Source of the DNA: Microbacterium esteraromaticum
Lineage (GTDB): Bacteria > Actinomycetota > Actinomycetes > Actinomycetales > Microbacteriaceae
Assembly (NCBI RefSeq): GCF_028747645.1
Contig: NZ_CP118100.1
Span: 3,100,001 to 3,164,000, forward strand
DNA: 64,000 nucleotides
Direction: 5' to 3'
The notes below the pieces were generated by a model. It saw only the letters and a program-made list of their open reading frames with translations, was not told the origin of the DNA and made no database searches. The position numbers and the translations under genes were made by a program. Below are positions 1-64,000 of this stretch, one piece after another. Position 1 is the first letter of the stretch. Each line of letters begins with the position of its first letter.

Positions 1-687
1 GGGGGTGCCCAGCACGAAGCGCCCACCGGCGATGTAGAGGATGCGGTCCACGCGCCCCAGGATCGGGTTGATGTCGTGAGTGACGAACATCACGGCGGCG
101 TCGTTCTCGCGACGCTGCCGGTCGATGATGTCGGTCACGCCGCGCTGATTGGCGAGGTCGAGATTCGACAACGGCTCGTCGCACAGCAACAGCGCAGGAC
201 GGTCGGCGAGGGCCTGGCCCACGCGCAGCCGCTGCTGCTCACCGCCCGAGAGCAGCCCGACCGGACGGTCGCCGTAGTGGTCGGCGCCGACGTCGCGCAG
301 CAGCTGATCGACGCGCTCACGGTCGCCACGGCGCGGGAGCGGCAGCCCGAACCGGGTGCCGCGCACCCCGAGTGCGACGAGGTCGCGGGCGCGCATGCTC
401 GTGTCGGGCGGCAGTGGGCGCTGCTGCGGAACGTAGCCGATGCGGGGGTTGCCGCGGTGCGCGACGCGTCCGCCGACATGGATGGTGCCGGCAGAGAGTG
501 GCTGCAGCCCCAGGATGCTGCGCAGCAGCGTCGTCTTTCCCGAACCCGACGGCCCGAGTACGGCGATGAACTCGCCGGGGGCGACATCGAGGTCGAGCCC
601 CGCCCACAACTCGCGCGATCCGCGATGCAGGGCCGCGCCGCGGATCCGCAGAGCCGGTGCGGATGCGCCGTCAGCGCCGCCGCTCAC
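1..687 (-). CDS. znuC: Metal (zinc/manganese-type) ABC transporter ATP-binding protein, 3' end off window
   Basis: ATPase of a divalent-metal importer acting at the inner face of the membrane. I read it directly from the minus strand starting at GTG 687; this start forms a GTGA overlap with the stop of the upstream binding-protein gene. The 229 visible residues contain Walker A GPSGSGKT (about residue 40), a Q-loop, the ABC signature LSGGEQQR and Walker B LLLCDEP, followed by the switch histidine in FVTHD. The C-terminal end and presumably the permease lie left of the window. Assignment to zinc rests on the histidine-rich partner protein and the Zur-like operator; manganese is the alternative. 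Confidence 0.88.
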   Translation of the reverse strand, partial: MSGGADGASAPALRIRGAALHRGSRELWAGLDLDVAPGEFIAVLGPSGSGKTTLLRSILGLQPLSAGTIHVGGRVAHRGNPRIGYVPQQRPLPPDTSMRARDLVALGVRGTRFGLPLPRRGDRERVDQLLRDVGADHYGDRPVGLLSGGEQQRLRVGQALADRPALLLCDEPLSNLDLANQRGVTDIIDRQRRENDAAVMFVTHDINPILGRVDRILYIAGGRFVLGTP

Positions 688-1703
688 TCGTCGAGGGCGG
701 CGGCGAGGTCGGAGATCGCTGCACGCATCCACTCAGCGTACGTCTGATCGGCCTCGAGCAGTTCACTGAATGCGACCACCGGGATACCGGCATCCGTCGC
801 GGCCTGCTCGACGCGATCGGTCTCGGCTCCACCGGTCTGCACGTTGGTGAGCACCGCACCGACGGTTCCGTCCTCGATCACCGCGAGCGCTTCGAGCAGT
901 GTGGCCGGCGCGACGTCGTTGCCCTCTTCAACAGCGGAGGCGAACCCGTCGGGCGCGACGTCGTCGAGACCGGCGGCTGCGGCGAGCAGACCGGGCAGCG
1001 GCTCGGTGATGAACACGGTCGTGCCTTCGAGGCGCTCGTGCAGCTCGTCGAGTTCGGTTTCGATCGCCGACAGCTCACCGTTGAGTTCTTCGAGGGCAGC
1101 CGTGTAGTCGGGCTCACCCTCGGGGTCGAGGGCCGTGAGGTCGGCAGCGATCTGCTCGGTGACGTGAGAGATCGCGTGCACGTCGAACCAGACGTGCTCA
1201 TTGAAGCCCTCGATGTGCGAGTGACCGGCGTGGTCGTCGTGCTCGTCCTCGGCGTGGTCTTCTTCGCTGTGGTCTTCAGCGTGGTCGTCTTCGGCGTGCG
1301 CATCGTCGGCGTGGTCGTCGACGACGGCATCCGGGTAGTCGTGCGAGAGCTCGGCCGCGGTGATCACGACAGCATCCGATCCCTCTGCCAGCTCCTGCAT
1401 GAAGGCGTCGTAGCCGCCACCGTTCTCGATCACGAGGTCGGCCTTCTGCACGGCCAGGCGGTCGCGGGCGGTCGCCTCGTACGAGTGGGGGTCCTTCGCC
1501 GCGGAGTCGATCAGGCTGGTGACCTCGACGCGATCGCCACCGATGGATGCGGCGAGCTGACCGTAGACGTTGGTCGAGGCGACGACCTGCAGCAGCCCCT
1601 CTTCGCCGCCGGAGTCCGCCGTTCCGCCGGCGGTGGCCGAGCAGCCCGACAGGACCATGACGGATGCTGCGGCGAGCGCGAGGGCGGAGAGGGACTTCTT
1701 CAT
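684..1703 (-). CDS. znuA: Zinc-type ABC transporter substrate-binding lipoprotein
   Basis: Captures a divalent metal outside the membrane and delivers it to the ABC importer encoded next. The chosen start (1703) gives a lipoprotein signal: MKKSLSALALAAASVMVLSG followed by the lipobox cysteine. The mature protein has the cluster A-1 fold features and a His/Asp/Glu-rich loop at roughly residues 130-160 (repeats of HAEDDH/HSEEDH/HDDHAGHSH), typical of ZnuA/AdcA zinc proteins. The open frame extends 12 codons upstream into the operator, so the shorter start is preferred. The stop overlaps the ATPase start by 4 nt. A Zur/Fur-like box lies 20 bases upstream. Confidence 0.9.
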   Translation of the reverse strand: MKKSLSALALAAASVMVLSGCSATAGGTADSGGEEGLLQVVASTNVYGQLAASIGGDRVEVTSLIDSAAKDPHSYEATARDRLAVQKADLVIENGGGYDAFMQELAEGSDAVVITAAELSHDYPDAVVDDHADDAHAEDDHAEDHSEEDHAEDEHDDHAGHSHIEGFNEHVWFDVHAISHVTEQIAADLTALDPEGEPDYTAALEELNGELSAIETELDELHERLEGTTVFITEPLPGLLAAAAGLDDVAPDGFASAVEEGNDVAPATLLEALAVIEDGTVGAVLTNVQTGGAETDRVEQAATDAGIPVVAFSELLEADQTYAEWMRAAISDLAAALDE

Positions 1704-1723
1704 GCCTTCATGGTAACTGCTAA

Positions 1724-1738
1724 TGAGAACCATTATCA
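1724..1738 (-). promoter_or_regulatory. Zur/Fur-type operator of the zinc importer
   Basis: On the minus strand the site reads TGATAATGGTTCTCA, a 7-1-7 dyad with one or two mismatched pairs, lying 20 nt before the binding-protein start codon. It closely resembles actinobacterial Zur boxes (TGA-AAT-centred palindromes). This suggests zinc-dependent repression of the importer; binding is inferred, not shown. Confidence 0.7.
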
Positions 1739-1823
1739 ACTTGGTGCAGGCGGGCGTTCCCGATCCCCCGCCTCACGTTGTTATGCTCGCCACATCGAGC
1801 CACGGATCCTTCAGGGGGAAGAG

Positions 1824-2033
1824 TTGTCCATTCTTATTGTCAGCCTCGTTCCGATCCTCTACGTGCTCGCGATCGCAGCCGTCGCGTACGCGGTCATCCG
1901 ATTCGCGATCGTGCACGCACTCCGTCAGGCCCGCAACGAAGAGCGGATCGAGCGACGCGTGCCGAAGGCCGCGACCTGGCTTGATGCCGATGAACGACGT
2001 CTGCTGACGCTGTCGAACACATCGCGCGACTGA
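1824..2033 (+). CDS. Small single-span membrane protein, unknown function
   Basis: A 69-residue protein starting at TTG 1824, preceded by a GGGGGAAGAG ribosome-binding stretch. Residues 2-30 form one hydrophobic membrane helix (ILIVSLVPILYVLAIAAVAY...). The remainder is a basic cytoplasmic segment (RQARNEERIERR) followed by an acidic tail. It stands alone between the divergent metal importer and the convergent E2 gene. Such short one-span proteins are frequent next to other genes in Microbacteriaceae; no function can be assigned. Confidence 0.6.
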   Translation: MSILIVSLVPILYVLAIAAVAYAVIRFAIVHALRQARNEERIERRVPKAATWLDADERRLLTLSNTSRD

Positions 2034-2048
2034 CAGCCCTTCGGTCGC

Positions 2049-3383
2049 TCAGTCGACGAGCAGCGCGGGCTCCTCGAGCACGGCGGCGACGTCGGCGATG
2101 AAGCGGCTCATGCCGTCGCCGTCGATCACACGGTGGTCGAACGACCCGGCGACCGTGGTCACCCAGCGCGGACGCACCTCGCCGTCGACGACCCACGGCT
2201 TCTGGGCGATCGTGCCCATGGCGACGATGCCGGCCTCGCCCGGGTTGATGATCGGGGTTCCGGCATCCATCCCGAACACACCGATGTTGGTGATCGTGAT
2301 GGTGCCGCCCTGCTGGTCGGCGGGGCTGGTCTTGCCCTCGCGGGCCGTGACGGTCAGCCGGTTCAGGGCGCGGGCGAGGTCTTTCAGCCCGAGATCCTGG
2401 GCGTCCTTGATGTTCGGCACCAGCAGACCGCGCGGCGTCGCCGCCGCGATGCCGAGGTTGACGTAGTGGCGCACGACGATCTCCGCACCGTTGTCGGTGT
2501 CGACCCACGCGGCGTTGACCATCGGGGTGCGCCGCGCGGCCCAGATCACGGCGCGCGCCATGATCAGCAGCGGCGACACCCGGATGTCGGTGAAGTCGGG
2601 CGACGCCTTCAGACGCTTGACGAGCTCCATCGTGCGGGTCGCGTCGATCTCTTTCCACACGGTCACGTGCGGTGCCGAGTAGGCGCTCTGCACCATCGCC
2701 GACGAGGTCGCCTTGCGCACACCCTTGACCGGGATCGACTCGCTGCGATCGTCGTCCTGCGCAGCGGGTTGGATGCCGCGGGCCAGGCCCGCCGGGGCGC
2801 TCACCGGGGCCGGCAGCTTCTCCTCGCGCACATCTCCCCACTCGGGGGTCTCGATGTTGCGGAACACACTGGCCTGCTGCGCGTGTCCCACGACGTCATC
2901 GCGCGTGACTTCGCCGTCTGCACCGGTCGGGGTGACCTCGGTGAGGTCGACGTTCAGGTCACGGGCGAGCTTGCGGATCGGTGGCTTGGCGATCACGCCC
3001 ACCGAGGCGCGCACGGGTCGCTCGGCCGGCTTGCGGCGACGCGAGACGGCACCGCCTCCGGTGCCGTAGCCGACCAGCACCGATCCGCCGCCCTCCTCGC
3101 CGGATGCCGCGGGCGCGGGCGCCGGGGTGGCCGGCGCGACAGCATCCGACACGAACGAGATGATCGGCGCACCCACCTCGACCGTGACGCCCTCGGCGAC
3201 CAGCAGTTCACCGACGGTCCCCGCGTGCGGTGACGGCAGCTCGACCAGCGACTTGGCCGTCTCGATCTCGCAGATCACGTCATTGATCGCCACGGTGTCG
3301 CCCGGGGCGACCTTCCAGGCGACGAGCTCGGCCTCGGTGAGCCCCTCGCCGACGTCGGGCAGGGTGAAGGTCTGAGTACTCAT
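2049..3383 (-). CDS. bkdC: Dihydrolipoamide acyltransferase (E2) of a branched-chain 2-oxoacid dehydrogenase complex
   Basis: E2 core subunit (444 aa) that transfers the acyl group from the lipoyl arm to CoA. Order of domains: N-terminal lipoyl domain (about 1-80, lipoylation lysine 44 in ETAKS), Ala/Pro-rich hinge, peripheral subunit-binding domain (about 130-170, with [14 protein letters not shown]), catalytic domain (about 215-444) with the active-site motif [11 protein letters not shown] near the C-terminus. It lies downstream of the E1 alpha and beta genes on the same strand, but 175 nt separate it from E1 beta and that gap holds repeated TCCGGA motifs. Because actinobacteria normally use a homodimeric AceE for pyruvate, a branched-chain substrate is more likely; pyruvate is possible. 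Confidence 0.9.
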
Positions 3384-3415
3384 GGGGTGTCCTTTCGGCT
3401 ACGCGGCGTCCACAT

Positions 3416-3484
3416 CTCCGGAAAACCATGGTCCGGAACGGCAGTACGGGCGGATATGACCGGAAACGGTGAGATTTTCCGGAG
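3416..3484. promoter_or_regulatory. Cluster of CCGGAA motifs with a 10-bp inverted repeat upstream of the E2 gene
   Basis: CTCCGGAAAA (3416-3425) is repeated in inverted form as TTTTCCGGAG (3475-3484). Two more copies, GTCCGGAAC (3431-3439) and ACCGGAAAC (3459-3467), lie between. Four related sites in 70 bp, in the only sizeable gap of the bkd operon, suggest an operator or attenuator that uncouples E2 from E1 expression. The regulator is unknown. Confidence 0.4.
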
Positions 3485-3558
3485 TTGTGCGCAGTAGGCG
3501 GGGAAGAGATCAGTGGGGAACGGGTCTGCAGGGGGGCTCAGGGCCGGTAGGCGCCAGG

Positions 3559-4539
3559 TCAGTAGGCGAGTGAGCGGTCGACGGCCTCCAGGATGCGGTC
3601 GGCATCGGGCAGGTAGGTGCCCTCGAGCTTGGCGGGCGGGAAGGGCGTGTCGAACCCCGAGACCCGCAGCACGGGCGCTTCGAGGGCGTAGAACGCCCGC
3701 TCCATGACGGTCGCAGCGATCTCGCTGCCGAGGCTGGTGAAACCGGGCGCCTCCTGCGCGTAGACCATGCGGCCCGTCGAGCGCACCGAGTCGAGGATCG
3801 GGCCGTAGTCGACCGGCGACAGCGAACGCACGTCGACGACCTCGCAGCTCGTGCCCTCGCCCTCGGCGATGGCCGCCGCCTGCAGCAGCGTGGTCACCAT
3901 CGCGCCGTGGCCGACAAGGGTCACATCGCTGCCGCGGCGCACGACGCGCGACGCGTGCAGCGGGACGGCGGATTCTGACAGATCGACCTCGCCCTTGGGC
4001 CAGTACCGGCTCTTAGGTTCGAGGAAGATCACCGGGTCGTTGGAGCGGATCGCCTCCTGGATCATCCAGTAGGCGTCGTTCGGGGTCGACGGCGAAACCA
4101 CCCGCAGCCCCGGAGTGTGCGTGAAGTACGCCTCGGGGCTCTCCTGGTGGTGCTCGACGGCGCCGATGTGCCCGCCGTACGGGATGCGGATCACGATCGG
4201 CATCGACAGGGCACCCTCGTGACGGTTGGTCATCTTCGCCAGCTGCGAGGTGATCTGGTCGAAGGCGGGGAACACGAAGCCGTCGAACTGGATCTCGCAC
4301 ACCGGTCGGAATCCGGCCATCGCCAGCCCGATCGCCGTGCCGACGATGCCCGACTCGGCGAGCGGGGTGTCGAGCACGCGCTGGGGTCCGAAGTCGCGGT
4401 GCAGGTGCTCGGTGATACGGAAGACGCCACCGAGCGGGCCGATGTCCTCTCCCATCAGCAGCACCCGGGGGTCGTCCTGCATGGCCTTGCGCAGACCGGC
4501 GTTGAGCGCCCGCGACATGGGCATCGACTCGATCGTCAT
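3559..4539 (-). CDS. bkdB: 2-oxoacid dehydrogenase E1 component, beta subunit
   Basis: Forms the alpha2beta2 thiamine-diphosphate decarboxylase with the product of the preceding gene. The 326-residue protein begins MTIESMPMSRALNAGLRKAM; the start overlaps the E1 alpha stop by one base (TGATG). It contains the transketolase pyrimidine-binding domain (GEDIG...GVFRIT, TPLAESGIVG, QFDGFVFPAFDQI) and the C-terminal transketolase domain ending with DTPFPPAKLE. A long upstream in-frame extension exists but would overlap E1 alpha and is rejected. Confidence 0.9.
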   Translation of the reverse strand: MTIESMPMSRALNAGLRKAMQDDPRVLLMGEDIGPLGGVFRITEHLHRDFGPQRVLDTPLAESGIVGTAIGLAMAGFRPVCEIQFDGFVFPAFDQITSQLAKMTNRHEGALSMPIVIRIPYGGHIGAVEHHQESPEAYFTHTPGLRVVSPSTPNDAYWMIQEAIRSNDPVIFLEPKSRYWPKGEVDLSESAVPLHASRVVRRGSDVTLVGHGAMVTTLLQAAAIAEGEGTSCEVVDVRSLSPVDYGPILDSVRSTGRMVYAQEAPGFTSLGSEIAATVMERAFYALEAPVLRVSGFDTPFPPAKLEGTYLPDADRILEAVDRSLAY

Positions 4540-5666
4540 CAGCGCGCTCCTTCTTCGAACGAGGCTTCGTAGCCGTCGAGCCACGCCTTCTGCTCTGCCA
4601 TCACCGGGTGCGGGTCGCTGTACACGTGATCGAACATCAGCTCGCGTCCCGGCGGGGTGAGCGTGACGGCACGGGAGCGCAGGTCTTCGGCAGCATCCGC
4701 CGCTTCGGTCTCGACGTCGTCGAACAGGGATGCCGCAGCTCCGCGCCCCTCCAGGAAGGCGCGCATGCGCGCGATGGGGTCGCGCTGCGCCCACTGCTGC
4801 TCCTCGTCGGAGCCGCGGTACTTGGTGGGGTCGTCGCTGGTGGTGTGCGCGCCCATCCGGTAGGTGACGGCCTCGATCGCGCGCGGGCCGCCGCCGTTGC
4901 GCGCCGCGTCGAGCTGGGCGCGCGAGACGGCGTAGCTGGCGAGTACGTCGTTGCCGTCCACCCGCACCGACGGGATGCCGTAGCCTGCGCCGCGGTTGAC
5001 CAGCGGCACCTTCGACTGGGTCTGCACGGGCACCGAGATGGCCCAGTGGTTGTTCTGCAGGAAGAACAGCACGGGGGCGTTGTAGCTGGCGGCGAAGACC
5101 ATCGCCTCGTGCACATCGCCCTGGCTGGAGGCGCCGTCGCCGTAGTACACGACCACCGCTTCGTCGCGCTCCGGGTCGCCGGTGCCGGTCTTGCCATCAA
5201 GCACCAGGCCCATGCCGAAACCGGCGGCGTGCAGGGTCTGCGATCCGAGCACCAGCGTGTAGATGCGGGTGTTGCCGTTCTTCGGGTCGAGCGGGTTCCA
5301 TCCGCCGTGCGAGTTGCCCCGCATGACCGTGATGATGTCGAGCGGGTCGACGCCGCGGATGCGGGTGACCGCGTGCTCGCGGTACGACGGGAACAGGGTG
5401 TCTTGCCCACGCGCGGCATAGGCCGAGCCGACCTGCGCGGCCTCCTGCCCGCGACTCGGCGGCCATAGGGCGAGCTGCCCTTGCCGCTGCAGGTTGGTGG
5501 CCTGCGTATCGATGGCACGGATGACCACCATGTCGCGGTAGAACTGCTCAAGCTGAGCGTCGGAGAGCGCGTCGATGAACGGCAGGTACTGCTCGGCTTC
5601 GGCCGTCGGCGCGTAGCTTCCGTCCGTCTGCAGAACGCGAACGAGAGGTGTTTCGGTCGAGGTCAC
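4539..5666 (-). CDS. bkdA: 2-oxoacid dehydrogenase E1 component, alpha subunit
   Basis: Thiamine-diphosphate subunit (375 aa) of the E1 decarboxylase and first gene of the bkd operon. The cofactor-binding motif runs from GDGASSQGD to FFLQNN (about residues 170-205). It also has the typical RGQEA entry and the phosphorylation-loop-like YRMGAHTTSDDP. It is translationally coupled to E1 beta. The gene order E1 alpha, E1 beta, E2 matches actinobacterial BkdABC; no E3 is present in the window, so a shared lipoamide dehydrogenase is expected elsewhere. Confidence 0.9.
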   Translation of the reverse strand: MTSTETPLVRVLQTDGSYAPTAEAEQYLPFIDALSDAQLEQFYRDMVVIRAIDTQATNLQRQGQLALWPPSRGQEAAQVGSAYAARGQDTLFPSYREHAVTRIRGVDPLDIITVMRGNSHGGWNPLDPKNGNTRIYTLVLGSQTLHAAGFGMGLVLDGKTGTGDPERDEAVVVYYGDGASSQGDVHEAMVFAASYNAPVLFFLQNNHWAISVPVQTQSKVPLVNRGAGYGIPSVRVDGNDVLASYAVSRAQLDAARNGGGPRAIEAVTYRMGAHTTSDDPTKYRGSDEEQQWAQRDPIARMRAFLEGRGAAASLFDDVETEAADAAEDLRSRAVTLTPPGRELMFDHVYSDPHPVMAEQKAWLDGYEASFEEGAR

Positions 5667-5760
5667 CGTTCCACGCTATCGATCCGGGCATGCCCGGCCG
5701 CGCATAACTCGGGCCCCCTAAGAAGTGCCCGGAGCCGCGATCTTCGGGCCCGCGGTGAGC

Positions 5761-6828
5761 TCAGCGCAGCGTTGCCGCGACCTGCAGCACCCGGTCGATC
5801 GATGCTTCCTCGCCGACCGAGATGCGGATGCCGTCGCCCGAGAACGGGCGGACGATGAGGTCGGCAGCCATGAACGCGGCGGCTGCGTCGTCGGTGCCCG
5901 CACCGGTCGGCAGCCACACGAAGTTCGCCTGCGAGTCGGGCACGTCCCAGCCCTGGGCGCGCAGACCCGCGACCAGGCGCGTGCGACGCGCGACGATCTC
6001 GGTGACCCGCTCGCGCAGTTCGCCCTCGGCGTCGAGGCTGGCGATCGCGGCGCGCTCGGCGGCGCTGGTCACCGACAGCGGGATGGCCGCGGTACGTGCG
6101 GCGTCGAGCACGCCCGGGTGCCCGATCGCGTAGCCGACCCGCAGCCCCGCAAGGCCGAATGCCTTCGAGAAGGTACGCAGCACGACGACGTTCGGATGCC
6201 GCTCGAAAACGCGCTCGGCGAGCCCGTCAACCGCATCCGGGGCGGTGACGAACTCGGCGTAGGCCTCGTCGAGGATGATCAGCACGTCGCTCGGAACACT
6301 GTCGACGAACGCCGCGAACTCGGCGCTGGTGACGATCGGGCCGGTCGGGTTGTTCGGCGTGCAGACGATGATCGCGCGGGTGCGGTCGGTGACAGCATCC
6401 GCCATCGCGTCGAGATCGTGCCGCGCGCCGTCGGTGAGCGGCACCTGCACGCCGGTCGCGCCGGCGACCAGCGGGAGCCCAGGGTATGCCTCGAACGAAC
6501 GCCAGGCGTAGATGACCTCATCGCCGACGGATGCTGTCGCCAGGATCAGCTGGTAGAGGATCGACACGCTGCCGGTGCCGATGTGCACAGCATCCGGTTC
6601 GACGCCGTACTTCTCGCCGAGGCGGGCGCGCAGCGCACCCGCCGTGGCATCCGGGTATCGGTTGATCGGCGTGGTGTCCTGCAGCGCCGCGAGCACCGAC
6701 GGGAGCGGTTCGAACGGATTCTCGTTGCTGGAGAGCTTGAACGCGTCGGGACCTGCCTGCTTGCCCTGACGGTACGGGGGCAGGGCGGCGATCTCGGGGC
6801 GAATGCGGGGCAGTGTCGACTCTGTCAC
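5761..6828 (-). CDS. Histidinol-phosphate / aromatic aminotransferase (HisC-like, fold type I PLP)
   Basis: PLP enzyme of 355 residues related to histidinol-phosphate aminotransferase. Seen: substrate-side [12 protein letters not shown], cofactor contacts CTPNNPTG and LDEAYAEF, the Schiff-base lysine K222 in [15 protein letters not shown], and the C-terminal arginine region [14 protein letters not shown]. In actinobacteria a second HisC-like enzyme often serves aromatic amino acids (Pat). Its position away from other his genes and upstream of bkdABC on the same strand favours such a general role. It starts 4 nt after the stop of the RhuM-like gene. Confidence 0.82.
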
Positions 6829-6832
6829 GGGA

Positions 6833-7798
6833 TCAGTCTAAGGAGCGCGGCGGGCCGGAGGCGCCCTCGGAGATCATCCGGATGATCAGAGCGATCATGA
6901 GTTCCTTCTCCCTCGGGTCGCTCATGGCGACCAGGAGCGTGATCGCCGCGAGAGTGTTGTTGTTAATCCCGGTGCTGTCTGCCTCGACCAGCATGCCGTT
7001 GCGGATCAGAAAGGTGACGAACAAGGCTGCCCCGCTGCGCTTGTTGCCGTCCGTGAGCGGATGATCCTTGACAACGAGGTACAGCAGGTTCGCCGCTTTC
7101 TCTTCCACCGAGGCATACATCTCGTGGCCAGCGAATCCCTGATAGATCGCGCCGATGATGGCAGCTAACGCATCCCCTCGTTCACCGCCGAACAGGGTGT
7201 CCGTTTCGAAGTCGGCACGCACTGCGGCAATGATCGATCGCGCCTCGTCCAGGGTCAGCGTCCACGCGGGCTCACGACCCGGCTGTTCCCCCAGGTCGCC
7301 ATCGTCATAGTCACGCAGGATTCGCAGGCTCGGAAGGTATCGGGAGATGAGTTCGGCAACACCGGCGACGAGCGGGTCGGGCGAGCGTCCCAGGATCTTC
7401 ACGATCGTCCCGAGCTGTTCAAGCCGCCGTTCGTTGAGCACCACACCCTCGGACACATACCCGCGCAGGACGTTCGTCGCCCATCTGCGGAAGCGGACTC
7501 CCTCAGGGGACTTGACTCGGTAGCCCACCGACAAGACCATGTCCAGGTTGTAGTGCTCCGTCTGATAGACCTTGCCGTCCGTAGCAGTTGTCGCAAATTT
7601 TGCGACAACTGCCATGCCGTCGAGCTCCTCTCGCCGCGCGTTCGCGATGTGCTTGCCTATGGTCTTGACGTCTCGGCCAAACAGCGCCGCCAATTGCTGA
7701 CGGTTCAACCACACCGTCTCTCCATCCGCCCGCACGTCAAGGTTCGTTTCGCCGTCTGGGGTCGTGTAAAGGACAACCTGGAAATCGTCAGCGTTCAT
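6833..7798 (-). CDS. RhuM-like protein with Doc/Fic-type domain
   Basis: A 321-residue protein starting at ATG 7798, with CGGAGGG at good spacing upstream (an earlier in-frame start is unlikely). The N-terminal half (to about 125) has the RhuM/Fic-associated pattern: [23 protein letters not shown] and the conserved [20 protein letters not shown]. The C-terminal half carries a Doc-type motif [11 protein letters not shown] (H246 to G256), with the catalytic-type histidine, the Asn-Lys-Arg of the Doc family and no obvious inhibitory helix. Fic/Doc proteins modify proteins with AMP or phosphate; the target is unknown. No antitoxin gene is adjacent; the hisC-like gene follows 4 nt later. Confidence 0.75.
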
Positions 7799-7890
7799 GT
7801 CCTCACCCTCCGTAGAAACGGCTCTCGCGCGTTCCCTCAACGTAGCCGCACCCACTGACAAGATGGGCGCCGGCATGGCACCATCGAAAG

Positions 7891-8286
7891 ATGGGATTCA
7901 TCGTCCGCGTCGTCGTCAATGCCTTCGCCATCTGGGTGGTCAGCCTGATCACGGTGCTCGAGATCAGCATCCGCCCGTTCTCGCCCGGTGAGCCCCTGCA
8001 GGTCGCGCTGACGCTGCTCGCGGTGGGTGCGATCTTCGCCCTGGTCAACACGATCATCGGCACCGTGGTCAAGATCGTCGCGTTGCCGCTGTACATCCTG
8101 ACCCTCGGCCTGATCTCGTTCATCATCAACGGGTTCCTGCTGTGGCTCACCGCCTGGATCACCAGCGGCTTCAGCTGGGGACTCGACGTCGGGTCGTTCT
8201 GGTGGGGTGTGGTCGCCGCCTTCCTGATCTCGATCATCAACGCGATCTTCGGGGCGATCCTGCGCCCGCAGAAGAAGCGCGACTGA
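7891..8286 (+). CDS. Phage-holin-4-superfamily (YvlD-like) membrane protein
   Basis: A 131-residue integral membrane protein with about four hydrophobic helices (about 3-25, 34-52, 55-78, 98-122) and a short basic C-terminal end (RPQKKRD). Composition and length match the PF04020/YvlD family, named after phage holins but widespread as chromosomal genes of unknown role. It is divergent from the RhuM-like gene and convergent with the lipase-like gene, so it is probably a single-gene transcription unit. Confidence 0.7.
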   Translation: MGFIVRVVVNAFAIWVVSLITVLEISIRPFSPGEPLQVALTLLAVGAIFALVNTIIGTVVKIVALPLYILTLGLISFIINGFLLWLTAWITSGFSWGLDVGSFWWGVVAAFLISIINAIFGAILRPQKKRD

Positions 8287-8305
8287 GCACATCGGGCCGG
8301 CCGGG

Positions 8306-9658
8306 TCACACGTCCGGCCGCTCCGCGAAGTACTCCGTCGTCTCGACCTCGACGGCCTGGCCCAGCTCTTCGAAGAACGACTCGTTCAGGTCGTCTACAC
8401 GCGGATCGCCCGAGGCGTCGACCTGAGCGGCGGTGTCGAGGTATGCCTCGAACCCGTGCGCGGCGATTGGTGAGAGCTTGCCGAGATCGGGCCCGTCAGC
8501 TGGCGACCACCCTCCGACATCGGCGTGCGCGGTGAAGCTGCCGGTCGAACCCGTGCCACCAGAACTGCCTCCGCCCGCCAGATTCGAGACGATATCGCCC
8601 TGATGACGCAGCTCGACGAGCGTCTGATCCGGACCCAGTGACGGCTCGACCGGGTTGCCCGCCGTGATCACGACGTCGACCTTGTACACGCCCTCCATCG
8701 CAGTGACGCTCGCAATCCCGGCACCCTGCGAGTAGCCGACGAGACCGACCGTGTCTCCCGGCTTCGCACCGGCCTGCTCCAGCGCCTTCTGCAGGGCCAC
8801 CTGCGAGGCCGCCTTGTCGCGGTCGACCCACATGTCCCAGTTCGACCCCATGTCCCAGGGATCCTCGGTCCACCAGGTCGAGGTGCGCGTGCCGTCCATG
8901 TAAGCCATGAACCGCGTCTCGCCGTTCTCCATGGTGTACTTCTCGACGACGACCTGCCCGGTGCCGTCATACGGGATGCGCGACAACGAATCACGCACTC
9001 CGGTCGGCGGTTTCGTCGTCCCCGTCGACACCGGGGTCACGCGCACCGGCGGCGCCTCGCCCGTCGGCTTCGAACCGTACGGCAGCAGTCCCTGACCGTG
9101 ACGGGCGATCATCTGCGACACCACCAGCATCGTTCCGCCGATCGTGCCCGCGCCCAAGGGGCCGAGCATCGGCCCCGAGCCCGGACGCCACAAGAGCGCA
9201 TCCAACGGCTGGTCACTGGTGCCGTCGAATCGCGTCTGTTGCCACGCCGCGACCAGCATGTCGGCACGCTTCTCGATATCGGGGTCACCCGCGATCAATT
9301 GGTCGATCCGCGCCTGCAGCGCCAGCGCCTCGTCGGGACGATGCACACTGAGCGCCGACTGTCGTGTGCGCAGCTCGACCAGCTCGAACGTATCCGCCAT
9401 CATCTCTGTGCCATGCGCATGCGTGCGGGTCTGCTCTGCCAGCGTCATCAACCGCTGCGCGCAGGCATCGATCCCGCCCGTGCCGACCGCGGCGGCGAGC
9501 GCCGGCGCCTGCACGATCGTCGCCCGGGCCCGTCGCGCCAGATCCGCAGCATCCTCAAGGTGGCGGCCGACCCGCCCGAGACCGCGACCGATCTCACGCA
9601 CCATCGACGAATCGATCGCGATCGCCCCACCCGATGTGATCTCCAGGTTGTCGCTCAT
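8306..9658 (-). CDS. Large alpha/beta-hydrolase-like protein with helical N-terminus (possible type VII-linked)
   Basis: A 450-residue protein. Residues 1-130 are predicted helical, without a signal peptide (IGRGLGRVGRHLEDAADLARRAR...), like the N-terminal regions of type VII-associated proteins. After a hydrophobic stretch around 175-190 and a Pro/Thr linker there is an alpha/beta-hydrolase core with nucleophile elbow GYSQGAG (about 317-323), a plausible Asp in ITAGNPVEPSLG and a late His. The start ATG 9658 overlaps the stop of the upstream 90-residue gene (TGATG); a GTG one codon earlier is possible. The substrate is unknown; a lipase/esterase or toxin-like role is inference only. Confidence 0.6.
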   Translation of the reverse strand: MSDNLEITSGGAIAIDSSMVREIGRGLGRVGRHLEDAADLARRARATIVQAPALAAAVGTGGIDACAQRLMTLAEQTRTHAHGTEMMADTFELVELRTRQSALSVHRPDEALALQARIDQLIAGDPDIEKRADMLVAAWQQTRFDGTSDQPLDALLWRPGSGPMLGPLGAGTIGGTMLVVSQMIARHGQGLLPYGSKPTGEAPPVRVTPVSTGTTKPPTGVRDSLSRIPYDGTGQVVVEKYTMENGETRFMAYMDGTRTSTWWTEDPWDMGSNWDMWVDRDKAASQVALQKALEQAGAKPGDTVGLVGYSQGAGIASVTAMEGVYKVDVVITAGNPVEPSLGPDQTLVELRHQGDIVSNLAGGGSSGGTGSTGSFTAHADVGGWSPADGPDLGKLSPIAAHGFEAYLDTAAQVDASGDPRVDDLNESFFEELGQAVEVETTEYFAERPDV

Positions 9659-9930
9659 CACCGCACCACCGCCCGCACGACACCCTGCTGCTCGCGCACG
9701 GCGATGGTCTCACCGTGGATCTGCTGGTGCATCTCGTCGAGAGCCTCACGAAGGCTGCGCGCGGCGAGCCCCTCGTTGTGCCACGACGATTCCGCCACCA
9801 GCTCCGTCCCCACGCCTTCCGCAGCGACCAGCTGGTCCTCGGCATCCTGCAGCAGACGCAGGGCGTCAAACACCGCCCACAGGTCGAAACTGGCGGGCGC
9901 TTCGGCGGCAAGGAACGAGTACATGCCCAC
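9658..9930 (-). CDS. Small helical WXG-like protein
   Basis: A 90-residue, mostly helical protein with the central sequence SSWHNEGLAARSLREALDEM, resembling the helix-turn-helix layout of WXG100/ESX-type small proteins, although the canonical W-x-G is W-H-N here. It is directly coupled to the hydrolase-like gene, an arrangement typical of small chaperone or targeting partners of type VII substrates. An alternative start two codons downstream exists. Function is not established. Confidence 0.55.
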   Translation of the reverse strand: MGMYSFLAAEAPASFDLWAVFDALRLLQDAEDQLVAAEGVGTELVAESSWHNEGLAARSLREALDEMHQQIHGETIAVREQQGVVRAVVR

Positions 9931-10038
9931 CAGAGTGGTCGAGTGCGGGCATCCGATGTGTCCTGATTCCCACGATCTGGGGACAACTCGCTCACCCCAG
10001 CCATTGGGGACAGCGCGGGTAGCGGGCAGAATGGAGCG

Positions 10039-10584
10039 ATGACCGACTCGGATCCTTTCCGCGTCATCTTCGTGTGCACGGGCAACATCTGCCGCTCACC
10101 GATGGCCGAAGTGGTGCTTCGCGCACTCTCTGCACGGCATGGTCTCGGCTCTCGCGTCGTGTCCACCAGTGCGGGAACGGGCGACTGGCACGTGGGCGAA
10201 CGCGCCGACGAACGCACCATCGAAGCGCTCACCCGCCGCGGGTTCGACGGCTCACTGCACCGCGCGCGACAGTTCGCCGCGACGACCTTCGCCGAGAACG
10301 ACCTGATCGTCGCGCTCGACCGCACCCACGAACGCATCCTGCGGGCGTGGGCGCGCACCGAGGACGACGAGGGCAAGGTCACGCTGCTGCGCACGTTCGA
10401 CCCGCACGCGTCGAGCATGGATGTACCTGACCCGTACTATGCGGGGCCCGAGATGTTCGACTCGGTGCTCGCTATGATTGAGACCGCGACCCGCGGACTC
10501 TTCAGCCAGCTCGAACCGGCTGTGCGGGCATCCCATACGTCGCCCCGTGCGATGCGGGGCCCCGAGCAGGAGGAACTCCGCTGA
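10039..10584 (+). CDS. Low-molecular-weight protein-tyrosine phosphatase
   Basis: Removes phosphate from protein tyrosine. The P-loop CTGNICRS (C13 to R19, S20) and the general-acid loop DVPDPYY (about 130) are both present, with the typical order and spacing of the family. At 181 residues it is longer than the usual 150-165, with a polar tail after residue 160 (SHTSPRAMRGPEQEELR). The stop TGA is overlapped by the CTG start of purB, so the two are translationally coupled. Confidence 0.9.
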   Translation: MTDSDPFRVIFVCTGNICRSPMAEVVLRALSARHGLGSRVVSTSAGTGDWHVGERADERTIEALTRRGFDGSLHRARQFAATTFAENDLIVALDRTHERILRAWARTEDDEGKVTLLRTFDPHASSMDVPDPYYAGPEMFDSVLAMIETATRGLFSQLEPAVRASHTSPRAMRGPEQEELR

Positions 10585-11963
10585 CTTCTCTGCCCTCGCT
10601 TCCGACCCAGCCGCTGAGCCCCCTCGACGGCCGCTACCAGGCCGCCGTCTCGGGACTGGCCGACTACCTCTCGGAGGCGGGACTGAACCGCGCCCGCGTC
10701 GAGGTCGAGGTGGAGTGGCTGATCGCCCTCACCGACCGGTCACTGTTCGAGACGTCGCCTTTGTCGGATGCTGACAAGCAGCGCCTCCGCGCGCTGTACC
10801 GCGACTTCGGGCAGGCCGAGATCGACTGGCTCGCCGCCAAGGAAGCCGTCACCCGCCACGATGTGAAGGCCGTCGAGTACCTGGTGCGCGACCGCCTGTC
10901 GTCGCTGGGCCTGGACTCGATCGCCGAGCTCACGCACTTCGCGTGCACGAGCGAGGACATCAACTCGGCCTCGTACGCCCTGACCGTCAAGCGCGCCATC
11001 GAGGGCGTGTGGCTGCCGGCACTCGACGCCGTGATCGCCAAGCTGCGCGAACTCGCCGTCGAGCACGCGGATGCCGCGATGCTCTCGCGCACGCACGGGC
11101 AGCCCGCAACCCCGTCGACCATGGGCAAGGAGCTCGCGGTCTTCGCCTGGCGTCTGGAGCGCGTGCGCGGCCAGATCGCCGGCTCGGAGTACCTCGCGAA
11201 GTTCTCGGGCGCCACGGGCACCTGGTCGGCGCACCTGTCGGCCGAGCCGGACGTCGACTGGCCGCAGCTGTCGCGCGAGTACATCGAAGGCATGGGCATC
11301 GACTTCAACGAGCTCACCACCCAGATCGAATCGCACGACTGGCAGGTCGAACTGTACGACCGCGTGCGGCACGCCGGTGGCATCCTGCACAACCTCGCGA
11401 CCGACATCTGGACGTACATCTCGCTCGGCTACTTCGCGCAGATCCCCGTGGCCGGAGCGACCGGCTCGTCGACCATGCCGCACAAGATCAACCCGATCCG
11501 CTTCGAGAACGCCGAGGCGAACCTCGAACTGTCGGCGGCGTTGCTCGGTTCACTGTCGCAGACGCTGGTGACCAGCCGCCTGCAGCGCGACCTGACCGAC
11601 TCGACCACGCAGCGCAACATCGGCGTCGCCCTCGGGCACTCGCTGCTCGCGCTCGACAACCTGCGTCGCGGCCTGAACGAGATCTCGCTCTCGCGCGACG
11701 TGCTGCTCGACGACCTCGACCACAACTGGGAGGTGCTGGCCGAGGCGATCCAGACGGTCATCCGCGCCGAGGTGGTCGCCGGACGGTCGTCGATCACCGA
11801 CCCGTACGCGCTGCTCAAGGAGCTCACGCGCGGACACCGCGTCGGTGCGGCCGAGCTGGCATCCTTCGTCGAGGGTCTCGAGATCGGCGACGCTGCCAAG
11901 CAGCGCCTGCTCGCGCTCACGCCCGCGACGTACACCGGCCTCGCCGAGCGCCTCGCCCGCTGA
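10581..11963 (+). CDS. purB: Adenylosuccinate lyase, CTG start
   Basis: Catalyses two fumarate-releasing steps of purine synthesis (SAICAR to AICAR, adenylosuccinate to AMP). The conserved N-terminus PLSPLDGRYQ lies upstream of the first ATG/GTG codon (GTG 10710). The only start that includes it is CTG 10581, five nt after AGGAGGAA and overlapping the preceding stop (CTGA). This gives 460 residues, like E. coli PurB. Catalytic features seen: SRTHGQPATPSTMGKE, TGTWSAH, and the signature loop GSSTMPHKINPIRFE. A CTG start is rare and stands out here. Confidence 0.92.
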   Translation: MTSLPSLPTQPLSPLDGRYQAAVSGLADYLSEAGLNRARVEVEVEWLIALTDRSLFETSPLSDADKQRLRALYRDFGQAEIDWLAAKEAVTRHDVKAVEYLVRDRLSSLGLDSIAELTHFACTSEDINSASYALTVKRAIEGVWLPALDAVIAKLRELAVEHADAAMLSRTHGQPATPSTMGKELAVFAWRLERVRGQIAGSEYLAKFSGATGTWSAHLSAEPDVDWPQLSREYIEGMGIDFNELTTQIESHDWQVELYDRVRHAGGILHNLATDIWTYISLGYFAQIPVAGATGSSTMPHKINPIRFENAEANLELSAALLGSLSQTLVTSRLQRDLTDSTTQRNIGVALGHSLLALDNLRRGLNEISLSRDVLLDDLDHNWEVLAEAIQTVIRAEVVAGRSSITDPYALLKELTRGHRVGAAELASFVEGLEIGDAAKQRLLALTPATYTGLAERLAR

Positions 11964-12009
11964 GCCTGGGCGCTTCGGCGCCGTGCGCTGGGCGCTCTTC
12001 TCCCTCCAC

Positions 12010-12064
12010 GAGGGGTCAAGAAACGTCGCCTGAGCGCGCAAAACTCAGCGTTTCTTGACCCCTC
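12010..12064. repeat. Palindromic extragenic element, copy 1
   Basis: GAGGGGTCAAGAAACG (12010-12025) pairs perfectly with CGTTTCTTGACCCCTC (12049-12064). An inner CTGAG/CTCAG pair lengthens the stem. It lies 46 nt after purB and can act as its terminator. The same 16-mer arms recur at 13.26-13.33 kb, so this is a repeated family rather than a one-off terminator. Confidence 0.8.
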
Positions 12065-12147
12065 ATGAAGGTGGCTTGCCGTCGTGAGGTGGCGCGCCCT
12101 CATGAGGTTCGTGCCCCTCGTGAGCGGGAGCACGTCATGCTGGAGGC

Positions 12148-13211
12148 ATGGGTCGGAACGCGTGCTTCGCAGTCGCCGGCATCCTGACGGGGATGCTGGT
12201 GCTCACCGCCTGCACTGAACCGACAGCTGCGCCGAGCACGGCCAGCGCCGAAACGGTGACGCTCTCATCGGACCTGGATGCACCGTGGTCGGTGCTCCCG
12301 CTCGAGAGCGGCGGCGCACTCATCTCGCAACGCGACGACGGCCGCGTACTCGAACTCACCGTCGACGGCGCGCAGCGCGAGGTCGGCACCGTCAGCGGCG
12401 TCGTGTCGGGCGGAGAATCGGGACTGCACGGCCTCGCGATGCACGAGTCCGATGGCATCCGATGGCTCTATGCGTACCACGGCGCGGCAGACGACAACCG
12501 CGTGGTGCGGATGCCCTTGACCGGCGCCCCGGTTCGCTCGGCCTCGACAGGTCCGGCATCGAGGTCGTGCTCGCGGGTATCCCGCGCGCCGCGACGCACA
12601 ACGGCGGACGCATCGCGTTCGGGCCGGACGGGATGCTGTACATCGCAACTGGTGATGCCGGTCGCCGCGCCGAGGCCAGGGATCCGGCGTCGCTCGCGGG
12701 CAAGATCCTGCGCGTGACGCCAGAAGGTGACCCGGCACCGGGGAACCCGTACGGCACGGCGGTCTACAGCCTTGGGCACCGCAACGTGCAAGGCCTGGCC
12801 TGGGACTCGCGCGGCGACCTGTGGGCGAGTGAGTTCGGACAGAACACGTGGGATGAGCTCAACCTCATCGAGGCCGGCGGCGACTACGGCTGGCCCGACC
12901 ACGAGGGCGTCGCGGACGCGGCGGATGCCATCGACCCTGTCGCGGTGTGGGCGCCCAGCGAGGCGAGCCCGAGCGGTATCGCCATCATCGACGACGTCGT
13001 GTACATGGCGGCCCTGCGCGGCGAGCGCGTGTGGCTGTTCGACACGGCAGGCGGCTCGGCCCCGTGGGCGGTGCACGCCGGCGAGTTCGGCCGCGTGCGC
13101 GACGTGGCGCCCGGCCCCGACGGAACGTTCTGGGTGCTCACCAACAACACCGATGGGCGGGGCGATCGCCGCGATGGCGACGACCGCCTGCTGCAGCTGC
13201 CTCTGCCCTAG
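12148..13211 (+). pseudogene. Frameshifted lipoprotein PQQ-dependent sugar dehydrogenase (glucose/sorbosone dehydrogenase family)
   Basis: Two frames join into one protein of about 355 residues. Frame 1 (12148 to about 12530) gives a lipoprotein signal (MGRNACFAVAGILTGMLVLT then AC) and the first beta blades (SSDLDAPWSVLPL, GGESGLHGLAMH). Frame 3 (from about 12535) continues with AATHNGGRIAFGPDGMLYIA, TGDAG, LGHRNVQGLAWD and YGWPDHEG, all hallmarks of the six-bladed PQQ sugar dehydrogenase family. One base appears missing around 12527-12534 (CCCCGGTT); restoring it gives TGAPGSLGLDRSG. It is either a genuine inactivating mutation or a sequencing error. The intact family oxidises sugars at the outer membrane face. 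Confidence 0.82.
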
Positions 13212-13263
13212 CCCGCGCCGCCCACTCCCACGAACGCGCACGCCCACGAACGCGCACACACTT

Positions 13264-13325
13264 CACGAGGGGTCAAGAAACGTCGGGTGCGAGGGGTGAA
13301 ACCCAGCGTTTATTGACCCCTCGTG
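13264..13325. repeat. Palindromic extragenic element, copy 2
   Basis: CACGAGGGGTCAAGAAACG (13264-13282) pairs with CGTTTATTGACCCCTCGTG (13307-13325) with one mismatch. It shares its arms with the element at 12010-12064, so the two copies flank the sugar dehydrogenase pseudogene. It is probably transcribed as a hairpin between convergent genes. Confidence 0.8.
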
Positions 13326-13386
13326 AGAGAGGAGAGAGCCAGAGGGCCGAGCGCCAGGGCGCCAGAGAGGAAAGCGCGCGAGCGCG

Positions 13387-13788
13387 TCAGGCGCGGGAGG
13401 ACTGACCGGGGGCGGTGTCGTCGTCCGTCGCTGCAGCATCCGCAACGGCAGCACCCGAACCCCCTGCAGCACCAGCACCAGCGTCGTCATCCGAGAGCAG
13501 CACGGCGCGGTCAACGCGCTTGGTGACGTCGGCCGGGTCGACGGCGAGCATCAGCATGGCAAGGCCCAGGAGGGTGACGATGAACGAGATGCCACCGATG
13601 ACCAGTCCAAGACCGATCGGGGTGAGCCCCTCGTAGGTGCCCTTCGCGATCGCCGAATTGACGCGCGAGGTGAATGCACCGGTCGAGACGAGCGTCACGA
13701 TCGTGGCGAAGATGCCACACACCAGGGCGATCCCCACCAGGTGCAGCGGACGCAGGATCTCGCGTCGCGTCGGCTTGGGGTCGGTCAT
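13387..13788 (-). CDS. Two-span membrane protein with Ala/Gly/Asp-rich tail, unknown
   Basis: A 133-residue protein with a basic N-terminus (DPKPTRREILRPLH), two membrane helices (about 16-38 and 58-80) and a low-complexity Ala/Gly/Asp tail after residue 95. Its ATG overlaps the upstream DUF308-like gene's stop by 4 nt, so the two membrane proteins are probably made together. No family function is recognised. Confidence 0.6.
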   Translation of the reverse strand: MTDPKPTRREILRPLHLVGIALVCGIFATIVTLVSTGAFTSRVNSAIAKGTYEGLTPIGLGLVIGGISFIVTLLGLAMLMLAVDPADVTKRVDRAVLLSDDDAGAGAAGGSGAAVADAAATDDDTAPGQSSRA

Positions 13789-14417
13789 GCGTGTCCTCCA
13801 TGGTCTGCCAGGCGGTCTGCGCCGGCATCCGATTCGATGTCTTTCTTCGCGCTCGGCGAGACGCCGGCGATACCCAGGAACACGGCCACGATCGCCGCAT
13901 ACGCGCCGAACAGGCCCACTCCGATGACGATGCCGGTCAGAACCAGGTCGTTACCGCCAACCGTGTAGTCCTGCACCAGATCGATCGGGACGAGCAGCAG
14001 CAACAGCGCCAGCAGCACTCCCATCGCGCCGACCGTAGTCGCGTCGCGCGCACCCTCGGTACCGCGATAGCGGATGCCCGCGATCAACTCGACGAGTCCG
14101 GTCACGGCCGCCCACCCGATCAGGAGGACGAAGAACAGGGTGTCGGAACGCCAGACCGGCACGCTCGCAGCCATACCGAACAAGAAGGTGAAGGCGCCCA
14201 TCATCACCGCCGGCCAGCGTCGGCCGTTCGGATAGACGATGACCGCCGCAATGATCAGGATCGTCGCGGTGATGATCGCGAAGCCGCCGAAGACGGAGAG
14301 GCCGATGGCGGCCGAGTGGTCGGCAGAGAAGGTGATCATGATGGCGGCGATGGCGGCCATCACGGCACGGCCCAACTGCACGTGGCGCGCAGTGAACGGG
14401 CGGGAAGGGGCAGGCAT
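13785..14417 (-). CDS. DUF308/HdeD-like membrane protein
   Basis: A 210-residue integral membrane protein with about six hydrophobic helices and the HdeD/DUF308-type pattern (AIITATILIIAAVIVYPNGRRWP, GWAAVTGLVELIAGIR with an exposed arginine). These proteins are often misnamed acyl-CoA synthetase in Microbacteriaceae; no enzymatic motif is visible here. It is the first gene of a two-gene unit, divergent from the HTH regulator at 14.6 kb. Confidence 0.65.
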   Translation of the reverse strand: MPAPSRPFTARHVQLGRAVMAAIAAIMITFSADHSAAIGLSVFGGFAIITATILIIAAVIVYPNGRRWPAVMMGAFTFLFGMAASVPVWRSDTLFFVLLIGWAAVTGLVELIAGIRYRGTEGARDATTVGAMGVLLALLLLLVPIDLVQDYTVGGNDLVLTGIVIGVGLFGAYAAIVAVFLGIAGVSPSAKKDIESDAGADRLADHGGHA

Positions 14418-14468
14418 GACGATCCTCGAATCGGTGACCCGACCAGTCTACGCCGGGCGCCTGTGAAG

Positions 14469-14507
14469 GGGGGTTCGGCGGCCTCCCCAGGCGATCACCG
14501 AACCCCC
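14469..14507. other. GC-rich hairpin in divergent intergenic region
   Basis: GGGGGTTCGG (14469-14478) pairs with CCGAACCCCC (14498-14507) across a 19-nt loop. It lies between the DUF308-like gene and the HTH gene, both transcribed away from it. It may be a leader hairpin or an operator rather than a terminator. Confidence 0.4.
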
Positions 14508-14607
14508 TTACGGAGGGGTACGCGCATCGGTCCGTCCCCAGACGCGGCCGACGCGGCGCAAGTATGCCAATCTAGGCGCACGACCTTCACATACCGGGAG
14601 CGCTGCT

Positions 14608-15528
14608 GTGATAAGCGAGAGCACTTCGAGCGAGCGGATGACGGCCCCGTTCGCCACAGCCCTGCGAGAAGCGGTGGATGCGCGCGGCGTGACGCTGGCG
14701 GGCCTGCACCGGCGGCTGACGGATCGCGGCAATGCGGTGTCGGTGACCACCCTGAGCTACTGGCGTTCGGGGGCGCGACGGCCCGAAGGCGCGCAGTCGC
14801 TCGCTGCCGTGGCCGACCTCGAAAGCCTGTTGGGCCTCGACCCGGGCGCACTGATCGATCGGTTGGGCTCGACGCTGCGCACCGGGCCGCTCGGGCCGAT
14901 CGCGTTCCCGTTCGATGAGGATTCTCTCGAGCAGCGCGTGCGCGACACGTTCACGGCGATGGGCGCGATGTATCCCGATCCGACGCGAGAGCTCAGCATC
15001 CACGCCGTTACCGACGTCGGCCCGGATCGGCGCGTGTCGCGTCGGGCGATGCGCATGATCGTGCAGAGCACATCGGGCGAGGTCGCCGCGGTGCCGTTCG
15101 TCGAGATCACCCAGGGCACCCCGACGGTGAGTCCGTCCTTCAGCGCACTGGGCGGCGGACGCATTGCGACCACGCACACCGACCCGAGCCGCACCGTGCA
15201 CGGTTTCCTGTTCGAGCTCGAGCGTCCGATCACCAGCCCCGAGTCTGCGGTGATCGAGTGGGCGGTCGACTATCCGCCGGATTTCCCCCAGGGCGACGGC
15301 ACCGGGCACGGAGTGGCGATGCAATGCCGTGAACTGCTGCTGTGGACGCGGTTCCACCCGGATGCGATCCCGACCTGGATCGAGGAGGTCGAGTCCACTC
15401 CCGGCGGCGAGGACGTGACTGTGCGGATGCTGCGGGGCGCGACGTCTCTGCACGCGCTGCGGCGCGGTTTCGGCCCAGGCGCCCTGACGCTGCAGTGGGG
15501 ATGGGACGACACCGCAGAGATCGCATAA
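14608..15528 (+). CDS. XRE/Cro-type helix-turn-helix protein with C-terminal ligand-like domain
   Basis: A 306-residue protein. The N-terminal 75 residues look like a helix-turn-helix: FATALREAVDARGVTLAGLHRRL then VSVTTLSYWRSGARRPE. The remaining 200 residues are a beta-rich domain without recognised motifs (RTVHGFLFELERPITSP...). The start is GTG 14608; an ATG ten codons later is possible. The gene is divergent from the DUF308-like pair, so autoregulation or control of that pair is plausible. Confidence 0.55.
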   Translation: MISESTSSERMTAPFATALREAVDARGVTLAGLHRRLTDRGNAVSVTTLSYWRSGARRPEGAQSLAAVADLESLLGLDPGALIDRLGSTLRTGPLGPIAFPFDEDSLEQRVRDTFTAMGAMYPDPTRELSIHAVTDVGPDRRVSRRAMRMIVQSTSGEVAAVPFVEITQGTPTVSPSFSALGGGRIATTHTDPSRTVHGFLFELERPITSPESAVIEWAVDYPPDFPQGDGTGHGVAMQCRELLLWTRFHPDAIPTWIEEVESTPGGEDVTVRMLRGATSLHALRRGFGPGALTLQWGWDDTAEIA

Positions 15529-15553
15529 GCGAGAGCCAGCAGGCGCGAACGCG

Positions 15554-15955
15554 TCAAGCCGCAGCGGGCTGGGTCTTGATCGACTGCGTCTTGATCGTGA
15601 CCGTCTGCGACTTCGCGACCTGAGCGGACGCTGCGGTCGGAACGACGGATGCCGCCGGCTTCGCCGTGACGGGGCGCGGCAGTGTCAGCATCCGCACCAT
15701 GCCGCCGACGACGAGAGCCGCGGCGAGCGCGCCGCCGGCGATGATCATCGGCGTCCACTGGCTGGCGAACGACGACGCGACGCTGAGCAGTGCGCCGACG
15801 AACCACACGCCGATCGCGCCGCCGGTGAGCCCCGCGGCGCCGCGCGCGACGGCGTAGAGCACGACGATGGCGCAGACGATGGCGAAGACGGCTCCGGCCC
15901 ATCCGATCGGCACAAGAACCGACGTCAGTGTGTTCGCCACTGGAAGTGTTGACAT
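15554..15955 (-). CDS. Three-span membrane protein, unknown function
   Basis: With the start at ATG 15955 (preceded by GGGGGGT) the protein has 133 residues: three membrane helices (about 12-35, 42-62, 68-90) and an Ala/Thr/Lys-rich tail with repeated TIKTQSIKTQ. The longer open frame to 16033 lacks a ribosome-binding site. It lies downstream of the MATE gene on the same strand but beyond a terminator-like hairpin, so it is likely separate. Confidence 0.55.
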   Translation of the reverse strand: MSTLPVANTLTSVLVPIGWAGAVFAIVCAIVVLYAVARGAAGLTGGAIGVWFVGALLSVASSFASQWTPMIIAGGALAAALVVGGMVRMLTLPRPVTAKPAASVVPTAASAQVAKSQTVTIKTQSIKTQPAAA

Positions 15956-16054
15956 TGCGACCCCCCGGTCATCGGTGCACGCCCCCCGCGCACCATCTGA
16001 CATCAAGGTTACGCGCATAGATCGCGTTGTCACGCCCTCCTTGAGAACGATTCG

Positions 16055-16076
16055 GCATCATCCCAGAGGATGATGC
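16055..16076 (-). terminator. Hairpin terminator downstream of the MATE gene
   Basis: GCATCATCC (16055-16063), loop CAGA, GGATGATGC (16068-16076): a perfect 9-bp stem 59 nt past the MATE stop on the minus strand. No T-run follows, as is usual in GC-rich actinobacteria. Confidence 0.55.
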
Positions 16077-16135
16077 GTGCACCACGGGTGACACGCCAGT
16101 GAATCGCCGCGCAGCGACGCCCGCCTGCCTGGAGG

Positions 16136-17650
16136 TCAGCCCTTGCGTCGGCGGCCGACGCGGGGCATCCGCACCTTCGACAGGCGCGGTCGCGCGATCG
16201 GAACCGGCGCGGTGAACACCGCATCGACGGTGTGCGAGCCCTCGCTGGGGCCGACCACCGGGATCGGCGTCGTGATCGTGGTGATCGGGGTGGTGAGGGT
16301 CGGTTCGACCGGGTCGACGGTCATCTTCGCGAACTGGCGGTGGGCGGCGATGTACGCCGGGATCAGCAGCAGGATCGCTCCCAGCCAGGCGAGCGGGTTG
16401 CTCAGGGCGACACCCGTGAATCCCCAGACCCCGCCCAGTGCCAGTGCGGCGACCACGCGCATGACCAGCTCGATCACACCGGTGATCGTGGGCACGAGCA
16501 CGCGGCCGATGCCCTGCAGCACGCCACGCAGCACGAACAGCACGCCGAGGGTCGAGTAGCTGAGTCCGTTGATGATGAGCATGAGGTGCGCCATCTCGAC
16601 GACGTCGTCTGCTCCCTCGCCGACGAACAGGCGCACGACGGGCTCGCCGAAGGCGATCAGGAGCGCCCCGAGCACGACCGAGGCGGCGATCGCGATCCAG
16701 ATCGCCTGGATCGTGCCGCGACGGATGCGGTCGGGGCGACGCGCTCCGAGGTTCTGCGCTGCGTACATCGAGGCGGCGAGTCCCAGCGATGCGAGGAACG
16801 CCACGGCGAGACTGTCGACGCGGGATGCCGCGGTGTACGCGGCGACGGCATCGGCGCCGAGTCGATTGAGCGCGACCTGCACGATCAGGGCGCCGATGGC
16901 GATGATCGAGGCCTGGAAGCCCATCGGCAGGCCCAGGCGCAGGTGCTGGGCGACGTCGGATCCGCTGACCTTCCAGTCGGGGCGGTGCACGTGCAGCACG
17001 GGCAGACGCCGCCACATGAACAGCAGGCAGAGCACGACCGAGACGGCCTGCGCGACGACGGTGGCCCACGCGGCTCCGGCGACGCCCCAGCCCAGCGGGC
17101 CCACCATCAGGATCACCAGACCGACGTTGAGAGCGCACGAGATGGTGAGGAACACCAGCGGAGTGGTCGAGTCGCCGATCGATCGGATGATGGCGGCCAG
17201 GTAGTTGAAGAACATGATCGTGCTGCCACCCAGGAACGTGACCTGGGTGAACACGGTCGCCTCGGCGAGCAGCTCGGGCGGGGTCTGCATCAGCTCGAGG
17301 AACGGTCCGGCGATGATCGGGCCGCACACGGTGAGGATCAGGCTGGTGGCGGCCGTGAGCAGGGTGCCGGTGGCGACCGAGCGGCGCACTCCCCTGGCGT
17401 CTCCGGCGCCGAACGCTTGGGCGGTCGGGATCGCGAAGCCACTGCCCAGCCCCCAGGCGAAGCCGATGACGAGGAAGATCAGGCTGCCGGTGGCGCCGAC
17501 AGCGGCGAGGGAGTTCACGCCGAGCTGCCGTCCCACGACGATCGTGTCGACGAACTGGTACAGCTGCTGCACGACGTTGCCGATGAGCAGCGGCACAGAG
17601 AAGGCCAGGATGACGCGCCACGGGCGTCCGGTGATAAGGGTGGTTGCCAT
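16136..17650 (-). CDS. MATE-family multidrug/cation antiporter
   Basis: A membrane efflux protein of 504 residues from ATG 17650 (MATTLITGRPWRVILAFSVP). It has about twelve hydrophobic helices in two six-helix halves, the hallmark P-L-LIGNVVQQLYQFVDTIVVG in helix 1 and the matching LGLPMGFQASIIAIGALIVQ in the second half. The C-terminal 65 residues form a Thr/Pro-rich then basic cytoplasmic tail (RPRLSKVRMPRVGRRRKG), longer than in typical MATE proteins. An upstream start at 17731 would add 27 residues without a visible Shine-Dalgarno. The substrate is unknown. Confidence 0.85.
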   Translation of the reverse strand: MATTLITGRPWRVILAFSVPLLIGNVVQQLYQFVDTIVVGRQLGVNSLAAVGATGSLIFLVIGFAWGLGSGFAIPTAQAFGAGDARGVRRSVATGTLLTAATSLILTVCGPIIAGPFLELMQTPPELLAEATVFTQVTFLGGSTIMFFNYLAAIIRSIGDSTTPLVFLTISCALNVGLVILMVGPLGWGVAGAAWATVVAQAVSVVLCLLFMWRRLPVLHVHRPDWKVSGSDVAQHLRLGLPMGFQASIIAIGALIVQVALNRLGADAVAAYTAASRVDSLAVAFLASLGLAASMYAAQNLGARRPDRIRRGTIQAIWIAIAASVVLGALLIAFGEPVVRLFVGEGADDVVEMAHLMLIINGLSYSTLGVLFVLRGVLQGIGRVLVPTITGVIELVMRVVAALALGGVWGFTGVALSNPLAWLGAILLLIPAYIAAHRQFAKMTVDPVEPTLTTPITTITTPIPVVGPSEGSHTVDAVFTAPVPIARPRLSKVRMPRVGRRRKG

Positions 17651-17737
17651 GAGAGCTCGAAAGGGGGAGAGAGCGGATGCCGGAGTGCGGCCAGAGAAGA
17701 CGAATGGCACCGTGATCGAAGACGGCGCCATGCGGGT

Positions 17738-17750
17738 GATTCAGTGTATC
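17738..17750. promoter_or_regulatory. Possible operator palindrome upstream of the MATE gene
   Basis: GATTCAGTGTATC is a 13-bp dyad with one mismatched pair, followed by a second half-site GAATC. It lies about 88 nt before the chosen MATE start, in the divergent region shared with the baeRF-like gene. It could bind a TetR- or MarR-type repressor; no such regulator is adjacent. Confidence 0.3.
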
Positions 17751-17891
17751 GAATCGTTTCGGCGCCGAACAGCCTCTTGCCGCAAGCATCTTTGCTAGCG
17801 GGAGCCGAGGGAGCGGTCAACCCCGTGTACTCATCGACCGCAGGCGCCTAGCATCGGTGAATCCAACAGATTGTCACGCGAAGGGAGCACC

Positions 17892-19016
17892 ATGCGAACC
17901 GCAGAGCTTCGAACCACTCTCGCCGAACGCGGCGGCTGCACCTGGCTGTACACCGACGGCCCCACCGGAGAGCCACCCGGGGCGATCGAGACCCGAATGC
18001 GCTCGCTCGCCGCGCGCCTCGACGACGCCGGCGTTCCCGCCGATGACGTCGGCACAGTGCTGAGCGTTCTGGACACCGGCACCGAATTGCCCGCGCCCTC
18101 TGCGCGCTGGCTTCTGCTCTGCGACGGCCGGGTCGTCTTCGACGAGGCCTTCGGCGGCCCGCGCAACGGCCCCGAGCGCTATGGGCACGGGCGCTATCCG
18201 CAGATCATTCCGCTGTTGCGCCACATCGCCGCCGAGCGGCTCATCGTGATCGTCGAGACCGACCGCGAGGGGGCGCAGATCACCGTCGCGCGCGCCGGTC
18301 AGTCGACTCCCGAGCAAACCCACTCCGTCGAGGGTGAGGATCAGCAGCTGACGAAGGTGCAGGCCGGCGGCTGGTCGCACGCCAGGTTCCAGCGGCATGC
18401 CGAGCAGGTGTGGCAGCAGAACCAGTCGGAGGTGGCTGAGGCCGTCGATCGGATCGTGCGTGAGCATCGCCCCGATCATGTGTTTGTCAGCGGCGACGTG
18501 CGCGCGCGCCAGCTGTTGCTGGAGCGCCTGGGGCGGCATGTTTCGCCGCTTGTCGTCGAGGTGGACGCCGAGACCCGAGCGCCGGGCGCGGATGACACCG
18601 CATTCGAAGAGGCAATCGAAAAGACCCTGGAGGGGGCGCGGCGGCACGATCTCGCCGAGGCGCAGGATCGTGCCGCCACGGACGATGCGGCGTCGGGTGC
18701 CTCGGGCACCGAGGCGGTCGTCTCGGCGCTACAGCAGGGGCAGGTGCGGACGTTGATGCTGGATGCCCGGATGCAGGATGCCGACGAGACCCTGCTGGCA
18801 TTGCCCGGTGAGCCGTGGGTCGCCATCACGCGCTCAGACGCGTACGGTGCGGACGGGACCGAGGTGAACGCCGCCGAGGCACTCGCTCGGGCAGCGCTGC
18901 TGACCGACGCGCGCGTACTGTTCGTCGAGGAGCGAGTTCCTGAGGGTGAGGAACGCCCCGAACGCCCAATCGCACCGGCATCCGCGTCGTTGCGTTGGGA
19001 GCGCGAGCCGACCTGA
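17892..19016 (+). CDS. Bacterial archaeo-eukaryotic release factor (baeRF2/Rv2629-like) protein
   Basis: A 374-residue protein starting at ATG 17892 behind GAAGGGAG. It shows the layout of baeRF/Vms1-type proteins: an N-terminal domain with DGRVVFDEAFGGP, a middle region with ERLIVIVETDREGAQI and GGWSHARFQRHAEQVWQQN (the Vms1-like signature W-S-x-x-R-F-Q-R-x), an RNase H-like part HVFVSGDVRARQLLLERL, and an eL30-like end. Mycobacterial Rv2629 is the best-known relative. A link to ribosome rescue or hibernation is inferred from the fold only. It is upstream of an alpha/beta hydrolase on the same strand. Confidence 0.7.
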   Translation: MRTAELRTTLAERGGCTWLYTDGPTGEPPGAIETRMRSLAARLDDAGVPADDVGTVLSVLDTGTELPAPSARWLLLCDGRVVFDEAFGGPRNGPERYGHGRYPQIIPLLRHIAAERLIVIVETDREGAQITVARAGQSTPEQTHSVEGEDQQLTKVQAGGWSHARFQRHAEQVWQQNQSEVAEAVDRIVREHRPDHVFVSGDVRARQLLLERLGRHVSPLVVEVDAETRAPGADDTAFEEAIEKTLEGARRHDLAEAQDRAATDDAASGASGTEAVVSALQQGQVRTLMLDARMQDADETLLALPGEPWVAITRSDAYGADGTEVNAAEALARAALLTDARVLFVEERVPEGEERPERPIAPASASLRWEREPT

Positions 19017-19074
19017 CGGCATCCGCCGCGGATGCGACGGCCCGAGCGCCCCACGACAGGAGCATCATGGAGGG

Positions 19075-19875
19075 GTGGCCATCCCCCTCGCAGATCTCAT
19101 CCGCATGCCCGACCCGCAGCGCGTCGAGGTGGGTGAGGACGGCGTCGCGTTGGCCAGGTACTCGTGGGGCGACCCAGAGGCCCCCACCGTCGTGCTCGTG
19201 CACGGTTTCGCGTCGAGCACGCGAGACACGTGGGTGCTCACCGGATGGGTGCGGATGCTGGAGCGCGAGGGGTACCGCGTGCTGGGCATCGACCTGCGCG
19301 GCCATGGCCGCAGCCAGAAGCCACATGACTCCGCCGGGTACACGGTGCGCACGATGGCATCCGACGTCGAAGCCGTGCTCGACACGTTCCTGATCGACGA
19401 GGCGTACTACGTCGGATACTCGCTGGGCGCGCGGATCGGCTGGGAGGTTCTGCAGGATCTCGGCGATCGGATCCCGCGGGCGGTACTGGGCGGCGTGCCC
19501 GACGGCATCCCGCTGGAGCATCTCGACGTCGCGCAGGTGCGCCGGTACATCGCCGACGGCACACCGGTGACGGATGCCCGCACCGGACGCTATCTCGAGC
19601 TCACCGAGCGCGTTCCCGGCAATGATCTCGAAGCTCTGCTCGCACTCGCGTTGGGGCTGCGCGATTCGCGCTCGATCGACCCCGATCAGGCACACGCGCC
19701 GCAACAGCCGGTGCTGTTCGCGACCGGCGAGCAGGATGCGGTGATCGCGGGATCACGCAGCCTGGCGGCGGCGGCTCCGCAGAGTTCGTTCCTTGAGATC
19801 GCGGGACGCCATCACTTCAACGCGCCGGGCTCGCGGCAGTTCCGGCAGGCCGCGCTGGAGTTCCTGCGCGGGTGA
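19075..19875 (+). CDS. Alpha/beta hydrolase
   Basis: A 266-residue hydrolase read from GTG 19075 (CAGGAG 11 nt upstream; an ATG at residue 11 is the alternative). It has the oxyanion segment LVHGFASSTRDTW, DLRGHGRS, nucleophile elbow GYSLGA, an acid in TGEQDAVI and the catalytic histidine in GRHHF. The substrate is unknown. It may be co-transcribed with the upstream baeRF-like gene, about 60 nt away. Confidence 0.8.
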   Translation: MAIPLADLIRMPDPQRVEVGEDGVALARYSWGDPEAPTVVLVHGFASSTRDTWVLTGWVRMLEREGYRVLGIDLRGHGRSQKPHDSAGYTVRTMASDVEAVLDTFLIDEAYYVGYSLGARIGWEVLQDLGDRIPRAVLGGVPDGIPLEHLDVAQVRRYIADGTPVTDARTGRYLELTERVPGNDLEALLALALGLRDSRSIDPDQAHAPQQPVLFATGEQDAVIAGSRSLAAAAPQSSFLEIAGRHHFNAPGSRQFRQAALEFLRG

Positions 19876-19882
19876 GCGCCTA

Positions 19883-20062
19883 TCAGTCTGCGCCGCTGCG
19901 GAAGAAGGCGCGCAGGGCGAAGTAGACGACGACAGCCACGACGGCGACGAGGGCGAGCTTCACGATCAGGCCCAGCACGGCGAACAGAATGTTCACCAGC
20001 CACCAGGCGATGACGACCGCGCCGATCACACCGAGGATGGTCCAGACCGTGTTCTTGTTCAC
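19883..20062 (-). CDS. Short hydrophobic membrane protein (59 aa)
   Basis: Read from GTG 20062 to TGA 19883: VNKNTVWTILGVIGAVVIAW then a second hydrophobic stretch (LIVKLALVAVVAVVVYFALR) and a short charged end. It has two membrane spans, a constant feature of small Microbacterium hydrophobic proteins. Convergent with the alpha/beta hydrolase. Function is unknown. Confidence 0.6.
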   Translation of the reverse strand: MNKNTVWTILGVIGAVVIAWWLVNILFAVLGLIVKLALVAVVAVVVYFALRAFFRSGAD

Positions 20063-20086
20063 GGCACCAGCCTAAACGCGTTCGTA

Positions 20087-20124
20087 GCGAGGGGTCCTGC
20101 ACCGTACGGTGCAGGACCCCTCGC
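20087..20124. terminator. 38-bp perfect palindrome, probable terminator
   Basis: GCGAGGGGTCCTGCACCG and its exact reverse complement meet around a central GTAC-like palindrome, giving two uninterrupted 19-nt arms. It begins 16 nt past the stop of the NAD(P)-binding reductase gene on the minus strand. The stem is unusually perfect, and there is no T-run. Confidence 0.65.
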
Positions 20125-20139
20125 TCTGACGTCAGTCGG

Positions 20140-20715
20140 TCAGCGGTTGAGCGCGAAGCCGGCGTTCCAGCCGACCTTCTCGGACACGGCGAGGGTCAGC
20201 TGCACGAAGCCGAGCGCTTCGAGCTCGCGCGCGCGGGTAAGGGCACCGGCGTCGACCGCGTGCAGGCCGCCCGCTTCGATCGCAGCGGCCAAGGACTGCT
20301 TGGCAGCGGCATCGTCGCCGGCGATGAGCACCGTGGTCGCGTGCGAGCCGACGGTGCCGGTGACGAGGGTCGCGGCGAAGTTGGTGTTGAACGCCTTCAC
20401 CACGTGCGCTGAGGGGATCTGCGCCTGCAGTTCGGCGGCGGCCGAGCTGTCGGAGGGCACGACGAGGGCGTCGAAGGTGCTGAAGTCGAGCGGGTTGGTG
20501 ATGTCGACCACGGTCTTGCCGGCGAGCTGGTCGGCGTAGTCATCGGCGATCTGGGCCAGCGCCGGGTAGGGCACGGCGAGCACGACGATGTCGCCCTCGA
20601 GGCGGGCCGCCTTGTCGTCGCTGCCGACGTACTGGATCGACGCGCCGCCTCGTGCGAAGACGCCGCCGATGGCCTGACCCATGTTGCCGTTGCCGAAGAT
20701 CGTGATGGTGGTCAT
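20140..20715 (-). CDS. NAD(P)-binding reductase, F420-dependent NADP reductase-like
   Basis: A 191-residue Rossmann protein beginning MTTITIFGNGNMGQAIGGVF (G-N-G-N-M-G dinucleotide site). It continues with DIVVLAVPYPALAQIADD, KTVVDITNPLD and HVVKAFNTNFAATL, the conserved pattern of NpdG-like/F420:NADP oxidoreductases and related NADB_Rossmann proteins. It is divergent from a MarR regulator. A GTTGAA-N2-TTCAAC site 21 nt upstream of its start suggests control by that regulator, together with the VOC gene. Confidence 0.75.
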   Translation of the reverse strand: MTTITIFGNGNMGQAIGGVFARGGASIQYVGSDDKAARLEGDIVVLAVPYPALAQIADDYADQLAGKTVVDITNPLDFSTFDALVVPSDSSAAAELQAQIPSAHVVKAFNTNFAATLVTGTVGSHATTVLIAGDDAAAKQSLAAAIEAGGLHAVDAGALTRARELEALGFVQLTLAVSEKVGWNAGFALNR

Positions 20716-20736
20716 GATGTACTCCTGTCGTAAGTA

Positions 20737-20784
20737 GTTGAATGTTCAACGTCTTGTCGTGGTCAACATCATTGAAGTGTCAAC
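20737..20784. promoter_or_regulatory. Operator sites of the adjacent MarR regulator
   Basis: GTTGAATGTTCAAC (20737-20750) is a perfect 6-2-6 palindrome. A second site TTGAAGTGTCAA (20772-20783) and a half-site GGTCAAC (20761-20767) lie nearer the marR start. The same palindrome with one change occurs upstream of the VOC gene. Autorepression plus control of the divergent reductase is the simplest reading. Confidence 0.6.
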
Positions 20785-20805
20785 TATTCCCGGTACGATC
20801 GGGAC

Positions 20806-21300
20806 ATGGCCGAATCACGGACACCACGCGGGTTCACCGACGAGGAACGTCGCACCTGGGCACCCCTCACGGCGGTGCTGGAGCTGCTGCCGCATGAGGT
20901 CGATGCGCAACTGCTGCGCGACGAGGACCTCACGCACTTCGACTACGCGACGCTCTCGATGCTCGCCCTCGCCGAAGGGCGCGAACTGCGCATGACCAGC
21001 CTCGCGATGGGCGTCAATGCCACGCTCTCGCGGCTCTCTCACGCGGTCAGTCGCCTCGAGAAGCGCGGGTTCGTGCGGCGCGCGCGCAGCACAGAAGACG
21101 CCAGGGCCACGCTGGTCAAGCTGACCGCCGACGGGCACCGTAAGGTGATCCGCGCCACCCCAGGTCACGTCGACACCGTGCGCGCACTGGTCTTCGACGC
21201 ACTCTCCACCGAGCAGCGACGCCAGCTGCACGACATCACGATCGCGCTCCTGACGCGACTCGACCCCGAACAGCGCATGCTCGCCAGCAGGATGGGCTGA
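20806..21300 (+). CDS. MarR-family transcriptional regulator
   Basis: A 164-residue winged-helix repressor. HTH and wing: RELRMTSLAMGVNATLSRLSHAVSRLEKRGFVRRARSTEDAR..., with the typical wing Arg; the dimerisation helices flank it. It is divergent from the reductase gene and its probable operators lie in the 90-nt intergenic region. MarR proteins commonly sense phenolic or electrophilic compounds. Pairing with a two-domain VOC dioxygenase-like protein recalls the quinone/catechol responsive MhqR regulon, which is inference. Confidence 0.85.
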   Translation: MAESRTPRGFTDEERRTWAPLTAVLELLPHEVDAQLLRDEDLTHFDYATLSMLALAEGRELRMTSLAMGVNATLSRLSHAVSRLEKRGFVRRARSTEDARATLVKLTADGHRKVIRATPGHVDTVRALVFDALSTEQRRQLHDITIALLTRLDPEQRMLASRMG

Positions 21301-21333
21301 GCCCGCCTCGCGCTCAACCGCGCCGGGGCCGGT

Positions 21334-22260
21334 TCAGCGCGAGAGCACCTCGTCGACGTCGGCACCCGGCAGTGCGACCGTGACGCGCGTGCCCCAGGGG
21401 TCATCGAGCGAGACCGATCGACCGTCATCGGCGAACTGCAGACCCCGGTGGGCGAGCCGAGCGGCGAGCGCATCGAGGTCGTCGCGGTTGGGCACGGTGA
21501 GGGCGACCTCGCCGAGGCCGAGGCTCGCGGCGCGCGGCCCTGCGCCGGCACTGTTCCAGGTGTTCATCGCGACGTGGTGGTGGTAACCGCCCGCGGCGGC
21601 GAACAGGGCGCCGGGGTAGGTGTCGACGGTGGTCTCGAAGCCGAGCGCGTCGACGTAGAAGGCGCGGGCCGTCGGGATGTCACCGACCTGCAGGTGCACG
21701 TGGCCGACTCGCCCCGCAGTGGTGGCGATACCGGCGAGCACGCTCTGGTCGAGGTGGCGCTGCAGGTACGCGTTCGGGTCGAGGTACAGGGTCGACATCT
21801 GCAGGGTGCCGTGCTCGTACCGCCACTGCGAGCGGTCACGGTCGACGTAGAGCTCGATGCCGTTTCCCTCGGGGTCGGTGAAGTAGAAGGCTTCGCTGAC
21901 CAGGTGGTCGCTCGATCCGACGAACTGACCGCGCTGATCCTGCGCTGCGCGCAGCACGGTCGCGGCGAGTGCGGGCGCATCGTCGAAGAGGAATGCCGTG
22001 TGGAACAGGCCGGCCTGGCGGGGATCGACAGCGGGAAGACCCGGCGTGCCGATCAGGCGCACCATCGGCGTGGTGCCCCGTCCAAGCACGCGGTGCACCT
22101 CGGTGCCGCGGGAGCGCTCTTCGAGCGGTTCGAGCGCGAGCGCGTTGGCGTAGTACGAGGTCATCAGCTCGAGGTCGCCGACGCGCAACGTCACCGCGTC
22201 CATCGCGGTGTGGGCGTTCAGGACCCGATCGGGTGCTGACGTGGTGCGCTGAGCGTTCAT
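21334..22260 (-). CDS. Two-domain VOC (glyoxalase/extradiol dioxygenase-like) protein
   Basis: A 308-residue protein with two tandem VOC repeats. The first runs from about 20 to 140 (VTLRVGDLELMTSYYANALALE ... FYFTDPEGNGIELYVDR), the second from about 180 to 300 (GHVHLQVGDIPTARAFYVDALGF ... GGYHHHVAMNTW). The metal-ligand pattern H...H...E resembles catechol 2,3-dioxygenase-like CatE/MhqE proteins. It is monocistronic, with a MarR-type operator 24 nt upstream. It may detoxify catechols or quinones; the exact substrate is unknown. Confidence 0.8.
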   Translation of the reverse strand: MNAQRTTSAPDRVLNAHTAMDAVTLRVGDLELMTSYYANALALEPLEERSRGTEVHRVLGRGTTPMVRLIGTPGLPAVDPRQAGLFHTAFLFDDAPALAATVLRAAQDQRGQFVGSSDHLVSEAFYFTDPEGNGIELYVDRDRSQWRYEHGTLQMSTLYLDPNAYLQRHLDQSVLAGIATTAGRVGHVHLQVGDIPTARAFYVDALGFETTVDTYPGALFAAAGGYHHHVAMNTWNSAGAGPRAASLGLGEVALTVPNRDDLDALAARLAHRGLQFADDGRSVSLDDPWGTRVTVALPGADVDEVLSR

Positions 22261-22284
22261 GGCTTCCTCCGGTTCGATGCGTTA

Positions 22285-22298
22285 GTTGAATGTACAAC
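22285..22298. promoter_or_regulatory. MarR-type operator upstream of the VOC gene
   Basis: GTTGAATGTACAAC matches the operator at 20737-20750 in 13 of 14 positions, and lies at the same distance (24 against 21 nt) before a start codon. This strongly suggests a shared regulon with the MarR protein encoded 1.5 kb away. Confidence 0.65.
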
Positions 22299-22409
22299 CA
22301 AACGCTGCACCGGTTCATTCCCGGCGCCCGATCCGATCGGACGATGAGGGTCGCGCCGCACCGATGGGCGAGGATGGATGCCGAGTGTTCGCCCGACCCT
22401 GGAGTGCCC

Positions 22410-22811
22410 GTGTCATCCATCCGCCGCCCGTTCGTGACGCCCGCCGCACTGATCGCGACGGTTCTGCTGCTGAGCGGATGCGCCTCGGCGCAGAGCGTCG
22501 CCGGGCAGGCAGCATCCGACGTCAAGGCCACCGGTGAGACCACCGAGGTGACCGTGACGGTCGAGGGCATGCGATACATCCCCGACGTCGTCGAGGTGCC
22601 CGTCGGCGACGAGCTGCTCATCACGTTCGAGAACACCGGCACCGACGTGCACGACCTCGTGCTGGCCAACGGCACCGGTACGGATCACCTGGGCCCGGGC
22701 GAGACCGAGGTGATCGAGGTCGGTGTGATCTCGGCCGATATGGATGCCTGGTGCTCGGTCGGCAATCACCGCGCGATGGGCATGGAGATGACGATCCGGG
22801 CGATCGACTGA
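22410..22811 (+). CDS. Cupredoxin-like (plastocyanin-type) lipoprotein
   Basis: A small copper electron-transfer protein of 133 residues, read from GTG 22410 with GGAG five nt upstream. It has a lipoprotein signal (RRPFVTPAALIATVLLLSG then C) and the type I copper pattern: VHDLV (first histidine ligand) followed by WCSVGNHRAMGM (Cys, His, Met ligands). So it binds a single blue copper at the membrane surface. Neighbours give no clear partner. A longer open frame to 22290 is unlikely because it would run over the operator. Confidence 0.8.
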   Translation: MSSIRRPFVTPAALIATVLLLSGCASAQSVAGQAASDVKATGETTEVTVTVEGMRYIPDVVEVPVGDELLITFENTGTDVHDLVLANGTGTDHLGPGETEVIEVGVISADMDAWCSVGNHRAMGMEMTIRAID

Positions 22812-22840
22812 CATCGCCCCGAGCAGCGGCTCGCGAACAG

Positions 22841-22877
22841 CATCGGTGCGCCTCACCGCAGCGGAGGCGCACCGATG
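22841..22877. terminator. Convergent terminator hairpin
   Basis: CATCGGTGCGCCTC (22841-22854) pairs perfectly with GAGGCGCACCGATG (22864-22877) across a 9-nt loop. It lies 29 nt after the cupredoxin stop and 22 nt beyond the stop of the convergent alcohol dehydrogenase, so it can serve both. Confidence 0.75.
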
Positions 22878-22899
22878 GGTCTGATCAGAGCTTCTCGGC

Positions 22900-23967
22900 T
22901 CAGTACTTCATGACGATGCGGCCGTCGATCTGGCCGCGCTCCATGCGCTCGAAGATGTCGTTGATGTCGTCGAGCGGCTCGACGGCGACCGTGGGGTGGA
23001 TCTCTCCGCGGGCGAAGAAGTCGAGCGCCTCGGCCATGTCCTGCCGGGTGCCGACGATCGAGCCGCGGATGGTGATCGCGCGCAGCACGATGTCGAAGAT
23101 GTCGGCGGGGAAGTCGCCCGGGGGCAGACCGTTGAACACGATCGTCGCGCCGCGGCGGGTGACAGCGAGCGCCTGGCCGAACGCCTTCGGGTGCACGGCG
23201 GTGACGAGCACCCCGTGGGCTCCGCCGATGGCCTGCTGCACGGCCTCGCCGGGGTCGTCGGTGGCCGCGTTGACGGTCACCTCGGCGCCGTGCTTGCGGG
23301 CCAGGGCGAGCTTGCTCTCGTCGATGTCGACGGCGACGACGCGCATGCCCATCGAGCGGGCGTACTGCACGGCGATGTGGCCGAGGCCGCCGATGCCCGA
23401 GATGACGACCCACTCCCCCGGCTTGACGCCGGTCATCTTCAGCCCCTTGTAGACGGTGACGCCGGCGCACAGGATGGGGGCGACCTCGACCGGGTCGACG
23501 CCATCGGGAATGCGTGCCGCGAAGCGCTCGTCGACGAGCATGTACTCGCCGAAGCTGCCGTCGACCGAGTAGCCACCGTTGTGCTGGCTCTCGCACAGGG
23601 TCTCCCAGCCGGTGCGGCAGTACTCGCACTCACCGCAGGCGCTCCACAGCCAGGCGTTGCCGACCTTCTGGCCGATCTCGAGCGAGGTGACGCCCTCGCC
23701 GAGCGCGACGACCTCGCCGTAGCCCTCGTGGCCGGGAATGAGGTCGGCCTTCGGGGCGACGGGCCAGTCGCCCCGGACGGCGTGCAGGTCGGTGTGGCAC
23801 ACGCCGCTGGTGATCAGGCGCACGAGGGCCTGGCCGGGGCCGGGGGTGGGAATCGAGACGTCCTGCACCGCGAGCGTGTGCTCGGGGGTGGTGACGGCGG
23901 CACGCATCGTGCCGGAAGGTACTGTGCCGCGGCCGGTACTCGAAGAGGTTTCGGTCAGAATGGTCAT
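22900..23967 (-). CDS. adhP: Zinc-dependent alcohol dehydrogenase
   Basis: NAD-dependent medium-chain alcohol dehydrogenase of 355 residues, interconverting alcohols and aldehydes. Catalytic zinc ligands: C (SGVCHTDLHAV), H/E (GHEGYGEV) and C (ILCAGVTVYKG). Structural zinc: the four cysteines of CGECEYCRTGWETLC. Cofactor site: GIGGLGHIAVQYA. Length and motifs match AdhP. Start ATG 23967 follows AAGGAAG. The open frame continues far upstream over the divergent DnaJ gene and is not real there. Three phased CGGTTGC repeats precede it. Confidence 0.9.
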   Translation of the reverse strand: MTILTETSSSTGRGTVPSGTMRAAVTTPEHTLAVQDVSIPTPGPGQALVRLITSGVCHTDLHAVRGDWPVAPKADLIPGHEGYGEVVALGEGVTSLEIGQKVGNAWLWSACGECEYCRTGWETLCESQHNGGYSVDGSFGEYMLVDERFAARIPDGVDPVEVAPILCAGVTVYKGLKMTGVKPGEWVVISGIGGLGHIAVQYARSMGMRVVAVDIDESKLALARKHGAEVTVNAATDDPGEAVQQAIGGAHGVLVTAVHPKAFGQALAVTRRGATIVFNGLPPGDFPADIFDIVLRAITIRGSIVGTRQDMAEALDFFARGEIHPTVAVEPLDDINDIFERMERGQIDGRIVMKY

Positions 23968-24030
23968 CGGTTTCACTTCCTTGTGCGGGGCGGACGGTCG
24001 CCGCCCTCGGGCATGAAGGTACGTGCGCCT

Positions 24031-24060
24031 CCGTTGCACCCGGTTGCGCTCGGTTGCACG
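24031..24060. promoter_or_regulatory. Three 10-bp phased direct repeats upstream of adhP
   Basis: CCGTTGCACC, CGGTTGCGCT and CGGTTGCACG follow each other without gaps (24031-24060), one helical turn apart, 64 nt before the adhP start and in the divergent region with the DnaJ gene. This pattern suits cooperative binding of a regulator. Confidence 0.45.
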
Positions 24061-24114
24061 GCCGCGAAACCCCTGCCGAATACCCTGAGAACGCCGACCG
24101 ATACGAGGAGAACG

Positions 24115-25011
24115 ATGTTCGACAGTCCCCTCTCGGCATCGGCCTACGAGGTTCTGGGGGTCGCGCCCGAGGCATCCGATGACGAGCTGCGCCGAGCGTT
24201 CCGGCTGCAGTTGCGTCGCACGCATCCGGATGCCGGCGGCGACGCCGCCGTCTTCATCCGCGTGCAGCGGGCGTGGGAGCTGGTGGGCACCCCGCAGAGC
24301 CGCGCCGCGTACGACCGTGGGCACGGTTTCGCGGGCGCGGAGCAGTGGAGCGAGTGGGGTGCGCCGCAGCGCACCGACACACGCCCGCGCGCGCAGGTGC
24401 ACGGCGAGGCGGGCGGCTGGCTGCGCCGCCAGTACGTCGCGCGGGTGCAGGACTGGGCGGATGCTGACATCGCCGCCCCGTACGATCCGGCGTTCGTGCG
24501 CACGATCCCCGTCGAGCTGCGGGCGCTGCTGGCGCACGCCCTCGCCGAGGAGGAGAGTGCGCGGATCCTCGCCGGTCTCGGCATGGGCTTCACCGTGTGG
24601 CACGACGTGGCCGCACCTCACGAAGCGGCCGACGGCAAGATCGATCACGTCGTGCTCGGACCGTCGGGGCTGTTCGGTGTGATGTCGGCCGATACCGGCG
24701 GGGATGTGCGGTTCCGAGGCGGAGAGGTTCTGGGAGCGGATGCCCCCGTAGGCGGTCTGGTCAAGGGCATCCGACTTCTCTCGCGCACCGCGCGCGTGCG
24801 CTTCAGCGCGGCACTGCTGGTCTTTCCCGACGACGACCTCGCCGAGCCGGTCGTGCCGATCCGCACCGAACGCAGCATGCTCGTCGCGGTCATGCGGCGC
24901 AGCGTACTGCCGACGGTGCTGCGCACGGGCATCCGCGGCACGCGCGTGATCGGCGGCAACGAACTGTTCGACGTGCGCACCCGCCTGCAGCAGACCGTGC
25001 GGTTCGCCTGA
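24115..25011 (+). CDS. DnaJ-domain protein with NERD-like nuclease-related domain
   Basis: A 298-residue protein from ATG 24115 behind GAGGAGAACG. Residues 8-65 are a J-domain (SAYEVLGVAPEASDDELRRAFR, with the HPD signature in RRTHPDAGG, ending AAYDRG). Residues 140-298 carry a NERD-like pattern: TVWHDVAAPHEAADGKIDHVVLGPSGLFGV, with Asp in KIDHVV and a possible K later. A J-domain co-chaperone would deliver DnaK; the NERD part suggests nucleic-acid or stress-linked activity. The pairing is seen, its function is not known. Confidence 0.7.
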   Translation: MFDSPLSASAYEVLGVAPEASDDELRRAFRLQLRRTHPDAGGDAAVFIRVQRAWELVGTPQSRAAYDRGHGFAGAEQWSEWGAPQRTDTRPRAQVHGEAGGWLRRQYVARVQDWADADIAAPYDPAFVRTIPVELRALLAHALAEEESARILAGLGMGFTVWHDVAAPHEAADGKIDHVVLGPSGLFGVMSADTGGDVRFRGGEVLGADAPVGGLVKGIRLLSRTARVRFSAALLVFPDDDLAEPVVPIRTERSMLVAVMRRSVLPTVLRTGIRGTRVIGGNELFDVRTRLQQTVRFA

Positions 25012-25024
25012 CGGCGGGCCGGTC

Positions 25025-25714
25025 TCAGGCCTGCACGGATCGTGCCGTCGGCGGAGGTTCGCCGATCTCGTCGACGGTGTGGTCACCGCACGGCGTCGCG
25101 GTCACGGTGGCGCGTTCGATGCGAGTGACGAGGAACCACCGCATCGCCTGCCGCAGGTGGCACCACCCGATCAGATACCAGCGTCCGGACGTCGAGGCGA
25201 AGATCACCGGCTCGACATCGCGCGTGGTCGTCGCACCGTCGCCGGACGTGTAACGCAGGCGCACGATCCGCTGCTCGGCCATCCCCTCTTCAAGCGCCGA
25301 CCGGACCGCTCTCCCAGGGGCCTGGCCGCCGTCGACCCAGATGCGTCGCGCGAGCCCGTCGGCCTTCGCGCGTGTGGTGGGGTCGAGCACATCCATGATC
25401 TTTCGGACGCCCGCCGAGGCGAGGTCGGCGTAGGGCGCGTCGGCTGCGGCAGCGACGGCCGCGAGCAGCGCGACGGCCTGCGCGGGACTCAGGGTGATGG
25501 GTGGCAGGTTCGCCCGCGACGAGACGCCGTAGCCACCACCCGGTCCTGGCCTCGACCAGATCGGCACACCGCTGTTCTCGAGAGCGTCGAGATCTCGCTT
25601 GATCGTCCGCAACGAGACCCCGAACTCGTCAGCCAGCCGCTGCGCTGTGCATCCGCGCGCACCACGTCGTCGCAGCATCTCTGCGAGCGCGTGCAGACGT
25701 TCGGTTCTCTTCAC
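25025..25714 (-). CDS. WYL-domain (YafY/DeoR-like) transcriptional regulator
   Basis: A 229-residue regulator read from GTG 25714. The N-terminal winged helix is VKRTERLHALAEMLRRRG... with RLADEFGVSLRTIKRDL. A WYL domain follows (about 135-205: EQRIVRLRYTSGDGATTTRDVEP, SGRWYLIGWCHLR) with the conserved W-Y-L. WYL proteins sense ligands or nucleic acids. It is divergent from an alpha/beta hydrolase, its likely target, and direct repeats lie in the gap. A much longer upstream frame would overlap that hydrolase and is rejected. Confidence 0.85.
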   Translation of the reverse strand: MKRTERLHALAEMLRRRGARGCTAQRLADEFGVSLRTIKRDLDALENSGVPIWSRPGPGGGYGVSSRANLPPITLSPAQAVALLAAVAAAADAPYADLASAGVRKIMDVLDPTTRAKADGLARRIWVDGGQAPGRAVRSALEEGMAEQRIVRLRYTSGDGATTTRDVEPVIFASTSGRWYLIGWCHLRQAMRWFLVTRIERATVTATPCGDHTVDEIGEPPPTARSVQA

Positions 25715-25732
25715 CTCACCACCCTGCCAAAG

Positions 25733-25749
25733 TTTGTCAAACCTTGTCA
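25733..25749. promoter_or_regulatory. Direct repeats between WYL regulator and hydrolase
   Basis: TTTGTCA (25733) and CTTGTCA (25743) are spaced exactly 10 bp. On the other strand they read TGACAAG and TGACAAA. They lie 19 nt upstream of the WYL start and 47 nt upstream of the hydrolase start, where a shared operator is expected. Confidence 0.4.
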
Positions 25750-25795
25750 TAAACAGTGCCATGCCGTTGTCGTGCGCCCCTGCGACGCTGGTGGC

Positions 25796-26515
25796 ATGAC
25801 ACATCTCACCAGCGCTCCCCCGCTCCTGCTCGTTCCCGGCCACTGGCTGGGCGCCTGGGCCTGGGACGAGGTCGCCCGTCTGCTCGAAGCGCAGGGCGTG
25901 CCGACGACAGCCCTGACGCTGCCCGGGCTCGACGAGACCGACCCCGACCGAGCAGACCGCACGCTCGACGACCAGGCGGCGGCCATCGCACGCGTTGTCG
26001 CCGCTCAGTCCGAGCCCGTGGTGATCGTCGCGCACAGCGGAGCGAACGCGCCGGTGACCCTCGTGCTGGACCGCATGTCCGACCGCGTGGGCCGCGTGGT
26101 GTGGGTCGACAGCGGCCCGGTGGCGCCCGGCAGCGCCTTCGCACCCGACTACCCCGAAGGGGAAGTCGCGCTCGCGCTGCCGCCGTTCGAGGTGCTCGCA
26201 CAGCAGGCGAGCGTCGAGGGACTCGAGGCGGCAGCACTCGAGCGCTTTCGATCCCGTGCCGTCGCGCAACCAGTGCCCGTGCTGCGGCAGGCCGTGGAGC
26301 TGACCGACTCTGCTCGATTCGCCGTGCCGACGACACTGGTGTGCTGCTCGATTCCGAGCGCACAGGTGATCGAACTCGTCGCGGCAGGACACCCGATGTT
26401 CGCCGAGCTCGGCAACTACACGGACGTCGACTACCGCGATCTGCCGACCGGGCACTGGCCGATGTGGAGCCGTCCCGGCGACCTCGCGGAGGTGCTTGCC
26501 GAGGTCAGCCGCTAA
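25796..26515 (+). CDS. Alpha/beta hydrolase, esterase-like
   Basis: A 239-residue enzyme: MTHLTSAPPLLLVPGHWLGA... with oxyanion site PGHWLGAWAWD, nucleophile elbow VAHSGANAP (serine flanked by H and G), a likely acid residue and the C-terminal GHWPMWSRP histidine. The S-G-A-N elbow is slightly unusual. No strong ribosome-binding site precedes ATG 25796. Its gene is divergent from the WYL regulator that likely controls it. Substrate unknown. Confidence 0.78.
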   Translation: MTHLTSAPPLLLVPGHWLGAWAWDEVARLLEAQGVPTTALTLPGLDETDPDRADRTLDDQAAAIARVVAAQSEPVVIVAHSGANAPVTLVLDRMSDRVGRVVWVDSGPVAPGSAFAPDYPEGEVALALPPFEVLAQQASVEGLEAAALERFRSRAVAQPVPVLRQAVELTDSARFAVPTTLVCCSIPSAQVIELVAAGHPMFAELGNYTDVDYRDLPTGHWPMWSRPGDLAEVLAEVSR

Positions 26516-26552
26516 GAGGTGAGAGGCTGGACTCTTCGGCGGAAGGGGCGAC

Positions 26553-27632
26553 GTGAACGATCTGCAACCCGGCAAACGAGTGGTGGTGCGCTACGCACTG
26601 CACCCGGGCGACACGCACGCCACATCTGACGCGCTGGGTGTGATCCGCGCCGTCGATGAGCAGAGCGTCGAGATCTCGACCAAGCAGGGCCCAGTGCGGG
26701 TGGAGCGCACGCGCATTCTGGTGGTGCACGAGGTGCCGCCGGCGCCGACGCGCGCCGGGCGCACGCACCGGGTCGTGTCGGCCGTCGACCTGCGTCGCAT
26801 CTCGGCCGCGGCCTGGCTGCCCGCGGATTCGTCGTGGCTGCAGATCGACAACCTGCGCGAGGAGGTGTCGGATGCCGATTCCGATCTCGGGCTGCTGTCG
26901 AAGGGGTGGCTGCTGCGCAGTTCGGATTCGGCCACGCAGCGGGCCAACAGCGCTCTGCCGGTCACCGATACGGGTCTGGGCTGGGAGCAGAGCCTCGACG
27001 CGGTCGAGGCCTGGTACGCCACCCGTGACAAGCCCGCGAGGGTGCAGATCTACTCGGCCGACCCGTCGACGGCGCTCGCCCCCGAATGCGCCGGCCTGGC
27101 ACCGCTGCTCTCGGCGCGCGGGTACGGTACATCCGAGTCGACACTGCTGCTGACCGGCGCCCCGAAAGAGGCGGCCGGTGAGGTGGTGTCTCCACGTGAT
27201 GCTGCCGCGCCAGGACTGGTCATCGATGTGAGCGACCGGCCGACCGAAACGCACTTCGCGGTGTGGGCAAGCCTGCGCGACCCCGGTTCAGCGCAAGCGT
27301 TCCGCGCGCTCATCGAAGCCGACCAGCCATGCAGTGTCGTGACCGCATACGCCCCTCGGGCGGATGGCAGCCGGTCGCTGGTGGCGACCTGCCGCATCGT
27401 GGAGCGCAACAAGTGGGGCGTGATGACGAACCTCGTCACCCACCCCGAGCTGCGCCGGCGCGGCGCCGGCCGGTCGGTGATCCGGGCAGCCGCCGCCATG
27501 CTGGCGCAGCGCGGGGTTCGCTCGTACCTCGTCGACGTCGAATCGAGCAACGCCGCATCGCTGGCACTGTTCGAGTCGCTCGGCGCCAGCGTGCAGCACC
27601 GGTCGTGGTACGCGACGCAGCGTCAAGGATGA
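26553..27632 (+). CDS. GNAT acetyltransferase with N-terminal SH3-like domain (Rv0428c-like)
   Basis: A 359-residue protein from GTG 26553. The N-terminal 60 residues form an SH3-like beta barrel (PGKRVVVRYALHPGDTH..., VEISTKQGPVRVERTRILVVH). The middle region is without motifs. Residues 228-355 form the GNAT fold with the acetyl-CoA site MTNLVTHPELRRRGAGRSVI and SSNAASLALFESLGA. A family member in mycobacteria is Rv0428c-like. The acceptor is unknown. It is the last gene before the defence island; a 106-nt spacer separates them. Confidence 0.8.
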   Translation: MNDLQPGKRVVVRYALHPGDTHATSDALGVIRAVDEQSVEISTKQGPVRVERTRILVVHEVPPAPTRAGRTHRVVSAVDLRRISAAAWLPADSSWLQIDNLREEVSDADSDLGLLSKGWLLRSSDSATQRANSALPVTDTGLGWEQSLDAVEAWYATRDKPARVQIYSADPSTALAPECAGLAPLLSARGYGTSESTLLLTGAPKEAAGEVVSPRDAAAPGLVIDVSDRPTETHFAVWASLRDPGSAQAFRALIEADQPCSVVTAYAPRADGSRSLVATCRIVERNKWGVMTNLVTHPELRRRGAGRSVIRAAAAMLAQRGVRSYLVDVESSNAASLALFESLGASVQHRSWYATQRQG

Positions 27633-27738
27633 GCGGGTGAAGTGGGGTCTGAAGCGCCCTGGGTTTGCTGGAGGCTCCTAGCCTTGGCCTCCGTTGCATC
27701 GAAGAGGTCGGCCTGATGGGCATGTCGACGGGTACGAC

Positions 27739-28089
27739 TCAGCACATATCACATCTGCCCGAGGCGGGTAGCTTCAGCCCGCAGGTCGAGCATTGCCCCC
27801 ACTCTCGCTTCTCGGCTTTGCTCACGCTGTCGCCTGCTCGCGGCTTGTTCTCAGGGTGCGATACGCCCCACAGGTTGGTTCCGCGTCCGCTGCGCCAGCG
27901 GTCGACATCGCCGACACTACGAGTGATCTCTTCCTCAGATCTGACACCGTTGGAGTACCCGTAGCGGAGCTGGATGGCGTTGCCACCCTGAGAGCGCGTC
28001 ACCTTGATGTAGCCGCCTCGGTCGAAGTGGCCCTCCACGTCAATGCCGGTAGGCGGTAGATGGCGATGACGCTCAATTGCCAATCGCAT
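27739..28089 (-). CDS. Unknown 116-aa protein with C-terminal zinc knuckle, island tail gene
   Basis: Last gene of the defence operon. Start ATG 28089 is inside the upstream gene (17-nt overlap), which explains the absence of a separate ribosome-binding site. The sequence (MRLAIERHRHLPPTGIDVEG...) has a beta-rich middle (GGYIKVTRSQGGNAIQLRYG) and ends in a four-cysteine motif CSTCGLKLPASGRCDMC, likely a zinc knuckle. No family is recognised. The conserved coupling and the terminal zinc site suggest a small nucleic-acid-binding partner of the upstream 289-aa protein, which is inference. Confidence 0.55.
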   Translation of the reverse strand: MRLAIERHRHLPPTGIDVEGHFDRGGYIKVTRSQGGNAIQLRYGYSNGVRSEEEITRSVGDVDRWRSGRGTNLWGVSHPENKPRAGDSVSKAEKREWGQCSTCGLKLPASGRCDMC

Positions 28090-28942
28090 GGAATCGATGG
28101 CGTCCCGAGAACCAAAGGCCCGTGACCCAGGACCGGCGATAGGTTCCGAGGAAGCCGATCGACTTGACGAACACGTCGACCCGCCAGCTCGAGCCGTCGG
28201 CGAGGTCTGGAAGGCGGCTTCCGAGGTCAGCGAGCGAGGCGTACCAGCCATCCAAGTGTTCAGCCACAAGCGTCGCCGTCCGACGCTGGCGATCGACGCC
28301 CAGGAGTCGCGAACTCGGTGATGCGCAGTCATTTCCGAACACTCGCGGGCCCGAGGGAGCGCCAGCGTGGTAGCCGCCCCACAGATGCATCGGGTCGGCG
28401 CCTCCAGTCCATACTCTGTCCCGCGGTGTCCGGCTAAGCGCACTGGCCAGCCCGCTTGAAAGGGAGATTGGGGTGAGGTCCGGCCTCAGCGCCCACGGCC
28501 TCAGGGGAGTGAGCGCATCATTCGGTGAGACATCCATCCGCTCAAGGACCCAGGCCAGGTACCCCAAGAGAGTCTCGTCGCTGAGCCAGGTGCCTCGGAT
28601 GAGGTTCAGCCGGGGGTCATCCTCGGGCCAGGCGTTCTCGTAGCACCAGGCAAGCCCCTTGTCGTGACGCACCCAGCCGAACGAATAGGTAAGGAATGAC
28701 TGCAGCGCGGTGTAGTACGCCAATGCCTGACGGTGACGACGGTCCCAATTCTCATACCCATCCGGAATCGACTCGGGTGATGCGGGCATGACACGGGGGC
28801 CGTCGACGGCTGACAGGCAGAGATAGGGCATGCCGAGGCCCCAGAGCCACGGGTCGTCGACGCCCGAGGGGACCTCGAGGCGCCGAGTGTCGCGCTGCCA
28901 ATCGAACCCAGCTTCCGAGCCCACCACGACCGCCTCCTTCAC
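28073..28942 (-). CDS. Unknown 289-aa protein coupled to hsdR
   Basis: Starts at GTG 28942 with a GTGA overlap of the hsdR stop. It is a soluble, Trp/Tyr-rich protein (MKEAVVVGSEAGFDWQRDTR..., HRQALAYYTALQSFLTYSFGW, RPDLTPISLSSGLASALSRTP). No membrane segment, signal or known catalytic motif is visible. Base composition and codon use look less GC-rich than the flanking chromosomal genes, as in much of the island. Given the coupling it probably belongs functionally with the restriction genes; no function is claimed. Confidence 0.6.
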   Translation of the reverse strand: MKEAVVVGSEAGFDWQRDTRRLEVPSGVDDPWLWGLGMPYLCLSAVDGPRVMPASPESIPDGYENWDRRHRQALAYYTALQSFLTYSFGWVRHDKGLAWCYENAWPEDDPRLNLIRGTWLSDETLLGYLAWVLERMDVSPNDALTPLRPWALRPDLTPISLSSGLASALSRTPRDRVWTGGADPMHLWGGYHAGAPSGPRVFGNDCASPSSRLLGVDRQRRTATLVAEHLDGWYASLADLGSRLPDLADGSSWRVDVFVKSIGFLGTYRRSWVTGLWFSGRHRFHAIGN

Positions 28943-31900
28943 CTGCGCCGCTCATCCGCGTACCGCGGCGCCATGGATTCCATCTGCTCCATGACCAACT
29001 TGATCGCCTCGGACTGCTTGTCCGGTGGGTATTTGTACTTCACCAGCAGTCGCTTGATCGATGAGCGCAGCTTCGCGCGCACATCATCGCGCACGGTCCA
29101 GTCGGTGCGTACGTCGCGTCGCATGACGGCGACGAGGTCGCGCGCGATCTGCGCGAGCACGTCGCCGCCCTGTACGTCGACGGCTGATTCGTTCGTCGCA
29201 ACGGCGTCGTAGAACGCCAGTTCGTCGCTCGACAACGGTGGCGAGAACGTCGATCCGCGCGAGGCTTCGGCTGCAACGTCCTTCGCGAGCTCGACGAGTT
29301 CGGCGATGACCTCGGCTGATGTGAGCTGTTGGTTCGTGTAGCGGTTCATGATCTCGGCGATTCGTTCCGAGAAGGCGCGCTGTCGAACGAGGTTCCCTCG
29401 GGTGGCTGCGGATCCGGCATCCGTCAGTGACTTGCGCAACGCTTCGATCGCGAGGTGCGCGTTCGGCGCCTCCTGCGCCTTGATGAGGAACTCGGAACCC
29501 AGGTCATCCAGCGATAGCCGAGGAAGCCCGGCGGCCTCGTAGATGTCGACGACGTCTCCGGGGGCGATCGATTCGGCGACGAGGGTTCCCAAGAGCCGCG
29601 AGATCTCTTCGGGGATCGGTTCGTCGCGGGATTGGCGCTCGGCGGCGTCGAACTTCGCCATCCACACCCGCACCTCTTCGTAGAAGGCGATCTCGTCGTG
29701 CAACTCGGCGAGTCCTTCGCGGCCCGATGCGAGCGCCCATGCTCGTGCCAGCCGGCCCGTGGCGGCTCGGTAGCGCGACGCCAGACGTTCGGATCCGAGT
29801 TCTTCGGCATTGAGCGGGTTCGTGGCGTCTCGCAGGTAGTTGGTGACGGTCGTCGCGGCGGTTCGCCATGCCCGCGATCCACCTTGCGCGGCGATCGCAC
29901 GCCAGTCGCATTCGGCGAGCATGTCGCGGATCTGCGCGACCAGTTCGGTCGCGATTCCGACCGCCTCGTCGACATCGCGTCCGATCGGCTTGTTCTGCTG
30001 GTCTGAGACCGTGTACTCCGACAGCGCTTTGGCGAGGTTGTCGGCCAACGGCGCGTACGCGACGAGGAGGCCATCCTGTTTGCCGCGGAACGTGCGGTTC
30101 ACTCGCGCCAGAGTCTGCATGAGCAGTGCGCCCTTCAGGGGCCGGTCGAGGTAGAGGGTGTGCAGGGGCGGCGCGTCGAAGCCGGTGAGCATCATGTCTT
30201 TGACGATCACGAGCTCAAGCTCGTCGGATGCGTCTTTGAGTCGCGTCTTGATCGCTTTGTTCTCAGACTCTCGACGCACGTGCTCGCTGATCGGCGGCTG
30301 ATCCGACGCCGACCCCGAATAGACGACCTTGATCCGTCCGGAGTCGAGTGCGTCCGAGTGCCAGTCGGGACGCAGCTCGACGATCGCCGCGTACAGGCGT
30401 GCGCAGATCTCGCGTGTGCCTCCGACGATGAGCGCCTTTCCCGGCGATTCGAGGAACGGTTTCATCCGGTCTCGGCGCTCTTCCCAGTGGGCGACGAGGT
30501 CGGCGGCGAGTCGTTCGATTCGTTCGGGTGCACCGTAGACGGCGTTGACGACGGCGACGGATGCTTCAAGTCGGGCCCGTTCGGTGTCGTCAAGGCCGGT
30601 GGTGTACTCGTCCGCGGCGCGGTCGATGTCTTCGTCGCTCGCGCCGTCGGCCAGAGACACCTTGATCAGTCGTGGTTCGAAGTACACCGGTACGGTGGCG
30701 CCGTCGTCGACGGCACGGGTGAGGTCGTAGATGTCGATGTAGTCGCCGAAGACGGCGCGGGTGTCGCGTTCGGCGAACGAGATCGGGGTTCCGGTGAACG
30801 CGATGAGTGTTGCGTTGGGTAGGGCGTCGCGCAGGTGGCGTGCGTAGCCGTCGAGGTCGTCGTAGTGGCTGCGGTGGGCTTCGTCGACGACGACGATGAC
30901 GTTGCGTCGGTCGGTGAGAAGCGGATGCTGGCGGCCGGCCTGCTTCTCGGTTTCGCTGAGTCCGAACTTCTGCAGTGTGGTGAAGTAGATGCCGCCGGTC
31001 ACGCGGTTGCTGAGCTCGTCGCGCAGCTGCGCGCGCTCACGCACCTGCATGGGTTTCTCTGCCAGCAGCAGGCTCTGGTCGAAGGTCTGGAACAGTTGAC
31101 CGTCCAGTTCGGTGCGGTCGGTGACGACGATCACGGTGGGGTTCTTGAGCTTCGGATGCCGCGAGACGAGGTTCGCGTACAGTTCCATCTCCATCGACTT
31201 GCCCGACCCCTGGGTGTGCCACACCACACCGGCTTTGCCGTTGGTCTCGACCGCTTGCACGGTCGATCCGACGGCTTTGGTCACGGCGAAGTACTGGTGG
31301 GGTTTGGCGATGCGTTTGGTGAGGCCGTCGGCGTTTTCGTCAAACGCGGTGAAGTTGCGCACGAGCTGCAGGAATCGTTCTTGGTTGAACAATCCGCCGA
31401 GGGCGTCATCGAGCGGTTGGTAGTCGATCCCGTTTTCGACGCGCGGCTGGGTGAGCGGTGCGCCGTCGTCGTCGACGTTCCAGGGTGCGAAGTGGTTGAG
31501 CGGGGTGAAGGGGGTGCCGTACTTCGCTTCGAGGCCGTCGCTGGCGAGGGTGAGCACACAGAACCGGAATGCCATCGGGAACTCGCGCAGGTAGGTCTGC
31601 AGCTGGGCGTGCGCGGGCGCGACGCCGGTGGATGCTGATCCTGCGCGCTTCAGTTCGGTGATGACCAGCGGCATTCCGTTGACGAACAGGACGACGTCGA
31701 GGCGCCGGTGCAGGTCGCCCTGTCGTACGGTCAGTTGGTTGGCGGCAAGCCAGTCGTTCTGCGAGGGGTCTGCGCTGAGCAGTCGAAGGCGCGGGTTCTG
31801 TTCGATGCCGTCGGCGTCGATGTAGCTGAGCGGGTAGCCGCCGACGAGGTACTGGTGGATTCGGTGGTTCTCGGTGATCGCATCCTGCGATTTCGGTGAT

Positions 31901-32121
31901 GCGATTTCGGCAAGCGCCTGCTGAAGGTACTCCCCCGGCACTCCCGGGTTGAGTCGACGGAGAGCTTCGAGCAGCCGGGGCCGGATGAGCAGATCGTCCC
32001 ACGTGTCGCGTTCACCGGTGCCCGGTGCGATCTGTTCGCCGGCGAGCGTGCGCCATCCGAGCGGCTCGGCGAGCGTGTCGAGGGCGTCCTGTTCCCAGTC
32101 GGCTTCGGTGAGTCTTGTCAC
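28939..32121 (-). CDS. hsdR: Type I restriction enzyme, R subunit (HsdR)
   Basis: A 1060-residue ATP-dependent translocase/endonuclease that cuts unmodified DNA in complex with HsdM and HsdS. Endonuclease core: D142 (RLDVVLFVNG) and ELK 156-158. SF2 helicase motifs: Walker A TQGSGKS (303-309), DEAH (413-416), then FTGTPISF and motif VI region NRTFRGKQDG. The C-terminal part is the helical HsdM-contact region. Start GTG 32121 overlaps the Fic stop (GTGA). It is separated from hsdS by 6.6 kb of accessory genes and fic, an unusual layout for a type I locus. Confidence 0.92.
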   Translation of the reverse strand: MTRLTEADWEQDALDTLAEPLGWRTLAGEQIAPGTGERDTWDDLLIRPRLLEALRRLNPGVPGEYLQQALAEIASPKSQDAITENHRIHQYLVGGYPLSYIDADGIEQNPRLRLLSADPSQNDWLAANQLTVRQGDLHRRLDVVLFVNGMPLVITELKRAGSASTGVAPAHAQLQTYLREFPMAFRFCVLTLASDGLEAKYGTPFTPLNHFAPWNVDDDGAPLTQPRVENGIDYQPLDDALGGLFNQERFLQLVRNFTAFDENADGLTKRIAKPHQYFAVTKAVGSTVQAVETNGKAGVVWHTQGSGKSMEMELYANLVSRHPKLKNPTVIVVTDRTELDGQLFQTFDQSLLLAEKPMQVRERAQLRDELSNRVTGGIYFTTLQKFGLSETEKQAGRQHPLLTDRRNVIVVVDEAHRSHYDDLDGYARHLRDALPNATLIAFTGTPISFAERDTRAVFGDYIDIYDLTRAVDDGATVPVYFEPRLIKVSLADGASDEDIDRAADEYTTGLDDTERARLEASVAVVNAVYGAPERIERLAADLVAHWEERRDRMKPFLESPGKALIVGGTREICARLYAAIVELRPDWHSDALDSGRIKVVYSGSASDQPPISEHVRRESENKAIKTRLKDASDELELVIVKDMMLTGFDAPPLHTLYLDRPLKGALLMQTLARVNRTFRGKQDGLLVAYAPLADNLAKALSEYTVSDQQNKPIGRDVDEAVGIATELVAQIRDMLAECDWRAIAAQGGSRAWRTAATTVTNYLRDATNPLNAEELGSERLASRYRAATGRLARAWALASGREGLAELHDEIAFYEEVRVWMAKFDAAERQSRDEPIPEEISRLLGTLVAESIAPGDVVDIYEAAGLPRLSLDDLGSEFLIKAQEAPNAHLAIEALRKSLTDAGSAATRGNLVRQRAFSERIAEIMNRYTNQQLTSAEVIAELVELAKDVAAEASRGSTFSPPLSSDELAFYDAVATNESAVDVQGGDVLAQIARDLVAVMRRDVRTDWTVRDDVRAKLRSSIKRLLVKYKYPPDKQSEAIKLVMEQMESMAPRYADERRR

Positions 32122-33299
32122 TTCGTGTCCTCCTCGTCGAAGTCAGCTCCATCGGTCACGGCAGCCCAGACTTCCTTCGCCAGCCACCGCTCTTTGCCCC
32201 CGCGTCCCCACCGGCCCACCGAGGTGACCCATCCACGGGCTTCGGCCTTGTGGATGAGTTTGGAGGCTCCGGGTTGCGACAGTCCGGCGGCATCCATGAT
32301 CGTCGACACTGTGATCACGGGGTTCCGGAACACGGCGTCGATGAGTGCGGGCAACGATGAGCGCTCTGTTCGCGCCTGCGTTCGGTAGGTCTCGCGAAGC
32401 GCGAGCAACGCTCTGATGCGCGCGGAACTCCGCGCGGCGGCGTCCTCGACCGCCGCGCAGAAGAACATCACCCACTCTTCGATCTCGCCGCGCTCGCGCA
32501 CCGCCTGCAGTCGTTGGTAGTACTCGGGGCGGTGGGATTCGAAGTACCCGGAGATGTGCAGCACGGGAGCCGGAAGTACGCCCTCGTTCATCAGTTGGAA
32601 TCCGATGAGTAGCCGGCCGATCCGTCCGTTGCCGTCGAGGAAGGGATGGATCGTCTCGAACTGGTAGTGCGTTAGTGCCGCACGAACCACGGCGGGCATG
32701 GTCGACGGGTCGTTGGCGAAGTGTTCCCAGTCATCCAGGAGGGCCCCGAGTTCACTGGGCAGGGGCGGGATGAACTTCGCCGTCTCGGGTCTGGCGTTCG
32801 GCGAACCGATCCAGACGGGTGAACGGCGAAGGTCGCCCGGGAACTTCTCTTCACCTCTGGTGCCGGTCAGCAGCGTCTCGTGGAGGGCGCAGAAGAAGCA
32901 CTGCGTGAAGGGCCAGGTCTCGAGCAGAGTGATCCCCTGGGTCGCCGCCTTGAGGTAGTTGCTGACCTCACGAAGGTTCTCGTTCTCGACGAGCACGTCG
33001 TCGTTCGCCGAAGACAGCACCTCGCTGAGTGATGCTTCGGTTCCTTCGATGCGCGAGCTCGCAAGGGCTTCCTGTGCCATCGATGGTCCGAGCAGAAGCT
33101 CGGGATCGTTGACCAGTAGCGCGAAGCCGGACAACTGCCCGAGGGCCGTGCTTGCTCGCGCGACTGCCGCGACCGTGTCTGCTTCGAGCGGGAGTTGACG
33201 TGGGATGCTGGCCGGCAGAAAGTACGGGTGAGGCCAGGGCCCGATCGGGTCTTTCTTGATCTCACCGAAACGCGAGCTGGTGAAGTCAGTAGCTCGCAT
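32118..33299 (-). CDS. Fic-family protein with inhibitory motif and winged-helix C-terminus
   Basis: A 393-residue Fic AMP-transferase-like protein. The Fic motif HPFLDGNGRIGR starts at H218. An N-terminal inhibitory motif S-x-x-x-E-G (SSRIEGTE, 81-88) makes it class II, so it is probably self-inhibited. The C-terminal 100 residues look like a winged helix (NPVITVSTIMDAAGLSQPGASKLIHKAEARGW). It is coupled to hsdR (GTGA) and a 27-bp dyad lies 55 nt upstream, so autorepression is plausible. In type I loci such proteins often regulate or poison the host; that role is inferred. Confidence 0.88.
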   Translation of the reverse strand: MRATDFTSSRFGEIKKDPIGPWPHPYFLPASIPRQLPLEADTVAAVARASTALGQLSGFALLVNDPELLLGPSMAQEALASSRIEGTEASLSEVLSSANDDVLVENENLREVSNYLKAATQGITLLETWPFTQCFFCALHETLLTGTRGEEKFPGDLRRSPVWIGSPNARPETAKFIPPLPSELGALLDDWEHFANDPSTMPAVVRAALTHYQFETIHPFLDGNGRIGRLLIGFQLMNEGVLPAPVLHISGYFESHRPEYYQRLQAVRERGEIEEWVMFFCAAVEDAAARSSARIRALLALRETYRTQARTERSSLPALIDAVFRNPVITVSTIMDAAGLSQPGASKLIHKAEARGWVTSVGRWGRGGKERWLAKEVWAAVTDGADFDEEDTK

Positions 33300-33353
33300 C
33301 GATCACTCCTCCGCGTTTGTTCTCGGTCAGCATATAACTCAGCAGCCTTGCCA

Positions 33354-33380
33354 GTTATAGGTTCATGGAGAACTTATAAC
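33354..33380. promoter_or_regulatory. 27-bp dyad, probable operator of the fic-hsdR unit
   Basis: GTTATAGGTTC (33354-33364) and GAACTTATAAC (33370-33380) are inverted repeats with a single mismatched pair and a 5-nt spacer. A third TATAACT lies at 33333. Placed 55 nt before the fic start, in an AT-rich patch, it looks like an operator or promoter for fic-hsdR, with the Fic C-terminal winged helix a candidate binder. Confidence 0.5.
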
Positions 33381-33435
33381 CCACCCGCCCGGTCTTTACC
33401 CGAGCACTGCTTCACAATCTCCGACGCTTGCACTA

Positions 33436-34746
33436 CTACTTCGGCTCGTCTTCGCCCGGGACGTCTGCGTCTTTGCGGAGCAGCTTCTCGCCCAGGCCGC
33501 TCAGCAGTTTTCCGGTGCCCACTCGGGCATTGTCGGCCGTCTCGCCCGCGAAGCGTCCTACTGCTTGGGCGGCGCCGGCACCTGCCGTGACGACGCCGTC
33601 TCGGGCATCGCCGGCCGCGTCTCGCCATCGCTTCGCCTCGATGGCCTCACGTTCTTGACCGATGCTGAGCCGCGAATGGAACTCTGAGACATCCGCGCCG
33701 ATCGCGTTGCTCGAACGGATAACCCGCGGTGCTGCGGTGGGCGAGAGCAGCACCTTGGCGTTGGCTCGTGTGGCCGCGGCATCCATTCGCGCCAAGAGCG
33801 ACAATGTCGATCGGGCAATGAGGGCTTTGCGGTTGTCGCGTGCTGCGCGCAGGCCGCGACGGTGACGCTCAACTTCGCTGGGATCGTCGGGAGATTCGTC
33901 GAGTACGCGGTCGATTTCGAGTACGGCCGTCGCGTCTTGCAGCTGGAAGCAGCGCGCGAGCACGGCGAGCCATTCCTGCACGACGGTTTCGGCGTCTCTT
34001 GCGAGGTTGGCGAGGTCGCTCATTTTGGCGGTTCGTTCGAGTTTCTCGGCGAGCGCGTCGAGTTGGCGCAGCGCGTATGCCTGGGTGCTGGCGACGGTTG
34101 CGGTGGTTGCCTGCACTTTCGACCAGGTGGTCTCTGAGACGAAGCCGACCTGCTCGCGGATGGTCATTGCTTCTTCGATAACGAACTCCACACCGATCAT
34201 GTCGGCGAGGGCGGCGTCTTTCTGCGCACGCAGCACGTCGTCGACCTTGGCGTCGATCTTCGCGAGGTAGTCGATGATCTCGTCCATGGTCTGCTGCATG
34301 GCCATCTGCGCCATGATCCCTGCAGCGCCGGTGAGGATCGCCGGGTTGGTGAGCATCTTGCCCGGTGTGCGCACGAATTCGAGGATGTGCTTGGTCTTGC
34401 CGTTCTTCATCACGATGGCGCGGGCGACGCCGGATGACGAGCCCTTCATCGGCGGCAGGTCGCCGAGTGCCTTCGCGGACTTCTCAGTGAGTTTGATCCA
34501 CCGACCGGAGTTCTCGGCGATCTGCGATCCAGCCTGGGTGATGCCGGACGCGGCGTTCATCTTCGTGCCGAGTTTCTGCAATGCCAGCTCGCGAGACTCG
34601 AGACCCCGCGATGTGAGGAACTGTTCGACCGCCGCGGGCGGGCCGATCACCGCGACGCCGTCGCCGTCGGTGATCAGTTCGAGTTCGTGGTCGAGCAGAG
34701 TGAGCTCATCGCTGGCGAATGTGGATGCGTTGTTGTCAGTGCTCAT
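33436..34746 (-). CDS. Unknown helical protein, island accessory gene
   Basis: A 436-residue protein starting at ATG 34746 with a 4-nt overlap of the preceding DUF4230-like gene. It is predicted almost entirely helical with long amphipathic stretches (FVIEEAMTIREQVGFVSETTW..., RQLDALAEKLERTAKMSDLANL). A short central hydrophobic Gly/Ala segment follows TNPAILTGAAGIMAQM, reminiscent of a membrane-inserting hairpin. The C-terminal 40 residues are charged. No enzyme motif is seen. A membrane-active effector of the two-gene module is one possibility; no function is claimed. Confidence 0.6.
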   Translation of the reverse strand: MSTDNNASTFASDELTLLDHELELITDGDGVAVIGPPAAVEQFLTSRGLESRELALQKLGTKMNAASGITQAGSQIAENSGRWIKLTEKSAKALGDLPPMKGSSSGVARAIVMKNGKTKHILEFVRTPGKMLTNPAILTGAAGIMAQMAMQQTMDEIIDYLAKIDAKVDDVLRAQKDAALADMIGVEFVIEEAMTIREQVGFVSETTWSKVQATTATVASTQAYALRQLDALAEKLERTAKMSDLANLARDAETVVQEWLAVLARCFQLQDATAVLEIDRVLDESPDDPSEVERHRRGLRAARDNRKALIARSTLSLLARMDAAATRANAKVLLSPTAAPRVIRSSNAIGADVSEFHSRLSIGQEREAIEAKRWRDAAGDARDGVVTAGAGAAQAVGRFAGETADNARVGTGKLLSGLGEKLLRKDADVPGEDEPK

Positions 34747-35408
34747 TCTGCGAACTCGAATTCTAGGATGATGGACGGGTCAATTGCCTCGACGATGCGG
34801 GTATAGAACGTCTCAGCCTGGTCTTCGAGTACCGGCCGGAACCCGTCGATGTGCTGTTCGATAAAGCTCTCCGAGAGCAGCTTCTCGAAGACTTCCGTCT
34901 TGTCGATCTCGGGTGTGGTCCAGCTGAGGAGGCCGTTCTTCTCGTCCGCGACGCTCAGGTCTGGGTTCGCATATCCGAGGTAGATGAACTCGGGGATGGA
35001 GACCACGTAGGTGTCATCGCCGGTCTGGCGAATCTCGACGTCTTTGCCTTCGATGCCGAACTTGGCATCGTATTCGTACCGCACGAGCACGGAACGTTCG
35101 CTGCCCGGGAGAGTGAACAGGTTCCAGTCACCAATCGCTAGCCTGAGCCCCTCGCCGTTCTCCTCATTGACCTCGGTCATGCCTGCGGTGACAAGAATCA
35201 CTTGTTCCTCGCCCTTTATCGATCGAATGACCTGCGTATCCCGTGATTCCGCAGCCCCAAAGAACTTGCCCACAGCAACACCTGCAATCGCTGCACCGCC
35301 GATGAGCAGCAGTACCATCACCACAAGTAGCACCTTCGCCCACGTGGGTGTGGTCTTGCCCGACTTGGGGACGATCGGCGACGTCGCCGGTGTCGTAGGA
35401 GCGGTCAT
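34743..35408 (-). CDS. Single-span membrane protein, DUF4230-like
   Basis: A 221-residue protein: Thr/Pro-rich cytoplasmic N-terminus (about 1-22), one membrane helix (WAKVLLVVMVLLLIGGAAIA...) and a large outside domain. The pattern EEQVILVTAGMTEVNEENG, then NLFTLPGSERSVLVRYEYDAKFGIEG, GDDTYVVSIPEFIYLG resembles DUF4230 beta-sheet proteins; this is tentative. Coupled to the next helical protein, with which it may form a sensor-effector pair. It is preceded by a 96-nt gap that may hold a promoter. Confidence 0.55.
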   Translation of the reverse strand: MTAPTTPATSPIVPKSGKTTPTWAKVLLVVMVLLLIGGAAIAGVAVGKFFGAAESRDTQVIRSIKGEEQVILVTAGMTEVNEENGEGLRLAIGDWNLFTLPGSERSVLVRYEYDAKFGIEGKDVEIRQTGDDTYVVSIPEFIYLGYANPDLSVADEKNGLLSWTTPEIDKTEVFEKLLSESFIEQHIDGFRPVLEDQAETFYTRIVEAIDPSIILEFEFAE

Positions 35409-35504
35409 GCGGTGGCTCGTTTCTGGTGAAGGTAACGGTGTACTGCTGAATCTAGTGGTTGGTCTCGGAGTGGTTGTGATCGCACGGGCGCCCGCGTATC
35501 AGTG

Positions 35505-36722
35505 CTAGCGCAAGAACTCGTGCAACCAGTTCTCGCCGACGATCGGGATGCCGTAGTCGCGCGCCTTCTTCGCCTTGCCGGAGAGTGAGTCTGGATCGGC
35601 GGCGACGACGAGCGCGACTTTCTTGGTCACGGTCGGATGGCAAGTGAATCCGCGGTCTTGCAGTGCGGCTTCCCACTCCGAGCGCGGACGCGTCATCTCA
35701 CCGGTGAGCACGATGAGTGCGCCTGGTTGCAAGGTGAACGCCTCATGGGTGGGTTCTTCATCACCTGCGGGTGCGACGTCATCCGTTGCTGCGGCGATGG
35801 TCTCATCATCCATCTCGAGCAGCATGCCCACGGTGGCGAGGTCGATCTTCTCGTCTTCGGTGAGGATGCCGTCTGCCCAGGCACGACGTTCAAGCGTGAC
35901 GAAGTAGTCGTGGTGCAGACCCTCGACGCTCGCCCGGTCAAGGCCGAGCTCGGTGGCGACATCGGCGAGTTGTGCCCTCTCGCTCGGCGACAGGAAGCCG
36001 TCGAGCAGACAGCGGTCGAGCAGCGCCAGGTACTGCGCAGCCGCACCGTCGACGGTCTCTCGCACGGCCTCGGTCGAGATGCGTTCGAGAAAGCTGGGCG
36101 CTGTGAGTGATGCTTCAGAGCGCGGCTTCGGCACGACACCCGTGCGAGACCCGGAGGGGTATCGGTACGAACGGCCGGCGTGGGCGGTCTGCTGCCAGTA
36201 GTCTTCCCAGCCCGGCCAGACGGTGCTGGTGCGCTGGTAGTGCGCGAGAAGCTGAGCGGCAGCGTGGGAGTCGGCGCCTGCACTGTGAGCCCGGGTGAGG
36301 TCGATGGCGTGCGTGTCGCAGGCGTGAGCGAGTGATGCGGATGCCCCAAGCCCGAAGCTCGCGCCGAGCCCCATCGTGCACACGGTCGGGATGCCGCCGT
36401 CGAGCCAGTACCCGGCACGTTCGAACTCGGCTTCCAGGAACCGCAGGTCGAAGGGCGCGTTGTGGGCCGCGAACACGCGCCCGCGCAACAGGTCAGCGAA
36501 CTCGGCGGCGATGTCGCTGAAGAGAGGTGCGTCGAGCACGTCGGCAGCGCGGATGCCGTGGATGCGCTGCGGCCCGAGATCGCGCTCCGGGTTGATCAGC
36601 GTCTCCCACCGGTGCGAGATCGTGCCGTCATCCTCGACGTGGGTGACGCCGATCTCGACGACGCGGTGGTGATATGAGGGCAGGATACCCGTGGTCTCAA
36701 AGTCGACGACAGCGAACGCCAT
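35505..36722 (-). CDS. DnaQ-like 3'-5' exonuclease with C-terminal BRCT domain
   Basis: A 405-residue protein. The DEDDh exonuclease spans about 1-170, with D7 and E9 in VVDFETTG, HNAPFD, and the later AHSAGADSHAAAQLL. A central helical region is of TerB-like character (SPSERAQLADVATELGLDR..., LTEDEKIDLATVGMLLEMD). A BRCT domain occupies the last 80 residues (GALIVLTGEMTRPRSEWEAALQ, IVGENWLHEF). Related DnaQ-BRCT proteins are often called DNA polymerase III epsilon-like; in an island a nuclease that trims phage or host DNA is equally possible. Directly coupled to the nucleotidase gene. Confidence 0.82.
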   Translation of the reverse strand: MAFAVVDFETTGILPSYHHRVVEIGVTHVEDDGTISHRWETLINPERDLGPQRIHGIRAADVLDAPLFSDIAAEFADLLRGRVFAAHNAPFDLRFLEAEFERAGYWLDGGIPTVCTMGLGASFGLGASASLAHACDTHAIDLTRAHSAGADSHAAAQLLAHYQRTSTVWPGWEDYWQQTAHAGRSYRYPSGSRTGVVPKPRSEASLTAPSFLERISTEAVRETVDGAAAQYLALLDRCLLDGFLSPSERAQLADVATELGLDRASVEGLHHDYFVTLERRAWADGILTEDEKIDLATVGMLLEMDDETIAAATDDVAPAGDEEPTHEAFTLQPGALIVLTGEMTRPRSEWEAALQDRGFTCHPTVTKKVALVVAADPDSLSGKAKKARDYGIPIVGENWLHEFLR

Positions 36723-37711
36723 TACGCACCCGCCTCGGGCATCTCCGGAGCCGTGCTGATGAGCCGGGAGACTGACTCACCTTGCGGCCGTTCATTCGCC
36801 ACGCCGTAAGGGATGAGCACGCTCGCGGCATGCTTCGACGTCGACTCGAGATGACTCTGCTGGTCGTCGAAGTAGATGTCAGGACGCATCACCTCAAGCA
36901 CGGTTCCTTTGTCGATCCCACCGAGGAAGAACGCGTCGTTCACTGTCACGCCCCACTCAGAAAGCGTGTTCACGGCGCGCTCGTGCGCGGGAGCATTTCT
37001 TGCAGTCACGATCGAGACGCGCAACCTCGGAGCATAAGTCTTGTCCGAGACTGTGCGCTCACGCTCGATTTCCTGGATCATGTTCAGATCTCGGAGGAAC
37101 TCGCTGAGCGGTCCGTTCTCAAGCGGCACAGTTCGCTTGGCAACCTCGTTCTCTTGGAAAGCGGAGAGGCCGCCATCACTTTGGTAGATGCGCTCCGCTT
37201 CGTCGCTCGCGACAACGCCATCAAAGTCCAGAGCAACCCGCACCGTCTCGTCCTCGGAGCCCCTGCCCGACGAGTCCACCACGAGTCCGGCGGGAAAGCC
37301 GTCGGACATCGCAGCACGCACGCTCGACTCCTGACCGGACAGAAATAGCGACATTGAAAAAGCACCGATGTACGTGTAGGGCGCTTCACCTTGCGTGAAG
37401 ACGGCGCGGCTGATGGCGAGGCCATGCTGCTCAACCGACCGCATGACCCGCAGGCCCGTAGATGGGTCATTCCGCGAGAGGATGATGACCTCGACGAGCG
37501 GGTCGCCAGGCCTCAAGTTGTTCAACCCCAGAAGCTTGCGGATGAACCCAAAGGCAGCTCCCGGGTTGAGCGTGACGTCGATGTTGTCGGCCTGGTACTT
37601 GCGATACGCGACTTCTCCATGCTCGGTGAAGAACGCGTCAGATTCTGCGAGATCGAACAATGCGCTGGACGCAACGCCGATGACGAGTCGGTTATCGAGG
37701 GTGTATGCCAT
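36722..37711 (-). CDS. Cytosolic 5'-nucleotidase I-like (HAD) protein
   Basis: A 329-residue protein resembling the NT5C1/5'-nucleotidase family (PF06189 type). It has an N-terminal region typical of that family (NRLVIGVASSALFDLAESD...) and the HAD nucleophile motif VALDFDGVVASD (D162, D164). The later motifs TARNAPAHERAV and GGIDKGTVLEVMRPDIYFDDQQSH complete a HAD-type site. It would hydrolyse nucleoside monophosphates such as AMP. It follows a 22-codon ORF ending at its ATG. In a restriction island, nucleotide depletion or control of a Fic/restriction effect is inference. Confidence 0.78.
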   Translation of the reverse strand: MAYTLDNRLVIGVASSALFDLAESDAFFTEHGEVAYRKYQADNIDVTLNPGAAFGFIRKLLGLNNLRPGDPLVEVIILSRNDPSTGLRVMRSVEQHGLAISRAVFTQGEAPYTYIGAFSMSLFLSGQESSVRAAMSDGFPAGLVVDSSGRGSEDETVRVALDFDGVVASDEAERIYQSDGGLSAFQENEVAKRTVPLENGPLSEFLRDLNMIQEIERERTVSDKTYAPRLRVSIVTARNAPAHERAVNTLSEWGVTVNDAFFLGGIDKGTVLEVMRPDIYFDDQQSHLESTSKHAASVLIPYGVANERPQGESVSRLISTAPEMPEAGA

Positions 37712-37779
37712 CAGGCACCTGGCTCGGATGCGACGCGCTCGGCATCACAGACGGTGAGCACGGTGTTCTCGGTGGTCAT
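37711..37779 (-). CDS. Possible 22-residue leader ORF of the nucleotidase gene
   Basis: ATG 37779 to TGA 37711 encodes MTTENTVLTVCDAERVASEP then GA. The stop overlaps the nucleotidase start by one base (TGATG), the arrangement expected for translational coupling. Upstream is a GA-rich sequence (GAGAGAGAG) rather than a perfect Shine-Dalgarno. It may be a short cistron that primes nucleotidase translation; codon use alone cannot confirm it. Confidence 0.35.
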   Translation of the reverse strand: MTTENTVLTVCDAERVASEPGA

Positions 37780-37860
37780 GCGGGCTCTCTCTCATGATGC
37801 CGAACGCCAACGTCGCGTTCGTTCGATAGTGGCGTGATTGCCGGGGGGAGCATGCAACCT

Positions 37861-38730
37861 TCATATAGACCGCCCGATACCGCCGGCGCCGAGCGGACGC
37901 TGATTCCGACTACGAAGCTGGTGGTCGAAAGACGCGGCGACGCGCTGACCGGTGACGGTCGGTGTTGCGGCTGTGAGGGCGGCGACGATGGCAGAAGACG
38001 TGACAAGCGGATCACACGTCGCGACCGTCTCGCCCTTCTTCGATGCCGCGGCGAGCGCACGCGCGGATTCGCGCCCCAGAGATTCGCTAGGCGAGTACTC
38101 TCGTTCGATTCGGTAGCTGAAGACCAGGGCTATTGCGAGCAGGATCGGTGCCGCCACGGGCATCAGGTAGAGGGCAAGCACGCGGAACCCGAACATGTAC
38201 ATTGAGCCCTTCGCGTAGAAGAAGCTCCACTCACGCTCGTCTCCCATGTCCGCGTCGTCGCGTGGCAAGACACTGAGCAGCACGGAGACCGCGAACGGCA
38301 CTGCCGCGGCCAGTGCAATCCAGACGAGGGGCAACATCGTGCCGTGGATCTCCACCGCGATTGCGGCGCTCAACAAAGCGAGCACACGCAGCCCGGTGAG
38401 CCGGAAGCTTCGAAGTGACAGCGTCGATAGAACTGCTGAGGCGATGACACAGATCGGCAGGAGCGGCGCGCGGTTCGGATCGGTCAACCACTCGGGTATC
38501 GCAACCAACCACGCGGCGGGCTCGCCCCCGAAGGCCTTGATGACATCCGCAAACCAAGTAATCGGACCCGACTCGGGCAGGATCATGGCGTTCGACACGA
38601 CCCATGCCGTCCACAGCCAGGCAGCCAGCCACGCAATGACCATCCATTCAACGAAACGATCCCAGCTGAGGCCAAGCAGATGGTGAACTTCCTCACGCCA
38701 GGCTTTGCTGGCAACGGCGGCCTCGTTCAT
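37861..38730 (-). CDS. Multi-span membrane protein of the island, unknown
   Basis: A 289-residue protein with about five or six hydrophobic helices (about 30-50, 60-80, 90-110, 115-150, 180-205) between a soluble N-terminus (VASKAWREEVHHLLGLSW) and a C-terminal region with polar, basic character (SFDHQLRSRNQRPLG). It starts at ATG 38730 (TGATG overlap with hsdS; a GTG one codon upstream is possible). It has no signal, channel or enzyme motif. It is the first accessory gene inserted after hsdS; a membrane effector or sensor role is only a guess. Confidence 0.6.
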   Translation of the reverse strand: MNEAAVASKAWREEVHHLLGLSWDRFVEWMVIAWLAAWLWTAWVVSNAMILPESGPITWFADVIKAFGGEPAAWLVAIPEWLTDPNRAPLLPICVIASAVLSTLSLRSFRLTGLRVLALLSAAIAVEIHGTMLPLVWIALAAAVPFAVSVLLSVLPRDDADMGDEREWSFFYAKGSMYMFGFRVLALYLMPVAAPILLAIALVFSYRIEREYSPSESLGRESARALAAASKKGETVATCDPLVTSSAIVAALTAATPTVTGQRVAASFDHQLRSRNQRPLGAGGIGRSI

Positions 38731-39857
38731 CACAGCCCCGCTTCCTGAGCAACCTTTTGCGCATCGCGGACGCGGAGCTTGCCGGACATGAGTTTCGGGA
38801 GCAGCGCGTCGCGGGTCGCGGCGAGGGTAGCGTTCTCGGCACGGACTGCATCCTGGCTTGCAGCCAGCGCGCGAAGGGTCTGCCCGACACGATTCGCCCG
38901 TTCACCGCTGGGAACTCTGATACGAGCGCGCCCAAGTTCGACTCGGCTGAGTTCAGTCTGCCCCGTGCTGCCCTCACCCAGCGCTTCGATGTCAGCTTCG
39001 ATTGCGAGAACTGCCTGCCCGATGACCGTCGGGTCGCTCACGTTGGGGTCAGGTCTGACGATCGTAATGTGGGAGTCGACGGTTGCTTGACCGGGGAGCG
39101 TCCAGCGCGCAACGCGCCCGAGGGTTCCCTGGCCGGTTGAGTTGACCAAGATATCGCCTACTGCGAGGACCTTCTCTGCCCTCACCTTCGAGTCGTCTGT
39201 CCATCGAGACGGCCCCAGGGATACCACTTGATCCCGCACGCACTTTTGATTAAGTACCCGGGTGCCTTCTCCATCAGGCAAATAGCGCGGCGTGATCCCG
39301 CGTACGAGCACGACCGAAGCTTCGTCGACCGTCAGCTCGCGGGCGTCGTCGCGGACTGCGGCGCGCAACTCAAGCCGGGCGACGGCGGCGGCAGTGGCGG
39401 CGAGGGCGGTGTTGGCGGTGATCTTGTCGTCGAGGGCACCCAGCACCTCGGCGATTGCCTGTTGCTCGGGGAGGGGTGGAACGTGTGCGCGAAGTCCCGC
39501 GAACGACTCCCGAGTCGTTGACGGTATAGCTGATCCGGAGTCCAACCCGTTGATATCCGCCAACTGCAGTGAGTAGTACGCCCAGCGCATGTCTAGGGGT
39601 CGCTTCGGAGCGATGTAAAAAGCAGTGTCGATGACCCAGAAGTCCTGCGCTGCGTAGTGGACGCCGCGATAGGCTCCCTTGCGGCCAACGACCACACCGG
39701 GCCCCTTCGTCTGATGAACGTCCGTGAAGCCAACCGGACCATTTGTGCCATAGACGGCCACGGATCCGCGCCCATCCCGGTAATCGCGTAGCGCCTTGCC
39801 GTACCGGAGTTCGACTACCTCTCCCCAGGTCGTGAGATCCCAGCCCACGGGTGTCAC
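38730..39857 (-). CDS. hsdS: Type I restriction specificity subunit (HsdS)
   Basis: A 375-residue DNA-recognition subunit with two target-recognition domains. The first begins at MTPVGWDLTTWGEVVELRYG and runs to the central coiled coil with LPEQQAIAEVLGALDDKI; the second starts near DEASVVLVRGITPRYLPDGE. A second conserved helix ends with ALLPKLMSGKLRV. Start GTG 39857 overlaps the hsdM stop. The recognition sequence cannot be read from the protein. The following membrane-protein gene starts at its stop. Confidence 0.92.
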   Translation of the reverse strand: MTPVGWDLTTWGEVVELRYGKALRDYRDGRGSVAVYGTNGPVGFTDVHQTKGPGVVVGRKGAYRGVHYAAQDFWVIDTAFYIAPKRPLDMRWAYYSLQLADINGLDSGSAIPSTTRESFAGLRAHVPPLPEQQAIAEVLGALDDKITANTALAATAAAVARLELRAAVRDDARELTVDEASVVLVRGITPRYLPDGEGTRVLNQKCVRDQVVSLGPSRWTDDSKVRAEKVLAVGDILVNSTGQGTLGRVARWTLPGQATVDSHITIVRPDPNVSDPTVIGQAVLAIEADIEALGEGSTGQTELSRVELGRARIRVPSGERANRVGQTLRALAASQDAVRAENATLAATRDALLPKLMSGKLRVRDAQKVAQEAGL

Positions 39858-41632
39858 GAGATACGCCGCAACTGCTCGCGCACCGAATCCGCCAGGCGCG
39901 CGGATTCGGCGAACTGGGACTCCAGCTCCGCCCGCAGACGAGCGAGCTTTTCGTCGATTGGCTCACCGTCGTCCTCGACCTCGGCGGCGCCGACGTAGCG
40001 GCCGGGAGTCAGGGCGTAGTCCGCGGCCTTGATCTCGGCGAGGGTGGCGGAGTAACAGAAGCCGGGGATGTCGGCGTAACCGGTGCGTTTCGTCTCGCTT
40101 CGCTCGCTCAACGACCGGGAGTTGGGATCCTCGGCGTAACCGGCGCGTTTCGTCTCGCTTCGCTCGCTCAACGACCGGGGGTTGAGCGTTTCATCTCGCT
40201 GCGCTCGCTCAACGACCGGGGAGGCGGGGTCAGTAGGCGTTTCGTCTCGCTGCGCTCGCGCAACGACCGGGGTGTCACGCCAGGCGTGGAACGTGTCGGC
40301 GATCTTGGCGATGTCTTCATCCGACAGCGCGCGCTCGGCGCGGTCGACCATGTGGCCGAGGTTGCGGGCGTCGATGAACAGCACCTCACCGGCACGCTTG
40401 CCCTTGTCCTTCGCGAAGAACCACACGCACACCGGAATCCCGGTCGAACGGAACAGCTGCGTCGGCAATGCCACCATGCACGAGACCAGATCCGACTCGA
40501 CGATCTCGGCACGGATCTTGCCCTCGCCGCCCGAGTTCGACGACATCGACCCGTTCGCCATCACCACACCGGCCTGCCCGCCCGGGGCGAGCTTCGACAG
40601 GATGTGCTGAATCCACGCATAGTTCGCGTTGCCCGCCGGTGGCACGCCGAAACGCCACCGCGGGTCGTCTTCGTTGCGCACCCAGTCCTTGATGTTGAAC
40701 GGCGGGTTCGACATCACGAAATCCGCCTGCAGGTCGGGGTGCAAATCGCGAGCAAACGTATCGCCCCACCGCGGCGCCAGATTGCCGTTCAGACCATGGA
40801 TCGCCAGGTTCATCTTCGCCAGACGCCAGGTGCGCTCGTTGAGCTCCTGCCCGTACACCGAGATGTCGCTGCCTTCACCGTGGTGCGCATCGATGAACTT
40901 CTCGGCCTGCACGAACATGCCACCCGAACCACACGCCGGGTCGTACACCCGGCCATGGGTCGGCTGCAGCAGCTCGACCAGCACCCGCACCACGCTCGGC
41001 GGCGTGAAGAACTCGCCACCCCGCTTGCCTTCAGCCCGCGCGAACTTCTCGAGGAAGTACTCGTACACCTCCCCCAGCAGGTCACGCGCACGCCTACCCT
41101 CCGAGCCACCCTGCCCCTGCGCCGCGAACCGCGCCGAGTTGAACAGGTCGACGAGCTCACCCAACCGTCGCTGATCGACGTTGTCGCGGTTGAAGATCCG
41201 CGGCAGCGTGCCCGACAGCTGTGGATTCGCCTGCATGACAGCATCCATCGCCTCGTCGATCAACGCACCCACCGGCTTCTCGGGCGCATCCATCGACGCA
41301 CCCAGCCCCTTCGCGTTCTCTGCCAAGAACGACCAGCGAGCGTTCGCCGGCACCCAGAACACGCCGCGCCCGGTGTACTCATCGATGTCGTCGATGAGCT
41401 CGGCGATCTGCTCGTCGTCGTACCCATCGGCAGTCAGTTCCGTGCGGATGCCGACACAGCGCTCATCGAAGGCATCCGACACATACTTCAGGAACACGAG
41501 ACCAAGAATGACGTCCTTGTACTGCGAGGCGTCCATCGACCCGCGCAGCTTGTCGGCCGCCTTCCAGAGCGTGTCCTTCAGCTCTTTCATGCTCGACGGA
41601 GCGGTCGGTGCGGCCTTCGGTGTGCGGGGCAT
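39854..41632 (-). CDS. hsdM: Type I restriction modification methylase (HsdM) with repeat-derived insertion
   Basis: Adenine-N6 methyltransferase subunit of 592 residues. HsdM N-terminal helical domain about 15-165 (LRGSMDASQYKDVILGLVFL); SAM motif DPACGSGG 231-238; catalytic NPPF 309-312; TSNSGG and VALPTQLFRSTG follow. Between about residues 454 and 516 lies an extra segment, PVVARAQRDET..., PVVERAQRDET..., RSLSERSETKR (twice), made by four in-frame repeats of a dispersed DNA element. The C-terminal helical domain with LTPGRYVGAAEVEDDG resumes afterwards. Coupled to hsdS; 8 nt after the preceding gene. Confidence 0.92.
   Translation of the reverse strand: MPRTPKAAPTAPSSMKELKDTLWKAADKLRGSMDASQYKDVILGLVFLKYVSDAFDERCVGIRTELTADGYDDEQIAELIDDIDEYTGRGVFWVPANARWSFLAENAKGLGASMDAPEKPVGALIDEAMDAVMQANPQLSGTLPRIFNRDNVDQRRLGELVDLFNSARFAAQGQGGSEGRRARDLLGEVYEYFLEKFARAEGKRGGEFFTPPSVVRVLVELLQPTHGRVYDPACGSGGMFVQAEKFIDAHHGEGSDISVYGQELNERTWRLAKMNLAIHGLNGNLAPRWGDTFARDLHPDLQADFVMSNPPFNIKDWVRNEDDPRWRFGVPPAGNANYAWIQHILSKLAPGGQAGVVMANGSMSSNSGGEGKIRAEIVESDLVSCMVALPTQLFRSTGIPVCVWFFAKDKGKRAGEVLFIDARNLGHMVDRAERALSDEDIAKIADTFHAWRDTPVVARAQRDETPTDPASPVVERAQRDETLNPRSLSERSETKRAGYAEDPNSRSLSERSETKRTGYADIPGFCYSATLAEIKAADYALTPGRYVGAAEVEDDGEPIDEKLARLRAELESQFAESARLADSVREQLRRIS
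40087..40272. repeat. Four copies of a GTTTCGTCTCGC element in frame within hsdM
   Basis: Copies begin at 40087, 40147, 40188 and 40239. Each reads GTTTCGTCTCGCTTCGCTCG (T/G variants) followed by CTCAACGACCGG. The first two form a 60-bp tandem unit. All copies lie inside the coding sequence, preserve frame, and encode the RSLSERSETKR/VARAQRDET-like segments. They fall between the methylase core and the C-terminal helical domain. Confidence 0.85.
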
Positions 41633-41640
41633 GTGCGTCC

Positions 41641-43623
41641 TTACTGCGTGGATGCCGCATCAGCGGCGTCGTTCTCTTCAATGATGGTGACAGCTCCCGA
41701 CGTCGCACCCGCGACGATCAGGTCGGCATAGACGTTCAGGCGTGTTGCGCGGGCCTCAAGGTCGGCGCGGGCGGCGGCGATCTCGGCGAGCGCACGCCGC
41801 AACGGCGCGACGCTGTGTGGTGCGACGCGGCGCAGCATCCACCGCTTCCACGCACCGGGGCCCGCGGTCGCGCCCGCGATGTCGGCGGCGATCACCTCGG
41901 GCACGAGGCCGCCCGGGTCCGCTGCGGTGACCCGCAGCACCCGCGCCGGCGCGACGACGACCTTCGACCCCTCGGCGTCGACCCAGGCCGCCGAGGTCGG
42001 TCCCGTGCGGAAGACAACGTCACCCGGCCGCGTGAGAGACGCGCGCGGATACTGCGTCGCGAACGCGAGCTGATCGACACGCGTGCCACCGATCGCTCCG
42101 GGGGCATCGAGATCGGATGCCGTCACCACGACCAATCCGTCGACCCCAAGCATTTCCGGGCTCAGCCGCGTGCCCTTGACGACCCTGAGATGCCCGTCAT
42201 GAACCAGATCTGCGACGGATGCCGGCGATGGCGCGCTGTGTGCGGTCGTGCTCCACGGGACCCCAGCGACATCCGCGCGAACCGCGTCGGCGGCAGTATC
42301 GAGAAGCGCAGGGATATCAGCAGGAGACGGTCCGGCGGCTCGCCGCGGGCCTGCCGCCGCGATGAGCGGCCCGGTGCGGGCCACCAGTGACGCGGTACGC
42401 GCAAAGCGCGCGAACCGGAACGCATGCGCGCGCACATCGCGGCCACTGCCCATGCTCGCCACGACATCCGAGACGAGATCCGCCCGTGTCGCCGGAGTCA
42501 GCGGCGTCGCGCTCAGGTCGGCGACAACGGCGATGCGGTCTGCAATGGGGACGTCACCCATCGGCGCGCCCAGCATCCACACCGCGAGAGCCTCTCTGGA
42601 TGCCGTCTCAACCAACCCCGGCATCAGACGGGCGATGCCACGCACACGTCCGGAACGCAAGATATCGGCACGCACGCGTTCCTCGGCCGGGCCGAGCGCA
42701 TCGCTCAGGATTCGAGCGGGACCGATGACGACGGCCGCATCGGCATCGCGCAAGCCGAGTGAAACCTCATCCACGGCGAGCAGCGCCGACATCGTGTCTT
42801 CGCCCGGATGCCGCGGCACCCGGGCGATCGTGACGGACCGCTGCGACGGCGGAGCCTCGTTGGCCTCTGAGACCCAGTGCCCTTCGACGAGCAGCCGGCG
42901 ACGCACACGGCGAGCGGTGACGGAGTTCGGGACGGTAAGGGCAACCGCATCGCCCAGTGACTCGGCGAGCGCTGACGAAAGCTCGGCATCCGCACCATCG
43001 AATGTGACGGTGGCTGGGCCGCCGCCGACCAGCGACGTCGCTGACTCCACGACGAGAGCGATCGCCTCGTGCACAAGCGGCCCCGTCGAGGCGGCCATCC
43101 GACGCGCGGATGCGTGGCGACGATGCACCAACGCCAGTGCTGCCGACGGCGAGTATGCGGCGTCGATCAGGTTCTCGGCGTATGCCAGCCACGGCGCACC
43201 ACGATCCACGTGTGCGTTGATCTCGGCGCGGCACGACAGATCGCGCGGATCGGCCGTCGCCGCAGCGTTTCGATGCTCATCACCGGCCAGCGTTTCGAGT
43301 GTGCCGAGCTGGGCGTAGAGCACGATGAGCGATTCCAGTTCGGCGACGGCTGCGTCGTCGCCGAAGGCGAATCCCAGCGGCGTCGCCTGGGCTGCAGCAT
43401 CCGCCCGCGCATCCGGGTTGTTGCCGTGTGCAGTGCGCACAAGCCAGTCGGCGACGTGCGATGCGTCGTAAAGCATCCGCCCGGCGTCTTCGGCGACCCC
43501 CTGCGGGAACGGGTCGTCACCCTCAGCGAAACGGGAACGCCACATCGACACCACCGGACGACGCACATCGGCCAGCCGGGCGACGCCGGCCAGGTCGATG
43601 AGAAGCGGTGCGGTGGTGGGCAT
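41641..43623 (-). CDS. Degenerate N6-methylase-like protein with N-terminal HTH, first island gene
   Basis: A 660-residue protein starting at ATG 43623. Residues 1-65 resemble a MerR-type helix-turn-helix (LIDLAGVARLADVRRPVVSM, WRSRFAEGDDPFP). The middle has the order and spacing of the N6-methylase fold, including the strand/helix RLMPGLVETASREALAVWML that in HsdM follows the catalytic motif. Neither DPACGSG nor NPPF/Y is present. The C-terminal part (about 480-650) resembles a target-recognition domain plus coiled coil (RRALAEIAAARADLEARATR). It is probably a DNA-binding, catalytically inactive paralogue or regulator in the type I locus. Confidence 0.6.
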   Translation of the reverse strand: MPTTAPLLIDLAGVARLADVRRPVVSMWRSRFAEGDDPFPQGVAEDAGRMLYDASHVADWLVRTAHGNNPDARADAAAQATPLGFAFGDDAAVAELESLIVLYAQLGTLETLAGDEHRNAAATADPRDLSCRAEINAHVDRGAPWLAYAENLIDAAYSPSAALALVHRRHASARRMAASTGPLVHEAIALVVESATSLVGGGPATVTFDGADAELSSALAESLGDAVALTVPNSVTARRVRRRLLVEGHWVSEANEAPPSQRSVTIARVPRHPGEDTMSALLAVDEVSLGLRDADAAVVIGPARILSDALGPAEERVRADILRSGRVRGIARLMPGLVETASREALAVWMLGAPMGDVPIADRIAVVADLSATPLTPATRADLVSDVVASMGSGRDVRAHAFRFARFARTASLVARTGPLIAAAGPRRAAGPSPADIPALLDTAADAVRADVAGVPWSTTAHSAPSPASVADLVHDGHLRVVKGTRLSPEMLGVDGLVVVTASDLDAPGAIGGTRVDQLAFATQYPRASLTRPGDVVFRTGPTSAAWVDAEGSKVVVAPARVLRVTAADPGGLVPEVIAADIAGATAGPGAWKRWMLRRVAPHSVAPLRRALAEIAAARADLEARATRLNVYADLIVAGATSGAVTIIEENDAADAASTQ

Positions 43624-43749
43624 GAGGTCAATCTAGCCCCGCCTGAGCTTCTCGCTCACTTTTGTGCGATAAGGGGTCTTATCAGGATTGTGCGCGCAGG
43701 TTTTGGCGTTGAACTCCAAGATCGTTCCAGCGGCATGTCGCCGCTGTCG

Positions 43750-43787
43750 CAGTCGGGGCGCTCCCTGGGGAGGAGCCGCCCCGACTG
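43750..43787. terminator. Strong GC hairpin at the right edge of the island
   Basis: CAGTCGGGGCG (43750-43760) pairs with CGCCCCGACTG (43777-43787) and the loop itself contains CTCC/GGAG, so the structure is long. It stands between the first island gene (minus) and the truncated DUF2130 gene (plus), where a terminator is not expected from the present gene order. It may be a relic of an earlier arrangement or a leader hairpin. Confidence 0.45.
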
Positions 43788-43818
43788 TCGGCCCCGCATC
43801 ACGCACCTGGAGGTAGTC

Positions 43819-44154
43819 ATGAGCACCATCGCACTGTCCACCGCGATCAACGAGATCACCTGCCCGCACTGCGGAACCGCGTTCACCGTCGATGCGGCCC
43901 AGTACGCCGACATCGTGCAACAGGTGCGCACCGCCGAGTTCGAAACCGAACTTCACGCCCGGCTTGCCGAGGCTGAACGCACCAGGCAGACCGAGATCGC
44001 CCTCGCCGTCGCGAACGCGACTCAGCAGTCGACCGAGGTCGCAGCCACCAAGGACATCGAGATCCAGAAGCTGAAGGCCACGGTCTTCCGCGGAGACGGC
44101 TTCTGGACATCGTCGTGCTCGTTGGCCACCACCAAGCTGCCTTGTTGGAGCTAG
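43819..44154 (+). pseudogene. Truncated DUF2130 gene (5' end only)
   Basis: From ATG 43819 (behind CTGGAGG) the first 85 or so residues match the start of DUF2130 proteins: ITCPHCGTAFTVDAAQYADI followed by VQQVRTAEFETEL and a coiled coil with AATKDIEIQKLKA. Normal family members have about 400 residues. Here the sequence then changes to an unrelated tail (TVFRGDGFWTSSCSLATTKL) and ends at TAG 44154, whose bases are shared with the stop of the convergent gene (CTAG). This marks a deletion or insertion scar at the island edge. Confidence 0.7.
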
Positions 44155-45251
44155 AAGAGCAGGCGGGCGGTTCGATGGACGCTCTTGAATTCGTCGACGC
44201 CGCGCATCGCAAGGTCAGTAAGGGCCGCGCCGGTAAGACAGATGAGCCGGCCGAACTCATTGAGCTCCGGTTCGAACCCCATGTGCGTTGCCCCTGCGAT
44301 GACTGCGATGGAGCGTAGGGTCGGCACAGCTACCGCGGGGATCTCGTCCGTCCTCGGGCCAGCTAGGAGCTCGACTCCGTCACGCAGAACCGATGTGCGT
44401 ACCGCACCCGCGTCGCCATGCACATGTCCGTGCGCACCATGTTGCACGAGAAGTCGCATATTGGACTGCCGCGCGAGTTCCTCGAGTCGCGTGAAGGTCG
44501 GCTCCAGGTACTTCCCGTCCCTCCTGCGCTTCATCAATGGCGTCGCCCAGCCGTACGGCTTAGCAAAGCCCAGCGACTCATCAACCAGCGTGTGGGCTCG
44601 GATGAGATCGGCCACAAGCGCCATCCGCTCGGCGCGCTCCTCGTCTGATGGCGCGTCCGGATGAGGTTGCCGATAAAACTCCTCCAGTCGTGTGAACTGG
44701 GTGACAATACCGTGGTCTAGGTAGCGCCTCGCGATCTGCGCGCCACCTTCAGCCACAACAACAGCTGTCACCGCAGTCTCGTGGAGCGCCCGCCAACGAG
44801 CGGCCGCCCCCGCAAGGTAGCCAGCGCGCAGAAGTTCACGAATCTCCCTTAGGGTCAGCGTCGACGAACATTGGAGGAGTAGCAGAGCTTCGCGCGTGTC
44901 TGAATGAGCGTCCTTGATCTCCGCACGGGGAAACATGAGCGCCGCGCTCTGCTCCATCGAGTTGATAACCGCGTCGACGACGGTCCAGCCGCGAGCCCAG
45001 ATATGGGAGATATCCTCCGCAAACGCCGTGTCCTTCTCTGCGCGGGCTTGACGGCTCTCCCGCGCGACACGTAGGAAGTCCTCAGCGAGCAGCGGTGCAG
45101 TCTCGATCAAGAAGGCACGCTGTCGCCTGAACTCCTCGGGCTCGTCCTCTGCCGTCCTCGCATCGTTCATATGGCCTGTGGTACCCGACGATGCGGACGC
45201 GCTCCCCATCTGAGAGTCTGCCCCTTCCCCGAGAACGTTCATCGAGCTCAC
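44151..45251 (-). CDS. DUF5677-like protein
   Basis: A mostly helical protein of about 366 residues. DUF5677-like pattern: FAEDISHIWARGWTVVDAVI, then ALLLLQCSSTLTLREIREL, GAAARWRALHETAVTAVV and HGHVHGDAGAVRTS with clustered histidines. The start is uncertain: GTG 45251 has GGAG at suitable spacing, but TTG 45281 or ATG 45170 are possible. It is convergent with, and joined to, the truncated DUF2130 gene. Such proteins occur in mobile regions and near nucleic-acid systems; function unknown. Confidence 0.55.
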   Translation of the reverse strand: MSSMNVLGEGADSQMGSASASSGTTGHMNDARTAEDEPEEFRRQRAFLIETAPLLAEDFLRVARESRQARAEKDTAFAEDISHIWARGWTVVDAVINSMEQSAALMFPRAEIKDAHSDTREALLLLQCSSTLTLREIRELLRAGYLAGAAARWRALHETAVTAVVVAEGGAQIARRYLDHGIVTQFTRLEEFYRQPHPDAPSDEERAERMALVADLIRAHTLVDESLGFAKPYGWATPLMKRRRDGKYLEPTFTRLEELARQSNMRLLVQHGAHGHVHGDAGAVRTSVLRDGVELLAGPRTDEIPAVAVPTLRSIAVIAGATHMGFEPELNEFGRLICLTGAALTDLAMRGVDEFKSVHRTARLLF

Positions 45252-45333
45252 TGCCACGCTCCGCCACCTAGATTGTCCCAATCGCCAAACAGGACAACTT
45301 ACGTGGCGCTAAGACAACCTAGTCAGTCACCTG

Positions 45334-47544
45334 TCAAGCGAAGTCCCCGCCCGGAGCCATGTCCATGAACCGCGAGTAATGACCCTGGAATGCGACGGTA
45401 AGGGTCGCGGTGGGGCCGTTGCGGTGCTTGGCGACGATCAGGTCGGCTTCGCCGGGGCGCACGTCCTTGTCGTAGGCGGCCTCACGGTGCAACAAGATGA
45501 CCATGTCGGCGTCCTGCTCGATCGAGCCCGACTCACGCAGGTCGCTGATCGCGGGCTTCTTGTCTGAGCGCTGCTCGGCACCACGGTTCAGCTGCGACAG
45601 GGCGATCACGGGCACCTGAAGCTCTTTCGCGAGCAGCTTCAGCGCACGCGAGAACTCCGACACCTCCTGCTGACGAGACTCGACGCGCTTACCGCTCGTC
45701 ATCAGCTGCAGATAGTCGATCACGACGAGACGCAGACCCGCGCGCTGCTTGAGCCGGCGACACTTGGCGCGAATCTCGACGAGCGTCATGTTGGGGCTGT
45801 CGTCGATGTACAGGGGCGCATCGTTGATGCGGCCACGCGTCGCGGCGACGGTCGTCCAGTCACGCGGGTCGAGCGTTCCCTTGCGCATGTTCTGCAGCGG
45901 GATGGCACCCTCTGCGCTGAGCAGACGCATAGCGATCTCGCTCTTGCCCATCTCGAGCGAGAAGAAGATCGACGGCTCGTTGTGGCCAATCGACGCCGCT
46001 CGCGCAAAATCCAGAGCCAGCGTCGAGTTGTGCGTCGGCACCATCGACTCGCCCGCCAGATACAGGTGGTCGGCGTTGTCGACCTCGACGCACCGCACCG
46101 GCACGCTCTCGATCGGGCGAATGGCCTTGACGTACCGGCGAGCGTCGTCAACGGCCACGAACGTGAGCAGATGTTCCATCTCATGCGAGGCACCGTCCGA
46201 ACGACTGGTTCGCTCGCATCCGTAGCCGAGGCCGACGATCAGCTCGTACACGGAGTCGGCAAGACGCGCGCTCGTCGTCGCGAACTGACGGGCATGCCCG
46301 TCGACGTCGGCCGAGTCAACCGCGCCCGCAACGCCGTCGAGTAGCTCACGGCGCTGCTCCTGCGATGCTCGCAGGTAGATCGACGGCACATGCTTGTCGT
46401 TGAGTACGCCAAGAGCCTTGAGTGCCCCGTCAGTCTCGCTGGTCATCCGTGCGCCGGCGCTGTGGCCGTCACCCAGCCACGCCCCCAGGGCGTAGGGCGG
46501 AACCGGCAGGTCGACCTCGGCGGTGCGCAGGGGCGCAGCGTTGCGGATCGAGTGGTTCGCGCGGGCATCCGATCCCACTGTCAGCGTCGCGAGCATCTGC
46601 TCGGTCGTGACGGTCGCCGTCGCTCCCGCCCCGGCGCGGCGCGAAGCGCGCGTCTCAGTGGTCCACTGGTGCTGCGCATCAGCGATGATCTTCGTTCCGT
46701 CCGAGAACTCGACCTCGAAGCACGGTCGGTCAACCATCACCTCGGTCGCCGCAACAACCCGCGTCGGGCGGCCGTCAGCGTCGAACAGCTCGTCGCCGAC
46801 CTGCACCTCACCCATCGTGGTCCAGCCCGTCGGCGTCGCGAGAGGTGTGTCGAGCGCCAGAGCCTTACCCATAGCGGGCCTCGCCGCGACGACGATCATC
46901 TGGCCGCCGTGCAGGCCGTTGGTGAGCTCGTCGAGTTCGCGGAACCCGGTGGGGATGCCCGTCATCGTGCCGTCGCGACCGTTGGCGGCCTCGATCTCTT
47001 CGACGGCCGCGTCGACGGCGACGGTCAGCGGCACGTAGTCTTCGGCAGCCTCGGCTCCGGTGACCGAGTAGATCTCGGCCTGCGCGTTGTTGACCAGGTC
47101 GGTCGCGTCGCCCTCACCCGCGTAGCCGAGCTGCACGATGCGCGTTCCGGCGTCGACCAGACGGCGCAGGATCGACCGCTCGGCGACGATACCGGCGTAG
47201 TAACCCGCGTTGGCTGCCGTCGGCACGATCGACGTCAGCGTATGCAGGTAGTCGGCGCCGCCTGCGCGACCCAGCTCACCCGTCTTGATCAGCTCGTCGG
47301 TGACGGCGACGACGTCGGTGGGCTCACCCTGCGAGTACAGCGACAGGATCGCCTCGAAGATCAGCTCATGCTTGGGGATGTAGAAGTCGGCACCCTTGAG
47401 CGTCTCGATCACATCGGCAACGGCGTCCTTCGACAGCAGCATGCCGCCCAGTGCGCTCTGCTCGGCCAGCAGGTCGTGCGGAGGGGTCCGCTCGGGTGCG
47501 CGCGAAGCGCCCAGTCGCTCATCTGAGATGTCTGCGATCGACAC
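45334..47544 (-). CDS. dnaB: Replicative DNA helicase DnaB interrupted by an intein
   Basis: Ring helicase of the replisome. The GTG start at 47544, directly behind GGAGGGGGAAC, is preferred over the 12-codon longer frame. The 736-residue precursor contains a 279-residue intein (residues 228-506) in the Walker A loop, between ARPAMGK and STLALDF. Without it the protein has 457 residues, normal for DnaB. N-terminal domain: ALGGMLLSKDAVADVIETLK; C-terminal RecA fold: FSLEMGKSEIAMRLLS, VVIDYLQLM, ALSQLNRGAEQR, GSIEQDADMVILLHREA. Splicing is needed for a functional helicase. Confidence 0.95.
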   Translation of the reverse strand: MSIADISDERLGASRAPERTPPHDLLAEQSALGGMLLSKDAVADVIETLKGADFYIPKHELIFEAILSLYSQGEPTDVVAVTDELIKTGELGRAGGADYLHTLTSIVPTAANAGYYAGIVAERSILRRLVDAGTRIVQLGYAGEGDATDLVNNAQAEIYSVTGAEAAEDYVPLTVAVDAAVEEIEAANGRDGTMTGIPTGFRELDELTNGLHGGQMIVVAARPAMGKALALDTPLATPTGWTTMGEVQVGDELFDADGRPTRVVAATEVMVDRPCFEVEFSDGTKIIADAQHQWTTETRASRRAGAGATATVTTEQMLATLTVGSDARANHSIRNAAPLRTAEVDLPVPPYALGAWLGDGHSAGARMTSETDGALKALGVLNDKHVPSIYLRASQEQRRELLDGVAGAVDSADVDGHARQFATTSARLADSVYELIVGLGYGCERTSRSDGASHEMEHLLTFVAVDDARRYVKAIRPIESVPVRCVEVDNADHLYLAGESMVPTHNSTLALDFARAASIGHNEPSIFFSLEMGKSEIAMRLLSAEGAIPLQNMRKGTLDPRDWTTVAATRGRINDAPLYIDDSPNMTLVEIRAKCRRLKQRAGLRLVVIDYLQLMTSGKRVESRQQEVSEFSRALKLLAKELQVPVIALSQLNRGAEQRSDKKPAISDLRESGSIEQDADMVILLHREAAYDKDVRPGEADLIVAKHRNGPTATLTVAFQGHYSRFMDMAPGGDFA
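46027..46863 (-). mobile_element. Class 3-like DnaB intein with LAGLIDADG-type domain
   Basis: Protein-splicing element of 279 residues. It begins with Ala1 (ALALDTPLATPTGW), not Cys or Ser. It has block B DAQHQWTTE (Trp), block F VPVRCVEVDNADHLYLAG (Cys at F:4) and block G VPTHN then S+1 (Thr at G:5). This W-C-T triad with an Ala1 start is the hallmark of class 3 inteins, which splice through the F-block cysteine. A homing-endonuclease-like core is present: one clear LAGLIDADG helix YALGAWLGDGH (124-134) and a weaker second one, LLDGVAGAVDSADVDGH. Endonuclease activity may be decayed. Confidence 0.85.
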
Positions 47545-47673
47545 CGTTCCCCCTCCTGGCAGAGGCGGTGTGAACTGCACCGCCGACCCGCTGAACCGAA
47601 TGGCTGTCCGGCCGCTATCGACAGCGAAACATGAACCACGGACACCCTGGCTTCCCCCACGGTAAGAGCAGAG

Positions 47674-47837
47674 TTATCCCCATGCAAGCGCCCCTGTGGA
47701 TAACTCTGTGGAGAGTGTGCGAACAACTCCGGAGTGTCTGTGCAGAACCCCTGTGGAAAACCCGGTGGACAGTTGTCAAGATTGACGTCGTTATCCCCCC
47801 TGAACAGGTTTTTACAGTTTCCCCACCCTGTGGATGA
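47674..47837. promoter_or_regulatory. Cluster of DnaA-box-like sequences upstream of dnaB
   Basis: One perfect box, TGTGGATAA (reverse complement of TTATCCACA, 47695-47703), and near matches: TTATCCCCA (47674), TGTGGAGAG (47707), TGTGGAAAA (47752), TTATCCCCC (47791), TGTGGATGA (47829). They lie in the 499-nt region between dnaB (minus) and the secreted-protein gene (plus) that otherwise carries no gene. The AT-rich AGGTTTTTACAGTTT sits among them. Likely a DnaA-controlled promoter region or DnaA-titrating site; oriC itself would be expected next to dnaA. Confidence 0.55.
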
Positions 47838-48043
47838 CAATCGGGTTCAAGCAAACGTTGAAGGTTGCCCGGGTTATGCACCGATGTGCACAACCTGGGG
47901 AAAGTCAAGTCGACGCGTCATCCCGGGTGTTGCGTTCTGGTCAAGTCCGCGCGGCTGTATGGACACGCATAGCAAGTCGGGGTATCTTCACACGATCGAG
48001 TTTTTCTCGCGCGCCCGCGAGAGGCTCACCCTGGGGAGGGGCC

Positions 48044-49126
48044 GTGCGACTTGCGTCAGCAGATCGCCGCAGCATCGTGAAGTGGCTGTGGGCTGCGTTC
48101 GGCGTGCTCGCGTGGGTGGTTCTCGCCTCGATCTTCGGCGCCTCACAGGCATCGGCGGAGGAACCTTCGGATGCTGCCGCCTCGGCGCCCGCAACGACGA
48201 GCGCCGACGATACCCGTGGCGCAGCGCCCGCCAACACGCCCGCCGTCAAGCCGAACAACGCCACGCCGAACAACGCCAAGCCGAACGCGCAGCCCGCGCC
48301 GAGCGCGAAGCCCGCAGCCGCGAAGCCCGCCGCCGCAACGTCGTCCAGCAAGCCGGACAACGCGACCGCCAAGCCGAGCAAGACCACCAGCACTCCGAAC
48401 AGCTCCGCCACGCCGAACACACCGCAGCACGCGGGAAAGCCCGGCGAGAACGCCTCCTCGGCAAGCCCGGCCAAGCCCGACACCGCGGCCAAGCCCAGCA
48501 CCCCGGCCACGCCCGTTGCGCCGAAGCCGACGCCTCAGCCCGACACCCCGAAGACCACGCCGGACTGGGCAGGCGTCCCCGGGGCGTCAGCACCGGCATC
48601 CGACGCATCAGCAGCCGAGAACCCAAAGCCCACCACTCCCCCTGGCCACGCGAACAAGCCCGACGCATCCACACCGCACACGTCGGGCAACACCGACCAC
48701 CCCGGCAACGGCAACGGCAAAGGCAACGCGTACGGCCATGACCGCATCGACGACGAAAACAGCGCGTCCGCGAGCGCCGAGGCGCGCACGTCCGTAGCAT
48801 CCGCCTCGCACGGCATCCGCTTCGCACCCACTGCGCACCCGCTTGCGCGTGCCACGCACACCAGCCCTGCCGAAGTCGTACCCGAATCAGCCGCAGCCGC
48901 CCACCTCGCACCGGCCCACGCCCCGCAACCGCTCGACGTGCCTGGCATCGACGCCGCTCCGGCGACATCCGGCGCCGGAGCCTCTGGTGCCACTCCGCTT
49001 CAGGTCACCGGCGATGCCGCCGCTGGCCACTCCGCGCTCACGCGCATCCTGCTCGGCGTCCGCGCGCACGCGGATGACCGCGCCCCGTCCGGGCCCGCGG
49101 GCTCGACGGACTGCTCCCCCGACTGA
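48044..49126 (+). CDS. Secreted Ala/Pro/Lys-rich low-complexity protein
   Basis: A 360-residue protein from GTG 48044 behind GGGGAGGG. Signal sequence: VRLASADRRSIVKWLWAAFG..., cleavage likely after ASQASA. The mature part is extremely low-complexity (Pro, Ala, Lys, Asn, Thr; motifs such as AKPAAAKPAAATSS and NTDHPGNGNGKGNAYGHD), with His-containing stretches. It ends STDCSPD. No sortase motif and no folded domain are visible. Its N-terminus and its end resemble those of the next secreted gene, so they may be paralogues. Likely a cell-surface or secreted filler/adhesive protein. Confidence 0.65.
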   Translation: MRLASADRRSIVKWLWAAFGVLAWVVLASIFGASQASAEEPSDAAASAPATTSADDTRGAAPANTPAVKPNNATPNNAKPNAQPAPSAKPAAAKPAAATSSSKPDNATAKPSKTTSTPNSSATPNTPQHAGKPGENASSASPAKPDTAAKPSTPATPVAPKPTPQPDTPKTTPDWAGVPGASAPASDASAAENPKPTTPPGHANKPDASTPHTSGNTDHPGNGNGKGNAYGHDRIDDENSASASAEARTSVASASHGIRFAPTAHPLARATHTSPAEVVPESAAAAHLAPAHAPQPLDVPGIDAAPATSGAGASGATPLQVTGDAAAGHSALTRILLGVRAHADDRAPSGPAGSTDCSPD

Positions 49127-49204
49127 TCTCCGGTCCGGTCGACTCACGTCGACACGCGGGCGCGCTCACCGCGCCACCGACCCGACCTGATCAGGAGCAT
49201 TCCC

Positions 49205-49258
49205 ATGCGCATCTTCGCGCCTCTCGCCCACCCGGGCATTCACGCACCCTCCGCGTAA
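49205..49258 (+). pseudogene. 17-codon remnant of a chaplin-like gene start
   Basis: ATG 49205 follows GATCAGGAG and encodes MRIFAPLAHPGIHAPSA. The chaplin-like gene at 50738 also follows GATCAGGAG and begins MRTFAKHALWGAL. Both lie about 80 nt after a gene ending in SPD. The simplest view is a duplicated unit whose first chaplin-like copy was cut down to 17 codons; a leader peptide is the alternative. Confidence 0.35.
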
Positions 49259-49440
49259 CGACTTCCGTCGACGCCCGTCCCATCCACCGCGGATGGTGAC
49301 CGCCGTCGACGATCCAGAAGTCGATGCGGCGGGGTGATTCTCCCCGGTCTCACCTCGTCGTGTCGACCTCGCAGACACCGTTCACGGACCCCCTCTCCGT
49401 ACGGTTGCTGCGCGGCGGTCGGCCCCACACCACCGCCAGG

Positions 49441-49472
49441 CGGGTGCCTCGACTCCCTTCACGAGGCACCCG
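49441..49472 (+). terminator. Hairpin in the gap downstream of the first secreted protein
   Basis: CGGGTGCCTCG (49441-49451) pairs perfectly with CGAGGCACCCG (49462-49472) across a 10-nt loop. It lies 315 nt after the stop of the preceding gene, so it likely terminates the decayed unit. Confidence 0.55.
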
Positions 49473-49542
49473 TCACCCCGACCCCGGTTCGGAGCCCCTA
49501 CTTCCGGACCGTGGGCGCGGCCGGCGCGTCACCGCCGGTCGC

Positions 49543-49598
49543 GGAGTCCACCACCGTCCCACATGTTCAATGGCGAATCTTCGACGGTGGTGGACTCC
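49543..49598. repeat. 16-bp perfect inverted repeat upstream of the second secreted gene
   Basis: GGAGTCCACCACCGTC (49543-49558) is exactly complementary to GACGGTGGTGGACTCC (49583-49598), with a 24-nt loop. It ends 57 nt before the ATG at 49655. The length and position fit a regulatory hairpin or operator rather than a simple terminator. Confidence 0.6.
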
Positions 49599-49654
49599 CC
49601 CTCAGCGATCCGGTAACGTCTCGCGCAATGAGCTGAGTCGAAGGGCGATGAGGC

Positions 49655-50653
49655 ATGAGCGTCGAGGCTTCCAGGCGCCGCGTTCCCGCGGTGATCCTCT
49701 GGGGTGGCCTCGTCGTGCTCGCCTGGGCCGCGCTGACCGTGCTGGTCGGCGGGGGCGATGCGCACGCCGACGATGACGATTCCACCCCACTGTCGGGTCT
49801 GTCGTCACTGGTCACCGGTGCGGTCACCGAGGTCGTCGATCCGGTCGTTGAGAAGGCCGCCGAGGCGGTCGTCGCGGTCACCGAACCCGTGGTCGAGTCG
49901 GCGCAGCAGGTGGTCACGAAGACGGCGAAGACCGTTGCGTCGGTGCCGGTGGTCGGTTCCACCGCGTCGGATGCCCTCGGCACGGTCGGTCAGACCGTCT
50001 CATCGACCACGGATGCCGTCGCTGACGTCGTATCCGATGCGCCGGTGTCGTCGGTCGTGCGCCCCGTCACCGACACGGTGCGCGATGTGCCGGTGGTCGG
50101 CGAGGTGCTCGACGACCTGGGCGCCACGGATCTGCTCGACGACTCCGCCGGCGCCGTTGACAGTGTGGTCGACAACCTCGCCCCGGTCGTGGACGGCACC
50201 GTGCCGCCCGTGGTCGATGCGCTCGACCCGCAGCATCCCACCGGCCCCACGCCCGACGTCGGCGAGCCCGCGCTCCCCACCGGTCCGGATGCCGTCCTTC
50301 CGGACGACACGACGGCGGATGCCACCGCAGACGCCACTCCCGCCATCACCCTCCCGACGACCGGCACGCACCGCACGCCGTGGTCCGGTGGCCCGAACCC
50401 GCGAGGGTCCTCCAGCGACGCCACGACCACCACTGCGGCCGGCATCGAGCATCCGAAGCAGACTTCCGCTCCACCACCGGGCCTGGTCCCGGCGAGCTCG
50501 GCGGCAGGACCAGGTGGTTCTGCCGGTGGCGGGCACGCCGCGGTGCACCATTCGGCGTCGCATCTGCATGACTCCGGGGTCTCGGCCGGCCCACCGGCCG
50601 ACTCCGCACTTCCGCCGTCTCTGGTCGGAGACACCGACGTCTCTCCTGACTGA
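49655..50653 (+). CDS. Secreted Val-rich repetitive protein
   Basis: A 332-residue protein. Signal: MSVEASRRRVPAVILWGG then a hydrophobic stretch with cleavage near AHA|DDDD. Residues 55-215 form a repetitive pattern of P-V-V-x(2-4)-V/A segments (VTEVVDPVVEKAAEAVV, VVRPVTDTVRDVPVVGEVL) predicted as amphipathic helices or beta. The rest is a Pro/Thr/Ser region with a His patch (HHSASHLHDSG) and the end DTDVSPD, shared with the upstream gene's DCSPD. It probably acts at the cell surface together with the chaplin-like protein encoded 84 nt downstream. Confidence 0.6.
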   Translation: MSVEASRRRVPAVILWGGLVVLAWAALTVLVGGGDAHADDDDSTPLSGLSSLVTGAVTEVVDPVVEKAAEAVVAVTEPVVESAQQVVTKTAKTVASVPVVGSTASDALGTVGQTVSSTTDAVADVVSDAPVSSVVRPVTDTVRDVPVVGEVLDDLGATDLLDDSAGAVDSVVDNLAPVVDGTVPPVVDALDPQHPTGPTPDVGEPALPTGPDAVLPDDTTADATADATPAITLPTTGTHRTPWSGGPNPRGSSSDATTTTAAGIEHPKQTSAPPPGLVPASSAAGPGGSAGGGHAAVHHSASHLHDSGVSAGPPADSALPPSLVGDTDVSPD

Positions 50654-50737
50654 CGAGGGGCAGGCCGATGCCCGCATCGGCACGCTCGGGCGCACATCCG
50701 TGCCGCCCTCACCTCGTACAGATCAGGAGAAACACTC

Positions 50738-51973
50738 ATGCGCACTTTCGCTAAGCACGCCCTGTGGGGCGCGCTCATCGCCGGCGGCATCACGCTGCTC
50801 GGCGCATCCGCCGCCGGCGCGGCGGAGACCAACGGTGATGACAGCCTTCTCGGCGGCACTCAGATCCTGGCGCCGGTGACGGCACCGCTGGAGGTCGTCG
50901 GCAACGCCGTCTCGGTGCTCGGCACCAGCGTCGTCGAGACTGTCGTCCCCGTGACGTCGGAATCGGATGCCACCGACCCGGCCCCCACACAGGAATCCGC
51001 GCCGGCTGCTGAGCCCGCGCCCGCTGATTCCGCCCCTGCTGATCCCACGCCGTCCGCTCAGACCAGCGGTGCGGAGGGAGTAGGTTCGGGCAGCCAAGCC
51101 GTGGTCGACGTCGACGTACCGGTGACGGTGGTCGACAACGCGGTGAGCGTGCTCGGCACGTCAGCCGTGACGACCGATCCGGCACCGCAGCCGGCACCGG
51201 CGGAGATGCCGTCGGAGCCGGCATCCGCCGTGCAGACCTCGGGGCTGGGCGGTGTGCTCTCGGGCACGCAGGCCCTCGTGTCGGTGAACGCACCGATCAC
51301 CGTGTCGGGCAATGCGATCTCGGTGCTCGGCCACAGCAGCGTCACGCAGTCGCACGACTCGGCTGACATGGCGACGCCTTCCGACACCACCGGGGATCCG
51401 GTCGCACCGGGCCTCGGAGCGGTCACGGATGGCACCGACAGCATCCTCGGCGGCACGCAGGTCATCGCTCCGATCACGACCCCGGTGACGGTGGTCGGCA
51501 ATGCGATCTCGGTACTCGGCCACAGCAGCGTCACCGGTGTGAATGCGGGTCAGTCGAGCGGTACGGCACCGATCGGGGCGGTCACATCCGGACTCGGGTC
51601 GTTGCTCGGCGGTAGCCAGGTGCTGTTGCCCATCACAGCGCCGATCACGATCGGCGGCAACGCCATCTCGGTGCTGGGCGAGAGCACGGTAACGGTACCG
51701 GGAACGTCGACCGATCCCGGAACAGATCCAGGCACCGACCCCGGCACGGACCCGGGCACCGACCCCGGCACGGACCCGGGCACCGACCCCGGCACCGAGC
51801 CGGGCGCCGTCGCATCCTCCGGCACGTCCCTGCCGATGGTGCTGGGAACCACGACCGGCGGCGAGACGCTGGCGGCGACGGGCGGTTCGGCCGTCGCCCC
51901 GGCCCTGGTGCTGCTGGCCCTGTCGCTGCTGCTGATGGGTAGCACCCTGATGCGCCGCGCACAGCGCGCCTGA
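50738..51973 (+). CDS. Chaplin-like surface protein with LAXTG sorting signal
   Basis: A 411-residue cell-wall protein. Signal peptide MRTFAKHALWGALIAGGITL..., cleaved near AGA|AE. Five imperfect repeats with a hydrophobic core of chaplin type follow: LLGGTQILAPVTAPLEVVG, NAVSVLG and variants (PITVSGNAISVLGHSSV). They recall the chaplin PVHVPVNVCGNTVNVIG core but have no cysteines. Pro/Ala/Asp-rich linkers separate them, including a DPGT tandem repeat. The end has a sortase E-type signal LAATGG, a membrane helix and RRAQRA. Likely exposed at the surface; amyloid-like assembly is inference. Confidence 0.72.
   Translation: MRTFAKHALWGALIAGGITLLGASAAGAAETNGDDSLLGGTQILAPVTAPLEVVGNAVSVLGTSVVETVVPVTSESDATDPAPTQESAPAAEPAPADSAPADPTPSAQTSGAEGVGSGSQAVVDVDVPVTVVDNAVSVLGTSAVTTDPAPQPAPAEMPSEPASAVQTSGLGGVLSGTQALVSVNAPITVSGNAISVLGHSSVTQSHDSADMATPSDTTGDPVAPGLGAVTDGTDSILGGTQVIAPITTPVTVVGNAISVLGHSSVTGVNAGQSSGTAPIGAVTSGLGSLLGGSQVLLPITAPITIGGNAISVLGESTVTVPGTSTDPGTDPGTDPGTDPGTDPGTDPGTDPGTEPGAVASSGTSLPMVLGTTTGGETLAATGGSAVAPALVLLALSLLLMGSTLMRRAQRA
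51713..51805 (+). repeat. Tandem 12-bp DPGT-coding repeat
   Basis: Seven or so copies of a 12-nt unit GACCCCGGCACC encode (Asp-Pro-Gly-Thr)n, ending EPG, just before the sorting signal of the chaplin-like protein. It is a flexible wall-spanning linker, and a likely length-variable site by slippage. Confidence 0.85.
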
Positions 51974-52048
51974 TCGCCCCTGTCGTGCGGGTTCGGGCGT
52001 TCCCCACCCGAACCCGCACGGTGTGGCGCCCCCAGAGATCAGACGCAG

Positions 52049-52080
52049 AAAGGGCGGGGTTCCGAAGAACCCCGCCCTTT
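52049..52080. terminator. Bidirectional terminator between chaplin-like gene and rplI
   Basis: AAAGGGCGGGGTTC (52049-52062), loop CGAA, GAACCCCGCCCTTT (52067-52080): 14-bp stem flanked by A- and T-rich ends in both orientations. It sits 75 nt past the chaplin-like stop and 14 nt past the rplI stop. Confidence 0.88.
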
Positions 52081-52094
52081 CGAACAGCTGTCGC

Positions 52095-52547
52095 TTACTT
52101 AGCGGCGATCACCTGAAGCGTGATCACGGCGGTGACGTCGTCGTGCAGACGGACGGTCGCCTCGTGCTCACCGATGACCTTGATCGGCGCCGGGATGTGA
52201 ACCTTGCGCTTGTCGATCGAGCCAAGGCCCTCAGCGGCAACGGCGTCGGCCACGTCGGCCGGCTTGACCGAACCGAACAGACGGCCCTCGCCACCGGCCT
52301 TGACGGCCAGGCGCACCTTGCCGGCCTCGAGCTTCGCCTTGAGGTGGTTCGCCTCGTCGAGGTCGTGGATCGCACGGGCCTTGCGGGCCGCCTGGATCGA
52401 CTCGACCTGCTTGGCGCCGCCACGGGTCCACGCCACGGCGTAGCCCTGCGGGATGAGGTAGTTACGGGCGTACCCGTTCTTGACCTCGATGACGTCTCCG
52501 GCGCTTCCGAGCCCGGCGACCTCGTTCGTGAGAATCAGCTTTGCCAT
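52095..52547 (-). CDS. rplI: 50S ribosomal protein bL9
   Basis: A 150-residue large-subunit protein. The N-terminal domain [20 protein letters not shown], then [20 protein letters not shown], is the L9 signature, followed by the long helix and C-terminal domain ([16 protein letters not shown]). Last gene of the rpsF-ssb-rpsR-rplI cluster, 12 nt after rpsR. Confidence 0.97.
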
Positions 52548-52559
52548 TGTCGGTACCCC

Positions 52560-52814
52560 TTAGCGGCCAGCGCCGGCGTAAGGCAGGAGCGCCATCTCGC
52601 GTGCGTTCTTGATCGCCTTGGCGATCAGACGCTGCTCCTGCACCGAGACACCGGTGATACGACGGGCGCGGATCTTGCCACGCTCCGAGATGAACTTGCG
52701 AAGCGTTGCGACGTCCTTGTAGTCAATGACGCCCACGCGGATCGACTTCGCGGGAGCGGTGGGCTTGCCACCCTTCCGCGGCTTGCGGCGGTCGCCGCTC
52801 GACTTTCCAGCCAT
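52560..52814 (-). CDS. rpsR: 30S ribosomal protein bS18
   Basis: An 84-residue small-subunit protein with the S18 core [20 protein letters not shown] then [20 protein letters not shown]. No zinc-binding cysteines are visible (a C-minus form). Genes on both sides are the standard partners ssb and rplI. Confidence 0.97.
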
Positions 52815-52871
52815 GAGTTTTCCTTAAGAGATGAGAATCGGATGCCGCCCTGTGGGCCGGCTATCCAGAAG

Positions 52872-53369
52872 TTAGAACGGGGTGTCGTCGCCGAAGCTGC
52901 CCGGAGTGCTCCACGCGTCAGCGCTCGACGAACCGGGCGTCGACCACGGCTCCTCCGAGACCTGCTGCTGCGGCTGCTGCGGACGCGACTGTCCACCGCC
53001 CGATGATGCGGCCCGCGTGACCTGTGCCGTCGCGTATCGCAGCGACGGACCGATCTCGTCAACCTCCAGCTCGATGGCCGTGCGGTTGTTGCCTTCGCGA
53101 TCCTGGTAGGAACGCTGACGCAGACGGCCCTGCGCGACAACACGCATGCCCTTCGTCAGCGAGCCCGCCACGTGCTCGGCGAAGTCGCGCCAGACCGACG
53201 CGCGGAGGAACAGCGCTTCGCCGTCCTTCCACTCGTTGGCCTGACGATCGAACGTCCGCGGCGTCGAGGCGATGGTGAAGTTCGCCACCGGCAGGCCGTT
53301 CTGCGTGTAACGCAGTTCGGGGTCTGCGGTGAGGTTGCCCACCACGGTGATGACGGTTTCGCCGGCCAT
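52872..53369 (-). CDS. ssb: Single-stranded DNA-binding protein
   Basis: A 165-residue OB-fold protein that coats single-stranded DNA. Start [22 protein letters not shown] strands to about 110, then a Gln/Pro/Ser-rich linker and the acidic partner-binding tip DDTPF. It is in the usual position between rpsF and rpsR. Confidence 0.96.
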
Positions 53370-53374
53370 GAGAC

Positions 53375-53740
53375 TTAAGCCTTCGCGACCTTGGGCTTAC
53401 GGGCAGCCTTCTCGGCGGCGCGCTTGGCCTCGGCGGCGACCATGGCCTGTGCCTCTTCGGCACGCAGGACCTTGGTGCGGAACACGAGCTCGCTCAGCTT
53501 CAGCTGGCGGTCGAGCTCCTGGGTGGCCTCGCTCGTGGCGGTGAAGTTGACGACGGCGTAGATGCCCTCGTTCTTCTTGTTGATCTCGTAGGCGAAACGG
53601 CGCTTGCCCCAGATGTCGACCTTGTCAATCGAGCCACCATCGTTGGTGATGACCTTCAGGAACTTGTCGAGGTTGGGGGCAACCTGGCGCTCGTCCAGCT
53701 CAGGGGTCAGAATGACCATGAGCTCGTACTGGTGCGTCAC
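53375..53740 (-). CDS. rpsF: 30S ribosomal protein bS6
   Basis: A 121-residue small-subunit protein: [40 protein letters not shown], and a basic tail ([16 protein letters not shown]). Start GTG 53740 is six nt after AAGGAGGTG. First gene of the cluster; a possible autoregulatory leader precedes it. Confidence 0.97.
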
Positions 53741-53759
53741 TTACCCACCTCCTTCGGAC

Positions 53760-53800
53760 TAGAACGGCTCCCGGGACTTTCCCGGCAGCAGGAGGGTGTG
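53760..53800 (-). promoter_or_regulatory. Possible S6:S18-binding leader of rpsF
   Basis: On the minus strand the rpsF leader contains CCGGGA-AAG-TCCCGG (53771-53785) with flanking CTGCTG and AGCCG sequences, just upstream of the ribosome-binding site. Many bacteria regulate this operon through an S6:S18 hairpin with an exposed CCG. The match is partial and speculative. Confidence 0.3.
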
Positions 53801-53860
53801 TTGCACGTCGCCCGCCCGCGCATCCCGAATGGATGCCACAAGGCAGACAACCACAACAGT

Positions 53861-55186
53861 CTACCGGATACGCGGCGATGCTGCCGTCCGCCGCCGGATC
53901 GGCTCCACCAGCGGGCTCGGCGCCAGCGTGACGTCATCCATGACGGCATCCGCCCCTCCCGCGCGGCGACGCCGCACCCTCGCCAGCGCGGCAAGCAACG
54001 GAGTGACGGCGATCGACGCGACCCACCCCGAGAACGTCGTGTCCTCTGCGCCGAGCACCTGACGGCGGTGCCAGGCGGCGTGCAGAGCGCCGCCGCGCTC
54101 GGCGGGCACGACCCGGGCGGGTAAGTCTCCGCGACGGCGCTGCGCGACCAGCATCCGCACCTGCGCCCACCACCCCGAGTCGCGAGGATCGTGGAAGTAG
54201 TTCGTCGCCGCCCAGGCAGGATCCGGATGCCGGAAGCGGCGCGCCACGACGTCATCGGCGCCACCGAGCAGGCCGCTGCCGGTGAAGACGTGGTTGAGCA
54301 TCGCCGGTTGCACGCCGAACTCATCGAGGGCGATCACCGGTACGCCGGCCGCCATCGCCTCGATCGCCGCGGTCGAGCTGACCGTGACCAGCCCCTCGGC
54401 GCTGTCGAGTGCCTCACGCATCGGCGCGAACGAGAAGATGAGGTTCTCGGGGGCGTTGTCGAGCAGGTCGGTGTAGCCGTCGCGCTCCTGGTGCGCCTCG
54501 ACCTCACCGGGGCGCGAGCGCAGCTTGACCACGACCCGCCTGGTCGGGTCGGCGACCGCCGCCAGGCGCAGGATCTCAGCGATGCGACGACGATCCTCGC
54601 GCTCGGCGGGCACCAGCGCCTGTGCGGCGAAGACCAGATCGGTGCCGCCGCTGCCGGCATGCCTGCGCCCCGCGAACGGCAGCGTCGCCAGCGCGATCGG
54701 CACGTTCACGCCGAGCGCACGACCCAGTCGCTCGAACGCGTCAACCTCACGGTGCGAGTGCACGACCATCAGATCGCAGTGCCGGCGGTACTCCAACGCA
54801 CCGCGCAACGCCGGGATCGACATGCCCGGCAGGCCCGACACGACGACCGGCCGTCGACGCAGTCGGTCGATCTCGCGACCCATCAGCCGCACGAACGGCG
54901 CCCGCCCGGCGAGTACCACCACGTCGGGTGCGTCCTTCGCGAGCCACGAGGTCACCTCGGAGAAGCGGATGCGGGTCACCGACCGCGGATGCCGCGCGAA
55001 CCGGGTGCCCGCCAGCGCGGCGTCGCGCTGCGCATCGCTGACGACCAAGGGTGTCTGCACCAGCAGAAGATGCTGGCTGATGTCATCGACCTGGTCGACG
55101 AGGTGGGCGGCCCACTTCACGAACGAGTCGGCGTCGCCGATCGCCACGACTCGCAGACGGGGCGGCGTGCTGCCGGGAAAGCTCAT
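53861..55186 (-). CDS. DUF6716-type putative glycosyltransferase
   Basis: A 441-residue protein with the GT-B style: RLRVVAIGDADSFVKWAAHL at the start and VSSTAAIEAMAAGVPVIALDEFG in the second half, a nucleotide-sugar site. It starts with a 4-nt overlap of the NeuB-like stop (ATGA), last in the sialic-acid surface operon. DUF6716 members are associated with capsule or teichoic-acid-like polymer loci. The sugar is not known. A short cytoplasmic Arg-rich end follows. Confidence 0.7.
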   Translation of the reverse strand: MSFPGSTPPRLRVVAIGDADSFVKWAAHLVDQVDDISQHLLLVQTPLVVSDAQRDAALAGTRFARHPRSVTRIRFSEVTSWLAKDAPDVVVLAGRAPFVRLMGREIDRLRRRPVVVSGLPGMSIPALRGALEYRRHCDLMVVHSHREVDAFERLGRALGVNVPIALATLPFAGRRHAGSGGTDLVFAAQALVPAEREDRRRIAEILRLAAVADPTRRVVVKLRSRPGEVEAHQERDGYTDLLDNAPENLIFSFAPMREALDSAEGLVTVSSTAAIEAMAAGVPVIALDEFGVQPAMLNHVFTGSGLLGGADDVVARRFRHPDPAWAATNYFHDPRDSGWWAQVRMLVAQRRRGDLPARVVPAERGGALHAAWHRRQVLGAEDTTFSGWVASIAVTPLLAALARVRRRRAGGADAVMDDVTLAPSPLVEPIRRRTAASPRIR

Positions 55187-56055
55187 GCGCTGACGCGTCG
55201 TAGCTTGGCCATCGGGGCGAGCTCGCCCTGATAGACCCGCTTGACTCCGTCACCGAGTGCCTGCTCGATCACCCGGATGTCACGCACGAGACGTGTCAGG
55301 CCGCCCGGTTCGAGCGACGCGGCGTGGTCGGATCCCCACATCGCACGGTCGAGGGTGATGTGCCGCTCGACGGCGACAGCACCGAGCGCCACCGCGGCCA
55401 GCGAGATCTGCAGCCCACGCTCGTGGCCCGAGTACCCGATCGGCACTCCGGCATAGCGGTCGCGCAGCGTCGGGATCATCTTGAGGTTCGCTTCGCCCGG
55501 CTCCATCGGGTACGTCGACGTGGCGTGCAGCAGGATGGTGCGGTCGGTCCCGAGGGTCTCCAGAGCGCGGTCGATCTGCTCGATGGTCGACATGCCGGTG
55601 GAGAGGATCACCGGCTTGCCGGTCGCACGCAGCGCCTGCAGCAGCTCGGTGTCGGTCAGGCTCGCGGACGCAACCTTGTGCGCGACGACATTGAGGTCTT
55701 CGAGAAAGCCAACGCTCGGCACATCCCAGGGCGACGCGAACCAGTGCAATCCCGACATCGTCGCGTAGTCGCCGATCTCGATGTACTGATCGCGGTCGAA
55801 CTCCACGCGACGGCGGTAGTCGAGGTAGCTCATCGTGCCCCACGGCGTCTCACGCGGCACGTCGCGCATGTGCTCGGGCGTCGCGATCTCGGGGGTGCGC
55901 TTCTGGAACTTCACCGCGTCGGCACCGGCCTCGCGCGCGACATCGATCAGCCGCTTGGCGATCTCGACGTCGCCGTTGTGATTCAGTCCGATCTCGGCGA
56001 TGACGTACGTGGGGTGTCCCCCACCGATCACGCGGCCCTCGATGCTCACGGTCAT
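55183..56055 (-). CDS. N-acetylneuraminate (nonulosonate) synthase, NeuB-like
   Basis: Condenses a six-carbon amino sugar with phosphoenolpyruvate. The 290-residue protein is a TIM barrel: YVIAEIGLNHNGDVEIAKRL, DAVKFQKRTPE, VAHKVASASLTDTELLQAL, VILSTGMSTIEQI, GYSGHERGLQISLAAVALGA, ERHITLDRAMWGSDHAASLE. It ends about 50-60 residues earlier than usual NeuB enzymes, so the C-terminal SAF (antifreeze-like) domain appears absent. Start ATG 56055 is preferred over the longer open frame. The exact nonulosonate is unclear. Confidence 0.85.
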   Translation of the reverse strand: MTVSIEGRVIGGGHPTYVIAEIGLNHNGDVEIAKRLIDVAREAGADAVKFQKRTPEIATPEHMRDVPRETPWGTMSYLDYRRRVEFDRDQYIEIGDYATMSGLHWFASPWDVPSVGFLEDLNVVAHKVASASLTDTELLQALRATGKPVILSTGMSTIEQIDRALETLGTDRTILLHATSTYPMEPGEANLKMIPTLRDRYAGVPIGYSGHERGLQISLAAVALGAVAVERHITLDRAMWGSDHAASLEPGGLTRLVRDIRVIEQALGDGVKRVYQGELAPMAKLRRVSA

Positions 56056-56177
56056 GACAACTCCATTCCCCCCGAGGCTGGGTGCTCCAGCCGGTTCATC
56101 CCGGTCTACGCAGGCGAGGTGAACCCGAGGCGGCGGCAGGGTGACGTTCGGCAGAAGCGTGGCGGTCGGACAGGTCG

Positions 56178-57485
56178 TCAGCGCGGCAGCATCCGCTCGA
56201 TCACCTCGCGCACGGCACCGCGTCCACCGCCGCGACTGAGCACGACGCGCGCCACCGCCTTCACGGCAGGGTGCGCGTCGGCGACCGCGATCGGCCAGCC
56301 GACGAGGCCCAGCGGGCCGAGGTCGTTGACGTCGTTGCCGACATAGGCGATATCGGTCAGGGCGATGCCGTTCTCGTCCGCCCACGCGGCGAGCGCCGAC
56401 GCCTTGTCGTCGACGCCGTGCAGCACCGGCACCTGCAACTTCTCGGCGCGGCGTGCGACCACCGGATTCTGCTCGGTGGACAGGATGAGCATCGGGATGC
56501 CCGCGCGCCGTAGCCGCGACACCCCCATGCCGTCCTCCCGGCTGACGCGCACGGTCTCGCGGCCCTCGCTGTCGACGAAGGCGGTGTCGTCGGTATGCAC
56601 GCCGTCGAAGTCGGTCACGAGAACGGATGCCGGAATGCGGGCAGGTGCGGCGATGCCGGCAGGTGCCGGGTTTGTGGCATCCGCCCGGCATCCGGCATCC
56701 GCCCGCTCGGAGTTCTGCGCAGTTTCGGAACCATCCGCCGGGATCGTTCCGAGATTGTGCAGATCTCCGATTTTGCGCGGCGCGAGTGCATCGCCCGCCG
56801 CCCGCGCGAGCGCGTCGGCGAGGGCGAGCTGCTGCTCGTCGTCGATCTCGATCGCCGTCGACGCGGGCACCTCGACGATGCAGATGCGTCCGAAGAAGCG
56901 GTGCCCGGCGGCGCGGAACCCCTGAGCATCGAACGCGTAGAACGCCCCCGTCTCGAGGTAGTGCGGCTCGCGATCCTGTCGCCGCGGCCGGTGCGCGGCG
57001 ACATGGTTGATCGCGACCGCGTTCCCGTCGCCGTCGCGGTGCCAGAGGAACCCATAAGTCTCGTGAGCCGAGAACACGCTGTCGAAGCGCCCGGCGGCGA
57101 TGTGCGCGGCGGCCTCGGCGATCCCAGCGCTGGGAAGGAACGGCGAAGTCGCCTGCACGAACACGACCGTGGCGACGCGGATGCCGTCCGCCTCGAGCAC
57201 GTCGAGGGCATGCAGCAGGGCGCTCTCCGATGACGCGGTGTCACCCGACAACTCGGCAGGGCGGGCGATCGTGCGCGCGCCGGCGGCGTGGGCGACCGCA
57301 GCGATCCGTTCATCGTCGGTGCTGACCACGACCAGATCGATACCGTCGGCGGTGGCGGCCGCACGCACGGCGCGCTCGACCAGGGGCACCCCGCCGACAC
57401 GGCGCAGGTTCTTGCCCGGAACCCCCTTCGATCCGCCCCGCGCCGGGATGATCGCCACCGTGATGCCCGTCGTCGTTCCCGTCAT
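56178..57485 (-). CDS. CMP-sialate synthetase fused to a HAD (KdsC-like) phosphatase
   Basis: A bifunctional protein of 435 residues. N-terminal cytidylyltransferase (about 1-225): VAIIPARGGSKGVPGKNLRR, VVVSTDDERIAAVAH, ATSPFLPSAGIAEAAAH. C-terminal KdsC-like HAD phosphatase (about 275-435): VLVTDFDGVHTDDTAFVDSE, ILSTEQNPVVARRAEKLQVP, YVGNDVNDLGPLGLVGWPI. The joining linker (about 225-275) contains an imperfect palindromic DNA insertion and GCATCC repeats. ATG 57485 overlaps the upstream stop (ATGA). It activates the sugar made by NeuB and dephosphorylates its precursor. Confidence 0.88.
   Translation of the reverse strand: MTGTTTGITVAIIPARGGSKGVPGKNLRRVGGVPLVERAVRAAATADGIDLVVVSTDDERIAAVAHAAGARTIARPAELSGDTASSESALLHALDVLEADGIRVATVVFVQATSPFLPSAGIAEAAAHIAAGRFDSVFSAHETYGFLWHRDGDGNAVAINHVAAHRPRRQDREPHYLETGAFYAFDAQGFRAAGHRFFGRICIVEVPASTAIEIDDEQQLALADALARAAGDALAPRKIGDLHNLGTIPADGSETAQNSERADAGCRADATNPAPAGIAAPARIPASVLVTDFDGVHTDDTAFVDSEGRETVRVSREDGMGVSRLRRAGIPMLILSTEQNPVVARRAEKLQVPVLHGVDDKASALAAWADENGIALTDIAYVGNDVNDLGPLGLVGWPIAVADAHPAVKAVARVVLSRGGGRGAVREVIERMLPR
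56707..56770. repeat. Imperfect palindrome in the linker of the sialate synthetase gene
   Basis: TCGGAGTTCTGCGCAGTTTC then GGAAC (56707-56731) is inverted as GTTCCGAGATTGTGCAGATC then TCCGA (56746-56770). About 20 of 24 positions pair across a 14-nt spacer. It lies in frame within the low-complexity inter-domain linker, as expected for a dispersed palindromic element that landed where protein structure tolerates it. Confidence 0.6.
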
Positions 57486-58837
57486 CGTCCGCTCGCTGCC
57501 TTCCATACGCGCCCGGCGCGGCGCTTCGCGCCCACGACCGTCAGCCTCAGTTCTTCGATCCGGCCCACTCCCCCGCGCGGCAGCAGCAGACGTTGCAGCC
57601 GCGTGCGTTCTGGGGCCCCCGGCAGGTCAAGGGTGCGCAGTCGCGCGGGGGGCACGTAGCGTTCCCGCTCGCTCGGCGGCAGAGCGGCGAGCGTCCGCAC
57701 AGCCCGCGGCCGCAGGTGTGCGACGATCTCGGGCTGCATGGCGTATCCGACCGCGTCGACGAGCTGTTGCAGGCGACCGTCCCACTCGGATCGGTTCATC
57801 GCGTCGACGATGGTCGCGGGCATCCGATTGCTGTTCTCGTAGGGGGTGAGGCCGGCAAGTACCTCGGCGGTCCCGACAGCGTGCACGGCCGTGCCGGCGA
57901 TCGCCCGGATTGTGGGCAACGCCGTCGAGAACCCGGCGATGACGTCGGTGGCCCCCAGCCGCAGGGCGACGAACTCGGCCGGCTGGTCTCCGGTGTACGC
58001 ATCGAACCGCAGGCCGCGGGCCGTGGCTCGGGCGGCGAGATCGCCCACCAGCGATGGTGGCGCGGAGGGGTGCGGTTTGACGACGACCCGCTCGGCTCCG
58101 GCATCCGCGGCGCGGTCGATCATCCGTGCCTGCATCTCGGCCTCCTCGGCCGGGGTGACGAGCCCGAGCGCGGCCAGGTACTGGCCGATGACCAGGGCCG
58201 TGCGTTCCGACCCCGCGGCGAGCGCGTCGAGCGCCGGATCGGACCGCGCCTCCCCCACCTCGCGTAACACGGTGCCGAAGGCGGCGGCGGGTACGGGCAC
58301 GCGTTCGGCGCCGGTCTCGACGAACACCAGCGGTGAGACGCCCGCGACCACGTCGGGGTACACGACGCGCGTCACGCGTTCGGTGATCTGCCTCGGCAGC
58401 AGGCTGCGGATCGGCGCATAGGTCATCAGTCCGTCACCGATGACGCCGAGGCGGGCATCGGCGAACAATGCCATCAGCGTGCGGGCGGGCGCCACCTGCG
58501 GCGATTGCACGAACAGTTCGACCGGGGCGGCGCCGAGGTTCCATGCGCGGCGCAGCAGCCGCTCGATCATCGGCAGGTCCTGCGGGTCGGGATCCCAGGT
58601 CGTCGGATGCCGCGGATCGACCATCGGGTTCAACGGTTCGACAGTGTCGAATCGCGCGCGCAGGCGCGCGAACCGGGGCGCGGTGGCGAGATCGATCGCC
58701 GTCTCGGGCACGTGCGCGGTGTTCATCGGCACCAGGATGCGCCGCTCGGCGTCGCCGAGCAGGCCCGCATCGAGCGCGGCGACGGCGGCCATCAGACCGT
58801 AGGGGCTGTGCAGGGCGAAGATCTGGATGCTGCTCAT
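57482..58837 (-). CDS. Alpha-2,8-polysialyltransferase-family protein
   Basis: A 451-residue protein beginning MSSIQIFALHSPYGLMAAVA. Polysialyltransferase-family motifs: VIGDGLMTY (D/E-D-G type), VVKPHPSAPP (H-P motif) and AGFSTALPTIRAIAG (serine motif). It is related to capsule-forming polySTs (PF07388) and LOS sialyltransferases. It transfers activated sialic acid to a surface polymer. Its ATG and stop overlap its neighbours (ATGA), so the operon is tightly coupled. Confidence 0.82.
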   Translation of the reverse strand: MSSIQIFALHSPYGLMAAVAALDAGLLGDAERRILVPMNTAHVPETAIDLATAPRFARLRARFDTVEPLNPMVDPRHPTTWDPDPQDLPMIERLLRRAWNLGAAPVELFVQSPQVAPARTLMALFADARLGVIGDGLMTYAPIRSLLPRQITERVTRVVYPDVVAGVSPLVFVETGAERVPVPAAAFGTVLREVGEARSDPALDALAAGSERTALVIGQYLAALGLVTPAEEAEMQARMIDRAADAGAERVVVKPHPSAPPSLVGDLAARATARGLRFDAYTGDQPAEFVALRLGATDVIAGFSTALPTIRAIAGTAVHAVGTAEVLAGLTPYENSNRMPATIVDAMNRSEWDGRLQQLVDAVGYAMQPEIVAHLRPRAVRTLAALPPSERERYVPPARLRTLDLPGAPERTRLQRLLLPRGGVGRIEELRLTVVGAKRRAGRVWKAASGR

Positions 58838-59790
58838 CGGGCCCCTCGCAGTGTGCGGGCGAGCACCCGTCGGCGCGGCCCGTCGAACCGGGCGATCGCG
58901 GCATCGGTCTGGTCTCGGGGCAGGCGGGCGAGCAGGTCGCCGATGCCGCGGCGCATCTCGCGGCGCACGGTGGCCGGCATCCGCCGTGACCGCACGAGGT
59001 GGTGCGCGCTGAGCGCGAGCACCGTGGTGACGGCTTTGGGCAGCATCCGCTCGGCCTCGCGATCCGACGTGACGATGTCGAGTACCTCGCCCATGGCGCG
59101 GGTGAAATGCAGCTGGCGTGCATCGGGGGCCTGAGACAGCGACCCGGGCAGGCCGCGCCGGTAGAGCAGGTGCGGGGCGTCGACGACGGCGAACCGTTGC
59201 GCGTGCAGGTGCAGCCGCCAGATCCAGGGGCGGTCCTCAGCCGTGAACAGGCCGTCGCTGAAATCGGCGAGGCCCTCGTCGATTACGCGCCGATGCAGCA
59301 GCCCCGCCCACGCGTAGGGGTAGTCGACCATGCTGCGGTCCTCGACCGGCAGCACCGCCGCGCGGGGGTCGGTGACGACGCCGCGATGGGTGAACGGCGC
59401 CCGCACCAGGCGGCGGTCGGCGCCGGTGACGGTGACGTGATCGGTGCGCACGAAGTCGCAGCCGAGGCCGTGCAGTGCGCGGGCGAGCACGGGCAGGCGG
59501 CCGGGCTGCATCCAGTCGTCGCCGTCGATGAAGCAGAACGCATCGCCCTCGACGTGCGCCAGCCCCTGGTTGCGGGCGGTGGCAAGGCCCCGAGGCACCT
59601 CGTTGCGAAGGACCTCGGCGTGCGCGAAGCGCTCGGCGTACTGCCGCATGATCTCGCCCGTACGGTCGCGGGAGCCGTCGTCGACCGCGACCAGTTTGAG
59701 TGCCCGGTCGTCGTCGAACTGTCGGGTGAGCGTCTCAAGTGTCGTGCCGATCATCGCGCCGGCGTCCTTGGCCGGCACGATCACGGTCAT
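58834..59790 (-). CDS. Family 2 glycosyltransferase
   Basis: A GT-A enzyme read from ATG 59790 (MTVIVPAKDAGAMIGTTLET): nucleotide-sugar site VAVDDGSRD, metal site FIDGDDWMQ, then acceptor-side HRRVIDEGLADFSDGLFTAEDRPWI. 318 residues with this start; upstream in-frame GTGs up to 59883 are less likely because they run towards the iron box. First gene of the sialic-acid operon. Probably adds the acceptor or primer sugar. Confidence 0.82.
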   Translation of the reverse strand: MTVIVPAKDAGAMIGTTLETLTRQFDDDRALKLVAVDDGSRDRTGEIMRQYAERFAHAEVLRNEVPRGLATARNQGLAHVEGDAFCFIDGDDWMQPGRLPVLARALHGLGCDFVRTDHVTVTGADRRLVRAPFTHRGVVTDPRAAVLPVEDRSMVDYPYAWAGLLHRRVIDEGLADFSDGLFTAEDRPWIWRLHLHAQRFAVVDAPHLLYRRGLPGSLSQAPDARQLHFTRAMGEVLDIVTSDREAERMLPKAVTTVLALSAHHLVRSRRMPATVRREMRRGIGDLLARLPRDQTDAAIARFDGPRRRVLARTLRGAR

Positions 59791-59900
59791 CGACGCGCCA
59801 CGCACCGCCCCATCGTGCGACGCCGTCGTTACGCGTGTGCATCCGGCGGGTGAACGGGTGGTTGAGGGGTGAGCGGCGTGCACGCCACCCGCATCTCGAG

Positions 59901-59919
59901 TTAGGTTAGCCTTTGCTAA
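59901..59919. promoter_or_regulatory. IdeR/DtxR-type iron box
   Basis: TTAGGTTAGCCTTTGCTAA matches the 19-bp IdeR/DtxR consensus (TTAGGTTAGSCTAACCTAA) at 16 positions. It lies 71 nt before the chosen start of the siderophore binding protein and can repress the importer when iron is plentiful. Confidence 0.8.
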
Positions 59920-59990
59920 TTTCTCAGGTGCTGCCGTTCGCCTCGCACTACCTCGACAGGCAGCACCGATCCCGACTGAAAGGTCTCGTT

Positions 59991-60947
59991 GTGAAGCGAT
60001 ACGCCCTGCCCGCAGTCCTGTCCGTCAGCATCCTCGCACTGAGCGGGTGCGGTTCCAGCCCCGCCTCGTCGGATGCGTCCGACGAGACCGCCGACGAGAT
60101 CGTGCTGACGCACCCGACCGAGGCGGGCCTGTCGATCACGTTCGACGCGCAGCCCGAGACGCTGGTCATGGACTGCTACGCCTACAGTTCGCTGCACGAG
60201 TACGGCGTCGAGCCGGTGGCGCTGTTCGGTTACGACTGCGACAACCCCTTCGTCATGGGTGACATCGACATCAGCGACATCGAGCGCGTCGGGCAGGACG
60301 GCGAGATCGATGTCGAGAAGCTCGCCGCGCTGCGCCCCGATGCGATCCTGGGCCACGGCGGTGCCGACGGCTGGTCGTGGTTCGATGACGACGTCAACGC
60401 TCAGCTGACGCGGGTCGCGCCGTTCGTTCCGGTGCAGTACACCGACTCGGTGGATGCCGGGATCGCCGCCGTCCGCGACCTCGCCGCGTTCTTCGGCGCC
60501 GACGTCGAGGCCGACCACATCGTCGCCGCGGACGCCGACTATGAAGAGGCCAAGAAGACGTTCAGCGCCGCGGTCGCCGACAACGACCTCGGCATCATGT
60601 TCACCAGCCCCGGAAACGAGATGCTCTACACGGCCGTGGGCTTCGCCCCGTCGGATCTGCTCGCCGAGCTGGGCGCCACGGTGATCGGACCCGACAAGCC
60701 CGAGAGCGGCAACCCGTGGGGTCAGGTCGCCTGGGAAGAGGCATCGACCCACCCCGCCGACATCATCCTCGTCGAGGGGTACTCGGACGACTTCGCGTTC
60801 ACGGCCGAGCTGTGGCAGAGCCTGCCGGCGGTGTCGGCCGGCCAGCTGGGGCCCTGGGGTTCGAAGGGTGCCATGACCAGCAGTGCGTATGCCGCGTGGC
60901 TGAACGCCATGGCCGAGCTGGTCACGGCGTCCGAGGACGTCGCCTGA
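59991..60947 (+). CDS. Iron-siderophore ABC transporter substrate-binding lipoprotein
   Basis: A 318-residue lipoprotein from GTG 59991 (signal VKRYALPAVLSVSILALSG then C). FecB/FepB-type periplasmic-binding fold without a hinge: YGVEPVALFGYDC, IERVGQDGEIDVEKLAALRP, DAILGHGG, YEEAKKTFSAAV. It binds a ferric siderophore and hands it to the two permeases encoded next. An iron box precedes the gene. The siderophore type is not determinable. Confidence 0.88.
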   Translation: MKRYALPAVLSVSILALSGCGSSPASSDASDETADEIVLTHPTEAGLSITFDAQPETLVMDCYAYSSLHEYGVEPVALFGYDCDNPFVMGDIDISDIERVGQDGEIDVEKLAALRPDAILGHGGADGWSWFDDDVNAQLTRVAPFVPVQYTDSVDAGIAAVRDLAAFFGADVEADHIVAADADYEEAKKTFSAAVADNDLGIMFTSPGNEMLYTAVGFAPSDLLAELGATVIGPDKPESGNPWGQVAWEEASTHPADIILVEGYSDDFAFTAELWQSLPAVSAGQLGPWGSKGAMTSSAYAAWLNAMAELVTASEDVA

Positions 60948-60954
60948 CACGTCG

Positions 60955-61992
60955 GTGAGAACCACGGATGCCACGGCGCAGCCACCTGTGACCACCGCGC
61001 CCACGCTGCGCGGCGTGGGGCTCATCCCCCTCGCGGCCCTGTGCCTCGCTGCTCTCGCCTTGAGCATGCTGGTCGGGTCGCGAGGGGTGTCCCCCGCCGA
61101 GATCACCCAGTTCCTGTTCGCTCCCGACCCAGCCGACCCGCTGTCGAACGTGGTCTGGCAGTCGCGCGTTCCGCGCACGCTGCTGGTGCTGCTGGCCGGC
61201 GCCGCACTGGGCGTCGCCGGTGCGCTGATGCAGGCGGTCACCCGCAACCCCCTCGCCGACCCCGGCATTCTCGGCGTCAACGCCGGAGCCTCGCTCGCCG
61301 TCGTGTTCGGGCTCGCGTTTCTCGGCCTCACCGACGTCGCCGACTACATGTGGTGGTCGTTTGCCGGGGCCCTGATCACCTCGGTGCTCGTCTTCGCCAT
61401 CGGCAACAGCGGCCCGGTGCGATCTAGCCCGGTGCGCATGACTCTCGCCGGGGTCGCCCTCGGCGCCGTGCTGTCGGGGTTCGCCTCGGCCGTGCTGCTG
61501 TCGAACTCCGATGTACTCCGGCGCATGCGCGGGTGGTCGGCCGGCACCACGGCGTCGCAGTCCCTCGACGCCGTGCTGTCCATCGCCCCGTTCATCGTCA
61601 TCGGGCTGGTCATCGCGCTGCTGAGCAGCCGCTCTCTTGACGTGCTCGCCCTCGGCGAGGCATCCGCGATCGCCATGGGCGCCAAGCCCCAGCGCATCCG
61701 CCTGATCTCACTCGTCTCGATCGCGCTCCTCGCCGGCGGTGCCACGGCCGTCGCGGGCCCCATCGGGTTCATCGGGCTGATGGCTCCGCATCTTGCTCGG
61801 ATGCTCGTGGGTCCGCATCAGGGGTGGATCATGGCCTACTCGATCGTGCTGGCACCCACGGTGCTCGGCTTCGCCGACGTGCTCGGGCGGGTGCTTGTCG
61901 CCGGTGAGGTTCCCGTCGGTGTGGTCACCGCCTTCATCGGCGCCCCGGTGCTGATCGCGATGGTGCGCCGCGCACGAGTCCAGGAGGTCTGA
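60955..61992 (+). CDS. FecCD-family siderophore permease, subunit 1
   Basis: A 345-residue integral membrane protein with about nine helices: RVPRTLLVLLAGAALGVAGA, MQAVTRNPLADPGILGVNAG, GGATAVAGPIGFIGLMAPHL. Typical FecCD residues are present; the coupling helix lies near RLVGPHQGWI-like. Start GTG 60955 follows closely on the binding-protein stop; a GTG 11 codons later is possible. Heterodimer partner is the next gene. Confidence 0.9.
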   Translation: MRTTDATAQPPVTTAPTLRGVGLIPLAALCLAALALSMLVGSRGVSPAEITQFLFAPDPADPLSNVVWQSRVPRTLLVLLAGAALGVAGALMQAVTRNPLADPGILGVNAGASLAVVFGLAFLGLTDVADYMWWSFAGALITSVLVFAIGNSGPVRSSPVRMTLAGVALGAVLSGFASAVLLSNSDVLRRMRGWSAGTTASQSLDAVLSIAPFIVIGLVIALLSSRSLDVLALGEASAIAMGAKPQRIRLISLVSIALLAGGATAVAGPIGFIGLMAPHLARMLVGPHQGWIMAYSIVLAPTVLGFADVLGRVLVAGEVPVGVVTAFIGAPVLIAMVRRARVQEV

Positions 61993-61995
61993 ACG

Positions 61996-63048
61996 ATGAC
62001 ACAGCTCGATTTCGGTCGCACGGTCTATCGGGTCGGAAAGCCCGAGCGCCCCGTGCTGATGCTCGACGCCCGCTCGGTGGTCGTCTGCTCGGTGCTCTGG
62101 GTTGCCACGTTCGCCCTCGCCTGTTTCGCAATGGCCACCGGTTCGGCGCAGATCACCCTCGGCGAGGTACTGCAGGTGATCGCGGGGGCGGGCGATGACT
62201 ACACGAACATGGTCGTCGCCGAGTGGCGCGCCCCGCGCATTCTGCTGGCGATCCTGTTGGGCGCCTGTCTCGCGATCAGTGGCGCGATCTTTCAGAACCT
62301 CACCGGCAACCCGCTCGGTTCGCCCGACGTGATCGGCTTTCAGACCGGCTCGTTCACGGGTGCGCTGATCGTGATGCTGGTGCTGCGCGGCGGCTCGGTC
62401 GAGACGATGATCGCCGCGCTGATCGGAGGCATGGCGACCGCGCTGGTGGTGTTCTCGCTCTCGATCACGCGCGGCGCTGTGCGCGGCGTGCGCCTGATCA
62501 TCGTCGGCATCGGCGTCAGCGCGATGCTGGCCTCGTTCAACGTCTGGCTCATGCTGACCGCCACCGTCGAGGACGCCCTGATGGCGGGCCTGTGGGGTGC
62601 GGGCAGCCTGGCGGGCGTCACGTGGTGGCACGTCGCGCTGGCCGGTGCGGCCGCCGCTGTGTTCCTCGTGGCGGCCGGTCTGCTCTCGCGCCCGATGCGG
62701 CTGATGCGCATCGGCGCGCCGTTCGCCACGGCGCTGGGCCAGCGGGTGCGCTCGGTTCAGGTCGCGGCGGTCATCGTGGGTGTCGCGCTCACGGCGATCG
62801 CGACGGCGACGATCGGGCCGGTGTCGTTCATCGCCCTCGCCGCGCCGCAGATCGCGCGGCGGCTCGTGCCGAGCGACGGGCTCGCCCTCGCACCCACCGC
62901 CGCCGTGGGGGCGTTCCTGCTGTTGCTGGCCGACGTCGTGGCGCAGCGCATCCACCCCCATTCCCCGCTTCCCGTCGGCATCGTCACGGTGTGCATCGGC
63001 GGGCTCTACTTCTTGTGGTTGCTGATGAGAGAAGGCAAGACCCGATGA
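61996..63048 (+). CDS. FecCD-family siderophore permease, subunit 2
   Basis: A 350-residue membrane protein, start ATG 61996 with AGGAGG upstream. Features: WRAPRILLAILLGACLAISG, FQNLTGNPLGSPDVIGFQTG, TIGPVSFIALAAPQIARRLV. It pairs with the first permease to form the channel. Its stop overlaps the ATPase ATG by 4 nt. Confidence 0.9.
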   Translation: MTQLDFGRTVYRVGKPERPVLMLDARSVVVCSVLWVATFALACFAMATGSAQITLGEVLQVIAGAGDDYTNMVVAEWRAPRILLAILLGACLAISGAIFQNLTGNPLGSPDVIGFQTGSFTGALIVMLVLRGGSVETMIAALIGGMATALVVFSLSITRGAVRGVRLIIVGIGVSAMLASFNVWLMLTATVEDALMAGLWGAGSLAGVTWWHVALAGAAAAVFLVAAGLLSRPMRLMRIGAPFATALGQRVRSVQVAAVIVGVALTAIATATIGPVSFIALAAPQIARRLVPSDGLALAPTAAVGAFLLLLADVVAQRIHPHSPLPVGIVTVCIGGLYFLWLLMREGKTR

Positions 63049-63827
63049 CCCGACTGCTCGTAGAAGAGGCAACCCTCAGCTACGCCGACCGCACGATCTG
63101 CACAGACGTCTCGGTCGACATCCCCGACGGCCGGTTCACCGTGATCATCGGCCCGAACGCCTGCGGCAAGTCCACGCTGCTGAAGAGCCTAACCCGCCTG
63201 CTCACGCCCACCAGCGGGCGGGTGATGCTCGACGGCCATGCCCTGCACGCCCAGCCCACCAAGCAGATCGCGCGCACGGTGGGTCTGTTGCCGCAGGGTC
63301 CCGTGGCGCCCGATGGCATCCGCGTGGTCGATCTCGTGCAGCGCGGTCGATATCCGCATCAGCGGCTGTTCTCGCCGTGGTCACCCGAGGACGAGCGGAT
63401 TGTCGCCGACGCCATGGACGCCACCGGTGTGCGGCACCTGTCGGGCCGGATGGTCGACGAGCTCTCGGGTGGGCAGCGGCAGCGGGTGTGGATGGCCGTG
63501 GCCCTCGCCCAGAGCACGCCGATCCTGCTGCTCGACGAGCCGACCACCTATCTCGACCTCAGCCACCAGTTGGAGCTGCTCGAGCTGTGCCGCGACCTGA
63601 ATCGGAGTCACGGTCACACGCTCGTGGCGGTGCTGCACGACCTCAATCAGGCGGCCCGCTACGCCGATCACATCATCGCGATGCACGACGGCAGCGTCGT
63701 CGCCACCGGAGCCCCCGATGAGGTGATCACCGAGAGCCTGCTCGCCGAGGTCTTCGGTCTGGATGCCCGGGTGCTCACCGACCCAGAATCCGGCAGCCCG
63801 CTCGTGGTGCCCCGGTGGCACCACTGA
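63045..63827 (+). CDS. Siderophore ABC transporter ATP-binding protein (FecE/FepC-type)
   Basis: A 260-residue ATPase with Walker A GPNACGKST (serine/threonine normal), signature LSGGQRQRVWMA, Walker B ILLLDEPTTYLD and the switch histidine VLHDLNQ. It powers uptake by the FecCD pair. ATG 63045 overlaps the permease stop; the much longer open frame upstream is not used. Confidence 0.92.
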   Translation: MTRLLVEEATLSYADRTICTDVSVDIPDGRFTVIIGPNACGKSTLLKSLTRLLTPTSGRVMLDGHALHAQPTKQIARTVGLLPQGPVAPDGIRVVDLVQRGRYPHQRLFSPWSPEDERIVADAMDATGVRHLSGRMVDELSGGQRQRVWMAVALAQSTPILLLDEPTTYLDLSHQLELLELCRDLNRSHGHTLVAVLHDLNQAARYADHIIAMHDGSVVATGAPDEVITESLLAEVFGLDARVLTDPESGSPLVVPRWHH

Positions 63828-63843
63828 GCGGGACCCGCGGGGT

Positions 63844-63880
63844 GGTGAGGGCGATCCGACACTGTCGGATCGCCCTCACC
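63844..63880. terminator. 17-bp perfect hairpin after the siderophore operon
   Basis: GGTGAGGGCGATCCGAC (63844-63860), loop ACT, GTCGGATCGCCCTCACC (63864-63880). It follows the ATPase stop by 16 nt and lies 30 nt past the end of the convergent gene, so it can act in both directions. Confidence 0.88.
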
Positions 63881-63910
63881 GTCCGACGTGGAATCGTCGC
63901 GGGATAGCGC

Positions 63911-64000
63911 TCAGCGCACGACCGCGGGCACGTCGGCCCACAGCGCCCGCTCGGCGGCTTCCGGTGCTGCCGGAATCCGCCCCGCGCCGTCGGGCTCGGG
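63911..64000 (-). CDS. C-terminal end of an unrecognised minus-strand gene
   Basis: Reading minus strand from the window end gives 29 residues (PEPDGAGRIPAAPEAAERAL then WADVPAVVR) and TGA 63911. Convergent with the siderophore operon, 30 nt beyond its terminator. Too little is visible to name it. Confidence 0.4.
   Translation of the reverse strand, partial: PEPDGAGRIPAAPEAAERALWADVPAVVR

Follow-up and report, generated by a model that had tools for sequence, protein, structure and literature searches.

The closest described counterparts of the locus considered here are type I restriction operons in which further genes are embedded. In EcoprrI the embedded gene encodes the tRNA anticodon nuclease PrrC, which is described as being activated upon inhibition of restriction (PMC12707154). 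In an EPEC type I operon with RptR the two-gene unit DarTG2 lies between hsdS and hsdR, at a site termed a potential recombination hotspot by its authors (PMC12255303). TgvAB from the VPI-2 of Vibrio cholerae is a GmrSD-like modification-dependent restriction system (PMC11411939).

The window, i.e. the entire stretch of 64,000 nucleotides of Microbacterium esteraromaticum DNA analyzed here, contains a minus-strand type I restriction operon with the gene order g1-hsdM-hsdS, followed by mem, a nucleotidase, a DnaQ-BRCT protein, d4230, HEL and Fic, and then hsdR-g11. As in EcoprrI, genes are embedded in a type I operon; however, the embedded component there is a nuclease, whereas here it is a membrane pair, d4230 and its partner, for which activation by restriction inhibition is only proposed. 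No PrrC/RloC-type anticodon nuclease was matched in the ten window proteins scanned against Pfam and PADLOC. The pair resembles DarTG2 in being a two-gene unit at the hsdS-hsdR position, but DarTG2, as presented by its authors, is a DNA-targeting toxin-antitoxin system, and the gene in front of that operon encodes the small helical repressor RptR as against the 660-aa g1 of the window (PMC12255303). With TgvAB, in turn, as far as its source describes it, the locus shares a pair of genes that act together from inside a type I operon, but not the GmrSD-like domains, none of which were found in the window locus (PMC11411939).

The restriction core and its flanking genes

The open reading frames, strand and gene order of the operon were all borne out on re-examination, and the recurrence of the same arrangement in related genomes argues against a chance assemblage. 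The original prediction had most junctions overlapping by 1-17 nt; six of the ten junctions from g1 to g11 indeed overlap, but only by 1-4 nt, and four are gapped (8, 149, 96 and 136 nt). The three large gaps divide the operon into the blocks g1-hsdM-hsdS-mem, nucleotidase-DnaQ, d4230-HEL and Fic-hsdR-g11.

The positions predicted for the hsd genes are confirmed by domain matches in Pfam. The hsdM gene (39854..41632) recovers PF02384 (N6_Mtase, E 5e-112) and PF12161 (HsdM_N), and its product displays DPACGSG and NPPF motifs; hsdS (38730..39857) recovers PF01420 (Methylase_S, E 1.6e-10), while hsdR (28939..32121) combines HSDR_N, SWI2_SNF2 and T1RH-like_C domains and matches PDLC03040 with 791 bits. 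The combination of an HsdR with a nuclease N-domain and an SF2 motor, an HsdM with N6-methylase motifs and an HsdS with a target domain thus identifies this, as judged from sequence, as a type I restriction-modification system. HsdS diverges independently of HsdM (Mantel r 0.08). Of 31 loci examined, the 28 complete ones underlie the counts out of 28 given below.

The g1 gene (41641..43623, minus strand), which precedes hsdM, belongs to an orphan family and is present in 26 of the 28 complete loci. Its distances track those of HsdM (Mantel r 0.63) and HsdR (Mantel r 0.71), and it is inherited along with them as a core component of this type I lineage. It had been labeled a degenerate methylase, a label that finds no backing: g1 has no Pfam match, none of 24 relatives hits any of the Pfam methylase models at E<=1, profile comparison with HsdM using hhalign yields only E 0.37, and a search for an NPPF-type motif came up empty, leaving an assignment as an N6 DNA methylase unsupported. 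As a separate observation, part of g1 may faintly resemble HsdS (E 0.0019, probability 14%).

At the other end of the operon, g11 (28073..28942, minus strand) encodes an unknown protein of 289 aa, overlaps hsdR by 4 nt and was called by the gene finder, albeit with a low score; family searches including Pfam and PADLOC returned no match for it. A second gene had been placed after hsdR, but this reading frame (27739-28443) is doubtful, as it shares 371 nt with g11 and was skipped by the gene finder.

A polymorphic island with a standing slot for putative defence cargo

Genome comparison revealed that a segment spanning 27638..45337 is missing from a conspecific genome, where a stretch of 636 bp that contains a DUF427 gene (E 2e-29) takes its place. 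The exchanged segment also includes a DUF5677 gene (44151-45281) beyond the coordinates of the original prediction. In every one of the 28 complete loci the hsdS-hsdR gap holds non-hsd genes, and its content varies among relatives and is very mixed (29 gene families across the 28 loci). Elsewhere the slot-mates include AbiD, an HTH-M78 protein together with a YoeB/HigB-like toxin and, at a locus truncated by a contig end, an OLD-type ATPase. The strain-level absence, the variable slot and the known defence families within it uphold the earlier suggestion of an island with cargo; a check for the contrary pattern, the same genes in all relatives, in fixed order and without mobility, did not overturn it. 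The locus is best read as a polymorphic type I restriction island whose gap between hsdS and hsdR regularly takes up putative defence cargo.

Three cargo genes of the window, all on the minus strand, had their predicted identities corroborated by both Pfam and PADLOC. The cN-I-like 5'-nucleotidase (36722..37711; PF06189, E 4e-118) corresponds to the defence candidate PDC-S08 (PDLC04900, 431 bits) and is found in 2 of the 28 loci. The DnaQ-type DEDDh exonuclease with a BRCT domain (35505..36722; PF00929 and PF00533), present in four loci, corresponds to the candidate PDC-S48 (PDLC05027, 493 bits). The Fic protein (32118..33299; PF02661 and PF13784), present in three, matches the SoFic model (PDLC03963, 323 bits), though it falls below the cut-off of the NCBIfam SoFic equivalog NF046030 (144.8 bits versus 550). 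It carries a HPFLDGNGRIGR motif and an N-terminal SSRIEG motif of the inhibitory type. Since existing PADLOC models match all three, and at near full length, these genes offer nothing new beyond their shared position. The original prediction of a possibly undescribed module therefore does not apply to them, but it does fit the d4230 gene and its partner, a pair that constitutes a new element of the locus. The remaining insert, mem (37861..38733, minus strand), overlaps hsdS by 4 nt and encodes a predicted multi-pass membrane protein of 290 aa according to hydropathy; it has no match in family searches including Pfam and PADLOC, and among the complete loci is found only in that of the window itself.

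The d4230 gene and its exchangeable partners

The d4230 gene (34743..35408, minus strand) encodes a predicted single-pass membrane protein with a hydropathy peak at 26-44. Against Pfam the window protein gave nothing at E<=5 and so did not reach the curated cut-off of PF14014; of 10 proteins scanned alongside it, three matched this model weakly (E 0.013-0.14), and the relatives scanned reach at most 16.1 bits against a cut-off of 27. In tblastn searches, however, d4230 recovered plasmid genes annotated as DUF4230 (E 7e-12 for a gene of the Lactococcus plasmid pIL6), and the pIL6 gene itself passes PF14014 with 28.6 bits. These sequence matches vindicate the earlier DUF4230-like label and indicate that d4230 is homologous to accepted DUF4230 proteins. 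Its neighbor HEL (33436..34746, minus strand), with which it overlaps by 4 nt, is a 436-aa protein with a helical AlphaFold2 model (pLDDT 72.7); it has at least 3,222 relatives at E<=0.001, with no Pfam domain given among the 120 relatives listed, and is found in 10 of the 28 loci. Neither d4230 nor HEL matched a PADLOC model at E<=0.01.

In the complete loci d4230 occurs 21 times and is always followed by a partner, namely HEL (8), a GTPase with a DUF697 domain (11) or the EF-hand-like family fam37 (2), between which no mutual kinship is detectable; in 12 loci the pair is the sole insert. Of 366 Microbacterium genomes, 39 contain d4230, at 42 places in total. HEL is found within 500 bp at 19 of these places and the GTPase at 14, fam37 follows at 3 further places, and in one genome (G425) a DnaQ gene intervenes before HEL. 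None of the three partners is present at 4 of the 42 places, and yet another consists of a broken fragment. By genome, d4230 and a close hsdR co-occur in 23, with one of the two alone in 16 and in 7 and neither in 320 (Fisher p 3e-20, kinship among genomes being ignored). Conversely, HEL lies within 2 kb of d4230 at only 20 of its 65 places and the GTPase at 14 of 68, implying that the partners do not need d4230. The d4230 tree, built on 52 proteins, demands no fewer than 13 switches of partner (counted on the 41 rows with a known partner) and 15 changes of context, i.e. moves into or out of the restriction operon. The d4230 protein and its partners co-diverge only weakly (Mantel r 0.27 and 0.22). 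The HELs paired with d4230 cluster together, at 4 changes versus 16 after shuffling, and none of 500 shuffles went that low. The alternative GTPase partner weakly matches the LeoBC model (E 6e-10), but only through its G-domain part, and the window has HEL in its place. DynA is reportedly a membrane GTPase in defence.

Possible functions of the pair

The reading that we favor, tentatively and short of calling it probable, is that the island slot harbors a two-gene membrane module, d4230 plus one exchangeable partner, that acts as a putative guard of the restriction enzyme. The pair is the near-constant occupant of the slot, with d4230 most likely its membrane-seated constant half and the partner, here HEL, a variable effector or sensor. 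If restriction were inhibited or its capacity exceeded, the pair might disrupt or remodel the membrane or bring the cell to a halt, a role modeled on the embedded PrrC that guards EcoprrI; the nucleotidase, DnaQ-BRCT protein and Fic would be independent extra cargo. The reading draws on the absence of the island from the conspecific genome, the recurrent pairing and partner exchange, the co-occurrence of d4230 with a close hsdR, the clustering of the d4230-linked HELs, the AbiD, toxin and OLD-type slot-mates and a d4230 relative that likewise follows hsdS on the Lactococcus plasmid pIL6. Against it count the other DUF4230 branches, none of whose 20 loci is linked to defence, the many HEL and GTPase genes remote from d4230, the d4230 places lacking any of the three partners, the genomes whose only hsdR is a distant one, the weak co-divergence, the absence of PADLOC matches for d4230 and HEL, and the plasmids, since in 5 of 7 records the d4230 relative has no type I genes next to it. 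Computation establishes the island, the slot, the pairing, the exchange of partners and the joint inheritance of g1, hsdM and hsdR; the antiphage role, the distinction between a sensing and an acting half and the link to restriction are what we infer. If such a guard with a swappable effector exists, membrane-acting units might plug into the restriction operon like cartridges, and inspecting the genes between hsdS and hsdR could serve as a search rule for more of them. The pair would also supply a small concrete unit behind two families lacking a role, HEL, which has over 3,000 relatives and lacks a name in Pfam, and the d4230 branch of DUF4230. A wider version, in which d4230 with HEL, the GTPase, the EF-hand-like family or perhaps EcsC/PIN_8 forms an undescribed modular immune unit, the default inner guard of this type I lineage, and g1 acts as a regulator or as a fourth core subunit not described before, appears rather doubtful.

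The pair could alternatively be a mobile two-gene unit of some other function that lands by chance in an insert-tolerant hsdS-hsdR gap. This is somewhat unlikely, though it accords with the mixed cargo, the 15 context changes and the location of 29 of the 52 d4230 genes outside a type I operon. Chance landing sits poorly with the presence of d4230 in 21 of 28 loci of a single hsdR lineage. Of the 42 genomes with an hsdR at E<=1e-150, 12 have only a distant copy (40-44%), and d4230 lies beside none of these, being absent from 11 of the genomes and some 800 kb away in the twelfth (G539). Moreover, d4230 distances follow those of HsdR (r 0.43, p 0.001), and less so those of HsdM (r 0.25, p 0.02).

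The predicted single-pass d4230, the hydropathy peaks of the DUF697 domain in the GTPase partner and the near-constant presence of the pair in this lineage are also compatible with a tether that seats the restriction complex at the membrane to meet DNA at entry, without any killing; partners that are mutually unrelated, and pairs that often stand alone without restriction genes, render this improbable. To a like degree we doubt a toxin with its immunity protein, kept by addiction rather than defence: the pair is a coupled two-gene unit with fast partner exchange, and it sits among toxin-antitoxin genes in some loci, but HEL and the GTPase mostly occur without d4230 and some d4230 genes have no known partner, so that neither half is obviously toxic alone. 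Least likely is a housekeeping role of DUF4230 with a GTPase or helical partner in membrane or ribosome upkeep. It draws on a Streptococcus mutans DUF4230 gene reported to adjoin the ribosome-assembly genes yqeI-yqeH-yqeG (PMC13041782), and on other DUF4230 branches, in which 0 of 20 loci (from 20 of 23 matches fetched) lie near any of the genes considered here. Such upkeep is difficult to reconcile with the patchy distribution of d4230 in the genus (39 of 366 genomes, and none in the conspecific genome) and with the exchange of both its partner and its site.

The operon and the genes inserted between hsdS and hsdR

The window, whose closest named relatives belong to Microbacterium, carries a type I restriction operon that occupies 43623-28073 of the minus strand in the order g1-hsdM-hsdS-mem-nuc-dnaQ-d4230-HEL-fic-hsdR-g11. 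Here g1 is a 660-aa orphan family gene, mem a multi-pass membrane protein, nuc a cN-I-like 5'-nucleotidase, dnaQ a DnaQ-BRCT exonuclease, d4230 a DUF4230-like single-pass membrane protein, HEL its 436-aa helical partner, fic a Fic protein and g11 a 289-aa gene. The hsd genes are intact in both domains and motifs. Gaps of 149, 96 and 136 nt divide the operon into four groups of closely coupled genes: g1-hsdM-hsdS-mem, nuc-dnaQ, d4230-HEL and fic-hsdR-g11. An ORF at 27739-28443, whose junction (the eleventh) is an overlap of 371 nt, is distrusted as a real gene.

A search of 366 genomes of the genus with HsdR (E<=1e-150) recovered 42 genomes, 30 of a close lineage that includes the window's own and 12 at 40-44% identity. 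Of the 31 loci that we read, comprising the window, L065-L093 and, from another genus, L120, 28 have hsdS and hsdR in one piece; contig ends cut the other three. All 28 complete loci carry inserts between hsdS and hsdR, drawn from 29 gene families, in a gap of 1341-6685 bases (median 2527). The most frequent is d4230 (21/28), followed by a GTPase-DUF697 protein (11), HEL (10), DnaQ-BRCT (4), Fic (3), the nucleotidase (2) and the EF-hand-like family fam37 (2); mem is confined to the window. As d4230 and a partner are the sole insert in 12 of the 28, the shortest common form of the locus is g1-hsdM-hsdS-d4230-partner-hsdR. Seven complete loci have no d4230, and two of them (L070, L087) still have HEL. 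Further inserts are AbiD, a YoeB/HigB-like toxin accompanied by an HTH-M78 protein, a PIN protein and HipA-like/DUF3037 pairs; an OLD-type ATPase is present in L093, a locus cut by a contig end. The HipA_2-like/DUF3037 pair, whose domains were scanned in the L081 members, lies just before hsdR and opposite to the operon in L075 (12181-13880) and L081 (6190-7892), and between hsdS and hsdR in L091.

The g1 gene, found in 26 of the 28 complete loci, is a core gene of this type I lineage. It has at least 187 relatives at E<=1e-5, with no Pfam domain among the 120 matches listed, and two relatives bear the UniRef name 'DNA-binding protein'. Given its first position in the operon and a start that, read by eye, resembles a helix-turn-helix protein, g1 may regulate the operon, playing a part like that of the regulator RptR in EPEC.

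The nucleotidase, DnaQ-BRCT and Fic proteins match PADLOC models across most of their length and are cargo already known, not new. The PDC entries of PADLOC derive from 'guilt-by-embedding' (PMC10855318), and published cases of embedding are DarTG2, between hsdS and hsdR (PMC12255303), and TgvAB (PMC11411939) and PrrC (PMC12707154), each in a type I cluster.

Outside the hsdS-hsdR gap, genes of one family follow hsdR in six loci (L065, L070, L072, L073, L075, L077); the single member scanned, from L075, is a HEPN_Swt1-DUF4011-helicase protein, candidate PDC-S37. Diverging from g1 upstream in L065-L091 are genes for a TM2-domain protein (14 loci, one duplicate), a weakly DUF4352-like protein (12 loci) and a DUF2130 protein (5 loci), one member of each family having been scanned. 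Two copies are decaying: L077, with a shortened hsdM and no g1, and L091, with both g1 and hsdR split.

Pairing and partner exchange of d4230

In all 21 complete loci with d4230 a partner follows it (GTPase in 11, HEL in 8, fam37 in 2), and the gene order of 30 further stretches shows that the pair is also kept outside the restriction operon. Across the genus d4230 occurs at 42 places, spread over 39 of the 366 genomes, with HEL within 500 bp at 19 and the GTPase at 14; of the remaining nine, three adjoin fam37, one (L093) has HEL past a DnaQ gene, one (L113) is a d4230 fragment whose stretch also contains fam37, and four have none of the three partners. HEL is near d4230 at 20 of its 65 places (61 genomes) and the GTPase at 14 of 68 (68 genomes); thus, d4230 is tied to the partner, but the partner is not tied to d4230. 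In a family sample d4230 was present in 12 and HEL in 28 of 179 genomes. In L087 another single-pass, coiled-coil-like protein (10796-11413) precedes HEL in the place of d4230, which suggests that the membrane half, too, may be open to exchange. By genome, and uncorrected for relatedness, d4230 and the close hsdR co-occur in 23, are found singly in 16 and 7, respectively, and are both absent from 320. In the 12 genomes whose sole hsdR is a distant one, d4230 is never found beside it; in one of these, G539, the two are ~800 kb apart.

We built a careful tree from 52 d4230 proteins, omitting two duplicate loci and assigning L040 to 'elsewhere' by hand. It requires at least 13 changes of partner type over the 41 rows whose partner is known, and 15 switches of context, from restriction operon to elsewhere or back. 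On well-supported branches unlike neighbours stand together: L074 (fam37) and L076 (GTPase), L078 (GTPase) and L079 (HEL), and L065 (HEL, operon) and L097 (GTPase, elsewhere). The four labels nevertheless cluster somewhat (20 changes versus 25.4 in shuffles, 1 of 200 being as low), so that partner exchange is frequent but not random. In a quick tree of 49 HELs, by contrast, the paired ones group together (4 changes versus 16 in shuffles), indicating that one HEL branch is fitted to d4230, while d4230 itself swaps its partner. In Mantel tests on identities, whose values are inflated by shared ancestry, distances of g1, HsdM and HsdR are mutually correlated (r 0.63-0.78) and those of HsdS are independent (r 0.08); d4230 partly tracks HsdR (r 0.43) and HsdM (r 0.25), and HEL and the GTPase weakly track d4230 (r 0.27 and 0.22).

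As a control, we took PF14014 genes from 168 genomes across the phylum, in which the profile gave 23 hits; in the 20 loci fetched for these, no window family was found nearby, save the query family itself in two. The PF14014 profile does not detect the window d4230, and the control therefore covers other DUF4230 branches. Among 72,556 plasmid records, relatives were recovered in 6 for the window d4230 and 13 for a Lactococcus protein. Of the seven records read, pIL6 shows hsdR-hsdM-hsdS-DUF4230-PIN_8, pLLE01E has hsdS preceding the relative, a Paenarthrobacter plasmid has an EcsC gene convergent to it, two Enterococcus records have an AlwI-type system past an insertion element from it, and two Lactococcus records have no comparable genes beside it. 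Together with the control, these records place the defence link with the window's d4230 branch and not with DUF4230 generally. The Lactococcus relatives in L155 and L156 are annotated 'phosphoribosylglycinamide synthetase', which is likely a misnaming.

Possible function of the pair

The d4230 protein is predicted to have one membrane helix followed by a domain that is rich in strands and includes a long helix (AlphaFold2, mean pLDDT 78), a model that yielded no usable structural match; its positive N-terminus suggests that the domain is outside the cytoplasm. The HEL model (pLDDT 72.7) has long helices from 135 to 402 and low confidence over much of the earlier part; its structural matches fall within helical-bundle noise, and no sequence match was found in solved structures. 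The GTPase combines MMR_HSR1 and DUF697 domains (two members scanned), and its profile touches EngA, septins and immunity-related GTPases; fam37 shows a hydropathy peak and DxDGDG repeats. No profile kinship was detected among the three partner families. Apolar stretches, above the hydropathy threshold in the GTPase and fam37 and below it in HEL (conserved, ~130-155), allow the guess that the partners might be membrane effectors, most weakly so for HEL.

In the best-supported reading, the observed part of which is genetic association only, the restriction operon carries an inner defence line composed of d4230 and its partner: d4230 would serve as the membrane anchor of the unit, its partner would act or sense, and the unit would be triggered upon failure of restriction. 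Rivals to this inner-defence reading are that the pair hitch-hikes in the operon, or that it serves as a tether, in addiction or in upkeep.

The island and its surroundings

The window covers 3100001-3164000 of a genome of 3,197,365 bases, and its type I locus is an island. G219, a genome marked as conspecific, aligns with the window at 98% as far as 27637 and at 97% once more from 45338; the 17,700 window bases between these points correspond in G219 to 636 bases coding a DUF427 protein. Within the exchanged segment a DUF5677 gene (44151-45281) lies between g1 and dnaB. The presence of dnaB in just one (L067) of the 29 type I-lineage stretches L065-L093, each of <=20 kb, suggests, short of proof for every one of them, that the system is located at different sites in different species.

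The DnaB helicase gene (45334-47580, 748 aa) contains an in-frame 834-base insertion at 46030-46863, which we take to be intein-like (ends HN-S) and for which Pfam gave no intein match at E<=0.01; the G219 DnaB, of 469 aa, is without it. Elsewhere in the window, a second Fic gene (6833-7876) encodes a protein matching Virulence_RhuM and Fic, and 50840-51534 comprises repeated stretches of ~75-95 bases with 76-80% matches at several places in G219.
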